Below are positions 1 to 64,000 of a stretch of 64,000 nucleotides of DNA, piece after piece. This stretch comes from Boletus sp. NGJ (taxonomy: Eukaryota; Basidiomycota; Agaricomycetes; Boletales; Boletaceae), in the NCBI GenBank assembly GCA_019096195.1, contig JAGTXK010000087.1:186001-250000 (forward strand), written 5' to 3'. Within the stretch, counting starts at the first letter, position 1; every line of letters starts with the position of its first letter. The position numbers and the translations under genes are program-made. The notes beneath the pieces were generated by a model. It worked only from the letters and a program-made list of their open reading frames with translations. It did not search any database and was not told the DNA's origin.

Positions 1-107
1 GTCCATGTAGTCGTTGGTTCAAGCTACTTGGGTATGTGTTCAGACAAACGTGTAATTACATTGAAAGACCAGCGTGTCCAAAAATGCGACAATAATGCTA
101 TCCATCT

Positions 108-893
108 TTAATTCGGTAGTAGAGTTGATATGAGATACGTCCAGACAACCCAAGTCCATCCTCTTAATTCGTCGTCGTGTCTCACAGCAGGAAACCGTGG
201 GGCATTCTCGCACTGTTCGCGAGGAATGCAGTTCCGGAATATCAAGTTCCGGATGGCGTCCTGTGAATAAGTTCGACGTGTACGAGCGAGTGCAAGGTCG
301 TAGGGATCGTCATCAATGGAGGTGATGCATGCGTGATCAACGAATTCCATGCCATGATTTGAAAGCTCAACGGCGTTCCTGTGCCACCAATTCTCCATAT
401 CTCCACGCGCGTTCTCCAGTCCGGTTACGACGATGACCATGGGGACGGGGCTTTCCCGGATCAACGAGCGTACTGAACGGTAGTGACGGACCAGCGCTCG
501 TGTGGCTCTGGAGGCGCGAACGCAGTAGATCAAGAGAGACGGTTCGTTCCTTTTGAGGCGATTTCGAAGAAACGTTTTCAAGTTCCTTTCTGTAATGGCC
601 GCTCGGAAGAGTCCAAAAGAACCGCCGTCGAGACCGGCCGTGTCCCATAGCTTGTACTTCCTCCCACTAATGATCACATCGTATTGTTGAGTGCGGGTGG
701 TGCATGCGTTCGCATCTGGAGAGGTCTTTGCAACCTGCGAGCCGACGATAAGATTGATGATGGAACTTTTTCCTACACCACTCTCGCCAAAGACAATCAC
801 GTTTTGCACAGGGCGTGATTCTTGCTAGGGGGGGGGGGGGGGGGTCACATAAATACAGATTACACTCGAGTGTAGACGGACCATTAATGACAT
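108..893 (-). CDS. AIG1-like P-loop GTPase A, single domain
   Basis: A small GTPase; the continuous P-loop frame covers 108-824. G1 is GESGVGKSS, a CT pair marks the switch I region, G3 is WDTAGL, the G4 position reads VVTGLEN followed by 'MENWW', and an HACIT box follows. The open frame as such begins at a GTG (809), so I infer a spliced leader: ATG at 893, four codons, then a 57-bp intron (825-881, donor GTCCGT, acceptor CTAG after a 17-base C tract on the coding strand), joining in phase 0 to a QESRP... exon. The short tail lacks the basic/UBA-like C-terminal module of the longer paralogs and ends in a hydrophobic stretch (WTWVVWTYLISTLL) that could touch a membrane. Family placement is by motif order. 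The substrate (GTP) is assumed from the fold, and G4 is not canonical. The leader exon is the weakest part of the model. Confidence 0.8.
828..844. repeat. G17 homopolymer in the leader intron of GTPase A
   Basis: Seventeen consecutive G on the plus strand are seventeen C on the coding strand of GTPase A, directly before the inferred CTAG acceptor. It would serve as an extreme polypyrimidine tract. Length is likely to vary between strains or assemblies. Confidence 0.85.
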
Positions 894-1988
894 CGGGATA
901 GGGTTCCCAACGCTCGAAACGTCTTCTGGAGTGAGGAATTAGAGTCAAGGGTCTGTCAACTTGTTGGAAGGTCGAGCTGGCAAAGTGTAGCTGATCGGAT
1001 TATAAGTAGACTTGGCGTCCAGACCATGCCCTCCCGACACTCGCTGAACATTCTAATCCTGATATCTGGGGTCACGGTGGTGTGACTGATATGATGGTGC
1101 GCACGAGGCCCGGGCCCTTGTAATAAAAACGCCCGGGATCCACACCACGAATCTACTAAAAATTCAGCGCACAACGCACAAAGTATGACACTTGGACGTT
1201 CACCAAGATTTTCCACCCATCTCCGAGTCGGCTCTGCCAGGAAAATTGATTATGCTTTGATGCGACAAATAAGCGTTCCAAGCGGAGCCTTGTTGATATC
1301 ACCAAACTCAGTCCAGGGTTGCTGGCCTTGCTGGCCCCACGAGGCGTTCAAATCTGGCCACAGCATCATTCTTTGCTGACAAGGTGAAATGGCACGTTGC
1401 AATGGCATCAGGCAGGTGTTGCCCAATCCCACATTGCGCTGTTTCAAAGACATAATATTAACAAAGTAACAGGTTGCCAAGTTTTGTTGTCCCCGAGAAT
1501 GTGGGCCTAAAGTCACTGCGAGCGTCCGTGGACAACCAACTGTCCGAGGGAATCGATCCTTTGTGGTTTTCGGACCCTGCTGATATGTTAAGCTTGGGCG
1601 TGAGCGCCCTATAACCCACTCGATGGACGTCTATCAATCCATGTGTTGGCACCAAGCCGCATGGTTTGCCACGAGGCAGCGTCGACTGCCTTTGAAACCA
1701 AACCTCCCCCGTCCAAACCTCCATTCAAATCCTTCTGCAGAAACCGGGGTTCTTTCAGTCTGTCCATTACAATGAGTTCAGATTCATTCATCAACCTCTC
1801 AAAGGTAAAACCCCCATTCCCATGAATTGTTGTCGTCACAGCCGCTGATGTCCGCCATCCGGGTTGTTTTGCTCTAGGTGAAGTCTATACTTCCGTCTTT
1901 TACGTTCCGTCAGACGGTCCAGGGGGAGAGATCCCTTTTCCGTACTTCCTCAAACTTGTTTGCAACTGGAAGCGCCGAAAGCTTTCAT
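894..1988. other. Intergenic region between divergent GTPases A and B
   Basis: About 1.1 kb between two divergently transcribed GTPase genes. Open frames on the minus strand (for example 1458-1839) are short, have no motif I recognise and overlap each other in different frames, so I do not call them. The stretch probably holds both promoters. Confidence 0.5.
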
Positions 1989-4107
1989 ATGGCTGGTAAT
2001 GTTCGAGCGGACGATTGTCATTGAGTAGAACTCATGAGTGTTTTGCTCAGGATATACACCACCTCCCGGTGATTCACCACCCGCAGCGCAGCCTCAGACC
2101 ATCAACGTCGTACTTTTCGGCGAAACTGGTGTTGGTAAAAGTTCTGTCATCAACCTCATTGCTCGGAAGGAGGTTGCAAAAGTCTCATCGGACGTTAATG
2201 GTTGCACGATGCAATCCACGCGCCACGATATCGCCTTCGATGGCATGAATTTCGCCATATTCGATACCATCGGCCTCGAGGAACCCCAAATGGGAGTCAA
2301 CGGCTACCTGAAAGCTATTGGAAAGGCGTACGAGCTCATCATGAGGCTGGGAGCTGCTGGCGGCATCCACCTTTTGCTGTTTTGCATGCGCGGGGGCAGA
2401 ATAACGGCGACTACACAAAGCAACTACCGATTGTTCTGTGAATGTCTCTGTAACACAAAGGTACCCATAGCGCTCATTTTCACCGGCCTAGAAAGGGAAA
2501 TGGAAATGGAGGACTGGTGGACGAGAAACAGGGCCCATATAGAGCACTACGGCATCAAAAGCGATGGCCATGCTTGCATCACAGCAGTCCAGGATGACAC
2601 TCCCGGAGAAGATCTCAAGTACACGGAGTCGCAAACTAAGATACGCGAGCTTCTGAAAAGTTGCGCTCTCAAAAACGATGCCTTTTTACCAGAACCACTC
2701 ACTTGGTTCGCCAAGATTGGGAGGGGGATGAGGAGTTTCATCGAGAAGCATAAGAACCCGAAGAGGAGGGATGTTATGAAGGTATTGACGCATCGTTGCA
2801 AACTGGACCCGGAGACCGCAAGGAAGATCGTAGATATGATGGAGAAAGGCGATCCGGAGACCAAGGACGAGAACAAGGACGAGCAGGCGGGGAACACGGA
2901 AGGTGGAGGTCGGCCTAACCCAGAAGTGAAACCCGAGAGAGACGAGAGAGAGGTGGCGAAGGAGAACGTGACGAATAACAATGCCCCATCGAACCAGCCA
3001 GGCGATGTCAAGGCTGACCTTCATGTCGAGGGGATAGGGGAGAAGGATGAGAGGAAAGCCGCGAAGAGGATCGTTGCGAAAGACCATACCCCGCCGAACC
3101 AGCTAGGTGATGTCAAGGCTGAGCCTCATGTCGAGGGGATAGCACCGAACCAGCTAGGCGATGTCAAGGCTGACCTTCATGTTGAGGGGATAGGGGAGAA
3201 GGATGAGAGGAAAGCCGCGAAGAGGATCGTTGCGAAAGACCATACCCCGCCGAACCAGCTAGGTGATTTCAAGGCTGAGCCTCATGTCGAGGGGATAGCA
3301 CCGAACCAGCTAGGCGATGTCAAGGCTGACCTTCATGTCGAGGGGATAGGGGAGAAGGATGAGAGGAAAGCCGCGAAGAGGATCGTTGCGAAAGACCATG
3401 CCCCGCCGAACCAGCTAAGTGATGTCAAGGCTGATCCTCATGTCGAGGGGATGGGGGAGAAGGATGAGAGGAAAGCCGCGAAGAGGATCGTTGCGAGAGA
3501 CCATACCCCGCCGAACCAGCTAGGTGATGTCAAGGCTGAGCCTCATGTCGAGGGGATAGAATGCAAGACTGAGAGGAAGGCTGAGAAGAGGATCGTTGCA
3601 AAAGATCATGCCCCGCCGAACCAGCTGGGCGATGTCAAGGCTGAGCCTCGTGTCGAGGGGATGGAGGGGATGGATGAGAGGAAGGCTGCGAAGAAGAAGA
3701 ACGTGGGGAAAGACCATGCCCCGCCGAACCAGCTGGGCGATGTCAAGGTTGAGCCTCGTGCCGAGGGGATGGAGGCGTTGGGTGCGAAGATGAACATGAC
3801 GAGAGACCGTGTCTCGCCGAACCAACTAGACGATGTCAAGACTGAGCCTCGTACCGGTGCGATGGAGCGGAGAGATGAGAGGGATATTGCAAAGAAACAC
3901 GTCGTGAAAGACCATGCCCCGTCGAACCAGCGAGGCGACGTCAAGGCTGAACATCGTATCGATGGCGGGCAACACAAGTACGGGGGCGGTGGGGATCAAT
4001 CTCTGGGTGCGGACGTAGCAGAGCAGGCGAAGCAAGGCGATATCAAGAAGAGGCCACACTCATCGTTGCCTTCTCGATCGAGGCATGTTGTCGGTTCCCA
4101 GTCATGA
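1989..4107 (+). CDS. AIG1-like GTPase B fused to a long charged repeat tail
   Basis: The G domain is about 230 residues long. It has G1 GETGVGKSS, switch I GCT, G3 FDTIGLEEP, the family block TATTQSNYRLF, a G4 position reading FTGLERE, then 'MEDWW..N' and HACIT. After it come a tryptophan-led amphipathic segment and a basic UBA-like segment (KVLTHRCKLDPETA). The last ~390 residues are hydrophilic and mostly a tandem repeat with core NQLGDVKAEPHVEG and linker DERKAAKRIVAKDH. The start is inferred: ATG at 1989 in a 7-nt first exon (ATG GCT G), a 55-bp intron at 1996-2050 (GTAATG...CTCAG), then GA TAT in the correct phase, giving MAGYTPPP. The open frame itself begins only at a GTG (2038). The tail is predicted to be disordered. 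No other GTPase in the window carries such a tail, so it was probably acquired late in this lineage. Confidence 0.85.
2986..3966 (+). repeat. Coding tandem repeat (105 bp and 156 bp periods) in GTPase B
   Basis: The motif GATGTC (once GATTTC, once GACGTC) recurs at 3004, 3109, 3160, 3265, 3316, 3421, 3526, 3631, 3739, 3832 and 3937. The basic unit is 105 bp (35 codons). In the 5' part a 105-bp unit plus a 51-bp truncated unit form a 156-bp higher-order block: 3001-3156 and 3157-3312 differ at only two positions as read by eye. All spacings are multiples of three, so frame is kept. Divergence grows towards the 3' end, which points to recent expansion at the 5' side. Confidence 0.92.
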
Positions 4108-5401
4108 CTATATTCTCATAAATGTTGTGTACTACATGTAACTCAAATTTCACTGAGCTAATCTCCCGAGTAAACTCTAGTTCACGGGCAAGCATCCCTG
4201 GCAGAATCGATGACCACCAAGCTACTGTTGAGTTGTTCGTTCTTAAAGGTAGGAACAACCGTTCCCTGTTAGTCGAAATATTCTTCGTTGCTTGGGTGAT
4301 GTTCCAAACCATTTCCTAGCTCAAGGTACTACTAGTCCTCTTAAAAAGAGCTCAAGCATGCTATAACGTGAGGTAAGCGAGTGCGCAGTGAATTCAATAT
4401 AAACGGTTTCAGGAACCCCGGGAATACAGTCAACGCATCCTCGTCGGGGTTGCACTGAGATGCTATGACTTTCTGAAGATGAGCCACTAGGGTATGTCTT
4501 AAAGTTGTCCCACCGGTACACGGTGAAAATGATTTGTAGGCGCATTACTACATTTGCGATCACGGCACTTACAGTAACACATCCTTTTGCTTCGCAGAGT
4601 TACTCTCAGCTTTTACTTGTAGCCCAAGGCTACACACACTTACGAAGCGTCGCAAACGTATCATACGAAAATGCAGTTCTCAATCTACTTGAGGTACCAT
4701 GGCAGTACCGTGACAAAACGGTAAACCAACCATTCACAAAGGTTTGAACTATCGTTGGTTCCGTTCTGATATGACACAGAGACGTTACACGGGTGAAAGC
4801 GCGCCAAAGGTGCTTTCAAGCCTGACATCCACTCCGCAGAACGAACCACGAAAAATAAATATTAACCTGGGTCTTTCTTAGGTCGAATTGACCCTTGCGA
4901 GAATCTAATTGTTCACTCCGAGTGACGATGAAGTCTCACACGACGTCCGTGCCATCTGCGTATTGTCGTTTGTCTTTCCGGACCACATTCTCCACTATGC
5001 AACGAAAGTGCGGGTCGATGCAAGGTATTCAAAACTTGACGGACTTCGTTGCCCAACCGGGGAGGCACAACCCCCGTCATGTCGGAGTGCATACGAGGAG
5101 AGATTATATAGGTCTCATGGGTGACGTATTCTATCAGCGTATGGCGACTGAGAGATTGTCTATTTCATGATTTAAACACGTCACTTTTATCCATCGTCTG
5201 AGTGTCGTTGTCTCGATGAGAAGAGTGAATATTTCCTGCCTGCAGGTCGGCAGATCTTCAGACAGTTGAATCGTTGGTCCCTCATGGCTGGAAGAAAACG
5301 ATGACAGGTTCGTCCAATCCGGACTGCCAATGGGTAGGAGAGATTGTCCAAGAAGCTGTCCCTGTTAACTAGTACCCATTTCTACAAAGAAAATTCGAGC
5401 A
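4108..5401. other. Intergenic region between convergent GTPases B and C
   Basis: About 1.3 kb downstream of both neighbours. Small frames at 4505-4747 and 4895-5170 show no motif I know and no credible splice context. I see no repeat or RNA gene. Confidence 0.45.
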
Positions 5402-6755
5402 CTAGGTTGAGATACGTCTAGTAAAGAAAGCCTTGCTATGCCTACAGAACTTTTGGAACTTCGTTAACTTTTCCTCGAATTTTATCAGGCACTTCTCCTC
5501 AATGAGCGTGGCCAAGGCTTCATCGGCTCTTTCTACCATCTCCCTTGCACTATCAGGACCAGGGTAGTAAGTCGGATTGGCAATTATTTCTCCGTTGTGT
5601 GAGGACGACAAAAACCTCCACATCGTAGCCGCAGCCTCATGGTTGTCAAGTCCTACGAAAATGATGATAATCGGACACGTCTTTCCACCAAATGATACGT
5701 GGAACTGCTCAAGAGCAGTCCACGTCCGGTCTGATTCAGAATGTGCATCAGCGTAAAAGATGAGAAGATCCGTCCGCTGCATCGTCTCCACGTAAAGTTT
5801 TGGATCCCCAAGAAGCTGGGCGTCAACATAGAGACATCTATACTTCTGGTCACTGTCGCAGGTTGCTCCATATTCTGCGACAGTTGGGAAGGGATGGACC
5901 CGATTGACCGGCTCTGTGGCATCACAGATCATGATCAGAGGCGCCACCCTTTTCTCCGTTGAGCGGAGCAGAGCGCGAACATCAGGTAGGGAAGCAGAAA
6001 TCAACGCGTCTTCGTCCGCTTCCCAGGTTACGTCGTCGAACTTTGCTCGCACAAGATCACGAAGCACGTCTCGAGACTGCTTCAGCCGGTTTTGAATGGC
6101 GGGATGGTCGCTCCGTATCGTGGTGACACATGCATGGGCATCGAACCGCATACCATGTTTGATCAAGTCTCTTTCATGTTCGGTCCACCACGCCTCCATG
6201 TCTCCTTCATAATTCTCTAGCCCAGTAACGACCAAAGCCACCGGAACTTTCTTGCGACATATTGCGGCGTAGAAGATATTGTAGTTCCGGAGCAGCGCTT
6301 GCCTGACCCTGGTACCGCGGACGCAGTACACAAGCAGATCGATGCCGTTCCATCGAGTTATGTGGCGGAGGAAAGCCTTGAGACTACTTTCGGCTTGTGC
6401 AGCAGGCATGGTCCCTTCAGTGCCTTCGTCCAACCCGACGGTATCCCAGAGATTCACGCTGAGACCGTCAAGGAGGATCGGGTGGCATTGATACCGAAAC
6501 GTGCACCCGGCAGCGTTATTTGAAGTCTGGGTGATATCCTTCCCTGCAATCATGTTGATGACTGACGACTTTCCAACGCCACTTTCGCCAAACACGACGA
6601 CATTTCGAGCTCGAAGCAGATCACGCTGTTGTTTTTGCCAGCAACAAGTCAGCCAGGCAACCATCGAGGCGTGTAGCACTTACACCTGGGTCTGGCGTGA
6701 GAGCAGAGAATGGGGGGAAAACTGACTCGCAGGCACTTTGCGCACACGAATCCAT
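5402..6755 (-). CDS. Tandem GTPase C: active-looking N domain, dead C domain
   Basis: The predicted protein has about 431 residues. The first G domain is intact by motif: GESGVGKSS, AGCT, WDTVGLDE, VVTGLEN with 'MEAWW', and HACVT. From about residue 255 a second copy of the fold follows without a P-loop. Its strands DLLIFYADAH and PIIIIFVGLDN align by eye with DLLVYCVRG and PVALVVTGLEN of the first, but no GxxxxGKS or DTxG can be seen. I place the start at ATG 6755: a 72-nt exon encodes MDSCAQSACESVFPPFSALT..., followed by a 58-bp intron (6626-6683, donor GTAAGT, CTGAC branch-like site, acceptor CAACAG), joining in phase 0 to RDLLRARN just before the P-loop. A read-through start at 6679 is the alternative. 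The dead domain may regulate or dimerise with the live one; that is inference. Confidence 0.83.
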
Positions 6756-7456
6756 GGGTCCAGGGATACTGACAGAAGTCGCCGGGATGATCAATCTGTC
6801 GAGGCGCCGTCGAATATCCTACAAAAATGTCAACAGTTAGCAACTTATAGTGACAACGTCTACAACCTGTAGGATTGTACTGCATTTAACTACTTACTGG
6901 TAAGGATGTCTCATTTGGTGTAGGAAGACTCTGTTCGCCGAGCATGGCCATATTTGTGGCCATCTAGTCACAACACAGTTGTTGTGGTTCTGGGATCTGC
7001 ACACCAGATTCCAACGACTCCTGGGCCAGTACGGTTCAACGAGGCCAAGGCATGGCCGCGAACGCGACTCCAAATGTTGAGGTGACTGTGCCGAGACGCA
7101 TGCAACACAACTCCACAGAATGGACACAAAACATGTGCACACATCCTGGCTTCAGCGCGCCAATAATACGAAATCGTTTACAATCCCTTGACCCAGTCCA
7201 GTATCACACACGAGGAGTTCTCATGTTGTTCGGCCGGCAACCTATACTGTGTAGCGAAGATGATGCCTTGCCAAGTTTCCCAAGATAATTGATCAAACGG
7301 AGAACATCTTGAACCAGCGGGTTCCTTGCTTCCTGAGAGTGTTCGACACAGCCCGTGTCTGCCAGTCTGCTCGCAAACAGGACCCTGGGCAGGTATTTGC
7401 AAGTTCGGAGCACTTGGATGAGATTTCTGAACTAACGAACTTATGCATAGCACTTC
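6756..7456. other. Intergenic region between divergent GTPases C and D
   Basis: About 700 bp shared upstream region. A likely 5'UTR intron of gene D (7393-7450, donor GTATTT, CTAAC branch-like site, acceptor GCATAG) ends 7 bp before its ATG. Other small frames are not supported. Confidence 0.5.
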
Positions 7457-8272
7457 ATGTCTTCACGCGATGTCGCCCAAAATATCGTCATATTCGGGGA
7501 GACTGGTGCAGGAAAAAGCTCGCTCGTCAACCTCATCCTGGGTCGGAATGTCGCCGCAACGTCTTATGGTACCGACGGGTGTACCTTGGATTCCACCCTA
7601 TACGAAACCGATGTTGGGGAATATCATCTCCGTATCTATGATACCGTGGGCTTAAACGAGCCTCAACTAGGGGCTGAACACTATCTCGCCGCCATCGAAA
7701 AAGCACACCAGTTGATAACTTCCTTGAACAATGGCGGTGGTGTTCACCTACTCGTGTTTTGCGTTCGGGGTGGTAGAATCACCGCGACCACCCAACACAA
7801 TTATAGGTTATTCTACGAATTTCTCTGTTGTCGCCTAGTCCCCATCGCGCTCGTCATCACAAACCTGGAGTCCGAGACACCGATGGAGCGATGGTGGCAA
7901 CAAAACTCGCATGAGTTCACCAGATTCGGTATCGATTCCATAGCGCATGCGTGCGTCACCTGTACGCCAGGTTATGGAAACATGTACGCGGACAAATATG
8001 AAGAATCCAAGACGTTGATTTCGGATCTTCTTGCTAAGTGTGCTACGCAACACGCCTACGCTATCGACACTCGAACTTGGTTGACCAGCTTCTCACTCTA
8101 TCTCCGACAATTGGTCTACACTCGACACGTCCACAGCAGGAAGCAAATGGTACACATGTTGGTGTCACGTTGTGGGATGAGTCGGGATGATGCAGAAGTC
8201 GTGGTTTACAGGGTAGAGCAGGGTGGTTTGGAGGAAAGCCAACGGAAGGTGTTACGGTGTACAATGCAGTAA
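7457..8272 (+). CDS. AIG1-like P-loop GTPase D, single domain
   Basis: 271 residues from the first ATG. It has G1 GETGAGKSS, switch I GCT, G3 YDTVGLNEP, block TATTQHNYRLF, a G4 position reading VITNLESE with 'MERWW..N', then HACVT. The C-terminal part has the family arrangement: a W-led amphipathic helix (WLTSFSLYLRQLV), a basic linker and a UBA-like segment (MLVSRCGMSRDDAEVVV). An intron directly upstream of the ATG (7393-7450) matches the position of the leader introns in the paralogs, but here no upstream coding ATG joins in frame, so I take it as a 5'UTR intron. The gene lies head-to-tail with GTPase E (460 bp gap), which resembles it most in having an alanine in GxGAGKSS and GLNEPQ in G3, consistent with tandem duplication. 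Confidence 0.88.
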   Translation: MSSRDVAQNIVIFGETGAGKSSLVNLILGRNVAATSYGTDGCTLDSTLYETDVGEYHLRIYDTVGLNEPQLGAEHYLAAIEKAHQLITSLNNGGGVHLLVFCVRGGRITATTQHNYRLFYEFLCCRLVPIALVITNLESETPMERWWQQNSHEFTRFGIDSIAHACVTCTPGYGNMYADKYEESKTLISDLLAKCATQHAYAIDTRTWLTSFSLYLRQLVYTRHVHSRKQMVHMLVSRCGMSRDDAEVVVYRVEQGGLEESQRKVLRCTMQ

Positions 8273-8731
8273 CCACATGTAAATTATGTACACCTCAAGT
8301 CCTGGTTCCCGAACCCATTATCTTGAGTTTCCTCAAGGCTTCCGTCGAGCCTACAAAGTCACCCCCATAATGCGAACGTACGTGTGACGAGCCGGCGTAA
8401 TTTTGTACGTCAAATCGGTACACCCGGGCCTCCTGACATCAACGAGGCGTTAAGGGTGAAATAGCCAATTTCCCCGTAACCCGCCAGTGATGATGTGGTG
8501 AGATCGATCGATCTGCAGCAGCACGAGTACTCTTTACCCGCACTATCGTCGAGATCAAGCAAGACATATCATCCACATTGTGCGCGCGACCCACTCCCCC
8601 GCTGTAGCCCATTCTTCCCCGGTACCTCACCCTCTAGGACCATTACCGACTTCACGTTCGCGTTGTACCCTTCGCCTCTGTAGAAACGACCATGGCGAAA
8701 CACGCCATTGCTCCCCTTGCGGGTGTGTATC
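8273..8731. other. Spacer between tandem GTPases D and E
   Basis: About 460 bp holding the 3' end of D and the promoter of E. Nothing else is recognised. Confidence 0.45.
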
Positions 8732-9717
8732 ATGCCCGGCATGAAGAAGACCCACCATTGCAAAAGAGAAAGGTCAGAATCCGTCTCCAATGGTGCGGCG
8801 TCCGAGACTGAACATGCCCTCGTCTCATCTGTCAGAGTCAGACTCTACCCCTGCCGCCGACTAGCGAGTTTCGGCCGTTTCAGTGCCGATCCAACGTTGT
8901 GCTCTTCGGAGAAATGGGAGCCGGCAAAAGCTCGCTTGTCAACCTCATCTTGGGTTCAGATCATGATGTGGCAAGGACTTCATCTGGCGCCTCGAGCTGT
9001 ACCTTGGATGCCAGACCCTACGACGTTACGATCCAAGGGCGGGATTTTCGCATATTCGACACTGTCGGCTTGAACGAACCTCAGTCGCTCAGGGACCCCG
9101 ATTGCTTGATCGGCGCTATCAACAAGGCATATCGTCTTATTAGGTTCTTGTCCGACACCGGGGGCATTAACTTGCTGGTGTTCTGTATACGAAAGGGTAG
9201 GATCACCGCCAATATGCATCAGAATTACCTGCTTTTCCACGATTTCCTCTGCCACAAGAAAGTGCCCATTGCTATCGTTGTCACTCATCTCGAGCATGAA
9301 GAAAACATGGAAAATTGGTGGTTAGAGAACGAACCTCACTTCACACACTGTGGCATCTGCGTCATCGGTCACGCTTGCACCACCACAAAACGAGAATTCG
9401 GTGACCGATATCATTCCTCTAGGCAGGCGGTCCACGATCTTCTAATTACCCATGGTTGTGGAGTAGGCTTCATGCAGGAGAGGGTCAGCTGGGTGACAGA
9501 GTTGTTCCAGAAATTGCTGGATTTCGTGGGCTTCCAACCTCGCTTGGACTCTTTCAAAGTCAGGGCGCAAAAACTTCGCGAATATGGACTGAGGGAGGAC
9601 GAGATAACTGCGCTCCTGGTAAAAATCAGTGCAGCTGACGAAGATATGGACCTCGTCAAGCCACTGCGACCACATGTCCTCACGCTGCTCCGCGGTCGCC
9701 GAGGCACACATATATGA
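8732..9717 (+). CDS. AIG1-like P-loop GTPase E, single domain
   Basis: G1 is GEMGAGKSS, switch I SCT, G3 FDTVGLNEP, G4 position VVTHLEHE with 'MENWW..N', then HACTT. A W-led amphipathic helix and a C-terminal UBA-like segment (LREYGLREDEITALL) follow. The frame containing the P-loop has no ATG upstream of it: a stop lies at 8809 and the open frame starts at a GTG (8899). A leader exon from ATG 8732 to 8830 (33 codons, MPGMKKTHHCKRERSESVS...) ends in phase 0, and a 53-bp intron (8831-8883, donor GTCAGA, acceptor TTTCAG) joins it to TGC CGA TCC AAC, giving CRSNVVLFGE. This mirrors the leader introns of other members. The donor is not perfect, so the leader is a strong inference rather than a certainty. 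The gene converges on RDH54 with less than 100 bp between stop codons. Confidence 0.84.
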
Positions 9718-9814
9718 CGTCTATTGAATTAATAATGAGTGTGTAACAACATCCATCCATCTGTGATACCTGTCAAGTCAGTTGAAGCAATTCAGTGAGG
9801 TTTACGTCTGAGTT

Positions 9815-12800
9815 CTAAGAATCAGGTTGACCAGCCCTGTCGCCAACATCGTTGAGCCTGGTGGTTGAGATCTTTTCAAATAAAAAGGAGATGGTCCCCC
9901 CTGGGACATCCCGTACGGATGGCAAGGGTCGCTTCTCATCCATTGCCACGATGTTCTCGAGGTCAACAGAAGACAATAACGAATCCAGTCTGGGTTGTGC
10001 CTTGGCTGGCTCGGCCTGGTCCGTGTGGTCGTCTTCCGCGAAGTAAAGGAGTCGTCGCAGGATATCATCGTGAACGTCGTATCGAGTGTGGTGTCGCAGA
10101 CAATTTATGTGAGTCCACTCCCCAAGCGCGGCGAGCTCGGTCCTCTTCTTTCGAAGCTCCTGACGGTCAAGTCAATTTTTTTTACCAGTCACAATGAAAC
10201 TTAGTCACCATTTTCTCGGCTTTGCCGAGTTGGATTGGGTCGATCTGAGATGCGTTGACAAATCCTCGTCCAGGATAGTCGTCATCCCCCTCTTCGGCTA
10301 CTTCCTCCAGTTTGGTACTCGCATCTACAGTGTGAGCACCCCGACTATCACATTCACAACCCAAAAGGTCGTGAGTGTTGCAAGGCGTGTCGAGTTGAAT
10401 GCGGAAGATATCACGAAGCTAAACTTGAATTGAACTCATCGTTTGGTTTGATCAGATTTTCACTCACATCTCTCCGGGTGAAGGAATCCGCTTTGGATCC
10501 GGCAGTTTCCTGAGTGAAGATTTAGCATGCCAGAACACCAAGAGTAATTGTCTTACATTTCCCATGAGGGCTAGAAGGACGGACGAAATCAGTAAACACA
10601 CGATCAGATGGGTGATGCCACTGACAATTGCTCAACCCGATCTTGGTGACCTGTCGTTGGAAGATTTTCTCTGTGCACAGACTGTGAGACACTAGCCATG
10701 GAACATTGTGTATACTCGCCATCAATGGTCCCAGCTGTCAAGAATCGGTATATGAAAACTGGCCGTTTTTGGCCATCGCTGTATCATGGAATGAGGATCA
10801 AACCGAGGAGCGAGACTCGAGCCAACAGACCGATGGATTCGTGCCATTGATTGTAGGTCATGGCTGGAAGCAAAATATGAGAGATGCTCGAAACGTTAGA
10901 AAGCAGCAACACACCTTGGATTCCAATCAGAGTCAATGAGGCACAGGCGGGAGGCACCGATAAGATTCAGTCCAACACCACCCGCCTTGGAACTCAGCAA
11001 GAACAGGACTGTGGATCATGTCAGGTGACATTATTGCTTGTCGGTAAAGAAAACAGACAATAGCTCTGTTGAGAGGACTTGTTGAATGCATTGACATATT
11101 CTTGTCTTTTTGCGGCCGGTGTTTGCCTGGAACTATGTGTCATGAAGTCTCCAATCGCAACTTGCTTTGCACCCACCCGTCTAAACGCAAATAAGTATAG
11201 GATTTCTTCTTGCAGAAAGCTTCGAGAATGTTGAGAGTGGATGTGTAGTGAGACACCAAGATACATTTCTCTTCCGTGTGCTGCTTATTGCTCAACTTCT
11301 AGCTAAACATAGAACATTCAATTTGGCGTACCTGTCGAAGTGTTTTAAGCAGGCTCGCTAGCGCGGTCAGTTTGCCTTCAATCTGTGTCATTTTCCCGTA
11401 TCGTACAAGTCAAAATACGATTACCACTGAGAGAAAAGTCTTCAATCTGGGCTCGCTCCGGGAGGATTTTCACCGCTTCCGCGACGCCTGGACGTATCTT
11501 GTGCTCCCCTTTGGACATTTTGGCTTTATCAAGTTGAGCTTTTAGTAGGACCGGGCTATTGCTGACTTTTGTCAACGTCCCAATAAGAGCAAGAGACTCA
11601 GCAGTCGACCCCTCAATTATGGTGTCCAGCTTCTCTGGTTTAAGTATTATAGCAAACATAGAGAGCTGCAACTTCGATGGAGTCACAAACACAACATATT
11701 CGTCTGCGATACCATTCAACAAAACGTAATATGAGATTGTGGGGACTGACGTTTGGGTGGCAAATAGCTTTTCAAAATTGTCGCCTCACGTCGCAGCACG
11801 AAACTCCTTGCGATGGCGGATAACTAGTTATGCCACGTAAAATCGGTCGGAAGTATACACTACATCGAACGTACCTGAGTCGACCGCGCTTCCCCGATCT
11901 CGAGTTCCTTCGCACTACGGTCAGGCGCCCTGCTCTTCAGGATAGGAACTTCGTACACCCGTCGAAATGTATTGTAATCATCTAGATCAGGGTCAATCAA
12001 TCCAGCAGTACTTTGGATAAAGTGTAATAGCTACCAAGTAGACCAGGGTTACAGAAATCGGCCTATAAATCACGCCTTTGCGTATGCGGTGAAAACAAGT
12101 GCCTTGCTGGAAGAAGCTTACCATTGCATGAAACTCGCTCAAGTCGTTCTGGATGGGCGTCCCGGAGAGGATTATCCTCCTAGGCGTACGAAGTGCCTTG
12201 AACATCGTAGATGTCTTATTGTTCGCAGACTTTAACCTATGTCCTGTTATGTTTCAGGATGAAAAAAGAGACGTACGAGTGGTGATTTTACAAACCTTCA
12301 TCGCAAATTATTAGGCCAATTGGAGGACTGATCGTCAAGGCTTCAGATATCTGACCACAGGAAAGTTACTTCTTCACTCACTTGCAATATGTGAGGTCAT
12401 TTCTACCGAAGTGTTAGACAAAGTAGCATACCAGGAAGTTGCTTGCCACTCACATGACACTCCTTAATTTCTCGTAACCGATCACTAAGACCTGATGAAC
12501 TCGTCTGGGAAAGACATTTATAAGAATCCAAAGAAGTTCCGCTCAATGCGTGCTTTGCATACGAGTTCAAGAACTGCTTGATTTGGGATTTATCTTTGTC
12601 GCCGGCCAAAACACCGACGCGGTCACGACCCAACCTAGCTCGCAGATGTAGTCATCTAGAAGCAGTCTTGCCCACCTCAGACTCACCATTTGCGGAACTC
12701 GGCGCGCCAATTCTGAAACGGAACTCAGTATGTGTTGTGCGCTTCCATTGCCCGAGCTCACATTAATTAGTGACACTGGGCAAACAACCAGCGCCTTTCC

Positions 12801-14626
12801 GATGACACCCGATCCACCGCCATAAGGGTTTTGTTCTGCGCCAGCGTCAATACCCGAAAATGATTTAGGTACTGCCTTACTGAGGAGCGTCCAAACTAGT
12901 GCAATGGTCTATCTCTAATCAGTTAGGGAAAGTTGAAAGGGACACGATACATGCCTGCAACGTCTTCCCGAGACCCCTGGATGTCACATAAGTCAACATT
13001 TATCAAGAGTCACGATGGAAAACAAGTGACATCTCATCTGCAAGGATGCAACCCTGACCCTCGTGCTTTCGTAAACCCATGACGCACTCGTACAAGAAGC
13101 AGAGACCTAAAAATGAGTACATGTAATTAAAACCCCCTTGTCCGAAAAAAAAAAGTAACCTTCAATCTGGTGAGGTCGTAAATGCTTTGCAATGATAGGA
13201 TCAAGGACAACGGGAATGATAGGCAGGCTTCTAGTGTGCACGTGTTAGTTCTGATGCAAGCATGAGGTGGATAATGGTACTTTTTGTTGAATTTTTCTGC
13301 GTGCTCTTCAGTTGGCGCCTTCATGACCACCGCGCCGTCAGCGTCCGGATCGTGCCTAAACTCAGGGTTGATGAAAGTTTTTTCACAATGCAGAATGCTC
13401 ACAAGGGACCATTTTGCCCTTTCTTAGGAAGTTGGCCGTAGAAAGAGGCGGGCGGGACAAAGTTTTTTGGGACTGGCGCTTGGAAAATGTTTTCCTTCTT
13501 CGACGAGCAGTCCTGTCGTGCGGCGATTGTGGGGGTTGGCGGCGATCTGTCCCAACTAACATCATCAGGATCACTTGCTTCCTCTTCGACACCAGTAATT
13601 GACGGCAATTGCGAAGGCGAAATAGGTGAATCTAGCGAGATCTCCTTATTTCCGGCGTAAAATCGATATCCACTTTGGAGCGGGAGACCGTCCCAGTCTT
13701 TACGTCCGATTCTTGTGATTCCGGGCATGCGTTCAGTGCGGGAAACAGTGGGAAGTAAAGTCCGAACATTTTACCCTTCTCAGAAATCACAGTCAACTGA
13801 TTTCCGTTCTGCTGGACAAATGCATCGCCATCCCATGTCTTGTGTTTTTTGGCTTGGGGCCGGCGCCTAGATTGCTATTGCCGATGTGACCATCTAAATA
13901 TGTCATATGCGTACCAATTTGCCGTCCACCATGACTCTGATCCTCGAGGCTTTTGTGCCGGTATATTGGACTGACCGAGTAAACTGACAGGTTGCAGGTC
14001 TACCACCTTCCTCGTGGGTGTCTTATAAGGAGTGGCAAGATTTGAAGGTTTCAGCGGAACAGATTGTTTCTGACTAGTTGACGTGGAGGGGACAGTGGCG
14101 TTCAGTGAGATTACCTTGGAGCCACGACCGAAACATTTCCCAGATAAATAGTCCGCCCTTGAAATAGAATGATCAATCCCAACTTCTTTCCCACCGAATG
14201 CATACTCTCCGCCTTCCTCTGCTCCGGGGGCGTTCAGAAAGCCGGCGCCAATGCTGCAACATGCCACATTCAGCCGAGTGTCATAACGATAGAAAGAGGC
14301 CGCATACAATTTGCCTTCTAGATCGTACATGGTCCCTTTTGCACCATTCAACACGAGAACCGCGTCACCATCCCACGTCTTGTGTTTCTTGTATTGAGGC
14401 GTCCGCCTGTTAACAATGGATTCAGGCAGGCGTGTAAAAACCGTTATTAATGATGTCGGAAATGAACATACCATTGTATCATCCAGTACGTTTCCTTGGA
14501 GCTTCCACTAGCACGCTCAGCTGCACCGCGATCACCAGGACTTTCGAATGTGAGTCTCTTCCGACTGGTTTGATCCACTGGTTGCTTTCGCTTCTCTCCG
14601 ACAACAGGAGACTGGAACGAGGGCAT
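9815..14626 (-). CDS. RDH54: RDH54/TID1-like Rad54-family DNA translocase
   Basis: An Snf2-family ATPase that, by family, works with Rad51/Dmc1 to remodel recombination intermediates in the nucleus. I could follow the frame through many short introns, about 900 residues in all. It starts at ATG 14626 ([14 protein letters not shown]) and has two N-terminal DUF2439-type segments, each with [10 protein letters not shown] (one spliced after WMIQW, one after NWRRPQA). Then come [15 protein letters not shown], motif [35 protein letters not shown], the Rdh54-like TPSKLQL...STAESLALI, helicase motifs V-VI ([31 protein letters not shown]), TAGTIDEKIFQRQ, the [10 protein letters not shown] region, and a C terminus like yeast Rdh54 ([12 protein letters not shown] ... 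ISFLFEK) with stop at 9815-9817. All core motifs are intact. One exon ends with GCGAGT, which suggests a GC-AG intron. The order of domains and the tail favour RDH54 over RAD54. Confidence 0.88.
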
Positions 14627-14927
14627 TGAAGTCGTGGAACGAGAGATACGCGTCTGCCACTGGTTTCTGGGATCTTAATCCCAAGTAAAAAAAACAAGGA
14701 CGCGTCACGACGAATTTCCAAGAAATTCCTCATTCGACGCGTCTGTGGCACCAAACACGGCCATTGCCGAAGTACCAACTCAAGTGTTTAAAAAATACAT
14801 AGTAGAGTGCATCGATGGCATCGCATGCACGAGCTCTCTAATTGTCACAAGTAAACATGCTCGCAGTCAGCGGACCATCTTCTCTAACGATCCAATGGTC
14901 GCCTATAACTAAACGCAGGACTTGTCC

Positions 14928-17577
14928 TCACAGACTGCCATACACGGGCTTTCCGTCGATGAAAGTCGCTTGTACTCGCGTTTTAAGGATTTGGTCCGTG
15001 GAAACCGTCATGATATCTTGGGAGAGAACGACAAAGTCTGCACGCTTTCCAGGAGTGATCGATCCCAGTGTGTCTTCCATGAAGGAAGCATAAGCGGCGT
15101 CGATAGTCATACCTATCAGCTCCAGCCGTGAGACGCCCTAGCAGCAGGTAAGAGACACCACAAACGCACCTCGTAAAGCCTGTACACGACTCAGACATTG
15201 CTCTGGGAACCTGATCATCGATTAGGTCCCATGTCTGCGCATTCCCGTTTGGTATAACCACTTACCAACCGGAGGGCCCTTTGGGAGAAACACCGTCAGC
15301 AGATAACCTCGTCACAGCTGCATAGAAACCAGAGAGCGGGTTCATATCTTCCACTGGAAAGTCGGAGCCGAGGGCAAGCCGGGCACCATGCTCTAGAAGA
15401 GAGCGAAAGGCATACAAACCTTTCACTCGCTCAGGTCCCTGCGGCGGATATAGTCAATAAGGATTGACAATACCCACCATTTATACGCACGAGACGACCT
15501 TCAGCATACCACATATCACTGATGCTGTACAATAAAGGGATCAAGGCATGTTACAGGGAGTAGAAAAGAAGGAGATGACGCACGCATGAGTGGGTTGTAC
15601 ACTTGCGATTACTTCGACGCAGAAAAGCTTTTAGACGTGTTTGCTCTAGAGTCGAGACAATGCTGACGCACCACCTAGCTTGCCTACACGAATCATGTCT
15701 TCCTCTCTTAGTATCTGAGCATGCTCGAGGCGAGGTCTCAGCGCTGTAACATTGACATCCCTGAGACCAGCCTCGAAAGTATCTAGTACTATACTATTCG
15801 CATAGTCGCCAATAGCGTGAACATTCTGAATTGAGATATTATGAGGTAGACACATCAAGTTTGGGAAGATGCTCACAACTTGCCACCCATCTTTCAAAAA
15901 CCGAGGGACGACTTCATGTAACACTTCTTCATCCAGACGCATAAATCCCTTCGTTCTAGGATTGTCGTGATAAGGCTCATACAACTAGCGTTCAACTGTC
16001 GTTAGGAAATGCCTCGCAAACGATCCTGCATGCGTAACTTACTGCTGCCCCACCAGATCTCAAAGCACCTACAACCAAGTGATATCAATTGATGTATTTA
16101 GTAAATAAAACAGCCTTGTTACCATCCGCGAAGATTTTGACGCTTCTAGCATTAAGGCGACCGTTCCCCGCATTGATGATAGGCTTTGAAATATTTCCCC
16201 AATAGGGATCGACCTCGTCGAAGTAACGCATTCCGTAGATTCGAATCTGAATGGAAGATGACGATAAGATGGATGGGAAGTTGATACCATACTTACGGGA
16301 AGTAAACCTTCAGCTGCTTGTCTTTTCATTGCGAGTTGAGCCTCCGGCTATTAAACCGTATTGTAATCTTACCTCTCGAAAAATTCGAGTGATACGGGTC
16401 GGAGACCAGCGTCATGTATAGATGTTAAACCCAAGGACAAGGCATCCTTCGCAGTTATTTCGAAACGTCTACGAAGGTCGTCTTCTGTCGAAATAGGTCT
16501 CTTCGCCAATTGCTGTGCATTGTCAAGCAGTACACCTTGCGGGATGTGAGACTAGGCATCGTGCATGCTGTTAGCGGATCCGACGAACCAGTTGGATTTC
16601 CAAGTGCATCGCGAACCACGATGCCTCCTTCCACATCTTCTGGTAAAGGACCACTCCATTGAAGCACCGTCTTGGATACCCACAATGCGTGACCATCCTT
16701 GCTTTGGAGCACTACCGGCCTCCCACGAATGACTGGATCCTCGTCGAGAATGTCCTTTGCGAACCACGGGAATGTAGCGTATGCCTACAGACGTGGAGAC
16801 GAAGGACAATAAAGGACACATACCGCGGTAGGCCACTCTTCCACCGGCCAGGAAGTGTGGTCCCATCCCCAACCTTCTATGAACTTGGATGTATTGTGAT
16901 AGATATCCGGATGCTCCATGATATAATCTCTAACAAGCGCAATGGTTTCTACGGAAAAAAAAAAAAAAAAAAAAAAGATGGTGAATGATGGAAACACAAC
17001 TTGATAATCAAAACTTACGATTAATGGACTCGCCACCTTCTAAGGGAAGTTGTTGATTGGCACCATACTCTAGTATGTGCGCATGAGAGTCTACACAGCA
17101 TTTTTACTTTGGGTGTTGTCTAAAGTGGCACTGGACTGACCACTCAGTCCAGGTACCACGATCGATTGGTCGTCGACGTATCGAACTCGGAGCGTCGAAG
17201 CAGACCAACGAGCGGAGACATCGTCTGGTATAGCATGAGTTGGTCCAGATATACAAATCACCAGACAAGAGGGCACCTAGAGAGCCAGTATCGACGATGA
17301 ACTCATCTTGAATGACCAAACACTGGACAGTGGGATTGGCATCATCGACAGTATAAATCCTTGCACCGGAGCGCGAGCAAATGGCGTAACGGTTGAGAGA
17401 AGTCAGTGGTACTTGTGTGTAGAACCAGAAAAATGCAGACACTGAAAGACACGAGACAACGAGGACCATCTTGAGAGCAACGGAAGTGCTCGGGAGGACG
17501 CTCTGCGTCGCATCGTTGTTAGTCTGGGTCCTCTTTTGAATGGAGTCTGCGACATTCCGTCGGCGTAGCTCAGACAT
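14928..17577 (-). CDS. Membrane-anchored amidohydrolase (YtcJ-like, Amidohydro_3)
   Basis: A multi-exon metal-dependent hydrolase of the amidohydrolase-3 family. The N-terminal exon (ATG 17577) has a basic leader and then one hydrophobic segment (residues ~38-55, [17 protein letters not shown]), so the enzyme is predicted to be anchored with the catalytic domain outside the cytosol. Following exons give the strand set [16 protein letters not shown], the metal motif [10 protein letters not shown] (formed across an intron), GWGWDHTSW, a [12 protein letters not shown] block, [10 protein letters not shown] and PRLEHAQIL, and finish with [14 protein letters not shown] and stop at 14928. These are the expected family landmarks in order. 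The physiological substrate is unknown: family members act on formamides, N-acyl compounds and similar. An intron contains an uninterrupted T22 (coding strand). The gene is divergent from the HRD1 gene across 430 bp. Confidence 0.86.
16955..16976. repeat. A22 homopolymer inside an amidohydrolase intron
   Basis: Twenty-two A on the plus strand are T22 on the coding strand and precede a CCGTAG acceptor, so it acts as a polypyrimidine tract. It is not flanked by direct repeats, so I do not read it as a retroposed tail. Confidence 0.85.
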
Positions 17578-18008
17578 TTTTTATTTGTGGTACTGGTGGG
17601 CGTCAACGAAACAGGGCTGAGAACGTACGGGCGCTGGCGATAAAAGACAATGGGCTGGGCTGGGTGCCTGAGCAGCAGGTTTTATAGTCAAATATTCTGT
17701 CACGCGCTTGCTGAAGGCGTGTCAATGTATGTGAGCAGAACTGCATGCATGATGGAGAAACCTAAACGGAGTTTTAAGGCGGCAGATGCAGTTCTGAGTT
17801 CTGAGTCCGCGCTGAGAATATGATGACCGTGGTCTCCGGGCATGAGTTTGGCGCTAGAAACGTCTGAGTAAGTACATCATTAATGCAGGTGCCAGAATGG
17901 CGTTTCCACACAAAGACGTGAGAATTGCGTGACACGTTGACACCGCGTATACTCGAAACAGTAGGGAAAGCAATTCAACTTTTACTAGTAACTTATTCCT
18001 CGTCCACC
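17578..18008. promoter_or_regulatory. Divergent promoter region, amidohydrolase / HRD1
   Basis: 430 bp between two start codons on opposite strands. No specific element can be assigned by eye; the role is inferred from geometry. Confidence 0.45.
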
Positions 18009-20650
18009 ATGCCATGGATTGATGCACTCCGGGCAAGAGAGAATAGTTTCTTTGCTTCTCTGAGCTCGCACAAGGTGCTACTCTATGCCACAATATCCTC
18101 CATTGCTGTCTCTGCCACGATCGCGAGTGCCCTTAGGAGCCATAGCAATTTCTACTCTCTTGCTATCCACCTCTCAAAGAGCAATCGCAGTGTTTTGGTC
18201 AGCTTCCATTTTCAACCTACAATGCTCCCTCCATCTCAACCTCCGCCAGATCCTCGCCAATTTCGGGCTCCTGGTTGCACTGCTATGTGCTCAGTGCGCC
18301 CTGCGTATATTCTTTGGTTCCCTCCGACCTCAGGAAATTGAGGTATGCCCCTACGTCATGCTATCAATTAATTCAATATATCTAATGACTGATGCAGCGT
18401 CTTTATGATCGTCTCTGGTTCTTCGTGACCGAGTCACTCCTTGCGTTTACTATTTTCCGAGATGATTTCGATATCCCGTTCCTTCTCATGTTCGGGTTCT
18501 TGCTTTTTGTCAAATCTTTCCACTGGCTGGCTTCTGACCGTATTGAATGGGTGCGTTGTTCGCCCCCTAATAATTTGAATTCATTCCCAGACGGCTGTTT
18601 CGTGGCAGATGGATCAGCGTCCGTATCCTGGACCGCCAATATTATTTCATATTCGGATGACCACTTTGTTCACTATTCTTTGGGTCATTGATTTGTTCAT
18701 GTTCGCATTCGCCGTCGACAGCACAACCAAGAATGGTGTTGGTGGGATGATGATGTTTGCGAATGAAGTAGGTATGCACAACACTTGCAACGAATTTTTT
18801 ATCAATAAATCCAACAGTACGCTATCCTCATGGCTAGTGCTATGAACGTAATAGCCAAGTATCTGATTTGTGTCATTGATCTTCGCCGCGCGCAACAGAG
18901 AGGCGGTGAGAATGCTCCTCCCTGGCAGAACAAGAGTATGTGGATCTTTTATGTTGAGCTGGTGACTGGTATGTCGACCTTTGCACTGCACTCGCTCCGT
19001 CTCAACTTCTGGCTGACCGACTCAGACTTCCTCAAGCTCATAACGTATCTTCTGTTCTTCTTGTTTATCGTGGCCCTGTACGGATTGCCACTAAACATCA
19101 TCAGGGACGTATACCTCACTGGACGTTCGTTTGTTACGAGACTTCGCGCATTGATCCGATACCGCGCAGCTACCCGTAATATGGATGAACGATATCCAGA
19201 CGCAACGGAGCAGGAGATGTCCGCCTTGACGGATCGCACGTGCATCATTTGCCGTGAGGAGATGTATTATCAAGGAAGACCCGGAGGCGCCCAACCAGAG
19301 ACACAACCTTCACCCGATGGACCAAACATGTCTCCAAAAAAGCTACCTTGTGGACATATCTTTCACTTCTATTGCTTGCGTTCATGGCTCGAGCGCCAAC
19401 AAAATTGCCCAACATGGTAAGCCCTCTGCTGATACATTGTTGTTTTTCCAATCAATGTTGATTGGGTGTTTTATAGCCGACAAAGCGTCCTTGACAATCT
19501 CCCACAGAATCAGCAACGCCAACCCCAAGCTGCGCGACCACAACCGCAGGTTGGAGCTCGCCAGCCTCCAAACATATTTGGATTTCGTCAGGCCGGCGTT
19601 CAACAGCAACCAGAAAATGATGCCCTTGCTCGAGTCTTTGGGAGATTTGCGCGCAATGCCGCTCAGCCACCACAGGCGGCTGCTGGTCAGCACCCTCAAG
19701 CACACGGGCCGCAGAATACAGGCACTCAGGGTTGGGTTCCTGGTCCAACGCCAGGTGTAGTCATTCAATATAATATCCAATACCAAGGTCAGCCACCCCA
19801 TGGCCGAGTGCCCCAATCCTCGCAGCCTGTACCGCCGTTCAGTGGGTTCGTCGGGCCCAATCAGGACTGGCGTCCATGGGATTTCGATGAACGATGGCTT
19901 AACCGTAGAGGTGCACCAGCTGCCCGGCAACCTTCTACCAGTGGGAGTAGGCAAGTACCCACATCACAGGCACAGCCTCAGGACGCTTCACAAACACCAG
20001 CTGAGGCTGCCGCTCACGCTGCCTTGAGGCGCTTCGGTGGCGGCTCGAGTACTCCCGCGAGATTCCCGTCACGTTCTGAAACCGTACCTGTCGCTTCGAG
20101 CTCCAATGATACATCGACATGGAAGGTTCCGTGTTTGATACCGTTAGATGGTAGCCAAGCAACGGAGAGTCTGCGCGCTCCGTCTCAGCCGGCAGTACTT
20201 GATCTACATCCTTCCTCGCCTACAGCTCCTCCTGTGCAAGCAGCAGGCTCCAGCTTGTCCCCTGCCAGCTCTCAAGCCACCAGCCCACAGTCACACGACC
20301 GGAGTAGTAATCACGTAACAGATGCCCAATTGGCACTCCTGGATCGGAACACACGAGAAGCGATTGACGAACGAATACGAATCTTGCAAGGCGTGTCGAA
20401 TACAATAACCCGTTGTATGGAAGACCTCGTCAAGGTGAGAAGCGCTCTCCCCGCGCCTCTGTCTACGGCACCACCACAGTCCCCTCCGGATGTCACGACA
20501 AGTGATGTTCAGTGTATGTCGTATCTCGCGATGAAACATAAATCGTTGAACTGATTTGTTCTTTCAGCAAATAGAGGTCCTCAGCCAGTCACGACTACAT
20601 GTTCCGAGGCTGAAGCATCGACTAACCAATACTCTGGGGAACCATCATAG
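18009..20650 (+). CDS. HRD1: HRD1/synoviolin-like ER membrane RING E3 ubiquitin ligase
   Basis: By family this is the membrane ubiquitin ligase and retrotranslocation core of ER-associated degradation. Exons assemble cleanly: MPWIDALRARENSFF at ATG 18009, a hydrophobic multi-pass region with Hrd1 landmarks (SNRSVLILANFGLL, RLYDRLWFFVTESLLAFT, LMFGFLLFVKSFHWL, MDQRPYPGPPILFHIR, YAILMASAMNVIAKY, FYGLPLN-like YGLPLNIIRD), then a RING-H2 finger from TCIICREEM to LPCGHIFHFYC and ERQQNCPTC, split by an intron just before the last cysteine. A long Gln/Pro-rich cytosolic tail follows, ending with a helical segment (LALLDRNTREAIDERI). A last small exon gives stop TAG at 20648-20650. All RING ligands are present. 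The gene converges with AIM41, with stops only 94 bp apart. Confidence 0.93.
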
Positions 20651-20743
20651 GATTATCGCCATGGATGTGAACAACGGAGTTCTTCGAGGCATATAAGATT
20701 TCTATGCTAGTCTTACATAAGAACATGAAGGTGATTGTTGGAT

Positions 20744-21527
20744 TCAGATATTCAACAATGCCTCAGCTCTACTTTTTACCAACTGTGGATCTACATTCGC
20801 TTTGTCAATCTTGAGATAGAATGACTTGAATATTAATCCGAGAACTTTCTTCGGATTATCGTCCCGAGGGCAACTCGAAGCGACCTCTCTGAGTATTCTG
20901 TCTATCTCTGCTTCCGAGAGCATAGGCGGTAGGAATGCAGATATAATTTCTGCTTCTCGAGCTTCCTTTTCTGCAAGGTCAGGTCGCTCGCCTTTCACGA
21001 ATTGAGAAGCGGACTCGGTCTGAAATAGCAATGTGAACAATGTGCCTGGCAAGATCGAGCAGCAACGAACACGTCGAAGGACCGCTTTGCGCAGGAGACC
21101 GATAATCACGGAAGACGAAACCTTGAAACCAGAGGACTTGTCCGAATTGTATACTTCGGAGAGCACGGACTGTATGTAGAAACGTGAATGCCCAAATTAC
21201 CACAAGACATTGCATTGCAAAGAGGAGCGTACCCTCAAGGTTGTGGATGACACCTGATCTTTATTCTACTTTGCGTATGAGATGGCACGACAGGTCATAA
21301 CAAGACAACGGAACAGAGGGGACTGCGTGCATACCTTCATAGCCTGCTTCACTCCAGCGAGGAGCTGTTCTCGTATTCCTAGCGGAGAAGTTAGCACCAA
21401 CTTGTCGGTTTCAACGTTCACGCTGAGTAGAATATTAACCTTCATTCGCGAATAGAGCGCTCGAATAGAAACGACGGCCAGCAAAAAGTAATCTAGAACT
21501 TTTTGAACATTGAGACAAGAAGTTCAT
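20744..21527 (-). CDS. AIM41: AIM41/YqeY-like mitochondrial protein (GatB/YqeY domain)
   Basis: The start exon (ATG 21527) encodes MNFLSQCSKSSRLLFAGRRF, rich in Arg/Ser/Leu without acid residues, as expected for a mitochondrial presequence. The next exon gives REQLLAGVKQAMK, and the main exon gives SVLSEVYNSDKSSG, a FVKGERPDLAEKEAREAEII stretch, SAFLPPMLSEAEIDRI and the C-terminal DPQLVKSRAEALL. These are the signatures of the YqeY family, which resembles the tail domain of GatB in the tRNA-dependent amidotransferase. Yeast Aim41 is mitochondrial with no defined reaction. Introns are short. It is head-to-head with the queuosine-salvage gene (about 190 bp between start codons), suggesting a shared promoter. 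Confidence 0.87.
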
Positions 21528-21715
21528 GGCTACTAGCAACTTGCAGTCTGCCCGAACCCGAATACGACCAGTCTCAGAGTCACCAATGACAACTGAGCTG
21601 AACCAGCCGTCCTGGACCGAGATTTTGCCCGCGATCACGTGCGGTAGGAGATAAGATTGTCTCTTCCCGGGTCAAACCATTCACGAGTCACGACGTTCGT
21701 GTTGCTACAGTCTCT
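21528..21715. promoter_or_regulatory. Short divergent promoter, AIM41 / queuosine salvage gene
   Basis: 188 bp separate two opposite start codons, so the promoter is probably bidirectional. No named element is visible. Confidence 0.5.
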
Positions 21716-23265
21716 ATGGCTAGTCAAAATTTCACGCCACCTCTTCCGAGTAACTATGTTGATGCAATTAGAGAGTCCACTAGAGAACTGCGGGAAGCCC
21801 AAAATATCCAGGTGAGTGGCTATCGGCTTTTCACGCGCATCAAAACTCCATTTTATGGATTACAAACACGGCGTAGTTAGTATCGCTGCCACCAGCGCTG
21901 ATGCGCTGATGGGCCGCAGCTTCTGCGATGCGAGACTTATCTGCTTGTCAATGCCTACCCTGCGGAGCACAGCGTCTTACCAACCCCCCATCCTAGGTGA
22001 CAGATGATGCCGTGAAGCGCCTATTGTTCTCTCCCTCATTCATCCAGACGTTCAAGCGTGTCTCGAACAACCATGGGCTCCATTTCCCACTCAAATTTCC
22101 CTCGATCCTATCCGAGCTAAACTTCCTCTCCGTACTTTGTCTTCTTAATTTTGCCTCAGGGTATCGTGTGCCTCTTCACGAACAAACTGGTCGCGGTGCA
22201 TGGGATAACATAAGAGCGCTTGTGTTTGGCATGTACTTGTCCTCCGCTACTGGCCAAGGTGATCTGCTCACCGCCAAGGGAATGAGAACAATCACACCGC
22301 AGCAAATCGCAGAGCTTATGTCTGTCAAGATATACGTGGAACGATCTCATGAAACGTTACCAGGCGTGACTGTTGGAGAACTCGGCGGACACGTGTATGA
22401 TCTAGTCAAATTGATCAGCACCACGTTGAATGAGACGGGTGAGATATTGGAGCGATCAGGAATGCCAGACTTTGGGTCATTTGTCTTGCGAAGCTTAACA
22501 TCAAAACGCTCTGGAGGAAGTGATGTAACTGTGGATGACATCCTCAAAGATGTAGGCCCATCCGTCATCTCACATTGAATGAACAAAGATTGATAGCCTT
22601 TTGCAGCTCGCATGTGCTTTTCCTGCCTTTCGGGACATGGCAATTGTGGATGGAAGACGTCAGTATTTCATCTTGGTCCCTAGGAAGTGATGCTTAATGC
22701 CAGTCTTTTGCAAACAGCCGTATATTGTTTCAAGAAGGCACTCTTCTTCATACACGCGTTGACTCTGCGCTTTGGGTCGTCTTCACCTTTCCCGCTCCCA
22801 GACACCGCAAAAGTGCCGGTATTTACGGATAACGTTCTGCCTTCTCTACTTATCCATCTGGGAGTGCTGGACCTTTCGGGGGCAAAAGATGCTGCGTTGC
22901 GGAGTATATTCCCCGATGCCGCGAATGACACTCAAGTTAACACGCTCCTCGCGGTTCCCAAGGACACGCCAGGGATAGGCACTGCAGTGGTTCCAGGAAT
23001 AAAGCCAAGGACGACACTACCAAAAGATGGACCTGTCGTCACTTCGGATCAGGCATATATCTTGCGCGCCGCAGCTGTAGACGCTTGCGAGAAAATCGTT
23101 GAACATGCACATCGATTAGACGAAACTAGCTTGTCAGACGGTCAGAAGTGGATCAAGGATATCAAACTTCCAGAGCTGGATGTGTGGCTTTGGGCGGTCG
23201 CAAAGGATAGGTCGGACTACAGGGAGCTTGGGAGGTTTGTGCTGCGCGATACGGTCTTCTTTTGA
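21716..23265 (+). CDS. QNG1: Queuosine 5'-phosphate N-glycosylase (QNG1/DUF2419)
   Basis: By family this enzyme frees queuine from queuosine nucleotides so the base can be reinserted into tRNA. Exon 1 (ATG 21716, MASQNFTPPLPSNYVDAI) is joined by a long intron (5' GTGAGTGG, 3' CTAG) to VTDDAVKRLLFSPSFIQTF. Family landmarks follow: LNFLSVLCLLNFASGYR, HEQTGRGAWDNIRALVFG, a small intron region, then YCFKKALFFIHALTLRFG, PVFTDNVLPSLLIHLGVL, ILRAAAVDACEKIVE and LPELDVWLWAVAKDR near the end, with stop TGA at 23263-23265. Length and motif order match the family. It is expressed divergently from AIM41. Many fungi lack queuosine salvage, so its presence is informative about the species' tRNA biology. 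Confidence 0.9.
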
Positions 23266-24318
23266 GGGAGGCAAGGGTTACTGTCGTACATATAGTGATC
23301 GACCAGCATCTGGGAATGGGCGCACATCCATGGGGATATACTACCACACAAACTCAACTTTTCCTTCCGGGCGCTGTTCCGTGGACGCAAAAGGGGAATG
23401 AACGAAATTAAAAGCGACAGTGTTATCAGCTCGGGAGTATTAGCTAGACAGTATCTGGATCGAAGTGCCGCAACTTCATGTTGATAATCACATACAGTAT
23501 GCCGCCATGGCCATCTTCTGAAGAGCGTCACATCTCGCATGGAACTGGAAACAGTCTACATTCACAAGTGGGAAAATGACCACACCGCGGGGCGGCGCAA
23601 AGACAGTAAGCTTCGGGATCATTCCCTGGGTCCATCAGGCAAAATGCATAGCATAAGCCCTGACCCGCACCGCATCCGAGAGCCGGGGTGCGTATCGGCA
23701 TGGTTGGGAAATCCTGGACTCATCAGCGCCCCTGTGTGCCACTATATCGGTGCTGGACATAGAGATGCGGGAGCGGACCCCTTGACAAGGGTACTGGGCT
23801 GTGGGCGTGCTTGAGATCAATGAGCGTAATCGGACCACCACCTGTCTGTGATCGAAGAAGGCGCTGCGAGTCCGCAGTGTTCAGTACGTCCTGGAAGGGC
23901 AGGGAATGGAACCATGGCCATGCGAGAATAGCTCCTTTAACGTCGCCTAGCATATGTGAGAAGCACGTAACCATAAAGATTCAACCAACCTACTGTGAGA
24001 AGCGGGCTTCACGCTCGTCGTGATTGTGGTGAGAAAACGCATGGCCTGGAGACGTGTCCGATCAGACGTTGCTGGACATCGTTTACAAGAAACAATTTAC
24101 ATGTACTCCGCTTACTTCCAAAATTCATATCTTGTGTCGCCTGGGTGACTGCCAGTGTTTTCAAGCTGAGTTTCACGGGAGAGTCGAGTATAAAAGTTGG
24201 GAGGTCCTGCCAACGCAAGGAGGGCTGCTAAAAAGAACTGCCGGTATCCAATCACCTCTGGTCTCTGAGACCTTCTCGCCGCTCCAACCAGCCTATCGGA
24301 AACGAGCAAACCTGAGAG
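23266..24318. other. Intergenic region upstream of NAD kinase
   Basis: About 1.05 kb. Minus-strand frames at 23635-23974 and a plus frame at 23539-23814 have no recognisable domain or convincing splice structure. A small unrecognised gene cannot be excluded, but nothing supports one. Confidence 0.4.
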
Positions 24319-27300
24319 ATGTCCACGCCCGAGTCTGACTTGGAGATCTTCAGTACTCCACCCACCTCACCGTGCATATCCCGAACCAACTCGAACGTGG
24401 ACGACGACATAGACATGAACTGCCTACCAACTGAGAACGTCATTCGGCCCTCGCTGTCGAGACGAGGCAGTAGACCATCAATCCTGTCGTCTCTGTCTTC
24501 TTTGCAAACGAACATTACCTGGAACCACGACATCGTAGTCGATCAACAGTCGCCAGCCAACTTGGTTGGTAATAAGGCCATCGCCACATCACCGACGATA
24601 GCCGACGCTATTACGCATCAACCTGTCAGTAGCGCAACACCAGTCTCCATTTCAAGTTCTCCCTCCAGTTTTGGCTCGATACCCAGGTCTATGGATTCCT
24701 CTCATTTCCCGACTAAATCGCCATGCTTCGTGCACTCCCATCTCGACAAGGGTGCATCACTCCAGGATTGGTTGCACGCCAAAGAGCGTGACGTCCTTGG
24801 CACCGACGTCGGCGTAGCCAGGTCCCTTCAACAGCTACCACGAACACGCAATCAGAACAACCAAGCAATTTCTCCGCCAGTAGAGTTTCCATGCAGAGAT
24901 GGCGCTACTCACATGTTGGCTTGTAATGAGGACGACGACGATCCCGACAGTGGTAGTTTGACGAAGCAGCTTGCCGAGACTGCCGTTGGTGTTCGAGAAA
25001 TGAGCAAGCAGCTGGGTAAGTCGTCCTGGCTTCGATGGGGTGCTTTATGCCCATTCTGTACAGGTCGTGCTCGGATACGCGCGAATATTCAAAGTGTCCT
25101 CATCGTGACCAAAGCCCGAGACAACAGACTTATCAAGTTAACCCGCGAGCTCGCGCTTTACCTCATGCTCAAACCACGCCACGGTCATCGTGGTCTTATC
25201 GTGTGAGCAACATATTAATGGTCTTTATCGTGTCTTGATGCATGTGCACAGATATGTAGATCACCAGCTACGACAATCTAGGCGCTTCGATGCTGCCGGA
25301 CTTAAACGTGACCATCCCGAGCTATTCGAACCATTCCCCAGCAGGAGGTCATCGAGTAATAATTCGCTGTCGTCCTTGTCATCATTCACGTCTCAAGATG
25401 ACCCTCATGGGCAACAAGAGGGGCAACTCCGGTATTGGACCAGTGAAATGTGTAGTCGTAGCCCGCAACTATTTGATTTTGTTATCACTGTAAGTGTTTG
25501 TATGATGGCTGGTTACACAGTTCTAATAGAATTACAGCTGGGGGGTGATGGAACCGTGCTATTTACTTCGTGGTTATTCCAGCGTATTGTTCCACCAGTC
25601 CTCCCGTTTGCGCTGGGCTCTCTAGGTTTCCTCACAAACTTTGACTTTGTGGACCATCAGGCAGTGGTGGATTCTGCCATTGACGCGGGTATCCGAGTCA
25701 ACCTTCGTATGCGATTCACCTGCACAGTATACCGTGCAGTATTCGACAAAGGGAGGTGTAGGAAAGCGGTTAAGAAGGGCGAGACCGGCGAGATCATGAT
25801 GAAAGACGTAAAGAAGGGTGGTTGGGAAGCACTTGAGGGTGGCTGGTCAGGGGTCTTACCCGACGGCGGTAAATGCACCAAGGACAAGGAGATCATGTGC
25901 TTCACCACCCGCCCTGTGGAGACGTTCGAAGTCTTGAATGACCTCGTCGTAGATCGAGGACCAAGTCCCTACGTCAGTTTGTTGGAACTTTTTGGTTTGT
26001 GGGGAATGTTTTCTCCCGTGTCTCATCCTGACTCCGATGGCACAGGTGATGAACATCACATGACCACCGTACAAGCGGACGGCCTGTGTGTAGCGACACC
26101 CACTGGGTCAACTGCATATTCGGTGAGATTGGTATAAACGTTATTCCTTTCGAAAATTCTAATCATGCGAAAGCTTTCCGCCGGTGGATCTCTTGTTCAT
26201 CCAGAAATTCCAGCCATCCTCATCAGTCCTATTTGTCCCCACACACTCTCCTTCCGTCCCATGCTTCTTCCCGACAGCATGGAACTCAGGATTTGCGTTC
26301 CGTACAACTCTCGCAGTACTGCATGGGCTTCGTTTGATGGCCGTGGACGGGTGGAACTCAAGCGTAAGTTGGCTTTATACATGATGTCGCCTGACTCAGC
26401 GCTAAATCTCGGGAACAGAGGGTGACCATATCAAGATCAGCGCCTCAAAATACCCATTCCCCACAGTGTGCGCGGACAAGCAGTCCACCGACTGGTTCCA
26501 TTCAATTTCTCGCACCCTGAAGTGGAACGAACGCCAGAGACAAAAATCGTTCGTCGTCGTGGAGGAAGGACCAGCGAAGACCAGCCGTGCGCGGAGAACC
26601 ACTTTTAGTTCAGCTGTAGATGGGTCACTTGCCTCTGAGCCCCTTGAAGAAGTGGAGAGTGACGAGGAAGTGGTGGAGGAGGATGACACGTTTGACATCG
26701 ATGATTCTTCGACTGACGCTCTGAACGACGAGCAAAATGCCGCGATTCACATCCAAAATGCGCAGAGCACGGTGGAGTTCCCACTCAGGGCCACTAAAGC
26801 ACGGGAGGTGGCATCGCAAACCGACTCTGGACTCGAGATGGCTGCTGCTGCTCTCAGACATAACCTCACACCCAGGTTCTCTCGTTCAGCGAGGTCAAGG
26901 TCGCGGTCAAAATCGGGTTTACGCTCAGGGGTTGATACCCCGGGACGGTTTGCGGGACCTGCCCATTCACCACCACATCTCCCGGATCATTATCACTCAG
27001 CGTTCACCTCCGATATCCCCTCTCCAACCATCTCCGATTCCTCTGATGACTCGTTGTCAAACATGGACCATGTCCAGCGAGGCGCTAGAGATGACATCCA
27101 TTCAGCACAGCAGTACTTCAGTGGTCGTAGTCGGATCCCTCGAGATAGGGACTTTGATGACAATCTCCAGACACCAACGATACCAGACAGTGTTTCTGAT
27201 AGAAGGACCCACCCCCACCCCAAAATGAGCTCGAATGACTCAGAGGACGATCACCAAAATCGTCGCACTTTTGCTGTATGGGGAAATGACGAAACCGACA

Positions 27301-27326
27301 GTGGGACCAGCGACAGCGACCCTTGA
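24319..27326 (+). CDS. NAD(+) kinase
   Basis: Phosphorylates NAD to NADP. The first ~230 residues (ATG 24319, [18 protein letters not shown]) are Ser/Pro-rich and low complexity. The kinase domain begins at [17 protein letters not shown] and RELALYLM. After introns come [20 protein letters not shown] with the GGDGT nucleotide-binding motif, [30 protein letters not shown], then [20 protein letters not shown] across a splice, the PHTLSFRP block, and DGHxxVEL-like [19 protein letters not shown]. The C terminus has [20 protein letters not shown], then a long acidic Ser/Arg-rich tail ([19 protein letters not shown]) to stop at 27326. The arrangement fits the cytosolic Utr1 type with long fungal extensions at both ends. 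All catalytic motifs are intact. Confidence 0.92.
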
Positions 27327-27535
27327 TGATAATCTCTTGCTCACTTATTGGTGGGTGACTCCTTTCTACCCTTCGTTTCGTTGCCATTCAATAATTCTTG
27401 GATTGAGGAATTTTGTGATGGATGTACGTGTAGTTGTGTATTTAAGTATTTAGCTCATAAAGTATGCGTAAACCATTTGAAGATCACGTGCGGGATCGCG
27501 TCTTGTAAGAACTCAACTTGAATTATCACTCTGAC

Positions 27536-29862
27536 ATGACAGAGTTTAGTGGTGCTCATCTCACGACTTCCCGCGTCAATCGTCTGCTGAGGCCTCTTAG
27601 GAACAAATGCAACACTCTGGTTGCGCTTCCAAGGACAGCGACGGTGTCTCGTGTCACCTTCTCGAAGCAGTCGTCCAGCTGGGACCCTGACGGCCGCCCT
27701 CCTCTCACTGTACTCTGTCCCTCGGTAGGAACCAAGAAATTAGGGATCGACAGCCATTCTGCAGACGAGTTTGAGCTCTCAAGACGGATCCATGCAGTCT
27801 GCGATGCTTTCAAGAATATTGTACATGGTGCCTACAGTCAACCGTGCACTGAACGTATTCCTAGTCTTGCCGCAATGTGTAGTCTGGTCGTTGGCGAAAA
27901 CATGCCCGCTGCAAACTCTGATAGCACTTTAATTGATTCCGGAGAGGATTCAACCAACCAAAACGATCTACTGGACGTAGATGGCGTATACGAGGCCGTG
28001 CCACCACATTGTCGCAGGTATCTGTCTTGTTCTCCCCGAGTGTACTGACAACTGACTGGTGCAATCCTAGGTTCTTGATTGTGTCGCATGCTTTGTCCAT
28101 GATCCTATGCGTCTGTACCCATCATCATACCCTTGTGACCAGCTTGCTCGACCACTGCCTCTCGTTCGGTCTGGTACATGAATCTACTCGTCTCTTGAAT
28201 ATCGTTCTTGCACAAGCATTTATGTCACCTAGCTCGTACCCCCCTCCAGTCATGCACCCAGCCCACACAAGCTATCTTCTTGACCTTCACACAAAGTGGA
28301 CAACCAGAAACAAGTCATCTGGGTCACCTTCGGGCTCGCTGTTCACCACATCCACATTCTGCAAAGCGGTGCTTGGCACCTTGTCACGAACCTCTTCCTG
28401 TAACTCACGCAGCCTATGGACCTCCATGGTTTTAAACAAATTATTGCATGCTATCGAAAGCTGCGATATCGACTCTTCTATTGACATTATCTGCGCACTT
28501 TCCCAGAGTTTCTGGGAAATATCGGGCTCTTCGCTGGATGGCAGACAAGATGACGCCCAACTTGTGATGCTCAGGAACAAGCTCTCCGAGTTGATGTCAC
28601 ACCTATTTGATCAGCTTTTCACTCAAGATGATCCACATTCCTCTTTCTTGACCCCATCGAGAATCCACGCTGCCATCGGTATACTCCGTGCTTGTCATGC
28701 TGCTCGACTTCACCGTTTGCGGATGTCAACCCCAGGTTCTCTTATCGACCTTCCTGATATGATCATTATCTTTACAACGCATATATTTGTCGCTTTCCGG
28801 AACTCGATCGATAATTCCCACTACCTTTCAACCATCCTTGATGACTCAAGTCCTGTTCCAACCACATTTTCCAAGCTGATGGCATACTTCAGTCGGCTTC
28901 AAGAAACCCAAGCCTTCGGAGACTTCGTAGAATCATTCCTCACGGAGCTGAAAATGTATTCGTCTGCCTTTCGCTCTGAGAAGCTATCTGGGCTCGACGC
29001 CTCCCTGTGGGCATGCGCACTCCACCACTTTGAGACATCCATAGCGAGCTCTCAGAAGGGTAATTCCACCCTTGTAACAAGATACAAACGGCAACTGATG
29101 GAAGCGGTGGATGCAGCAGAACGTCGGTGCTTCGGAGGAGAAATGGACAGCAGCCCCGTTGTCTCGTTGTCTATTCGTTCGAATCGTGCAAAACGTACAA
29201 AGCGCGGGAGGCTAAGCGGACACTGGGAGTGGGAGGACATGGTCGGATCTTGGATTCGAAAGACACCAGTGCATAAGAAACGGAAGATTGATGAGGGTCG
29301 TCCACCCACCCTATCGCAACATGATCAGTTGGCACGTCCACGAGATACCATAACCTTTAAGGCTGTATCCGGACCAATATCTGTCTCCACGCCCTTGTCA
29401 ACCCGCCATCGACATTCGTCCACGTTTTCCACATCATCATCCACATCATCATCCCACTCTCAGCTCTCCGAACCCGAATCCCGCACGGAAGACGGGTCCG
29501 AATACCAAGAGGAGAGTAACAGGGAGAACTATGTTAGCATTCGCTCGCTAGTAGTCAAGGGATCCCATCCCATCAAACGTCGAAGTTCGAATTTCTCCTC
29601 TCTATTGGCCGACGCTCAGACGAACCGTATCCTATTACACTCAAAACGACGACCCGACTCAAAGCCGCCATCTTCTGTCGTACCTGAGAAGTACGTGCTG
29701 CCGCTCTCTTCACAAGAGTCTCGGTATACCCCGCGCAAGCATAAACAGAAGGCAATTTGCAGAAAGGTGTCGCCCCCGCCAGCGCCGTTGGGAGGTTTAC
29801 TCCTTTCCGACGATTCATTGGATTTGTTTGCTTATGCGACGTCCTCGCCAGCCAGATGCTGA
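27536..29862 (+). CDS. Unrecognised large basidiomycete protein
   Basis: Two exons: ATG 27536 (MTEFSGAHLTTSRVNRLLRPL), a 5' exon ending in PHCRR with donor AG|GTATCT, an intron with acceptor ATCCTAG, then FLIVSHALSMILC and a long open frame to 29862. The central ~350 residues are helical with a few hydrophobic stretches. A conserved-looking motif GHWEWEDMVGSWIRKTP and basic runs (KRTKRGR, HKKRKID) lie near residue 450, consistent with nuclear targeting. The last ~170 residues are Ser/Thr-rich (TSSSTSSSHSQL) and probably disordered. I recognise no domain. The long open frame, clean splice and coding-like composition make it a real gene. Function is unknown. Confidence 0.78.
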
Positions 29863-30611
29863 ATTGAGAATCAAGTATTAGTACTTAGAGTACTTGCGAT
29901 TGCGAAACGTGTATGTAATTCCCGAACTCAGCCTCACGCATGAACGTTTGAACTACATTCCATGGCAAGTCAACAACATATGTGTGGGTAACCGTCGACC
30001 GGCGTCGTTCATCAGAAAGTGGTACGGGTCAAGTGATATCGTTCGAAAAGCTCTTGGAACTGTAATGATTATGCTTTCCGTACTGCAAGAGCCACAATAT
30101 CACCTCCCCCGCTCTCGAAGTTCACAATAGCACATACACTTTGGTAATCGCGCGTCGCATCCGGAAGAAATGATTCGCATTCACACCATGTGTCCGCCTC
30201 ATGCATGTTGTGAGGAAAACCTTCCATGTGGTGATTTGTATCGAAAGAAGCACGGCAAGCCTCCAGCTGTCGTTCGACGCAGTAAACCCTGCACCACAAC
30301 CTTTCAACTCGAGGTGCAGAAATCGTCACGGGAACGAGCATCCTTCTTGGATACATCTGGGCTTCTCTCTTTTGAGTCGTCAGTGAGTATGTGTCACAGT
30401 ACGCTTGTCGATTCCTAGACGTGAACTGGCATTCATAATGTTTAGAGCTGACCACGGCAGTTCTGCCCATCTCACATCCCCTTCGTACTCTCGTCCAGCA
30501 TCGAGGGCGCGCTCGGTGGATCAAGAATTTTTCACCCCCACTAAGGCCAGTTTTCTTTCGGACAATGTGTCCGATCCAATGTGAGGCTAAAGGTGTCCAT
30601 AGCCTAGGAGT
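29863..30611. other. Intergenic region upstream of GTPase F
   Basis: About 750 bp. A 151-codon minus-strand frame (30069-30524) has no known motif and an odd composition (many Cys/Arg), so I do not call it. A CCTAG acceptor-like site 4 bp before ATG 30612 hints at an upstream 5'UTR intron, as in other members. Confidence 0.4.
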
Positions 30612-32057
30612 ATGGCCACTTTAAATGTTCTGTTCATCGGAGAAACAAACATAGGGGAAGGATCTATTATCGATCTCATTGCAGGTTCAAGGGAGCGGAA
30701 GAGAACCCCTCGCCACGCTGGTCGCCGCGCACTTGGCGATGACACGCGTAACGTTACGCTTGGTGGCAAGACATTCAAACTACATGTTTCGCCCACGAGC
30801 GAATCTACGTCCCCAGTGGCGCTCAGGGAAGGAATTCAGAACATATTGACGGACCTTTGCAGCAATGGCGGTATTCGCCTGCTTGTGTATTGCATGAATG
30901 CATTACATCCCAATGTGTGGATTCACGAAATTCATCGCACCATTGCTTCTAATTCAATCCTGCCCTCACGCATCCCCGCGGTTGCTGTCGTCGATGGAAT
31001 GTCCGATGTGGTTCAGCAAGAGAGTTGGTGGTCCCGAAATGAGAGTGCCCTGGCCAATCAAGGGCTCCACTTTGATGCCCACGCATTCATCCAGATGATG
31101 ACCACAGGCTCCCAGTCGCCTACCACGGATCACATCTCAGGGAGTCGTCATGCATTGCACACACTCATTCTCCAAAACTGCGCTTACGCCATCAACTCTG
31201 AAACAGACTCGGACTTCCAACGTACGGCCCCCTACAAACAACAATTAGGAAACTCATTTCAATCTCTCGTCACGTTAGCCAGGAAATCTTCCTCTCGCGC
31301 ATCTGCTGGTTCCAAAGCCATCGACATCGTACTGCTGGGCGAGATTGGCGTAGGTAAAAGCTCACTCATCAATCTGATCGCGAGGAAAAAGGTTGCCGGA
31401 GTATCATCGGACAGCATAGGTTGTACTCAGACTACCGCTGAGTATACCTGCGAGGAGAATGGGAGAACCTTCCATTTATACGACACCCCTGGCCTCGTTG
31501 ATCCTCAAATGGGTGCCGAATCCTTCATTGAACCAATCGATACCATCCAAAAGCTGATACGCAGGCTTGGCGATGGAAACGGCCCCGACCTTCTCCTTTT
31601 CTGCGCTGAAAACTCAAAGCCAACGGTAGCTCTTCAGAGAAACTATCGTTTGTTTTCCAAGATCATCTGCCAAAATAAAGTTCCGTTCGCTCTTGCTGTC
31701 ACGAAACTTGAGGAAGGTCAAGATGCACATCAATGGTGGAGTCAACACCGTGCCACGATTCGGAGGTATGGCATCGGCTGCTCAGGGTACGCTGGTATTG
31801 GACAGGAGAAACGACATTCGGGTCCCAACCCAGACTCGGAAGGGCAGTTGAGAGAGTCCCTCTTGTCGTTCTTTGTCACATGCACCGATCGACAGAGGCA
31901 CAGGGAAAGCTCGCTATTTTCCTCAATAGGCCGCAGGCTAGGTTTGGTTCCTTCCTTCCTACGTTCTCAAGAGCCGACGCTGGAGAAGACTTTGATGAAT
32001 CAGTGCGGACTGGAGGAGCAGATCGCTCGAGAACTTGCCAACCGGATGGTTGCTTGA
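30612..32057 (+). CDS. Tandem GTPase F: dead N domain, active-looking C domain
   Basis: 481 residues. The first domain keeps the fold's landmarks (LNVLFIGETNIG, GIRLLVYCMN, 'QESWWSRNE', FDAHAF), but its P-loop reads GETNIGEGS, with Glu in place of the phosphate-binding Lys, and no DTxG is visible, so nucleotide binding is doubtful. The second domain, from about residue 232, is intact: GEIGVGKSS, GCT, YDTPGLVDP, ALQRNYRLF, and a G4 position VTKLEEG, which is closest to a TKxD box among all copies. The usual UBA-like end follows (LMNQCGLEEQIARELANRM). Compared with GTPase C the order of live and dead domains is reversed. The single open frame without introns from the first ATG supports a working gene. 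Confidence 0.87.
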   Translation: MATLNVLFIGETNIGEGSIIDLIAGSRERKRTPRHAGRRALGDDTRNVTLGGKTFKLHVSPTSESTSPVALREGIQNILTDLCSNGGIRLLVYCMNALHPNVWIHEIHRTIASNSILPSRIPAVAVVDGMSDVVQQESWWSRNESALANQGLHFDAHAFIQMMTTGSQSPTTDHISGSRHALHTLILQNCAYAINSETDSDFQRTAPYKQQLGNSFQSLVTLARKSSSRASAGSKAIDIVLLGEIGVGKSSLINLIARKKVAGVSSDSIGCTQTTAEYTCEENGRTFHLYDTPGLVDPQMGAESFIEPIDTIQKLIRRLGDGNGPDLLLFCAENSKPTVALQRNYRLFSKIICQNKVPFALAVTKLEEGQDAHQWWSQHRATIRRYGIGCSGYAGIGQEKRHSGPNPDSEGQLRESLLSFFVTCTDRQRHRESSLFSSIGRRLGLVPSFLRSQEPTLEKTLMNQCGLEEQIARELANRMVA

Positions 32058-33130
32058 AGCAATCTTATATCAGTGACAGGATGTACAAATTTCTCGTCCG
32101 TATGCTTTATATCATGACTTATATTCTTGTTTCTTTGACACAAGTTCCTCGATAGTTACGCAACTCGAATGTGAAGATGCCCCTAATCTCAAGAGTTTTG
32201 GCCAGTCTCGTTAACAAGTAACTTGAGTGGCGTTGCGAGTGATACACAACCGCGCAATGTTGGATCAAACCTGAATATGCGTACTTTTGGAGTTGATTTC
32301 TGCGTCAGAAACACCGCGTCTTGGTTGGTAATAATATCTTGGCACGACTGCTGCGGCCCATTGAAGTGCGGAGGCCATATTGAAGCTGATGCGAAACAGA
32401 TACATAGCCTTTACTGAGCCTTGATACACGATGGTCACCTTGTCCGTTGACCACGTGCAGAATGCCATGTACCTACAGGCCCGCCGTTTGCTGCACGACA
32501 TCCACGATGTTACAATATTTGGTTTATCTACATCATGATCATGATTCAACGTGCTACCCCATGGCACCGCTTTTGTGACCTGGGAGGGTTCATTCGTACT
32601 ATGTACCAGCATTCATCGGGAGAGTCTGTCTTTGACTCTAACTTCCAACTGGGAAGTACGAGAGACCACCATGATGCACCTCCACTGGCAAATATCTCTG
32701 GCGCTGAACCCACTGTCCATGATGGGAACTTCCTGACCACGTTCCAACCCCCTCCGAACAAAGCATTGCCATGCACGGCACGAGTCCTCGTGTCGACCCC
32801 CCCCTCCAACTGGCACGCGATTAATCACCGAGGATCATCTGGACCAGTCGAGGCACCCAGCACCGTCGGGTGCATTCGCCTACTAGGCTACTCCCAAAAC
32901 ACAAATACCACCGCCTGTCAATTCGCTAGCCTCTAGTCCTCTCTCCATCGACCCACCCTCAATTTGTTAACCTTCACACTCTTCGTCGTCCCGCCACTTC
33001 CTTGATAGTGGTCAATTATCTCTAACTGCTGCACACGGATCATACACATTTTTAACGCCCTTTGAATTCTGTGGTATGTATGTTGCAAGCCAGTCGATGG
33101 GGGCCGATCTAAACGTCCGATAGATTACTC
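32058..33130. other. Intergenic region with the 5'UTR intron of GTPase G
   Basis: Contains the upstream flank that is duplicated before GTPase H. A 50-bp intron (33074-33123, GTATGTATG...GATAG) ends just before ATG 33131 and is matched by a 50-bp intron before H. A minus frame at 32265-32612 has no recognised domain. Confidence 0.5.
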
Positions 33131-33975
33131 ATGAGCACTGGGTTGAACATCATCCTGTTTGGAGAGACGGGCGTCGGAAAGAGCTCGGTGATCAACCTGA
33201 TTGCTGGGAGGCAAGTCGCAGATACCTCTCCAGACGTTCAGGGTTGTACCATGTCGTTCAAGCCGTACACTTTCCCTGTGAAGGGCCGAAGTTTTCATAT
33301 CTGGGACACGGTTGGCCTGGAGGAGCCAGAGATGGGTGTCAATGGCTACCTCTCCGCAATCGAACAGTCTTTCGAACTGATCCAACACCTGACAAGCCAG
33401 GGTGGTGTTGACCTGCTACTTTTCTGCATTCGCGGAAACAGAGTCACTGCGACTACGCAGAGCAACTATAGGTTGTTCTACGAAGTACTTTGCAGGTCCA
33501 AAGTCCCGATCGCAGTTATCGTCACGCACCTCGAGCGGGAACCCAACATGGAGAAATGGTGGGAGAGAAACGTGGACAGTCTAGATAAGTACGGCATCAA
33601 AGCTGCGGGTCACGCATGCGTTACCGGGCTGCCGACGCACAGCAAGTACCGGGAATCGCAACACAACGTCTGGAAGTTGTTGGAAGGGCGTCACGCTGAA
33701 GGGAGATTCAACATGCCACCAGACGGGTGGTTCATCGAGTTTCTGCGCGCGTTTGGACTGTTTGCCCCTTTGAAGGAGAAGTCGAAGCGGAAGGACATTA
33801 TGAAGGTCTTGACGAAACGTTGCAGATTGGATCCGAAGACGGCAGAGGAACTCGCTGTTAAGCTGGAGGGGGCTTGAGTTGGACGGCGTTGTATTATGGG
33901 TTCACCGGTATAGTTACGTTTCACGAATACCGGCCACGTCAAATTTCTGATCGTACATGTAAACATGTATCTTTC
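32650..33975 (+). repeat. Segmental duplication unit 1 (carries GTPase G)
   Basis: Pairs with 34360-35470. Shared landmarks read by eye: the upstream GCCATGCACGGCA and AACACAAATAC, the GTATGTATGTTG intron start, the whole GTPase coding region, and downstream GGGCTTGAGTTGGACGGCG followed by GTTATGGGTTCACCGG-like sequence. Edges are approximate. Confidence 0.75.
33131..33877 (+). CDS. AIG1-like P-loop GTPase G, single domain
   Basis: 248 residues and the tidiest family member. G1 is GETGVGKSS, switch I GCT, G3 WDTVGLEEPEMGVNGYL, block TATTQSNYRLFYEVLC, G4 position VTHLERE with 'MEKWWERN', HACVT, then a W-led amphipathic helix (WFIEFLRAFGLF), a basic linker and the UBA-like C terminus VLTKRCRLDPKTAEELAVKL. 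The first ATG is used; a 50-bp intron lies immediately upstream in the 5'UTR. It is the parent-like copy of the decayed GTPase H 800 bp downstream and is closest in sequence to B and I, which share the GLEEP..G.NGYL segment. Confidence 0.92.
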   Translation: MSTGLNIILFGETGVGKSSVINLIAGRQVADTSPDVQGCTMSFKPYTFPVKGRSFHIWDTVGLEEPEMGVNGYLSAIEQSFELIQHLTSQGGVDLLLFCIRGNRVTATTQSNYRLFYEVLCRSKVPIAVIVTHLEREPNMEKWWERNVDSLDKYGIKAAGHACVTGLPTHSKYRESQHNVWKLLEGRHAEGRFNMPPDGWFIEFLRAFGLFAPLKEKSKRKDIMKVLTKRCRLDPKTAEELAVKLEGA

Positions 33976-34359
33976 TTTCGTGCAATAATTCATTGTCATA
34001 ACATGACTGCACACCTAACAATCGACGATGGTACAGTAAAGAAATTTTGTGTACGTTTCAGCGCTCAACTGCCGCATCACGCTAGCTTTCCACCGTGCGT
34101 TAGTCCAGATGTGACATCATCCAACCACATAAAGTGGTGGCAGCAAAACAGTGGCTGGGACACTCCTCCTTCCTCTCATCTTCACGAGCCGAGTCAACCG
34201 CGATGCTTACAATTGACCTGCCTAAATTCAACGTCAACCTATCACCACTGACACTGCATTTCTTGGGTTCGTACTGGCATCACGGCATCCGAGTTTATCA
34301 TCGAGAGAACGTTCAACGACTGTCTGTAAGTATTTGACTCTTTCGCCAACCTAGGCGGG

Positions 34360-35470
34360 AGGTACGAATGATCATCATGATGCGGTGTACACTGTACAAC
34401 TCAAGGTCAGCGGCCCTCTCCGCAGCGTTGCCATGCACGGCATACATCAATCCTCCCTCTCCGACTGGCCCTCACCCAGGCTCACGGTCTTGACAGGTCT
34501 TGACATCCAGCACCCTCGAACGTGTTACCCTGCTCCCGTAACACAAATACTACCGCCCTCAATCCGGTGTTCCTTTCTTCTTTTATGTCCTTGAATCTCA
34601 GCGCCGGTATGTATGTTGTAAGCCAGTTGACAGAGCCCAACCTGAATTCCGAACAGATTGCTTATGAGCTCTTCGATGAATATCATCCTGTTGGGGAGAG
34701 AGAGGCGTCGGAAAGAGCTCGGTGATCGACCTGTTTGCTGGGAGGCAAGTCGCGGATACCTCTCCGGACGTTCAGGGTTGTACCATGTCGTTCAAACCAC
34801 GGTACACTTTCCCTGTCAAGGGTCGAAGTTTTCATATCCATATCTGGGACACGATCGGCCTTAATGGGCCGGGGGTGGGTGTCAACGGCTACCTTTCTGC
34901 GATCGAACAGTCTTTCGAACTGATCCATCACCTGAGAGGCCAACTCACTGCGACTACGCAGAGCAACTATAGGTTGTTCTACGAAGTACTTTGCAAGTCC
35001 AAAGTCCCGGTCGCACTTGTCATCACGCACCTCGAGCGAGAAGCCGACATGGAGAAATGGTGGGAGGGAAACTTGAAAAATCTAGAAAAGCATGGCATCA
35101 AAGCTGCGGGTCACGCGTGCGTTACCGGGCTGCCGACGCACAGCAAGAACCGGGAATCGCAACACAACATCTGGGGGTCGTTGGAAGGGTGCAGCGCTGA
35201 CGGGAGATATAGCATGCCCACAGCAGGGTGGTTGACTGAGTTTTTGCGCTCGTTTGGACTGTTTGTCCCTCTGAACAGCTCGTCAAAGCGAACGGACATC
35301 ATTAAGGTCCTGACGAAACGTTGTAGGATGGATCCGAAGATAGCAGAGGAGCTCGCTGTCAAGCTGGAAGGGGCTTGAGTTGGACGGCGTTGTGTTATGG
35401 GTTCACCGGGGCGGTTACGTTCAGCCACTTCAGGTTTCCGATCGTGCACGTAAGCGTGCTTTCGTGTTAT
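34360..35470 (+). repeat. Segmental duplication unit 2 (carries GTPase H)
   Basis: Second copy of 32650-33975 in direct orientation, including upstream flank, 5' intron and 3' flank, so the promoter region was duplicated with the gene. The upstream flank is more diverged than the coding part. Confidence 0.75.
34664..35378 (+). pseudogene. Decayed copy of AIG1-like GTPase (H)
   Basis: A tandem duplicate of GTPase G. Coding similarity starts at the matching ATG (34664), but an extra base inside the P-loop (about 34690-34705, GGGAGAGAGAGGCGTC against GGAGAGACGGGCGTC in G) throws GKSS out of frame. From 34722 the frame is as in G (GCTMSFKP, WDTIGLNGP). About 17 codons covering the strand VDLLLFCIRG are missing between HHLRGQ and LTATTQSN. 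The rest, 'MEKWWEGN', HACVTGLPTHS and the UBA-like end VLTKRCRMDPKIAEELAVKL, is intact. A product translated from an internal start would lack the P-loop and a core strand, so nucleotide binding is not expected. The remaining open frame of 218 codons suggests recent decay. Confidence 0.82.
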
Positions 35471-35959
35471 AATCTATCAAGATAACTGCTAAGCACACCT
35501 GACAATCGACTTTGGGAAATTGATGATACAGCAAACGATCGGAGAAGACGTGTTGCTTTAGGTGACAAGGCTGCTAAGCACCCTCAATCGACAGGTGTAT
35601 AAGTTTGACTGAGGAATGCCCTTCAGGTTGTTTACCCGCTCGTCGACCTCATAACCAATCCTTTACGAGCATGCAGGGAGATTTCAGTTATGCCATCCCG
35701 GGATGACTCATCCCTGCTTGGTCAAGAGTCCTAAGTATTGTTCTGAGTATAGTTGTTTTATTGTGCCTACATTGATCCGGTGGAACTTTAGAATGTCACT
35801 TCTGATCTCTTCAGTATCTCTTCTTCGATAGCCTTGATGTCGGCGGTCAATACAGTGCGTTCTGGATAGTCTTGTGCATGATCGCTTACACATTGCAAGA
35901 CGTGCACTGGAACATTGATATGGATAGGGTCTGAGCGAGGATAAGCACAGCCCTGTGAA
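35379..35959. other. Intergenic, 3' flank of duplication unit 2
   Basis: The first ~90 bp belong to the duplication. Beyond that I see no gene or repeat. Confidence 0.4.
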
Positions 35960-36985
35960 ACAGATTAAACAAACGTTTCAAGGGTGACTACCCCCCTTTT
36001 GCGCCGGCACATAAGTCGGCCATGTGCACCCTGAGGAGGAACGTCAAACTGCGTTCGTTGATAGAGAAGACACGAGTCATACATGTGGTCCCATGAAGGC
36101 ACAGCGACTTGTTCCACTAATCCCGTTATCGCAGCAAGGTTGCTCATCTTTTCCAAACATTGCGATCAGCATACGACATACCACGCCTCCAACTTGTGGC
36201 TTCTAGTCAATGCCGAGGGTTCGTACACCAAGGTACTTGAGTCGTGCCGCGACCTCGAGTCCGATGTGTCCAGCTTCAAGGATCACAACCGTAGGGATCA
36301 TTGTTCGGAATGTCAAGCTCTCGTCGATCTTCGGCCCAAGTCCCACGATTGGGCGCAGAATAACGCAGTGCGTCAGTTCTGATTCCAGCACGATTTGCAA
36401 ACAAGAGCACTGTACGTTCTAGAGCGTACCTTCTCCGGAAAACTCCATCAGGCTTTCGAGGCATGTGAACAACGAGGTCTTTCCTGGTCGAGGTGCTATG
36501 CCTGTCCCTTGATCTATCTCGAAATAAAGGCGGAGAAGACGAGATCCGGTCAGGGTTTCTGTACTAAGCTTTGGTTCTCGGAATGATGGAGACGCACATG
36601 TGCACGGAGGATACGCGTCATGGCTGCTCTGTCGAGCAGGTGCCAGTGAGTGCGAGGTTAGTATTTTTCCAGTTTCCGTCTTTCGTGAAGCTCGAGAACT
36701 ATAATAGCTGGCACATTGGACTCTCGTGCTGGGGAGAAAGCGGCAAACCACCTCACCGCCACTGTCGACGCTGATGTTACCAGGATCCAGGTTCAACGCC
36801 TAGATGGCGGCCGAGAGTCGGGAGTTTCACTTTGTGGCCCATGCTCAAACGTAATCGAGGAAGGATCAAGACAAAGATATGATAATCTGATTCGTTCACG
36901 ATAAAACTCGTGACGAGATCTTGTATGGAAGAACCTAGGACCTTGTAGAGTCCACGGACGAAAAACTGAAGTGTTAATCTCCGGC
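35960..36985 (-). pseudogene. Relic of a flavin-containing monooxygenase-like gene
   Basis: Minus-strand fragments in different frames line up in the order expected for the long basidiomycete FMO-like oxidoreductases. There is an N-terminal WFAAFSPARESNVPAII stretch (around 36700-36780), a FTCLESLMEF piece (around 36440-36480), the FAD-binding Rossmann motif VVILEAGHIGLEVAARLKYL (36203-36400; the usual first glycine of GxGxxG is Glu-Ala-Gly here), then WDHMYDS and TWPTYVPAQKG pieces (about 36000-36110). Stops and frame changes separate the pieces, and the C-terminal half of such an enzyme is absent. I infer an old, truncated pseudogene lying between two GTPases. A heavily spliced real gene is less likely because the breaks do not sit at splice signals. 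Confidence 0.6.
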
Positions 36986-37201
36986 AACGATTGCCAATAA
37001 CTTTGGGATAGTTGCTTGGCGAGCGGAATAAGAGTGGTCGTTGTATGTAACAGATTTAGACCATATAAGTGTGACTAGGGGGGCAAAGTACTGGAAGCCG
37101 GACCTGCAGCTGCGAGGGTGGGCGGGAACACCTCTCAGGACGATGATGCCAACTACCTGCCTACGGAAAAATCCATATGCATACCTTTATGGTCACAATC
37201 A

Positions 37202-38011
37202 CTAGGTGAGTAGGCCCGCTAAACGCCTTGCTGTTTCCCCGTCCATGTGACAGCGCTTCACTAATGTACGGACCATCTTCTCCCCTTTCGGCGGATTCTT
37301 GCCGTGCAGAAAGCTCCCTAGACCAACCAACAGTCTTGCAAACCATGGCTCTGGTTGCATCAAGAACCTTCGTTTGTTGCTCAACTGCGACAGGAGAAGG
37401 TTTTGCAACGTATCTTTTGATTTGCCATACTTGTCGTCTTCCTCAACCCCGGTGACGCATGCGTGCCCAACACTGCGAATACCATACATCTCAATGTACT
37501 TCTCGTTCCTCATCCACCAGTCCTCCATTACCACTTCCCTCTCCAAGTTGGTGACGACCACAGCAATGGGGACCTCCTTGTTACACAGGACTTCGTGGAA
37601 GAGCCGGTAATTGCCTTGAGTTGTTGCTGTGATCCTGCTGCCTCGTATACAGAACAGCAGGAGATCGACCCCCCCTGCGTTACCCAGCTCACGGATGAGC
37701 ATATAAGCTTTCTCGATTGCAGACAGATATCCGTTAATCCCCATCGTGGGTTCCTCAAGGCCGACAGTATCCCAGATTCTGACCTCGGCGCCTCTGAAGG
37801 AGAGGGTGTATTTGGTGGACTGTAAGGTGCAACCTTCAACATCAGAGGATACTCTCGCGACTGGCTTTCCTGCAAGGAGATTTATGACGGAGCTTTTCCC
37901 GACACCTGTTTCCCCGAAGAGAATTATATTGAGAGCTTCTGGAGTATCCCATGTAGTCGATGAATTCATCATGTGGTTTGAACGGGTGTGCTCACCGTCG
38001 GACGGGGGCAT
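37202..38011 (-). CDS. AIG1-like P-loop GTPase I, single domain
   Basis: G1 is GETGVGKSS, switch I GCT, G3 WDTVGLEEPTMGINGYL, block TATTQGNYRLF, G4 position VVTNLERE with 'MEDWWMRN', HACVTGVEE, a W-led amphipathic helix (WFARLLVGLGSFL), basic linker, and UBA-like end (TLVKRCHMDGETARRLAGLL). The ATG at 38011 opens a frame of 269 codons, but a well-formed intron lies inside it: 37939-37995, 57 bp, donor GTGAGC, acceptor CTCCAG. Splicing gives MPPSDEALNIILFGE; not splicing adds 19 in-frame residues and no stop. The position matches the leader introns of B, C, E, J and K, so I favour splicing, with retention giving a second viable isoform. It lies closest to B and G in sequence. Confidence 0.9.
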   Translation of the reverse strand: MPPSDGEHTRSNHMMNSSTTWDTPEALNIILFGETGVGKSSVINLLAGKPVARVSSDVEGCTLQSTKYTLSFRGAEVRIWDTVGLEEPTMGINGYLSAIEKAYMLIRELGNAGGVDLLLFCIRGSRITATTQGNYRLFHEVLCNKEVPIAVVVTNLEREVVMEDWWMRNEKYIEMYGIRSVGHACVTGVEEDDKYGKSKDTLQNLLLSQLSNKRRFLMQPEPWFARLLVGLGSFLHGKNPPKGEKMVRTLVKRCHMDGETARRLAGLLT

Positions 38012-39618
38012 TTGCAGTGCTAGTATGAGTTAACGACCGATTCGGTATAGGCTGAATAAACAGCGAGAGTCGACTGTCTGTAATTGGTTTGGGTGGCAAC
38101 AAGGTTGGCTGTCGACCAGAGGGTGGGTTGAGCCGCAAGGAAAGCAGTGTTTGACTGGACCATGCTGAGCCCAGGAGTCAGACGTCCATGGACAGGCTCG
38201 ATCTGGACCAGTACATGTGGGTGTACAGCATTACAATGGCTTATAAAAAAGTCAGGCAATGCGTCATGCGCGAACATCACGCAAGTAGATCCACGCACTT
38301 GCGGTCCTTGACAAAGCGACGCGTGAGTCGGAGGTATGGTTTTAATAGCGAGCTCCAAGATTGATCCACCCGGTGGGTTTTTGGGAGGACGAACAACCTC
38401 TTCCGTAGCCTATCAGACATGGATTAACCAGCAGTAGGAATAGGATCTGAAGACAATATTAGAATCGATGATGAGCAGGTGCTCCAAGCAAACGCTTGAC
38501 GCGCTGGCGCTACTGTGCCGACGTCAGCTGGTTCAATGGACTTTTGACCCTCCATTGAAACTGGTCTTGCCGAGGAACCGAGCAATAGATGGCCCCAAGC
38601 GATAACATTTATGAGATCGATATCGATCAAAGTTGCTCGTGCGACATTAATGTCATTTAATGACATTCTACCCACGTTCGTCGTGGAATGCACAGCGGAC
38701 CTGTTTTAGGGTGATGAGACGTCAATTCAATGTGTCAGTGTTAACATTAGTGGAAGTCAAGCTCAGAGCGCGTCGTCAACAAGAGGAAAACAACAAGCTA
38801 TAAGAGTGACTCGGTCTGTGGTGTACGGGAGGATAGCGTAACTGACCGATTTGATGCTAGGTCAAAATCCCCGTGGATTATCCTCAGATCCACGGCATGT
38901 CGATGCCAGCGTAGTGGCACCATCGCAATGTCCATACTGGACAATGTACCTCTGCGTAGATTGTGGTTTGTCAAACTAGGTTGTAGAGTGCTGATGGAAG
39001 ATTACGCTAACTTGGAATGATGCAGGTGAACTAATAAGATGAGTGAACAGCGAGGAGCGGCCGAAGATGGCGATGGAGGCCGACGGTGTATCAGTTGGTG
39101 GATACGCCAAGAAGCGGAACGTGCGAGAGACTACGGATATGACTAGTCGCTGAGGGCAGATGCCGACACGGAGGACGTTTGCCGAGACAGGGAATTTGAG
39201 CCCGGGAGGAGAGGGGATAGAAAGAGGTAAACATGCATGATACACGTGTTGATTTTCCCCTTTTGTTCTCTGATCCGAGTTGGTGACTGTGATGGAAAAC
39301 ATGAGGCCTGTCCTGGCGCAGCCTGCACATGTTGTGGGCGTGCCTAGGGAGCGAAACAAACAGGCTTTTATTCGGGCGCATTGTTCGCGTCGGCGAGTAC
39401 GTCCACTACGACGGAGGTGATCCAGTTAGACTGTGCACAGCCACATATCCAGCTCAAAAGGCAAGCACGCTGCCGTCTCACTTTCGCACGCCTCTCTGTC
39501 AGGGCCATCCGTTCTCTGCATCTCCTCCTCCCCGACGACGGCGACGACGACGACGACGACATCCATCACGACCCACATCCAGTTCTCATTCACATCCTAC
39601 ACGTCTTCCACCTTGCTA
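38012..39618. other. Intergenic region between divergent GTPase I and ABC-like gene
   Basis: About 1.6 kb. Minus frames at 38020-38358 and 38976-39381 show no domain. The region ends with CT-rich sequence and a GAC/CGA simple repeat before the ATG of the ABC-like gene. It probably holds both promoters. Confidence 0.45.
39533..39560. repeat. (CGA)n trinucleotide repeat in the 5' leader of the ABC-like gene
   Basis: A run of CGA/GAC triplets with one CGG interruption, about 60 bp upstream of ATG 39619. Confidence 0.75.
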
Positions 39619-42600
39619 ATGGCGACGCGTCGGATGCTGCTGCTCAGCATCGCCGCAGCCTCCCTTCCACCTACGGATGCATCCCCGTTTGCATCCGCCC
39701 TTTTTGCCCTGCGGGTCTCATCCCCCGCCGTCGTCTTCCTCGCCACCCTCTCCCTCATCCCATCCAAGCCCCATCCTCCTCCATCTCCCTCCCCGATCAC
39801 CCCCGTCGTCGTCCAGTCACGCGTCCCAAGAAAATTCCTTATCCTTTCTCTTCTTTCCCTCGCCGCCCTTTCCTTCCTTGTCGATGGGCTAGCTTATGTA
39901 GCCTTCGCTGTCTTCAATGGCGTTTGGACACCCGGCACCGGTGTCGAACTCGCAGCCCTCCTCGGTCTCATCGCTTATGCTGCTCTTGCCGCCCTCGGGG
40001 CTTACAAGGACATAAATAACATTGAAATCTGGTCTCGCAAGCGCATCAAATCCGCCATCTTTGTTGCATTGGCGCTTGATATCACTCAGGTAGTTCTCCT
40101 TGCCCTCTCCGTCACAACACGTGGTGAGCACAATAAACATACGCGACCGCCGAATGCTTATTCTCATCTGCCAACCTTAGATCCGAGGCACGTTTGTGAC
40201 ACCTCCGACCTCTCAACGTGCATCCCAAAGACAGTCCACTTTTTCACTCCCCTCTTCCGTGTCGTCTTTCTTCTTCCCCTCTTCTTTGTTCTCTTTTCTC
40301 CGCGCGTCGTCTATCTGCCTGCTGAGTCGCAACCAGAAACCGTGGATGCTGAAAGTGCACCACTTGTTGGTCAATCGAGCGTACTTCTCCAGGAGGAGAG
40401 TAACGAAACTGTTTCGGGGGGTGAGAGTAGCAAGTATGGTACCTTTGCACACGGCCAGCCCGAGTCGAGCACTGTAACGATTGGTCCAGAGGTAAGTTCA
40501 TATCCCTCTTGCAATATTGTACCACCGCTCATCTGAATCGTTACTCGGTCAAGTCTGAGTCATCATTGGCCATCTTGTGGCGATTGGGTCCTTATGTCTT
40601 TCCTGCCAAGGGTCTCATCGTGAGTTTCAATCGTTTTATCCATTCTAATCTGATCCTCTTTCTTATCAGTTGTTTATCACATTGCTTCACGTTTCCATCC
40701 GAGTCATTACCCCTCTTCTTCCGCTTTCCCTTGGTGCAGCCCTCAATGCATTCCTCCCTTCATCACCTGCCCCAATCCCGGCCCCCTTTGGCAATTCTCC
40801 GTACACATACATTTTCGTGTTCGCTTTGCTGCACTTCCTCATTTCTAGTGGCGGTATTCCGAACCTCATCAAAACTCTTGTCTCTCGTCTTGGTGCTGAC
40901 GCTGATAATGCTTTGTCATCTCACTACACTGACCACGTACTCGGCCTCTCCCTTGGCTCTAGTAAAGCTAAGGCTTCAGAAGATCTGCATGCTACTGCAG
41001 GCGGGGCAATAACAAAGGTCTTGCAGACTGGTTTGGCTCTTGCAGCTACGATCGACGATGCCTTGATTGGTGCGGTTGTGCTTGGGGTGCTCTTCGGCTG
41101 GGAGTTTGGTCTCGCTGTCTTGATTGCCTTGGGTATATATGGTATGTCCACTGGGTGTTCATGAACCTAGCCATAATCTTATCATCTTGTATAGGATACG
41201 TCACTTGCCTTATCTCTCGCCCCGCGATTCTCCCTGCTTTCCCTGCCAAGGTTGCTGCTTTTGCATTCATCCAGGCCCTCCTTGCGTCTAGTGTGCTTTT
41301 GCTTGGTAGTTTGTACATCGCCAAGGGTGTCACGGAAGACATCTGGAGCGCTGGTGCTTGGGTTGCTTGGATGTGGTATTGGGCTGTCCTCTTCCTTCCT
41401 CTTACTTGGACTCCTTCACTGCGAGTCGCTACTAGCGATGTGAGATCTATCTTCAAGGTGCTCAACAAACCTGTGGGGGTTGTTCACGGCAAGGGTACCA
41501 TTGATGGAACTGGTGGTATTGAAGTCAAATTCGGTATGTATCTCTGGCTTCCTGGAGTCAACTTACGCTAAACCATGAGCATTAGACAATGTTTCCCTTA
41601 CATATCCCTATACTGACACGCAGGAGCCGGTTCCCGCCCTCACTGGTGTTTCATTCGTACTTCCAACTTCTTCCGTCACTGCCATTGTTAGTACTCCCAG
41701 TTCTACAAAATCAAGCATCTTGAAGGCTCTTTACCGCCTGTATGACGTCGACTCTGGTTCTATCTATCTCAATGGGATCCCTATTCATTCCCTTTCACTC
41801 GCCTCACTCCGTTCCCTTGTCGCCGCTGTCCCCGATATCTGTTCCGAGAGCCGTGCGATGGCTCTCTCGCATGCTTTGGGAAAGGATGCCAAGGTTGTTC
41901 TCGTCGAGGGTCCTCTGGAGCGTGCATTCATCGGTGGCAGGACCGTAGTTTGGGAAGTTGGAACGAGCGGGCTCGACGGTGTTGACAGTGTAGATCAGTG
42001 AGTTGATGAGAGTATCTGTCTCAAACGATGGGCTTATCAACCTTGACAGAATTTTGGTCCTTAAAGATGGTCAGCTCGTTGAATCTGGGTCCTTTGAAGA
42101 ACTTGTGCAGGTGGATGGTTTGTTTGCGTCGTTGTGGGCCGACCATGTCGGTGTTGGTGCTCCTGCTCTCGGCTCTTCCTCTGCAACTGCGTCTGGTGTT
42201 GCGGAGGGATATGATGCCTCGACTATCAATCTTCAACCTGTTGACGGCCAGATTGGCGAGGCCCCTACTGCAGAAGCATTTATTTCGGGCTCGCCGCGTG
42301 CCGTAACTGCATCTATTCGTGCCACCTCGATCCGTGCCCCATCAATCAAGCCCACAGTTAGTATCAAAGCGGACAGTGTTGCTCCATCTGTACCGACCAA
42401 GGACCTCCCGGCTCCTGTCTCCTTCCCTTCTGCACTAGGAGAATCAGAATCGGTCGTTCCCCCTGCCTCATCAGATGCTGCTACACCGGTTGCGTTCCCA
42501 GAATCTTCGGCGCCAGCACCTATCGCATTCCCCAAGACTGACGACTCGCGGTCTATTGACAGCGGTTCGCAGGCCCACGTTCGCCTTCCTACGTCCATTA

Positions 42601-43100
42601 CGTTTGATACAACTACTACGCCCCCACGAGTGTCCACGCCGGATCCCACAGGCGCTTCTGCTTCATCCTCCACCCCCGACGCGGAAGGCAAGAGAAAACG
42701 AATCTCGTCGCAGAATTTCTCGCGGTTGGCTAGGAGAATTTCTCTTTCGACGCCTAAAAAAGGAGTAGGGATACAAGGAATCCCGGGTATCGCTGGCATT
42801 GCCGGTGTGTTGAGGCGGGATACAAGCGTCAAGTCATCGGATAAGGGCACTGGGGAGCACGGTGCGAGGGATAGCATTGACGCTACCGGTGGAAGTTCGA
42901 GCGCACCCGCAACCGCACGGAACTCTGGGGAGATAAGCGCGGAGCGGACCGAGAAGGAGAAAGAGCGTGAGGAAAAGAAGCGTAAGAGAAAGAGTTTCAT
43001 GGAGGTGGTTGGTGCAAGACGGGGCGATAACAGTAGTGCAGTCGCAACGCCGCCCACAACAGACACCGAGCCGCAAGGTCCTAATGGCGGTGAGGCTTGA
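39619..43100 (+). CDS. ABC half-transporter-like protein with eroded ATPase motifs
   Basis: Layout follows the vacuolar HMT1/ABCB6-type half-transporters: an N-terminal hydrophobic domain (from ATG 39619), a linker ending before LWRLGPYVFPAKG, a core with several membrane segments (LFITLLHVSIRVITPLLPLS, ALIGAVVLGVLFGWEFGLAV, FIQALLASSVLLLGSLY), then a nucleotide-binding-like domain. The latter keeps its scaffold (DNVSLTYPY, SILKALYRLYDVDSGSIYLNG, SLRSLVAAVPD, ILVLKDGQLVESGSFEEL, GLFASLWADHVG), but Walker A reads STPSSTKSS, the LSGGQ signature is gone (ESRAMALSHALGKDAK follows directly), Walker B is VVLVEGP instead of LLLDEA, and the H-loop segment is VVWEVGTSG. The long intracellular loops of the family are also missing. 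Introns still splice in frame (for example 40124-40180, and those near 41535 and 41998). A ~300-residue low-complexity tail follows. I infer an intact pseudo-transporter rather than a dead gene. Confidence 0.78.
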
Positions 43101-43884
43101 AGGCGAAGATAAAGAATAGGTTTTTTTTTTTTTCATTGTTTCACTCTCTCTGTTCCGTTTCATGTTGACCCCTTTTTCTTTTTCTGCTCAACTTGCGACT
43201 TATCTCACATCGAAACCATGGTTATCGTCTCATTCCTCATTCCAGCATATTCCAACGATCTATCTCTCTGTTTCTTCATTCATCCTCGAGAAGTCTCGCC
43301 AGCGAGTATCATGTTTTATAGTCAGCTTAAGCATCACGGTACTCACGACCATTCCACGCCTCGATTATGACCCGAATTTAAATCCATAGGCTTTTGCCGT
43401 TTTTTTTGGTTGGTGCCACCAAGTCTGTCCCAAACGGGCAATCTCCAGCGCTCCGTTATTTGAAATTGATAACAAGGGACCGACCACCACGAAGCGCTGA
43501 CCGCCAATGGCACGATGGCGAGTTGTCAAAGCGCCGACTCGGTGAACGGTGTCGAGTGGCTCTTGCCAGTCTACCCCAAGCCAGATTCACGTGAGCGGTT
43601 TCCCCACGGAGCTAGTTCGATCATGGACTCAAAAAAGGCAACTCGAGTCTAGATCAGGCCAACATTTAGAGTTCAGACCGGAGTTTAAACTTCGAGGGGG
43701 ACAAATTATAAAGAGGGGCGCCTTCGAACGCCCATTTCACTCTATCCCTCTCTCGCACGTCCACGTCCCTTTGCGTTCAGTGTTTTCGGGTCTCGATTAC
43801 GTTCCGTCTCCTGTACGACGATTTCAAGCCAATCTAGTGTACTATCAGTGGTCTGCATCACCTTCTCGTCTTGATCGCATCATC
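43101..43884. other. Intergenic region and promoter of RRM gene 1
   Basis: 3' end of the ABC-like gene (with a T13 run near 43120) and the upstream region of the RRM gene. No open frame is supported. Confidence 0.5.
43707..43713 (+). promoter_or_regulatory. TATA box of RRM gene 1
   Basis: TATAAAG followed by GC-rich sequence and then a CT-rich stretch (CTCTATCCCTCTCTCGC), 172 bp upstream of the ATG at 43885. This is a classic layout for a strongly expressed fungal gene. Confidence 0.5.
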
Positions 43885-44804
43885 ATGACCTCGAAAATCT
43901 ATGTTGGGTCAGTCTGCCTTCGCACTGAGCATATCTAACTCGAGCTTCTTCCTTTGGCGGAAGGGAGCGAAACTGATGCATTGGCTTGTTCTTGTTCTCG
44001 TGTCTGTAGAAATTTGAGTTGGAATACAACCGATGACGCTTTGCGACAAGTCAGTGCTGACTGTAGCAGGGATCAGAAAATGACCCTTTGCTATGTTGTC
44101 TCGTTTGTCTTGAAATGAATGTTTCTTACGCCTCCTTACTTTGCATGGCTCCGTTCCCACTTGCTGCTGTTGCTGCCGCATTTACGCATCAACAATGTCA
44201 AAAAATTAGGCTTTTTCACCTTTTGGACAAGTGCTCGATGTGCGCGTCGTTTTCTATCTTGCCGTCATCAGAAAGCTTATTCGCCGTACACGTCATTTGC
44301 GACCATCTCTGCCGGATCCAGAGTATTGTCATGCGCGATCGTGATACCGGTCGTTCGCGTGGTTTTGGCTTTGTTACCTATGGCTCCTCAGATGAAGCCA
44401 GTGCTGCCATAGCTGCCCTCAACGAGCACGAGCTTGATGGTAGGAGGGTCAAAGTAAATATGGCTAATGCCCGTGGTAGTGGCGGTGGGGGCGGAGGCTT
44501 TGGTCCGCCGCCTAGCGGCTTCGGTGGAGGCTATGGCGGTGAGTTTCTCAATCAAGCGTCTTTTAGTATGCTTACCTTGGTACCAGGTGGCGGCTATCCT
44601 GGCGGCCAGGGTTATTCCGTCCCAGGATATGGTGGAGGCTTCAGTGGTCAAGGTTCGTCTCTTGTGTCATAATTACAAAGGTCTCCGGATTCTGACGCTT
44701 CGCCAGGCGGTGCTTTTGGTGGATACCCTGGTGCCCAACAAGGGTATCAGGGAGGTGGATATGCAGGGTACCAGCAACAGGGAGCCGGCGGATACGGCTA
44801 CTAA
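43885..44804 (+). CDS. Glycine-rich RRM RNA-binding protein 1
   Basis: A small protein with one RNA-recognition motif and a glycine-rich tail, of the cold-inducible/GRP type that binds RNA in nucleus or cytoplasm. The spliced N terminus is MTSKIYVG (ATG 43885), then NLSWNTTDDALRQ, then a tiny exon AFSPFGQVLD, then SIVMRDRDTGRSRGFGFVTY containing RNP1 (RGFGFVTY), then AALNEHELDGRRVKVNMANA. RNP2 is KIYVGNL. The tail is Gly/Tyr/Gln-rich (GYQGGGYAGYQQQGAGGYGY) with stop at 44802-44804. At least five introns, several longer than usual for the window, cut the RRM, as is common in this family. The gene is convergent with a paralog at 45337-46012. Confidence 0.9.
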
Positions 44805-45336
44805 ACCCGGTATGTAAACCTCGTATTAAATGTACGTGTTCGTGTTCTGATCTTGCCGACTCTCAGTCTTTTATCCTCTCTTCTCTTTTTACCCAGTCCT
44901 TCCTTTTCTCCATTGCTTGTCATCCTGTCATTGGGTTTCCCCAACCACGGATGCTCATGCAGTTGTAAATGTAAAAAGAAACACTGGCATGCAATCGTAG
45001 TCCTGTTTTCATTTCTTTGGTATCTTTCCATCCTGTTCGGCTGTACTTCTCTCGCAGTATTCCTTTGTGTATTATTGAAACAACGCGCTGTTTTCTCTAC
45101 CAAAAAACAATCTGGCAAGTTTGCGAAAGGATGGAGCTCGGCGGACAACTTTGAAGACTACCATTAATCTGACGCGGTGATCACCAATATCGGGCACGAA
45201 CAATCATAACATGTACAAGGGATACGCAGCTACAGACATCAACATCATCAAGCATCAAAATTTGTCCGGCGTGGCGTAGAGATTGAGATGAGCTTTTAGA
45301 AACGCGAGACCACGGATTCAACATCGATGGGGTTGA
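44805..45336. other. Intergenic region between convergent RRM genes
   Basis: About 530 bp holding both 3'UTRs. A 104-codon plus frame here is T-rich and hydrophobic but overlaps the UTRs and has no motif. Confidence 0.5.
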
Positions 45337-46012
45337 TCACCAACCTCCACCTCCACTTCCGCCGTAACCACCGCTGTTGTAACCACCACCACCACCACCA
45401 CCGTAACCACCACCGTATCTGCCACCTCCACCTCCGCCGGAGTAACCACCACCACCTCCGCCAGAGGGCTTAGCGTTCGCTAGGTTAACCCTGATACGTC
45501 TGCCATCAAGATCTTGGTCGTTCAATGCGTCAATAGAAGCCTGAGCCTCATCTGTGCTATTGAACGTGACGAAGCCAAAGCCACGAGAACGACCAGTCTC
45601 CCGGTCTTTCATCACAATGGACTGTTTGAAGGGACGGGGACAACATCGCGATCGATCCGATGTGTGATTTTGAGGAGACATGCATGAAGATTGATTCAGC
45701 AAAACAAATCAGAAAGGGACTCTCAACCCATCGTCGTGCAATGATAGGGAGATTCCGTGACAAGATCGCGCACATCTGTGACAACGCCATATGCACCAAA
45801 CGCCTATTTATTTATGTATTGTCAGAGCGGTGATGAAGATCAAAGTTTTTTGAGCTACGAGGCAGCGCGAAACCGTGGGACGAGTACCGACCTCTCTGAG
45901 GCTGTCGTCCGTTGTGTTCCAACTTAGATTACTAGAGCCGAGGGAGTCAGTGAACTGTGATCAGGATGGCTGAGCGGCGGTCGACTCACCCAACATATAC
46001 TTTTGCAGACAT
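45337..46012 (-). CDS. Glycine-rich RRM RNA-binding protein 2
   Basis: Paralog of the RRM gene at 43885. ATG 46012 gives MSAKVYVG (RNP2), then NLSWNTTDDSLRE and a short AFGAYG exon, then SIVMKDRETGRSRGFGFVTF (RNP1) and ALNDQDLDGRRIRVNLANAK. The tail is almost pure Gly with Tyr/Ser/Arg (SGGGGGGYSGGGGGGRYGGG) up to stop TGA at 45337. Introns are at the same places as in the paralog, after YVG and within the RRM. The two genes therefore arose by inverted duplication with the intron pattern kept. The role, RNA chaperoning under stress, is family knowledge and not shown here. Confidence 0.9.
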
Positions 46013-46536
46013 GATTGGAGTGGGTCGAAAGAGAGCGATGCTGAGCGCCAACTAAGGTTCGACTCGTTTTTTATAGTGCGTTTTTCAGACTCCCCATTTG
46101 GTGTGTGGGAAACTCGCATTGCTCCGGTCACAATCCGCTCTTATCAACAGTTCCTATCCCGGCCTTGTTTGATCCAACCAATATCGATTGCTACCTCGCT
46201 CTCCATGAAGACGAGGCCTCGACTGGGTCAGCTCCTCAACGCCTTGTACATGCTGCAGCCTCGAGGCCTCGTTTAATGTGATGAACCTCGCAGGGGAACG
46301 CTCAACCCGTGCTGCATCATCTGAGATTCTCATCGCCGTTCAAACGGCCATTCTCTTCACGCATCCAGAAGATTGAAATTCTGGAACCTCGTATACTACT
46401 GGTCCGTAACCGAGCCATTTGCCCTGCTAACTCGCATCACTTCCTCCAGGCCTCTAGCCATAGAAAACCTCTTTACCCGATGCTGTCGACCTGAGCTTGG
46501 TCTCCTCGCTGGTGTCCAAAGTCGTCTCGAAACATC
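46013..46536. promoter_or_regulatory. Divergent region between RRM gene 2 and GTPase J
   Basis: On the minus strand TATAAAAAA (46067-46075) lies 55 bp before the RRM start codon and is a good TATA box. The rest, up to ATG 46537, carries no supported frame. Confidence 0.5.
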
Positions 46537-47297
46537 ATGTTTCGACACTTTTGTGGCCTTTTTCGCTTCCTGAAGCGCCCCAAGTCATCGTCACCTTCGA
46601 CTGAAATTGGTCGACAAGGGTAAGTGGCAATGCGTCTTGGCTCCATCAGCGACTCAAGCTAGGGTTTAGGGAGTCTCGAAATATTGTCATTCTCGGATCA
46701 CTTGGCGTCGGGAAAAGCTCCCTCGTGAACATGCTCACCGGGAGGGCTGTCGCTCGAGTGAGCAGCGACATTGGCGTCGCACATCCAGCCATCGTGGAGT
46801 ATCCCATCTCCTTCAGCGAGATTTCAGGAGACACCTCTTCGCACCTCCAGCCGCCCTGTTCCGATCCTATGCTCAGGTTTTACGACACACTTGGGTTGGA
46901 ACATCGTCCGTCACCTTGGGGGGCGATCAAGGCGCGTTTGAAGCGCAGTGGCGGTGCCGATGTCGTCGTGTACTGCATGCGCCGTGGCCGACTGTCGAAC
47001 GAGCAGGTGGCGCACCTCCGCACCATCCGGAAGACCTTCTGTCGAGGAAACGTTCCCTTGGTGCTGGTCGTCATTGGTGTTGACTATCGCCGTGGATCCA
47101 CTGAGGAGTGGTGGGAGGCGAATGGCGAGGATCTTATCAACGCTGTTCAAGTCGACTTTACTGATCACATATGTCTGAATACTTGGGACTCGGCTCACCC
47201 CTCCTGGAAACACCAAGGCGCGAGGTACGAGGAAACACAGAGGCTTGTTCGTCACCTAGTGATACGCCACTGCAGAAGTCTACATTCTGATTCGTAA
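46537..47297 (+). CDS. AIG1-like P-loop GTPase J, divergent short member
   Basis: Exon 1 (46537-46619) encodes MFRHFCGLFRFLKRPKSSSP..., a 50-bp intron (46620-46669, GTAAGTGG...GTTTAG) follows in phase 2, and exon 2 begins GESRNIVILGSLGVGKSS. The protein has 236 residues. G1 is GSLGVGKSS, G3 YDTLGLEH, the strand VVVYCMRRGR is kept, the G4 position is VVIGVDYRRG (neither NKxD nor the family's T.LE), then 'TEEWWEANG' and DHICLN. No UBA-like C-terminal segment. An insertion (SGDTSSHLQPPCSDP) lies before G3. The leader has a Phe/Leu/Arg-rich stretch that might associate with membranes. It converges with the tandem GTPase K, and both share WWEANGE. Confidence 0.86.
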
Positions 47298-47465
47298 TCG
47301 ATCCACTGTACGTATGTACCACATACTGTATAGCTGGGCATTGAATATTCGTACTCTTTATTGGAAACTACGAAACAATCTGTGCTTGTGCTCTATAGGA
47401 GGTTGGAATTGGTCTAAGGGCCTACTGCTAGTAAGGCTGAGAACCGACCGTATAAGATGCGACAA

Positions 47466-49013
47466 CTAACGTGGTGGATAGAGCATCTTGGTCAATTCCT
47501 CGGCCTGTTCCTTGGTCAATCCACAACGGTCCATGAGGCTCTTGACGGTTACCTTGTCCTTCTTTGGTGGGTTTCCAACTCTAACCAATCCTACAAGCTT
47601 TTTCAAGAATGTCATGACCCAGGTTCCCTCGTCGTCATGAAATGCGCTGCCATAAGAGATCGAGTCCTCAAGCATGGTTTGGACCGATTCCCTGGATAGT
47701 AATAGTTTGTCATGAAGCTTTCGGTCGTCTGGGTCGTCCGGCGTTTGCGACGTGATACACGCATGCCCGGCCACCGCGCTCGTCTTCAGGTTACAAGCTT
47801 TCAGGAGGCCCTCCCCATTCGCCTCCCACCACTTCTCCATTGGGCTGTGAGACTCGAGGTGTGTGATGATGAACGCGACTGGGATTTGGCCTTCGCAGAG
47901 GAATTCTTGGAAGAGCCTAAAGGTGTTCAATTCTGAAGGCGTGAGCCGACCGTATTTTTTGCAAAATACAAGCAAGTCAATACCGCCTTGTCTGTGCAGA
48001 TCGCGAACTAGGTGGACAGCGTTCTCTATGGCCTTTCCGCACACATCGTGCCCGATATGGATCCCATTGAGACCTACTGTGTCCCAGAACAGGAACTGGT
48101 ACAGTCCCGTGTTGATCTTGTAACTGCGGGAAATCCAGCGTGCAACTCTCTATGCCAGAGGAGACTTCTGCTACCTGTTGCCCAACGACGAGATTGACGA
48201 TTGAGCTCTTTCCAACGCCCGACTCTCCAAAGAGGATCGCGTTCAAGGGTCGTTTCGGCAGCCTGAACCTCTCCATCAATGTCGTAGCGTCGCGAATGCT
48301 CAATTGGGAGTGAGTATTCAAGTTTGTAACAGTGCTGGCAATGTCTGATGAAAGATCGAGACGTAGCGGGATTGGGGTGGTAGCATGGTTGTCTAATAGC
48401 GCCATCAACGCCTGCTTGGATTGATCGTAGATAGTGCCGGATTGCGGGGATCCGGTTTGAACCGTGGTGATGCATGCGTATGGGATAAATTGGACTGGAA
48501 TGCCACATCTCTGGGCGATAATATTCCTGTTTCGGTCCCACCATTGGTCGTCAGGGCTATCAAAGTGGGTCAGGACGAGGGCTATCTTCGCCCGACCACC
48601 AAAGAAAAAGCTGTCCAGCAGCCAATAGAGGCTTCGTAGCCAAGCGTTGATTCCGTCTTTCCGGGCACAGAGTAGAACAAGGTCAACGCCATCCTGTAAA
48701 TTTCGCAAGAGAGAGTGCGCCTGTTCGTAAGGGGAAAGCGGATTGATGTCCTTTGCTTCGGCTTGGTTGAAGCCCATTGTATCCCACAATCGGAATTTCT
48801 TCTCTCCGAGCGAGATTGGGTACCATCGGGCTCGCTTGGTGCAAGCCTCCACACCGGTAGACACGTTCGCCACCGGTTTGTCAGCGAGAACGTTGATGAT
48901 TGAGCTCTTCCCGCAACCAGTGACACCGAATAATGCGACCTTGTACACCCGTCTGCGAACGATGTTGGTTGAAGGTCACTACTTCAATGTTGTGCTCACT
49001 CTGCTCTGCCCAT
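47466..49013 (-). CDS. Tandem GTPase K with a one-base frameshift in domain 2
   Basis: Leader exon MGRAE (ATG 49013, 14 nt), a 47-bp intron (48953-48999, GTGAGC...TCGCAG) in phase 2, then RVYKVALFGVTGCGKSS. Domain 1 has WDTMGFNQ, LVLTHFDS, 'DQWWDRNR' and YACITT. Domain 2 starts at LNAILFGESGVGKSS and reads SCTLDFP before the frame is lost. The correct continuation, YQFLFWDTVGLN, DLLVFCKKYGR, IITHLESHSPMEKWWEANGE, HACITS and the UBA-like end LMDRCGLTKEQAEELTKML, is in the next frame down to 47466. The break lies at a TTT (plus-strand 48131-48133): one T too many in GATTTCCC. No splice solves it. The downstream frame is perfectly conserved, so this is a recent mutation or a base-calling error in a short homopolymer. 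If real, the product would end early in domain 2. Confidence 0.82.
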
Positions 49014-50484
49014 GGTGATCTTGTGACAGGCAGCGCTTCCAAATAAGATGCTGTCTGAACGAGTTGATTCGGATGAACTTGGTGTCGATAAATGACAGGT
49101 AGTAATTACAGAAACAATATAATGAGGACCAGTCCGGGAGTCACGACTTTGGAAAGCGACGGTCTGATTCGAGTTTGGTTCAGCCCTTTGTGGATTGGAA
49201 GGGAGAGAGTGGACCGGATTTAAGTTGTCAATGAATCCGAATCCCTTACCCTGCCTCATGTCCACCGACCACCTATTCCACGCGATTTCCATCTTGGTTT
49301 TTTGGGTGTTGCCAGATGATGTTGTTGTCACTGCTTGTGAATGGTCCTAAGCTTGTCCGATCGATACAACACTGACAGCGGTAGGATGACTGCCGGAATT
49401 TGTGAGTTTGGAGGCTGGATGGATGTCTAGTACATTAATTTAGGAAGACGACGTTTGGACGGCTGACGGTCGATTGAGGGACCCACCAAACTGCTTCACA
49501 CTGTAACTTCATCCTCTTTGTCTACAGTGAATGTCGCCGGGCTGGGCGGCACTGATATACAAATGTTCTATTCGTCAATCTTTTGTCGTATGATAGATAC
49601 AGGATCTTAATCGTCGCCAACATTCAAAAAGGATGTCTTGGAGTTTCTACCTTTGTAAGTGTTGACCTTGGTGCGTTTCCCCCGCTCGGATTTCCGTTTT
49701 GGCAGAATTTTCGATGGCCTCATGCATCGATATTGATATTTTACTAGTGTCTTTCTCACCGCCAGGCATAATTGTCATTGCCATGTAGTGATTCAACGAG
49801 GCCGGCCACCCCACGTTGTCAACCAGCAAGTGTATGGAGAATTAATGTCCATGTAGAATTCGTTGCCAAAAAGAAAAGTGTAGGTCTTCGGCACGAGGCC
49901 ACCAGGGTAAAATCTTTCGAATACCCTATTCTGCGACTGGACCGGACCTATATTTGCTTTTACATCTCACCGTCAGCGGCTCGTCACGAGGAACCTCATT
50001 CGTAAGTAGAGCACTTATGGAGCGAACAATTTCACCCCTTTCAGGATATATCAGTACATCAGCGCCTATCTGCCATCCTGGCCTCCTCACGTAACGTTGG
50101 CAAGACGGTTCCCACCCCTGCGTTCCGCTCTTATCCCCGTCCCCCTCCAATAGGTATGTGCACACGTGTTTCCTCGGTGTGCCTCGGTGCCAAGTAGCGG
50201 GGATGAACAATATGACGAGATAACCTACACCGCAGGAAATTTATCGAGTCGCTTTACTCCGATAGCCATTTCTCATCGGTGTTTATATATACAGCACCAT
50301 CGCTGGGTCGCTCTCCCTCGTCCTTTGGTCGATTCGTCACCTAATTTTCATGTTTCTTTGACATCGCATTGATCCCCAACTACGGGGAACTCTGACTGTC
50401 ACTGCACACCACTTCCATCCCCTACAATTCAGACCACGTACTCTGCGTGATGACTCAGACACCACGGTCAGTGACGAGCTTCTG
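49014..50484. other. Long intergenic region
   Basis: About 1.5 kb between GTPase K and the first zinc-finger gene. Frames at 49647-49829 and 49926-50210 (minus) show no motif. A CT-rich stretch before 50485 may be promoter or leader sequence. Confidence 0.45.
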
Positions 50485-51531
50485 ATGAGGGTACCGACTT
50501 ACAGGTTTCAAATCAAAACCAGTCCCTACGATGATCGAATTCTGCCCCACCCCTACTGCTCGATCGTTCCCGAGGAAGAGCACTTATACTACGTGGGTGC
50601 CACGTAAGTATAAAAATCGATGTTTACGATTCCAGGTTCTGATGATTGCCCACTGGCAGCCATCCACATTTACTACTACCTACGACCTCACGTCTTGATG
50701 TAACACATACATAGTAAGGGGACTGATAACTTCGTACAGGAGTGTCTCCTTATGACCTTCTGACATCCTAGTAATTACTCTCAGCCAACTGTCCCGTCAT
50801 CTGCGCCAAATCAAGGCGAATTAAACCCTCCACGACCCACGAATCTATCATACTCATTTTTACCCGCTGGGAGTCAGCTTTTAAATGACACCCTCACCGA
50901 CTGCGGGAATTTGGGCTTACTTCAACCCTCCAAGATATACAACCCGTGGGGAATATTTTATCCTCCTCCTAATTTGTTCCCAAATGCTACCTATGGTATT
51001 TCACCGCCTACTCTTCACCACCCCACATTACATTCTGAATTTCCTTGTCGCCAATCTCCGAGTCCTTGGTCCACTGGGAACATTCAAGTTAGCCCTGTAG
51101 ATGGACATCTACCGGCTACCAGTAATTATTATCCTCCCGCCTCTCCACTTCACATTGCTCCCCCCTCCCCTGACTCTCATCTGGACCACACTCTGGAGCC
51201 GTATGGCGGGACGTTGAATGCCCCTGTGTCATCCCCTTGTCTGTGGACGGAGGGTGGCGTTATCTGTAACGTTATGGTGCAGGCCACCAGATCTTATATG
51301 AATCGCCACTTGCACACATATCATGGGTTCGGTGGCTCTGATACTCGACAGACTCGGTGCTACTGGGCCGGATGCGGAGAAACGATGCAGCAGGGTAGCA
51401 TCGCAAGACACATGGTTACGTGTCACTTACAGGCTAAAGTGACCTGTCCTATGTGCTCCAAGAAATTGTCTCGCCAAGATGTCATCTCCAAGCACCAACG
51501 TGTTTGCCCGGCAGCGAGCGCTTGGCGCTGA
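50485..51531 (+). CDS. Three-finger C2H2/C2HC protein 1
   Basis: The C-terminal ~95 residues hold three zinc-binding units: CLWTEGGVICN...HLHTYH, CYWAGCGETM...HMVTCH and CPMCSKKLSRQ...HQRVC, with spacing C-x4-C-x12-H-x4-C for the second and C-x2-C-x12-H-x3-C for the third. The region before is Pro/Asn/Tyr-rich (NPWGIFYPPPNLFPN, SNYYPPASPLHIAPPSP) and disordered. The long last exon can be followed upstream to about 50770, where an ATCCTAG acceptor precedes SNYSQPTVPSS. A plausible first exon starts at ATG 50485 (MRVPTYRFQIK) with donor AC|GTAAGT near 50603, but the small middle exon is not resolved, so the 5' half of the model is uncertain. It is a paralog of the gene at 53184. A DNA- or RNA-binding role is likely from the fingers only. 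Confidence 0.68.
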
Positions 51532-53183
51532 GCACAGATGCTGCCTGGTGACAACACGGAATTCTACCAACGTGTTCGGCGACCGTGCCATATCATTGAT
51601 GCGGCCCTCGGCTGGAATCCTTGGGTCGTGATTCGTATTCAATGGATCCACTGCTTTTTACTTGTCCGCGACGGTATCTCTTCCAAGTATTTCTCCGTTA
51701 CATGTTGGCGTTGTGAGGAAGGCACGCTATGTTATACATCTGGTACAGCCAAGTGACTAATAAGTTACGTCATTTCATGTATACACCGATAACAGTGCTT
51801 TCCGAACGCAGTCTGTTATGATCCAAGAATTTTTTTTGCATCGTGTGAGAGGGAGCAATATTATTGGTGAGCATGTTGCGTGCGTCGTTACAGACCAAAG
51901 GAGGTGTACACTGCTCCTTCCACACACGCAATTGCGTGCAGGTGTGACTCGGAGAGAGAGAAAAATAAACGATGTTGGCGGTACGGTTTTCTTCCGACTG
52001 TCAAGGACGATCCCCGAGCGCGGCGGGGCCAGACCGTTTGACAGCAATGATAGGACATGTTAGTCCGGTTGATTGACATCCGCGAAGCCCCGCGGGTATT
52101 GCCGTGCTGAATTACTTTAGCGGTGCCAATCAGCGGTTGTAGTACTAGTGGCGGTACTTGTCCAAAAACTTATTCCTTTGTCAACGTCGGCGCTCAGCCT
52201 CTGTACTGAGGTCAGTTTCCGCTCTAAGTTGTTGTTCAGCGCCCCTCTTCCGTGTTGGTACGCGGACGAACGGCAGATTTGCAGTACGTCACGGTGTCCG
52301 AGTCCGCTTGTGTCGTTCCATACCCTACGTCCACCGTTCCTTTCACAGATCTGAGAACGTGTCGCATTCTGCACCTTCCGTGTCCACAAGAGCGTGGACC
52401 GAGAAGACTACAGCAAAGACCACCAAGCTGAGCAGTTTCGGCTTCCGATTGTGTGCGAGATCGGAGCGAGTTGCTGACCGGGGTTCGTCTCTTTCTGCAA
52501 AGGTTTGTTTTTGGCTATGTGCTTTGGTTCAGGTGATGCTTACTTCTAAATTTAAGGCGCCTACTTGTAGCATGGCTCAGAGCGATGCTTCCTTCATGTA
52601 TCATGCATCATGTTCGGGCAAGTTAGGGTGAGATGTGCAGTGCTTGACACGTTGGGCTCTCGGTGCCCGTATCATCCATTTACTCCATCAGAACGCGAAC
52701 ACGTGGTCACCGCCTATTACCAGTAAGCACATTTGACTCATTCCTACTCGATTTTACAGCTAAACTCGCTGTTTCTTCAGGAATGCACACCTTTGGGGAT
52801 TCTGAGTGTCCGCAGTCGCGAGCTCATTATCAATCATGCCCTGGTTGCCATTGTCTCGGAGGTCGAGTCTTCGGCGGTGCAGGCTATTTGTCAATATCGC
52901 GCTGCAGCATGCTCTCGTATTTGCTGTATGGCAATTATTTTCTAACCCACTCTGGTGTGATCCGCTTAGTGTGCAAGGCAACGTTTACCTCCCGAGCCGA
53001 CGCAAATTCTAGAACAAAGGGCTCGGATCACACCATATATGAACCTCAACTCAAAACATCACTGGTACGCACTTAAGGGCCCCATCACTGACATTGCTTC
53101 ACGAACTTAGGACTGGGAATGTCTTCGTTCACAGAGAAGTAAGATCCTCGTCTCTTAATCAATGATTCAATGTTAAACTGCTC
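51532..53183. other. Intergenic region between the two zinc-finger genes
   Basis: About 1.65 kb. The plus frame 52158-52631 (157 codons) is Ser/Arg/Cys-rich without a recognised domain, and others are shorter. I do not see a third finger array. It probably holds the promoter and leader of the second gene. Confidence 0.4.
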
Positions 53184-54359
53184 ATGAACAGTGGCACCTT
53201 TGGGACGTCGCTCAGGCAGGGATGTGACCGAGAGCAGTCCAGTTATTACACTTCGACGTCGCGCCAACAAAATGCACCAGTCGGCAGTAATTCTTCGTAC
53301 AGCGAATTGTATTGGACAGGTGGGACCCACCGAGAAAGGTTTGCAACGAGATCTCCAGCTCGAAGGGCGAGAACTGATTGTGTCAACCTCGTCGTAGCTA
53401 TGCACCCGCTGGGCTTGCGTCTAACACGAGTTCGTGGTCAAGCATCGCTTTTCCTGACCCTTCCTCTGTATGGCCAGGCGACCAGCGCCTTGATAACCTT
53501 CCTCTTGGATCAATATTTGGTGCACCAGAAGGCAATGCTCACGCATCGGGGATGGACCTAATGGGAATGGAGGTAGCAGCTTCCGTATCAGAGCAAGCCT
53601 TTCCAGTTGCGCCGAGGGCGTTACCTGCATTCCGGCCCTATCCACCCCCTTTTACGAACTGGCCACAAGCTCCTGGTCCTTCTTGGCAGCCCACGTCTTC
53701 CTGGGACCATCCTGCGCATATTGTTGGGCAACACAGCGACCATAGCAATTCCATCGGTTCTCTCGCAATGAGACCCGTGTTTCAGTCGCCCAACTCTTCG
53801 GTGATCACTAGACTATCGGAGCGCCGATTAATGCCAGCCAGTCCTGTTCCTTCGATCACCACCCCAAATTCTGTGCGGCCTTCGACACTTAGCAATCCTG
53901 TACCGGTTGCCTGTACGTTCCTTTTCGCCGTAGTCAGCTCCTTTTTTTTCGGGATAAGAACTCACGCGTCACACAGCATCGGAACCCCGTTCGCGCGGTG
54001 AACGGTGGAGCCTCTCGAACGAGACCACGTTTCATTGTATGTGGACAAGCTGGTGCGCAGCGCTTGTCGCAGGCGACAGAAGGAGCGTCACGAATCACCT
54101 CCGGGACGGACACAACTTCGCGTGCGATGGGAAGGTGATTGCATGTGCGTGGGGTGAGTGCCAGACGCACATGCAGCGCAGGAACATCCCGCGACATATC
54201 GTCGCATGTCACTTTGCGATCAAGGTGACGTGCCCATACTGCGGCTTGACTCTGAGCAGAGCGGATGCGAACAAAAAACATCTACTGTCGTGTGCGGGTG
54301 TCAGAACGCCAGCGGTCACGGTGGAGGGAACGGAGGAGAACAAGGGCGGCTATTTCTAG
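53184..54359 (+). CDS. Three-finger C2H2/C2HC protein 2
   Basis: Exon 1 from ATG 53184 (MNSGTFGTSLRQGCDREQ) to a GTTTGC donor, a 59-bp intron ending GTCGTAG, then SYAPAGLASNTSSW in frame, a Pro-rich middle (FRPYPPPFTNWPQAPGPSW), a second intron (GTACGTTCC...CACACAG) and the finger exon. Fingers: HCMWTSWCAAL...HLRDGH, CAWGECQTHM...HIVACH, CPYCGLTLSRA...HLLSC. Order and spacing match the paralog at 50485, including the aromatic C-x-W at the first two fingers and the conserved 'I.RH.V.CH..KVTCP.C...LSR.D' stretch. Stop at 54359. The two genes are direct duplicates that diverged strongly outside the fingers. Target and role are unknown. Confidence 0.8.
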
Positions 54360-54929
54360 CGGAGTTGGTGCGCTCGCTCGAAGTGTATAGACGCCCGTCG
54401 TTCTAGCCATCGATAACCCCCCCTTCTCTCGCGGCAGCGCAGTTGAGGTGGACCTTTTCTTAGATTTATCGGGTTCAGATAGAGTTCTCGTCACTTGGAC
54501 GTCTGAATTTTTTTTTTTGGCCACTCGCTTAGATGTACCTTTATCATATCCCTGTATCGCTTATTTAAACCGCTCGATTGCCGACTTCGTGCATAAAACC
54601 TTGCTTGATTGTGCGATGTCACTGGTGTTCTGAGGGGCAGTAGATAACGTTGGCGGTGGTTACTAAACCTCCATAGGTGAAACTTGCTCTATAGACAAGT
54701 GAACTTGAACGCGTGCAGTGCCAGAAGTCACCGCTGGAAATTATATAATCAAAACCCATTGGCCGACGGAACACGTGCGCGTACGTACTGACCAAAGAAC
54801 ACTGAAATTCTGTTACACTCTAGGGTTGTATGACATTGGTTGCATTCACTGGGTGGGAACGCACTTATCCTTATCTCGAACTGGTTGTTTTAGGGCGTTC
54901 CTCCCATCATCGTTTCATACAGTCTTAGC
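54360..54929. other. Intergenic region upstream of the protein kinase
   Basis: About 570 bp. A frame at 54718-55155 overlaps the kinase exon in another phase and is a shadow. No separate gene. Confidence 0.5.
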
Positions 54930-57884
54930 ATGCCTCCCTCTGAATGTCTCCCATGCGAACAGGCGGCATTTGCAAAACATCTGTTCACACAGGGCTATCC
55001 TCTGTGGAGTCCGGACCCAGTCTTACTACCAGCCGCTCGCCAGAGCGTGGGTCTCAAGATCGGAGACGTTGGTACTGTGGACGAACGAGGGCGGTTCGAA
55101 GTTTTCTTCAATATTCTTGAACCATCTCCGGGAATCTCTGGCAGCCTTCCGCTAAACTTCCCACCAGTCGTGGAAAACGACACTCGCTGTATTGATCAAG
55201 ACCTCTTACCTCGTGAGGTCGTCTCGTCCCCTGGAACACCGTGGGGCGTTGAACAATTAGATACATTGACCCTCCCCGACATCAGGTAGACGAGTGCATT
55301 ATTCCATGATCGTGCAACAATAGCTAATGAATGAATTAACGACTCCCCTGCTAGCCGTAAGACAACTCAATATAGTGCCACCTTGTCCAACGACGGATCA
55401 CACATCATTTTGCCTCAAGGAGCTCAATTGTTTGAGCTCCGAGCCCAACACAGGAGACTATTCGAGAACCATGCAAGAGAGCATGGGGCTGAATGGCTCG
55501 AGCTTTTCAAAGATCAACTTGGATGGCCGCGATCCAACTCTTTATACTTACTCACCGGATTCTACAAAACGTGTTCATGGTCTATTGCCTCTGTTGGCTT
55601 GCAGACAGCTGCGAACACCAATCCAGTCTACGTACATTGCACTTTGTTGGAGGTAGACGAACGGACTATACGGGATGCGTCTGTTTGGCACCCTGCAGGT
55701 CTTTTTACGCGCAAAATCGGGCCCGCACCAGACCGTCAAGGGCAAAATAATCAAACCGTCTTCATACGCGGAATTACTATTACACCCAATGTCTCCGAAC
55801 AAAGTCAGAATGAAGGACAGCGTACTACTAGCTCACTGCTGAGTAAACTCATCACCCGCACCCCGTTCCTGAAAAATCTGATGGGATCCACTAAGGCGAC
55901 CGCGACACAGACTCCTGGAAGCAATATGATAATCCAGCATGTTCCACCAATATCACAGGTATATTTGGTTCCGCATCTCGATTCTCCAGTGTAGACGTGG
56001 ACCGACACCTTCGCTGACTAGGTGTCTCATCCATCAGAAGTTATCAATCGGTATTTATTGACCAAGGTTCGGGGTGTGCGATATTACTTACTAGTAGACG
56101 GAAATATCTGACGACAAGTTTCATTGTGGTACAGGAACCATCCGCGAGAATCGCTGTGACGCATGACAGTCAGTGGATATCAATGCTCGAAACGCTTGCA
56201 AAAGTGAGAACTTGATTTTTTCGTGTGCTCAGGTTTTGATCAGTGTGATCCAGGGACGGTCATGGAAGCTTGAGGACCTGGAGAGCCGGATCGATACATT
56301 GGTGTCGGACCACTATTCTATAGCTAGACACAACGGTGAGGATTCTGCTGCCTTGCTGTCACAATTGCTGATCTCCCCCAGGTACCGTCTATCTGAGATA
56401 TGAAGAACATCGATCATTAACTGACTCCGCTGTCGAGCGACTGTCTGGTCATAGTGGTTCCAGTAGCTCTCTTAAAATGGAATCCGAGACTCTTTTCTCT
56501 GAGCTGACTACCTCCCGGTGCGCGATTTTAATGCACTTCAAGCTGGCTGACTTAGGGATTGCATAAAATCCTCACAGAAGTTTTACTTCACACTCTGAAA
56601 TGGGCCTGCAATCGAACGTCAATGAAAACAAAGGTCTATCTCGCGTTCCTCTGAAACGATGTGCCAATGTTGTCCTTGATATAGATCACTCTAGTGAACT
56701 CCCTTTCAAACACTCACCTGCCACTGTTAAAAGACGGAAAAATTATCCTACCCGACGTGGCGCCTTCGGAGATATCTGGGAGTGCGACTTAATCTCAGGG
56801 GAATCTTCTCGCTTGGTAAGGATAGTTCCATGGTATTTGGGATCGCGCCGACTAACGTAATCAGGTTGCGGTGAAAACAGTAGAAATCGACACTAACAAA
56901 GACCTAAAGCCTCGGGAGAAGGTAACATTACAGTCTCCCATAAATGAGGATGGACCATTCATTCATTTCAGAAACTTCGCAGGGAACTGAGAGTTTGGGG
57001 GAGATTGCAACATAGGAACGTCGTCCCACTGCTCGGGGTGGTGTCTGGCTTCGGACCCTTGCCAAGCCTGGTCAGCCCGTGGTTTTGCAATGGGTCTCTG
57101 TCCAACTACCTTGTGCATAACCAGATGTTGAACTGGTCTGAGAAACACCAGTTGGTAGGTTTGATTTGCGACTTAGACGGCCATACACCTGATGACTTCG
57201 TCGCAGCTTAAAGACATTGCAGCTGGTTTGTGCTATGGTACGTACCAACTCTATAACGATGGTTATGACAATTTTTATCACGCCCCACAGTCCACAGTCA
57301 AGGCGTCATCCATGGTGACCTTCATAGCGTAGGCCACGTCGCTAAAAATGGCGTTTGGGAAAGAGTATTGATTGTTCTTCCGTAGGACAACGTTCTGATT
57401 GATGAGCATGGGACAGCTTGCCTCACAGACTTTGGTCTCTCGTTGATCAAAGACTTTGTGGGGACCTCATACTTGAGATCTAGTATCTGTGGTGGCGTGC
57501 AATTCGCAGATCCCGCACTGGTCCAACGAATACAAGGTTTGCAGGGCTACGTGTTCTACCCCACAAAGCCCTGTGACGTGTACTCGTTCGGGGGACTCAT
57601 GCTCCATGTTTGTATGATTTATTTTACTACATGACTTCATGTCTAATATTCGTTGATAGATCCTGTCTAGGAAGAAACCATATGATGGGAGTCCAATTTC
57701 CATTCTCCTGACGGTTTTGAAGGGAGAACGACCCCAGATTCCGACTGATGATGAGAATATTACCCAGCAGCACAAGTCAGTGATCAAAATGTGTTGGGAT
57801 CGTGAAGAGTCCAAACGTCCATCTGCTGAGGCTCTTTTGAGGATACTCGAGACATTCGAAAGCTCTTTATATGTGCAACCTTAG
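54930..57884 (+). CDS. Agaric-type protein kinase with long fungal N-terminal region
   Basis: Exon 1 (ATG 54930) encodes MPPSECLPCEQAAF, HLFTQGYPLWSPDPVLLP and IGDVGTVDERGRFEVFFNI, the start of an N-terminal region I know from many Agaricomycete proteins but which has no assigned reaction. It continues through spliced exons (LSNDGSHIILPQGAQL, SLYLLTGFYKTCSWSIAS) and a linker (VSHPSEVINRYLL, EPSARIAVTHDSQW). The kinase domain follows over several more introns: glycine loop RGAFGDIWECD, VAVKTVEID with the catalytic Lys, HRNVVPLLGV, LVSPWFCNGSLSNYL, the loop VIHGDLHSDNVL (HGD instead of HRD, as in many fungal TKL kinases), LTDFGLSLI with DFG, GGVQFADPAL in place of APE, CDVYSFGGLM, and WDREESKRPSAEALL. 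Stop at 57882-57884. Key catalytic residues are present, so activity is likely. I treat this as one gene since exons chain without a plausible stop plus promoter, but a split into two is possible. Confidence 0.8.
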
Positions 57885-58887
57885 GGAAACCTTTTACCAT
57901 TCACCTCCCCGTTTTTTTTTTCCGGCTGGGCCAGGAGCGTTGCATGCAGGTGGCATATCACAGGGTACCAGTGCCGCTGCGGTATTCATTCTTTGCATCT
58001 TCTTTTTCGTAAGGGGGCCATTATTCTCCTTCATGCAATATGTTTGATTACGCACTTGGTTTGAATTCCCTATTTGCTGGTCCCATTTAATTCCTACCTT
58101 CATCAGTATCTACCACTAGTAGTACCTGCCTCAGATAATCACTAGGTATAATAATACTGATGCCAAGCAACCTCCGTAAGCCTTAGTCGTCGAACTTGAA
58201 CGTCCAAAAATTGTGTTACGTTCACACGCAAAATTTGTTCGGACCACGATCATGACCAGTGAATGAGTATACTTCTCAGAGGTATGTAAGTTTGTTCTTC
58301 AGGAGATTACGATTCCACACGGTATACGACCACCGTCATTCTTATCATCGATGAGGACACTCGAAATCTCTCGAAACGATGAGGGGTAATTGCCATCGGA
58401 CCCGAAAAATCATGCCTATGAATTGAAGTAGTGAAACCTAGAGGTTATGGGTCAGCCTCTGAGGGATCTCCCCACCAACTTCTCGATGTGCAAAAGGGGC
58501 TGTCGAAAAAAAAAACGTTCATGACACACGCCAATAAAAATCTACGAAAATAATAGGTTTGAATTCATAGATTAGAGTCGCAAAGTGTAGCCTTGTCCAT
58601 GGTCATAGTGTGCGTCAAAAAAAACCGATTGCTAAAAAAGACTACATTCTGATACCAGTATGGACTGTTCATGGAGTTTGTGAGTTTGATAATAGTTTAC
58701 ATAGTGCCAATAGACAGCGGCGCCAGCCAGCCAAGAAACAAGGACAATACATACATGACCAAAGGTCGTACAACAGTCACGCACAAGGGATACACTGAAA
58801 ACGCGAAAGCAAGAAATAAGTTACGAACGGGGGATGTCGCAGGCAATCACTGTTATAACAACGAGAAAGGCGGAAAATGTGAGAGTC
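57885..58887. other. Intergenic region between convergent kinase and ankyrin genes
   Basis: About 1 kb of A/T-richer sequence without a supported frame, with 3'UTRs of both neighbours. Confidence 0.5.
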
Positions 58888-61635
58888 CTACTTGCCCTGG
58901 AAACTCTGCATGATCGTCCGCAATCCAAAGCGAAGGCTCGGAGGAGGAGATCTAGATGCGCGGCCCTTTACAGGGGAAGGTTGCCAGTTGTCAAAGGTGG
59001 AGAAGCCCATTCTACTGAGTTTCTGAAAGCTACGCGATGGGTCTCGTTCGCGGCCACGCCGCGCAGATGTAGGATCATAACTCGGGGTCGTCGACACGCG
59101 GGACAAGGGGAGGCCAGACGCGAGGTCTGGATCAGCATCAGGCGTGCATGAACGCGGAGATTTATCTATCGGCTCTCCCGGTGAACTAGACCCAAAGCCT
59201 GATGGATCATCGTAAGTGGTTTGACGTAAATGTTCAGATTGCTGTTCTTGCAACGTTTTTCCACTTGGGGAAGCTGAAAACCCTGTTTAGTTGCTAATAG
59301 CGACTAAAGTCACTGAGCTTACCACTGAGGCTAGAGTGTGGGGAAAGATAGATATAGGAAGGTTTGGTTGCGGACAGAAGGGACACGCCACCGTTGCTAG
59401 GTTCAGCGTCCGCGTCTTGCTCGGGTATCTGAGCAGTAGCCTTATCCTTCAGCCGCCTCTCGATAGCTAGACTCTCCCCGTAGGCGGCAAGCCTTGCACT
59501 GAGAGGAGTTCTCCCAGTCTCCGAATCTTTCTTCACATGATGTTCTAGATATTGTTCCATATTCAAGATGGACTGTTGCGTGTGTTGAACAAGTGCCTCC
59601 GCTTGTGCATGTGAGGAGATCGTCGAGATATCGATGTCAAATGGGACGTGCAGCCTCCGAGGACGCTGTTCGGCATCAGCGTCGTGTTCGCCATGCGCGG
59701 ACCGAATGCGCGGGCTTCCAGGGAGGTGCGGGGTGCTGGGAGTAGCGATACTCCATGTAGCGTCACTCGAGCTCGACTGAGGATATGTGGAGGCGGTGGC
59801 AGTAGTGCTGGCACTGCTCACAGAGTCCCCGCGTAACCTACTCTCAGCCAGGGCATCTTCGGTGGGCGGGGGGACATTGATGCTGAAAGGGAGTTGAGAG
59901 TTGGCTGGTGAATGATCGTGGGTCGGATGTAACTCAGGGTCGCTCAAGGGAATGCCGTATTCTTCTTCAGCATCGTCGTCACGGTCGAGTGAGATTTTCA
60001 CGAAGACAGGTGGAATAACATGTGGTACAATCGGGGACTCTTCAATAGTGTCTGGTATCCTGTCGTGCTCATCTTCATGCTGACCGACTGAAGCAATCCC
60101 AAGAGAACGCATCCTATTTTCCAATTGCGCGCGCGAGCCAGGACTTCGCGCGCGTCCTGGGTGAGGGCTGGACTCTGAGACAGACCTCTCGAAACGGATG
60201 TTCCGAGGGAGGGATCCGGGTTGCGACATTGATCCATGGCCAGAGTATGAGCGGTTGTGCATCCGTAGGATACCAGATTTGATTGGTGTACCAAAAATAG
60301 AGGCAGAACCATCTGCACTTCCTGAATCCTCGTCGGTGGCAGAGATTATACTCGTGGCCTCGACGGAGCGATTTCGTGACCGCTCAGCGGTCAGCACACT
60401 GTGAAGGTCCGCAGGATGAAGGGGATATGCTCGGATATTGATCAACGAGGCGCTACTTTCCAGTTTGTGGCGTTGATACTGAAGATGAGAGGTGTCACGA
60501 GGTGAAGAAGACAGTGGAATTGGGATGCTGTGGGGGGAAACGGGTGGCGTACTGGATGGGTGCACACGAGAGCTTGGAATGGGGACTGGGCGTGAAGGGG
60601 ATGACGACGGAGCAGGGGACTCGGAAGGGGAGGCAGCACTGGAGCTCGAACCGTCAGTGTTCGATTTCTTGAAAAGACTGAGGAGTGACAGCTTGGAGTG
60701 GAGTTTACGAGAATCGGCACCAGTACCGGCTGATCTGGGCCGAGCGGAGCGGGCGGGGATGGTTGGTTTGATGGATGACTCATCTAGAGCTTGTGGTAAG
60801 GAGGGACGACGCCCAGATGGAAGCGGCGCCGTCTGGGCGGCGAGAGAGGTTGAGTTGTCTCGCGAGCGAGAATCTTGAGGAAGGGATTCCTGGTCAGAGC
60901 GGATCGAAGATGCGAGGGGTGGCTTGGCTTCTGGGTCAGATGTGCCACCGGTTGTGGAAAGTGTGTGGTCCACAGAGCGTTTAAAGTGTAAGCGCTTCCG
61001 CAAGGAAACCTCTAAATGCTCTACGGGACAAGAAGGTGTAGCGCGCTGCTGGGAGATAAGGATGGAGTGGGTGGCAGATATGCGGGCCCTTACCGTGGTG
61101 GAAGTAGGAGCAAGCAAGTCTGCGCACTCGATCCAGCCATTTTGGCGAGCGATGAGCTCTGGGGTGATTCCGTGTTTGTCTGCACGATCTGAGATTGCAC
61201 CGCGTGAGAGGAGGGTGCGGACGACGGCGAGATGACCATTAGCGGCTGCAAAATGGAGCGGGGTAGAGCCTGATGTGCCGACTATGGGCGCGGTTGTGTC
61301 ACGATTACGGTCAGAGTAGCGGCGGGGTAGTCTGGGGGTTGGGTGAGCGATAAGAAGGCAGGATGGGGCGGGGAGAAAGCGAACCTGGGGGCGTTTACGT
61401 CTGCGCCGGCGTCGAGCAGAAAGTTGACTACAAGGGCGTTTCCGCCTGCACAAGCAGCATGGAGGGGGAGGACACCGTCGAGGACGGAGTTGACGGGCTG
61501 GCCATGGGAGATGGCGTACTGGACGAGACCGATGTCGCCCGAGGCAGAGGCGGAGTGGAGGCCAAGATGTGGGACTGGTTGGCGGTGAGTGAGAGAATGG
61601 GAGAAGAGAAAAGGACTGACAGTCAGTAGAGACAT
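58888..61635 (-). CDS. Ankyrin-repeat protein with long disordered tail
   Basis: The N-terminal ~150 residues hold ankyrin repeats: LGLHSASASGDIGLVQYAI, GVLPLHAACAGGNALVVNFL with GADVNAP, then GSTPLHFAAANGHLAVVRTL and HGITPELIARQNGWIECADLL. An intron after VNAP (donor GTTCGC, acceptor CCCCAG) joins to RLPRRYSDRNRD in frame. The long middle exon is Ser/Pro/Arg-rich with runs such as SSSSAASPSESPAPSSS. A helical stretch (EALVQHTQQSILNMEQYLEH) precedes the end. A last intron (donor GTAAGC, acceptor TTTCAG near 59278) leads to a Pro/Ser-rich final exon with stop at 58888. I take ATG 61635 (MSLLTVSPFLF) because it is open into the first repeat; a spliced start just upstream is possible but the next gene ends at 61755. 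The ankyrin plus disordered layout suggests a scaffold. No specific identity is claimed. Confidence 0.8.
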
Positions 61636-61754
61636 TGTACTTGACCTGCAGTCGCTGGTTCCGACTCGGCCTGGCCGTCATTCGCTTCCTCCTCGTCGTA
61701 CAAAAGAAAGCCAATGTAAGACCATTTGATTAGTCATCACTCGTTATAATACAA

Positions 61755-63955
61755 TCACCCGCCCCTGTCTACGGTCGAAAATGACCTGACCCGCCCAAGC
61801 ACCGCGGGCGTCACCCCGGCACTCCCTACACTCCGTCCACTATACCCACTTGTGCTCGACGGCAGTGCAACATCACACGACGCAGGCACCCGGTACCGCC
61901 GTAGCGGCGTCGACAGCGTGTCCGCGTCACTCGACGATGAATCCGTCTCGTCTCGTCCCGAACGCCCCGATGGCGGGGGAATAACAACCGGCGTCCCCCC
62001 CCTCACCCCCATACCCTTGGGAAGGAAGTCGGCTGTGGTACGACCCCATCGTCGACGGCGGAAGCGGAACACCAGCCCCTGTGTAACTCGTCTCCGTCCC
62101 CCCAATTGGCGTCGGAGGGCCAGTCGGCACGAACCCTGGTGGGAGCCCACTGTCAGGCAAATCCATCACTATCGTCTTGTCCGTCATGTCCACCGCCGGT
62201 GTATGGTGAGGAAGTGGAATTGGCCGGTCCGCGTCTGCTGGGCTTAGCAGATGTGGTCGCGTACCTGATGACGTGGCTGCAGAGTGGTTGGACGCTGGTC
62301 GCGACTGTCCACATCGCCACACATCAGTCTCGGCGCCGCGATCATGCCCAAATCACTTACCGGGGGTTGAATAGTAATATTCACCGTCCCGAATGACGAT
62401 GTGCTTCCAGGCCGCGAATATTCTTTCTGATCAACAGAAAGCGATTGCGAAGCTGATCTAGCCTTCAAGCTCGCCATCTCCGCAGTCAATGGCGCAGGCA
62501 TAGACACGTGAACGAAGCCAGCCTACATTCCGTGCTTCTCAGCATGTTCCCATCCTGCATCAGAATTAATCTCCATACCTCGTCCACGCGGTCCTCTTCC
62601 TGTTGCTTCACGCTTCGACTCGGAGACGTACTAGCATCTTGCAAGCTTGCTACCTCGGGAATGACACTAAGACCGCTCGAACGATGCCCACGGTTGGGAA
62701 CGTGGTCCGGCGCATTCAGAAGATCGAGCTCAGATGTTCGTGTAGAAGAACCCACGCTCTCCCTTGAAGACCTTCGTCGTACCTTGCGATGTGGTCGCTC
62801 ACCCGAAAGATCTTGCACGAGTCTCCCAGGAGTACGTGGTTCTGGAACCATCAAAACGGGAACATCACCAGGCACAGGCACAAGGGGAATATGGGATGAA
62901 GGTGAACCTGGCCTCGACGATGGTGAGCAGCCAACCGGTGTTGGAGGTGGCCGTACGAATTCATGGGGAGCCGGCAGTCGAATCATCATGGAAGCATCCG
63001 CCTCAGGAATAAATCCGTCGGGTGGGATTTCTGTATGTGGTTGCGCTGGCGAATACATCGTCGTTCGTGCCGACGCTGACCGCGCACCACTAGTTCGAGA
63101 GTACTGCGGCACATCTCGCTCACTCGAGGACGACGAGGAAGATGGAGTTGTAGGGTCACCGGATGGAGGGAACCGAATTGTTGTCGCAGTGTACGGAGGT
63201 TCACTAGCACTCTCGGGAGGGAGCTCTGGTTCTCCTCGCGACCTCCGTGCCTCGGTTTCAGACGGAGGAGAAAAGCACCCTTCCATCATCCTGTTAGCTG
63301 TTGAGCGACCGTTGATGTACCCTTGGTTGCGACCACGTAAATAACCAATGTCTTTCCCCATTTCGAGCCCCTCCTGGAGCCCCTGCTTCCTACCCTCTTC
63401 CCTAGCCATGTCAATTATCCTTTCCTCGTTTATCTTCCTGAGCTTCCTTCGCAATTGGGCAGCTTCTTCTTCGGCTTCTCTTCTGCGCCCCTCGACATCT
63501 TTGAGAATGTTCTGCGCCTTGAATATCTCTCTCTGCGCCTCCTCCAAGGCACTCTTATAGAGCTTCAATTCTTCCCTCAGCCTGGCGGCATCCGCCTGAG
63601 CAGAAATTCGCGTATCGTTGGCGTCCTTGAACCGTATCACAGCTTCCTTGATTTTGCGCTCCGCCGTATCGGCACGGTCCTGTTCGAAGGCAAGTTGTGA
63701 TGTGGTGAAAGTGAGTTGCTGCTCAAGGTCGCGCGTAGTCTCCTGTTCCTCTGCAAGCATTCGCATGAGCTCCTTTGCAGTTGGGGCGTTCCGGGGCTTC
63801 TCTCGAGGTGATCGAGATGAAGGGGTTCTGGATGATGTCGAACGCTTGCTGGAAGGCGGGGGAGAAGGCGGTAAAGACTTTTCATAGTTACTGTAGTCAT
63901 AATCAGGAGAGGCTCTGTGAAGCGGAGGAGGGCTTGAAGTCTCTGAATCGTTCAT
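61755..63955 (-). CDS. Coiled-coil protein with Pro/Ser-rich regions
   Basis: ATG 63955 opens MNDSETSSPPPLHRASPDYD. Residues ~60-215 are a long charged coiled coil (EQETTRDLEQQLTFTTSQLA, FEQDRADTAERKIKEAVIRF, RRREAEEEAAQLRRKLRKI). A Gly-rich turn with a repeated look (GRKQGLQEGLEMGKDIGYL, RGRNQGYINGRSTANRM) follows, then a Ser/Pro-rich region. The large exon ends near 62530 (donor GAG|GTATGG). Later exons give MPAPLTAEMASLKARSAS, FGTVNITIQPP and a Pro-rich segment (GLPPGFVPTGPPTPIGG), and the last exon gives the segment with TDSSSSDADTLSTPLRRYR and stop TGA at 61755. The exact 3' splice pattern between 61930 and 62150 is not settled because two overlapping frames look coding. No known domain is recognised. 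It lies 120 bp upstream of the ankyrin gene in the same direction. Confidence 0.72.
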
Positions 63956-64000
63956 GGTGCGTGATGTCGCCAAGTGAGTGGGACCACAGAAATGAAATGT

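Follow-up and report, generated by a model that had tools for sequence, protein, structure and literature searches.

The closest described proteins are the AIG1/GIMAP/IAN GTPases (PF04548), for which there are structures of GIMAP1, 2, 5 and 7. In animals these form multi-copy families with local clusters, a likeness to the genes described here, and GIMAPs are, as far as is known, missing from representative fungi such as yeast (both from the available part of PMC7053062). Fungal AIG1-like proteins, expanded in Glomeromycotina, are described in the accessible portions of PMC8778642 and PMC6872716; they include AIG1-like and AIG1+Hint proteins of Rhizophagus and fungal 'P-loop NTPase' matches, and PMC6872716 notes related fungal AIG1-like matches as uncharacterised. 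In the Sordariales orthogroup OG0000027, Pfam matches to MMR_HSR1, RsgA, Septin, AIG1 and Dynamin_N overlap in the same ambiguous way as here, according to an excerpt of PMC12258605. Among the matches listed in a literature search, there was no title or opening of an abstract on such a GTPase family in Basidiomycota. The available sections of PMC5473757, PMC3192844, PMC8708209, PMC3948071 and PMC9815663 do not describe the family, and in PMC3764205 'AIG1' occurs in strain names only, in the accessible text.

Eleven AIG1-like loci, A to K, are present in the window, which is the whole 64,000 nucleotide stretch of the Boletus sp. NGJ contig that was analysed. This is the number proposed in an earlier, sequence-only reading. 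The loci were found by a motif scan and stop-to-stop ORFs, followed by a family profile (Table 1). Fourteen G domains had been proposed, of which 13 are secure and one, C2, is doubtful. The ten domains from which the profile was made (A, B, C1, D, E, F2, G, I, J and K1) score 210.9 to 341.8 bits against it. Domains left out of the profile score 214.5 bits (H), 143.7 and 53.8 bits in two pieces in different frames (K2), and 81.9 bits (F1), with C2 at 8.7 bits (i-E 0.11). Beyond the family domains, the best ORF in the window has 5.0 bits, which is not above shuffled sequence (10 windows shuffled in two-base blocks, best of each 3.8–7.0 bits), at a sensitivity where a piece as faint as C2 would escape detection.

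The loci are on both strands and include tandem pairs and damaged copies. As had been suggested, they are spread among housekeeping genes, forming three loose groups at 0.1–9.7, 30.6–38.0 and 46.6–49.0 kb with ordinary eukaryotic genes between. Within each group the copies adjoin one another, and the best-supported sister pairs, D/E and G/H, are adjacent. Local tandem duplication therefore accounts for much of the layout. Locus J likely has a first exon upstream, joined via a 50-base GTAAGT intron; no first exon was secured for A, B, E or K.

Table 1. Positions and characteristics of the GTPase loci and their parts in the window (AIG1 cut-off 27 bits).
Feature	Position	Strand	Characteristics	AIG1 (bits)
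Locus A	111..824	-	single G domain; G1, G3, TGLE, box Arg; hydrophobic C-terminal end; MMR_HSR1 51.0 bits	28.4
Locus B	2038..4104	+	intact G domain, tail helices, then charged repeat tail of ~397 aa	35.0
Repeat tail of B	2990..3962	+	in-frame repeats; frame open throughout	
Locus C	5405..6679	-	intact C1, then C2 in same open frame; AIG1 under cut-off	26.6
C2	about 5405-5992	-	doubtful second domain of locus C, without P-loop	
Locus D	7451..8269	+	intact single G domain, tail helices	36.1
Locus E	8812..9714	+	intact single G domain; adjoins D	26.8 (under cut-off)
Locus F	30603..32054	+	F1 fused to F2	33.2
F1	30612-31268	+	P-loop lysine missing	
F2	within locus F	+	G1 and G3 intact; without box Arg	
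Locus G	33113..33874	+	intact single G domain, tail helices	34.0
Locus H	34680..35375	+	broken tandem copy of G; MMR_HSR1 20.6 bits (cut-off 21.9)	no match
Locus I	37205..38029	-	intact single G domain; AlphaFold model of 37205-38011	30.3
Locus J	46605..47294	+	divergent single G domain; HICLN at G5	20.2 (under cut-off)
Locus K	47469..48975	-	K1 and K2	24.0 (under cut-off)
K1	within locus K	-	intact P-loop; without box Arg	
K2	within locus K	-	motifs intact; frame change between G1 and G3	

The G1, G3, T.LE and ME.WW/HACVT blocks had been described as shared. A core is indeed common to most domains, but its universality was overstated. Counted by eye over the 14 domains, G1 (GxxxxGKS) and G3 (DTxG) are each present in 12, the exceptions being C2 and F1 for both. 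At G4, T-x-L-E is present in 10, the others having THFD (K1), IGVD (J), VGLD (C2) and DGMS (F1). The WW pair is found in 13 domains, M-E-x-WW in nine, and HAC[VIT]T in nine. Since G4 has Glu in place of Asp, GTP as the nucleotide is an assumption. The box after G3, which is LLxFCxRGxRITATTQ-like, has an arginine in nine of the 12 P-loop domains and none in the other three. In alignment, LLxFCxRGxRITATTQ pairs with VLLLVTQLGRYTSQDQ of GIMAP2, although this alignment (GRYT) is weak, with E 0.84 once G1 is excluded. The box arginine is a candidate arginine finger in the style of the GIMAPs.

AIG1-like holds as the nearest label for these proteins, but not as membership of that family. The profile comparison suggested at the time was made for 10 ORFs. 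Six pass the AIG1 cut-off (PF04548, 27 bits) at 28.4–36.1 bits and four are below it (20.2–26.8 bits), whereas MMR_HSR1 (PF01926, cut-off 21.9 bits) is reached by all ten at 35.5–57.7 bits, above AIG1 in every case. Septin (PF00735, cut-off 26.2 bits) appears among the matches listed for A (15.2 bits) and C (11.7 bits) only, under its cut-off. With the later piece of K2, C2 alone and F1 alone, there was no MMR_HSR1 match at E 0.01; that piece of K2 matches nothing in Pfam. The NCBIfam matches of seven proteins are all under cut-off and are to many bacterial GTPases. In PDB sequence searches the best match is EngA/Der, not GIMAP; EngA has the better E-values but covers mostly the first 80 or so of the 260 profile positions, while GIMAP7 covers positions 7–210.

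Predicted structure ranks the candidates differently. In a PDB fold search with the AlphaFold model of I (pLDDT 80.3), the top 12 places all go to GIMAP chains (E 7.6e-10 to 9.8e-9), with the 13th match at 1.8e-8 and many other GTPases close behind. In a viral library the first match of the same model is a protein annotated as AIG1-type (E 6.1e-14, the next match being at 2.5e-9). The TM-scores to GIMAPs are modest, at 0.48–0.56 by query length, with Toc34 on an equal footing at 0.53, and target-normalised values for small G proteins, Arf and MnmE among them, exceed those of GIMAPs. The family has a canonical G fold, with the phosphate-binding motifs intact in 12 of 14 domains, and GIMAPs are nearest in predicted fold. 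A short C-terminal helical tail is present in most members, none being seen in J; the tail helix in the model of I has a pLDDT of about 50. The amphipathicity of five of eight tails exceeds about 97% of shuffles, and the other three are indistinct from shuffles.

The preferred reading, with a probability of roughly 0.4 as a whole statement, is that this is a locally duplicated AIG1/GIMAP-like G-domain family with a GIMAP-like dimer, arginine and membrane mechanism. The assignment as AIG1/GIMAP-like is highly probable, while the mechanism as a whole, which is drawn by analogy, is tentative. Intact members would bind GTP and would pair via their nucleotide faces, and the box arginine would be lent between paired members, speeding hydrolysis, both as reported for GIMAP7. 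The amphipathic helix that follows the G domain may make contact with membranes. Members or halves without a P-loop or arginine (F1, F2, K1 and perhaps C2) may be regulatory partners. The explanation is supported by the fold ranks, the GIMAP7 coverage of the profile, the box alignment, purifying selection, the tail helices and the open frames of the dead halves. It is weakened by the Pfam and PDB sequence preferences, the modest TM-scores, the P-loop domains that lack the arginine, the low pLDDT of the tail helix, the three indistinct tails and the Glu at G4.

It is less likely, though the strongest of the alternatives, that the family is a fungal MMR_HSR1-type expansion with no special AIG1 tie, its GIMAP likeness being general TRAFAC similarity and its members having ordinary, partly redundant trafficking or organelle roles. 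The lead of MMR_HSR1 in all ten ORFs and of EngA in the PDB sequence searches favours such an expansion, as do the NCBIfam matches to many bacterial GTPases, all under cut-off, and the old, constrained copies. The rank of GIMAPs by fold, the AIG1-type protein that is first in the second library, the six ORFs that pass the AIG1 cut-off and the arginine-bearing box argue instead for the AIG1/GIMAP-like assignment.

Birth-and-death evolution had also been proposed. This is only partly borne out: G/H is a recent duplication (79% DNA identity, dS 0.27) in which H is broken, but the 11 other tested pairs are old and near or past synonymous saturation, with pS of 0.72–0.89 and pN of 0.30–0.48. Their dS is infinite in seven and 2.46–4.52 in four, and dN/dS is therefore usable for G/H only. 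These 11 pairs have the pattern of old constrained paralogues under purifying selection. In the family as a whole, a single recent, decaying duplicate thus stands beside old copies under constraint. In a tree of 13 rows (C2 omitted, K2 from G3 on, starred branches 0/10), the support for D/E as sisters is 91/87, rising to 95/94 without F1, and E is likely the sister of D. The placement of A shifts from C1 (70/72) in this tree to J (74/72) in the 12-row tree without F1; only the D/E and G/H groupings were therefore used.

The age of the copies bears on the suggestion that the family evolves fast and serves immunity, allorecognition or stress, in which case GIMAP-like proteins would be gained, lost and damaged in ways that vary by strain. 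The multi-copy layout, the one fresh broken duplicate, the dead halves and the recent repeat copying in B are consistent with this, and animal AIG1 families have expanded, with members that respond to immune challenge (available part of PMC7053062). With 11 of the 12 tested pairs old and constrained and a single recent duplication in 49 kb, it is nevertheless unlikely.

The exploding repeat tail described for B is real. It contains a 156-base unit in 3.0 copies (97% matches), a 105-base unit in 4.5 copies (87%) and a 51-base unit in 5.0 copies (65%), all of which preserve the reading frame. The tandem pairs said to have a dead half are present in C, F and K, but the halves in C and F are not cases of simple decay. 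C2 is open for 185 codons and F1 for 219; over these lengths a given single frame would remain open by chance with probabilities of 1.9e-4 and 3.9e-5, respectively. Plain decay is therefore insufficient for these catalytically dead halves. The membership of F1 in the family is clear from its hhalign alignment (99.2%, E 3e-19, 183 columns). For C2 the hhalign probability is 53.2% over 53 columns, and in a structure model of C (mean pLDDT 59.8) it is mostly under pLDDT 50, with no confident fold.

The duplicate in decay that had been recognised is H, which has a frame change just before the P-loop and a 42-base deletion that takes out the strand after G3 together with the box arginine. For K2, an intron was considered by eye as an alternative to the frame change and rejected, as the GT-AG stretch would cost the conserved switch I and exit in the wrong frame. 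It is quite improbable that part of the apparent decay comes from errors of assembly or base calling and that the genes concerned are in fact intact. Although H and K2 each have a single frame change, such errors explain neither the 42-base deletion of a core strand in H nor the loss of the F1 P-loop lysine in an open frame.

Highly speculative is a GIMAP-like trans-activation network, in which intact, arginine-less and P-loop-less paralogues would form mixed membrane dimers and copy gain, loss and catalytic death would adjust how the cell responds in cell death, nonself recognition or stress. A bacterial-defence reading was rejected; the PADLOC matches of five proteins (LeoBC, LeoA, mad8, mad3 and QatA) are confined to the P-loop region. 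Outside the window, patterns were scanned against viral contigs (from I and from A4, an alignment of I, B, G and D) and genome contigs (from G and A4). These scans matched 1, 21, 32 and 420 stretches, none of which tblastn confirmed at E 1e-3, and tblastn searches of plasmids and phages with I as the query had zero matches at E 1e-5. This means only that close relatives of the query members are absent from the prokaryote and virus sets searched. A fungal family with a GIMAP-like fold, an altered guanine motif and natural dead copies would make it possible to test directly for an old membrane or defence role shared by AIG1-type GTPases. If the family is merely a constrained expansion with ordinary duties, a sharper description for such genes remains.

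Among the known systems, the AIG1+Hint proteins of Rhizophagus, likened here from their description in the accessible text, differ in their Hint domain, which is absent from the Pfam matches of the 10 ORFs at E up to 1. The Sordariales orthogroup, likewise compared by description, is an ascomycete set that was excluded from that NLR survey (excerpt of PMC12258605). The chloroplast import GTPases Toc34/Toc33 belong to the stronger sequence matches (E 7.9e-12), have 'DT.GLE.P..G' in common with the family and are at fold rank 23, but the sequence match stops before G4. To our knowledge, fungi have no chloroplast. The AIG1/GIMAP/IAN proteins are alike in having the nearest predicted fold and, putatively, an Arg box after G3, but the family has its own tail helices and AIG1 Pfam scores of just 20.2–36.1 bits. 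Against the Biomphalaria version of the AIG1 consensus (available part of PMC7053062), the GxxxxGKS core of G1 (GKTGxGKS) agrees, with GxxGxGKSS in 12 of 14 domains and mostly E for K after the first G. The Pro of G3 (DxPG) occurs in F2 only, V being commoner, and the box LLVLKYGxRFxxTxEE has the arginine-bearing box as its putative counterpart. The TxGD of G4 is replaced by T-x-L-E, and in place of the G5/IAN motif RxVLF(D/N)N the family has HAC[VIT]T, with FNN nowhere.

Six-frame motif search and stop-to-stop ORFs identified eleven GTPase loci (A to K) in the window. Seven of them are plus-strand and four minus-strand loci, and together they fall into three loose groups. The sequence-only reading had described the copies as dispersed between housekeeping genes; this holds between the groups but not inside them, where the copies are near neighbours. 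That reading also counted fourteen G domains; C, F and K have two each. A family profile was built from ten of these and the other four were kept out, scoring 214.5 (H), 143.7 + 53.8 in two pieces (K2), 81.9 (F1) and 8.7 bits (C2), against 5.0 bits for the best other ORF and 7.0 for the top of ten shuffled windows. Thirteen domains are secure, but C2 is doubtful. The profile, which is blind to pieces as faint as C2, found no additional copies at 10–30, 38–46 or 49–64 kb.

Features of the GTPase region and its surroundings, in window positions
Feature	Position	Strand	Description
GTPase loci A to K	111-48,975	both	eleven loci
Group A to E	0.1-9.7 kb		
Group F to I	30.6-38.0 kb		
Group J and K	46.6-49.0 kb		
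Locus I	37205-38029	-	single G domain, modelled by AlphaFold
Repeat of locus B	2990-3962	+	156-base unit (105- and 51-base parts), 3 copies, 97% matches
Cys/His ORF	50764-51528	+	no Pfam match
Cys/His ORF	53958-54356	+	zf-TRAF match, 23.7 bits, below cut-off of 27
Ankyrin ORF	59297-61729	-	open frame of 811 aa, ankyrin repeats and long Ser/Pro-rich part

Pfam cut-offs are reached by 7 of the 26 neighbouring ORFs scanned (30 less four GTPase pieces), with matches to synoviolin/RING, YqeY, queuosine salvage, NAD kinase, RRM, ABC transporter and ankyrin. Together with likely short introns starting GTAAGT in J (50 bases) and in C (58 bases, with a branch-like site, a start within the C ORF being also possible), these genes indicate that the DNA is eukaryotic. 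It is likely to come from a fungus, as the sequence-only reading took it to do. The two Cys/His ORFs share a similar pattern, C..H..C..C..H..H..C, and resemble duplicated zinc-finger genes.

The GTPases are AIG1-like, most likely on the AIG1/Toc34/septin side of TRAFAC ('paraseptin' in an excerpt of PMC11238149), but they fall outside AIG1 when that family is delimited by its motifs. MMR_HSR1 has the top Pfam score in all ten GTPase ORFs (35.5–57.7 bits), AIG1 ranking second in eight and exceeding its cut-off in six (A, B, D, F, G and I). All NCBIfam matches are under cut-off (seven proteins, best 25 matches of each). Among the best 60 of 235 PDB sequence matches at E 0.01, EngA/Der leads, mostly across the first ~80 positions, and GIMAP7 is aligned to positions 7–210 of 260; with I as lone query EngA leads again and the best GIMAP is GIMAP5. 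From the G3 motif onward, five chains match at E 1 or better, these being Toc34 (0.047), a beta-glucosidase (0.77), GIMAP2 (0.84 and 0.90) and an snRNP component (0.97), so that the second half alone is without significance by sequence. The I model (pLDDT 80.3, pTM 0.78) matches 1,437 PDB chains at E 0.001, of which the first 12 are all GIMAP chains (E 7.6e-10 to 9.8e-9; the 13th 1.8e-8), although their TM-scores by query, 0.48–0.56, do not stand above Toc34 at 0.53. In the viral library a Sylvanvirus protein annotated AIG1-type is first (E 6.1e-14; second 2.5e-9), and the third match is annotated AIG1 family. The E-value of the Sylvanvirus protein (BFVD A0A3G5AHU3) is better than that of any PDB chain in the PDB's own library.

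In by-eye counts from alignments of the 14 domains, G1 and G3 are each intact in 12, and T-x-L-E, at G4, is present in 10. K1, J and C2 carry D in place of its E, and for this reason that E is read as corresponding to the aspartate of NKxD. In 61 of 298 complexes guanine is contacted by acidic residues that lie outside NKxD (excerpt of PMC11594714), making GTP binding by family members plausible. Nine of the 12 P-loop domains (all except F2, H and K1) have an Arg in the box, a stretch that follows G3. This Arg aligns with that of GRYT in GIMAP2, a position which we take to be that of the GIMAP7 finger residue. GIMAP7 supplies an arginine finger to itself and to GIMAP2 (PMC8066113, figure legend).

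A hydrophobic, mostly W-led helix follows the G domain in eight members (B, D, E, F2, G, H, I and K2). Five of the eight are amphipathic at ≤3.2% of shuffles and three are not; in the I model the helix has a pLDDT of ~50. R-C-x-[LM] follows it in all except E and F2. Locus B continues for another ~397 aa with charged repeats, in which K, R, D and E make up 36.8% of residues. The 156-base units of B resemble one another far more closely than the gene copies do, indicating that this tail evolves on a shorter time scale.

G and H arose by tandem duplication of ~0.95 kb; they share 79% identity (dS 0.27, dN 0.11, ratio 0.43) and differ at 33, 19 and 41 of 235 first, second and third codon positions and at 22/66 and 31/136 flank positions. 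H is broken, having lost 42 bases and changed frame ahead of the P-loop. Among the 11 other pairs tested, pS is 0.72–0.89 and pN 0.30–0.48, which marks them as old copies under purifying selection. In D/E and G/H the two partners lie next to each other on the DNA and are paired in the tree, where none of ten branches reaches the strict support threshold. Birth-and-death evolution, as previously proposed, fits the recent G/H duplicate and the decay of H, but not the old, constrained pairs; the overall pattern is slow local duplication with some decay rather than rapid turnover. Open frames persist through F1 (219 codons) and C2 (185 codons), which suggests that these are kept, non-catalytic halves.

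The best supported mechanism is a GIMAP-like GTP switch, of which the fold and motifs are computed; by inference, its members would pair with each other, may contact membranes and may have dead members as regulatory partners. By analogy, an immune or allorecognition role would be conceivable. Excerpts of published work place AIG1-like genes in Rhizophagus and among uncharacterised fungal P-loop matches (PMC6872716), AIG1 with Hint in Glomeromycotina (PMC8778642), and a perhaps AIG1-like orthogroup with the same Pfam overlap in Sordariales (PMC12258605).
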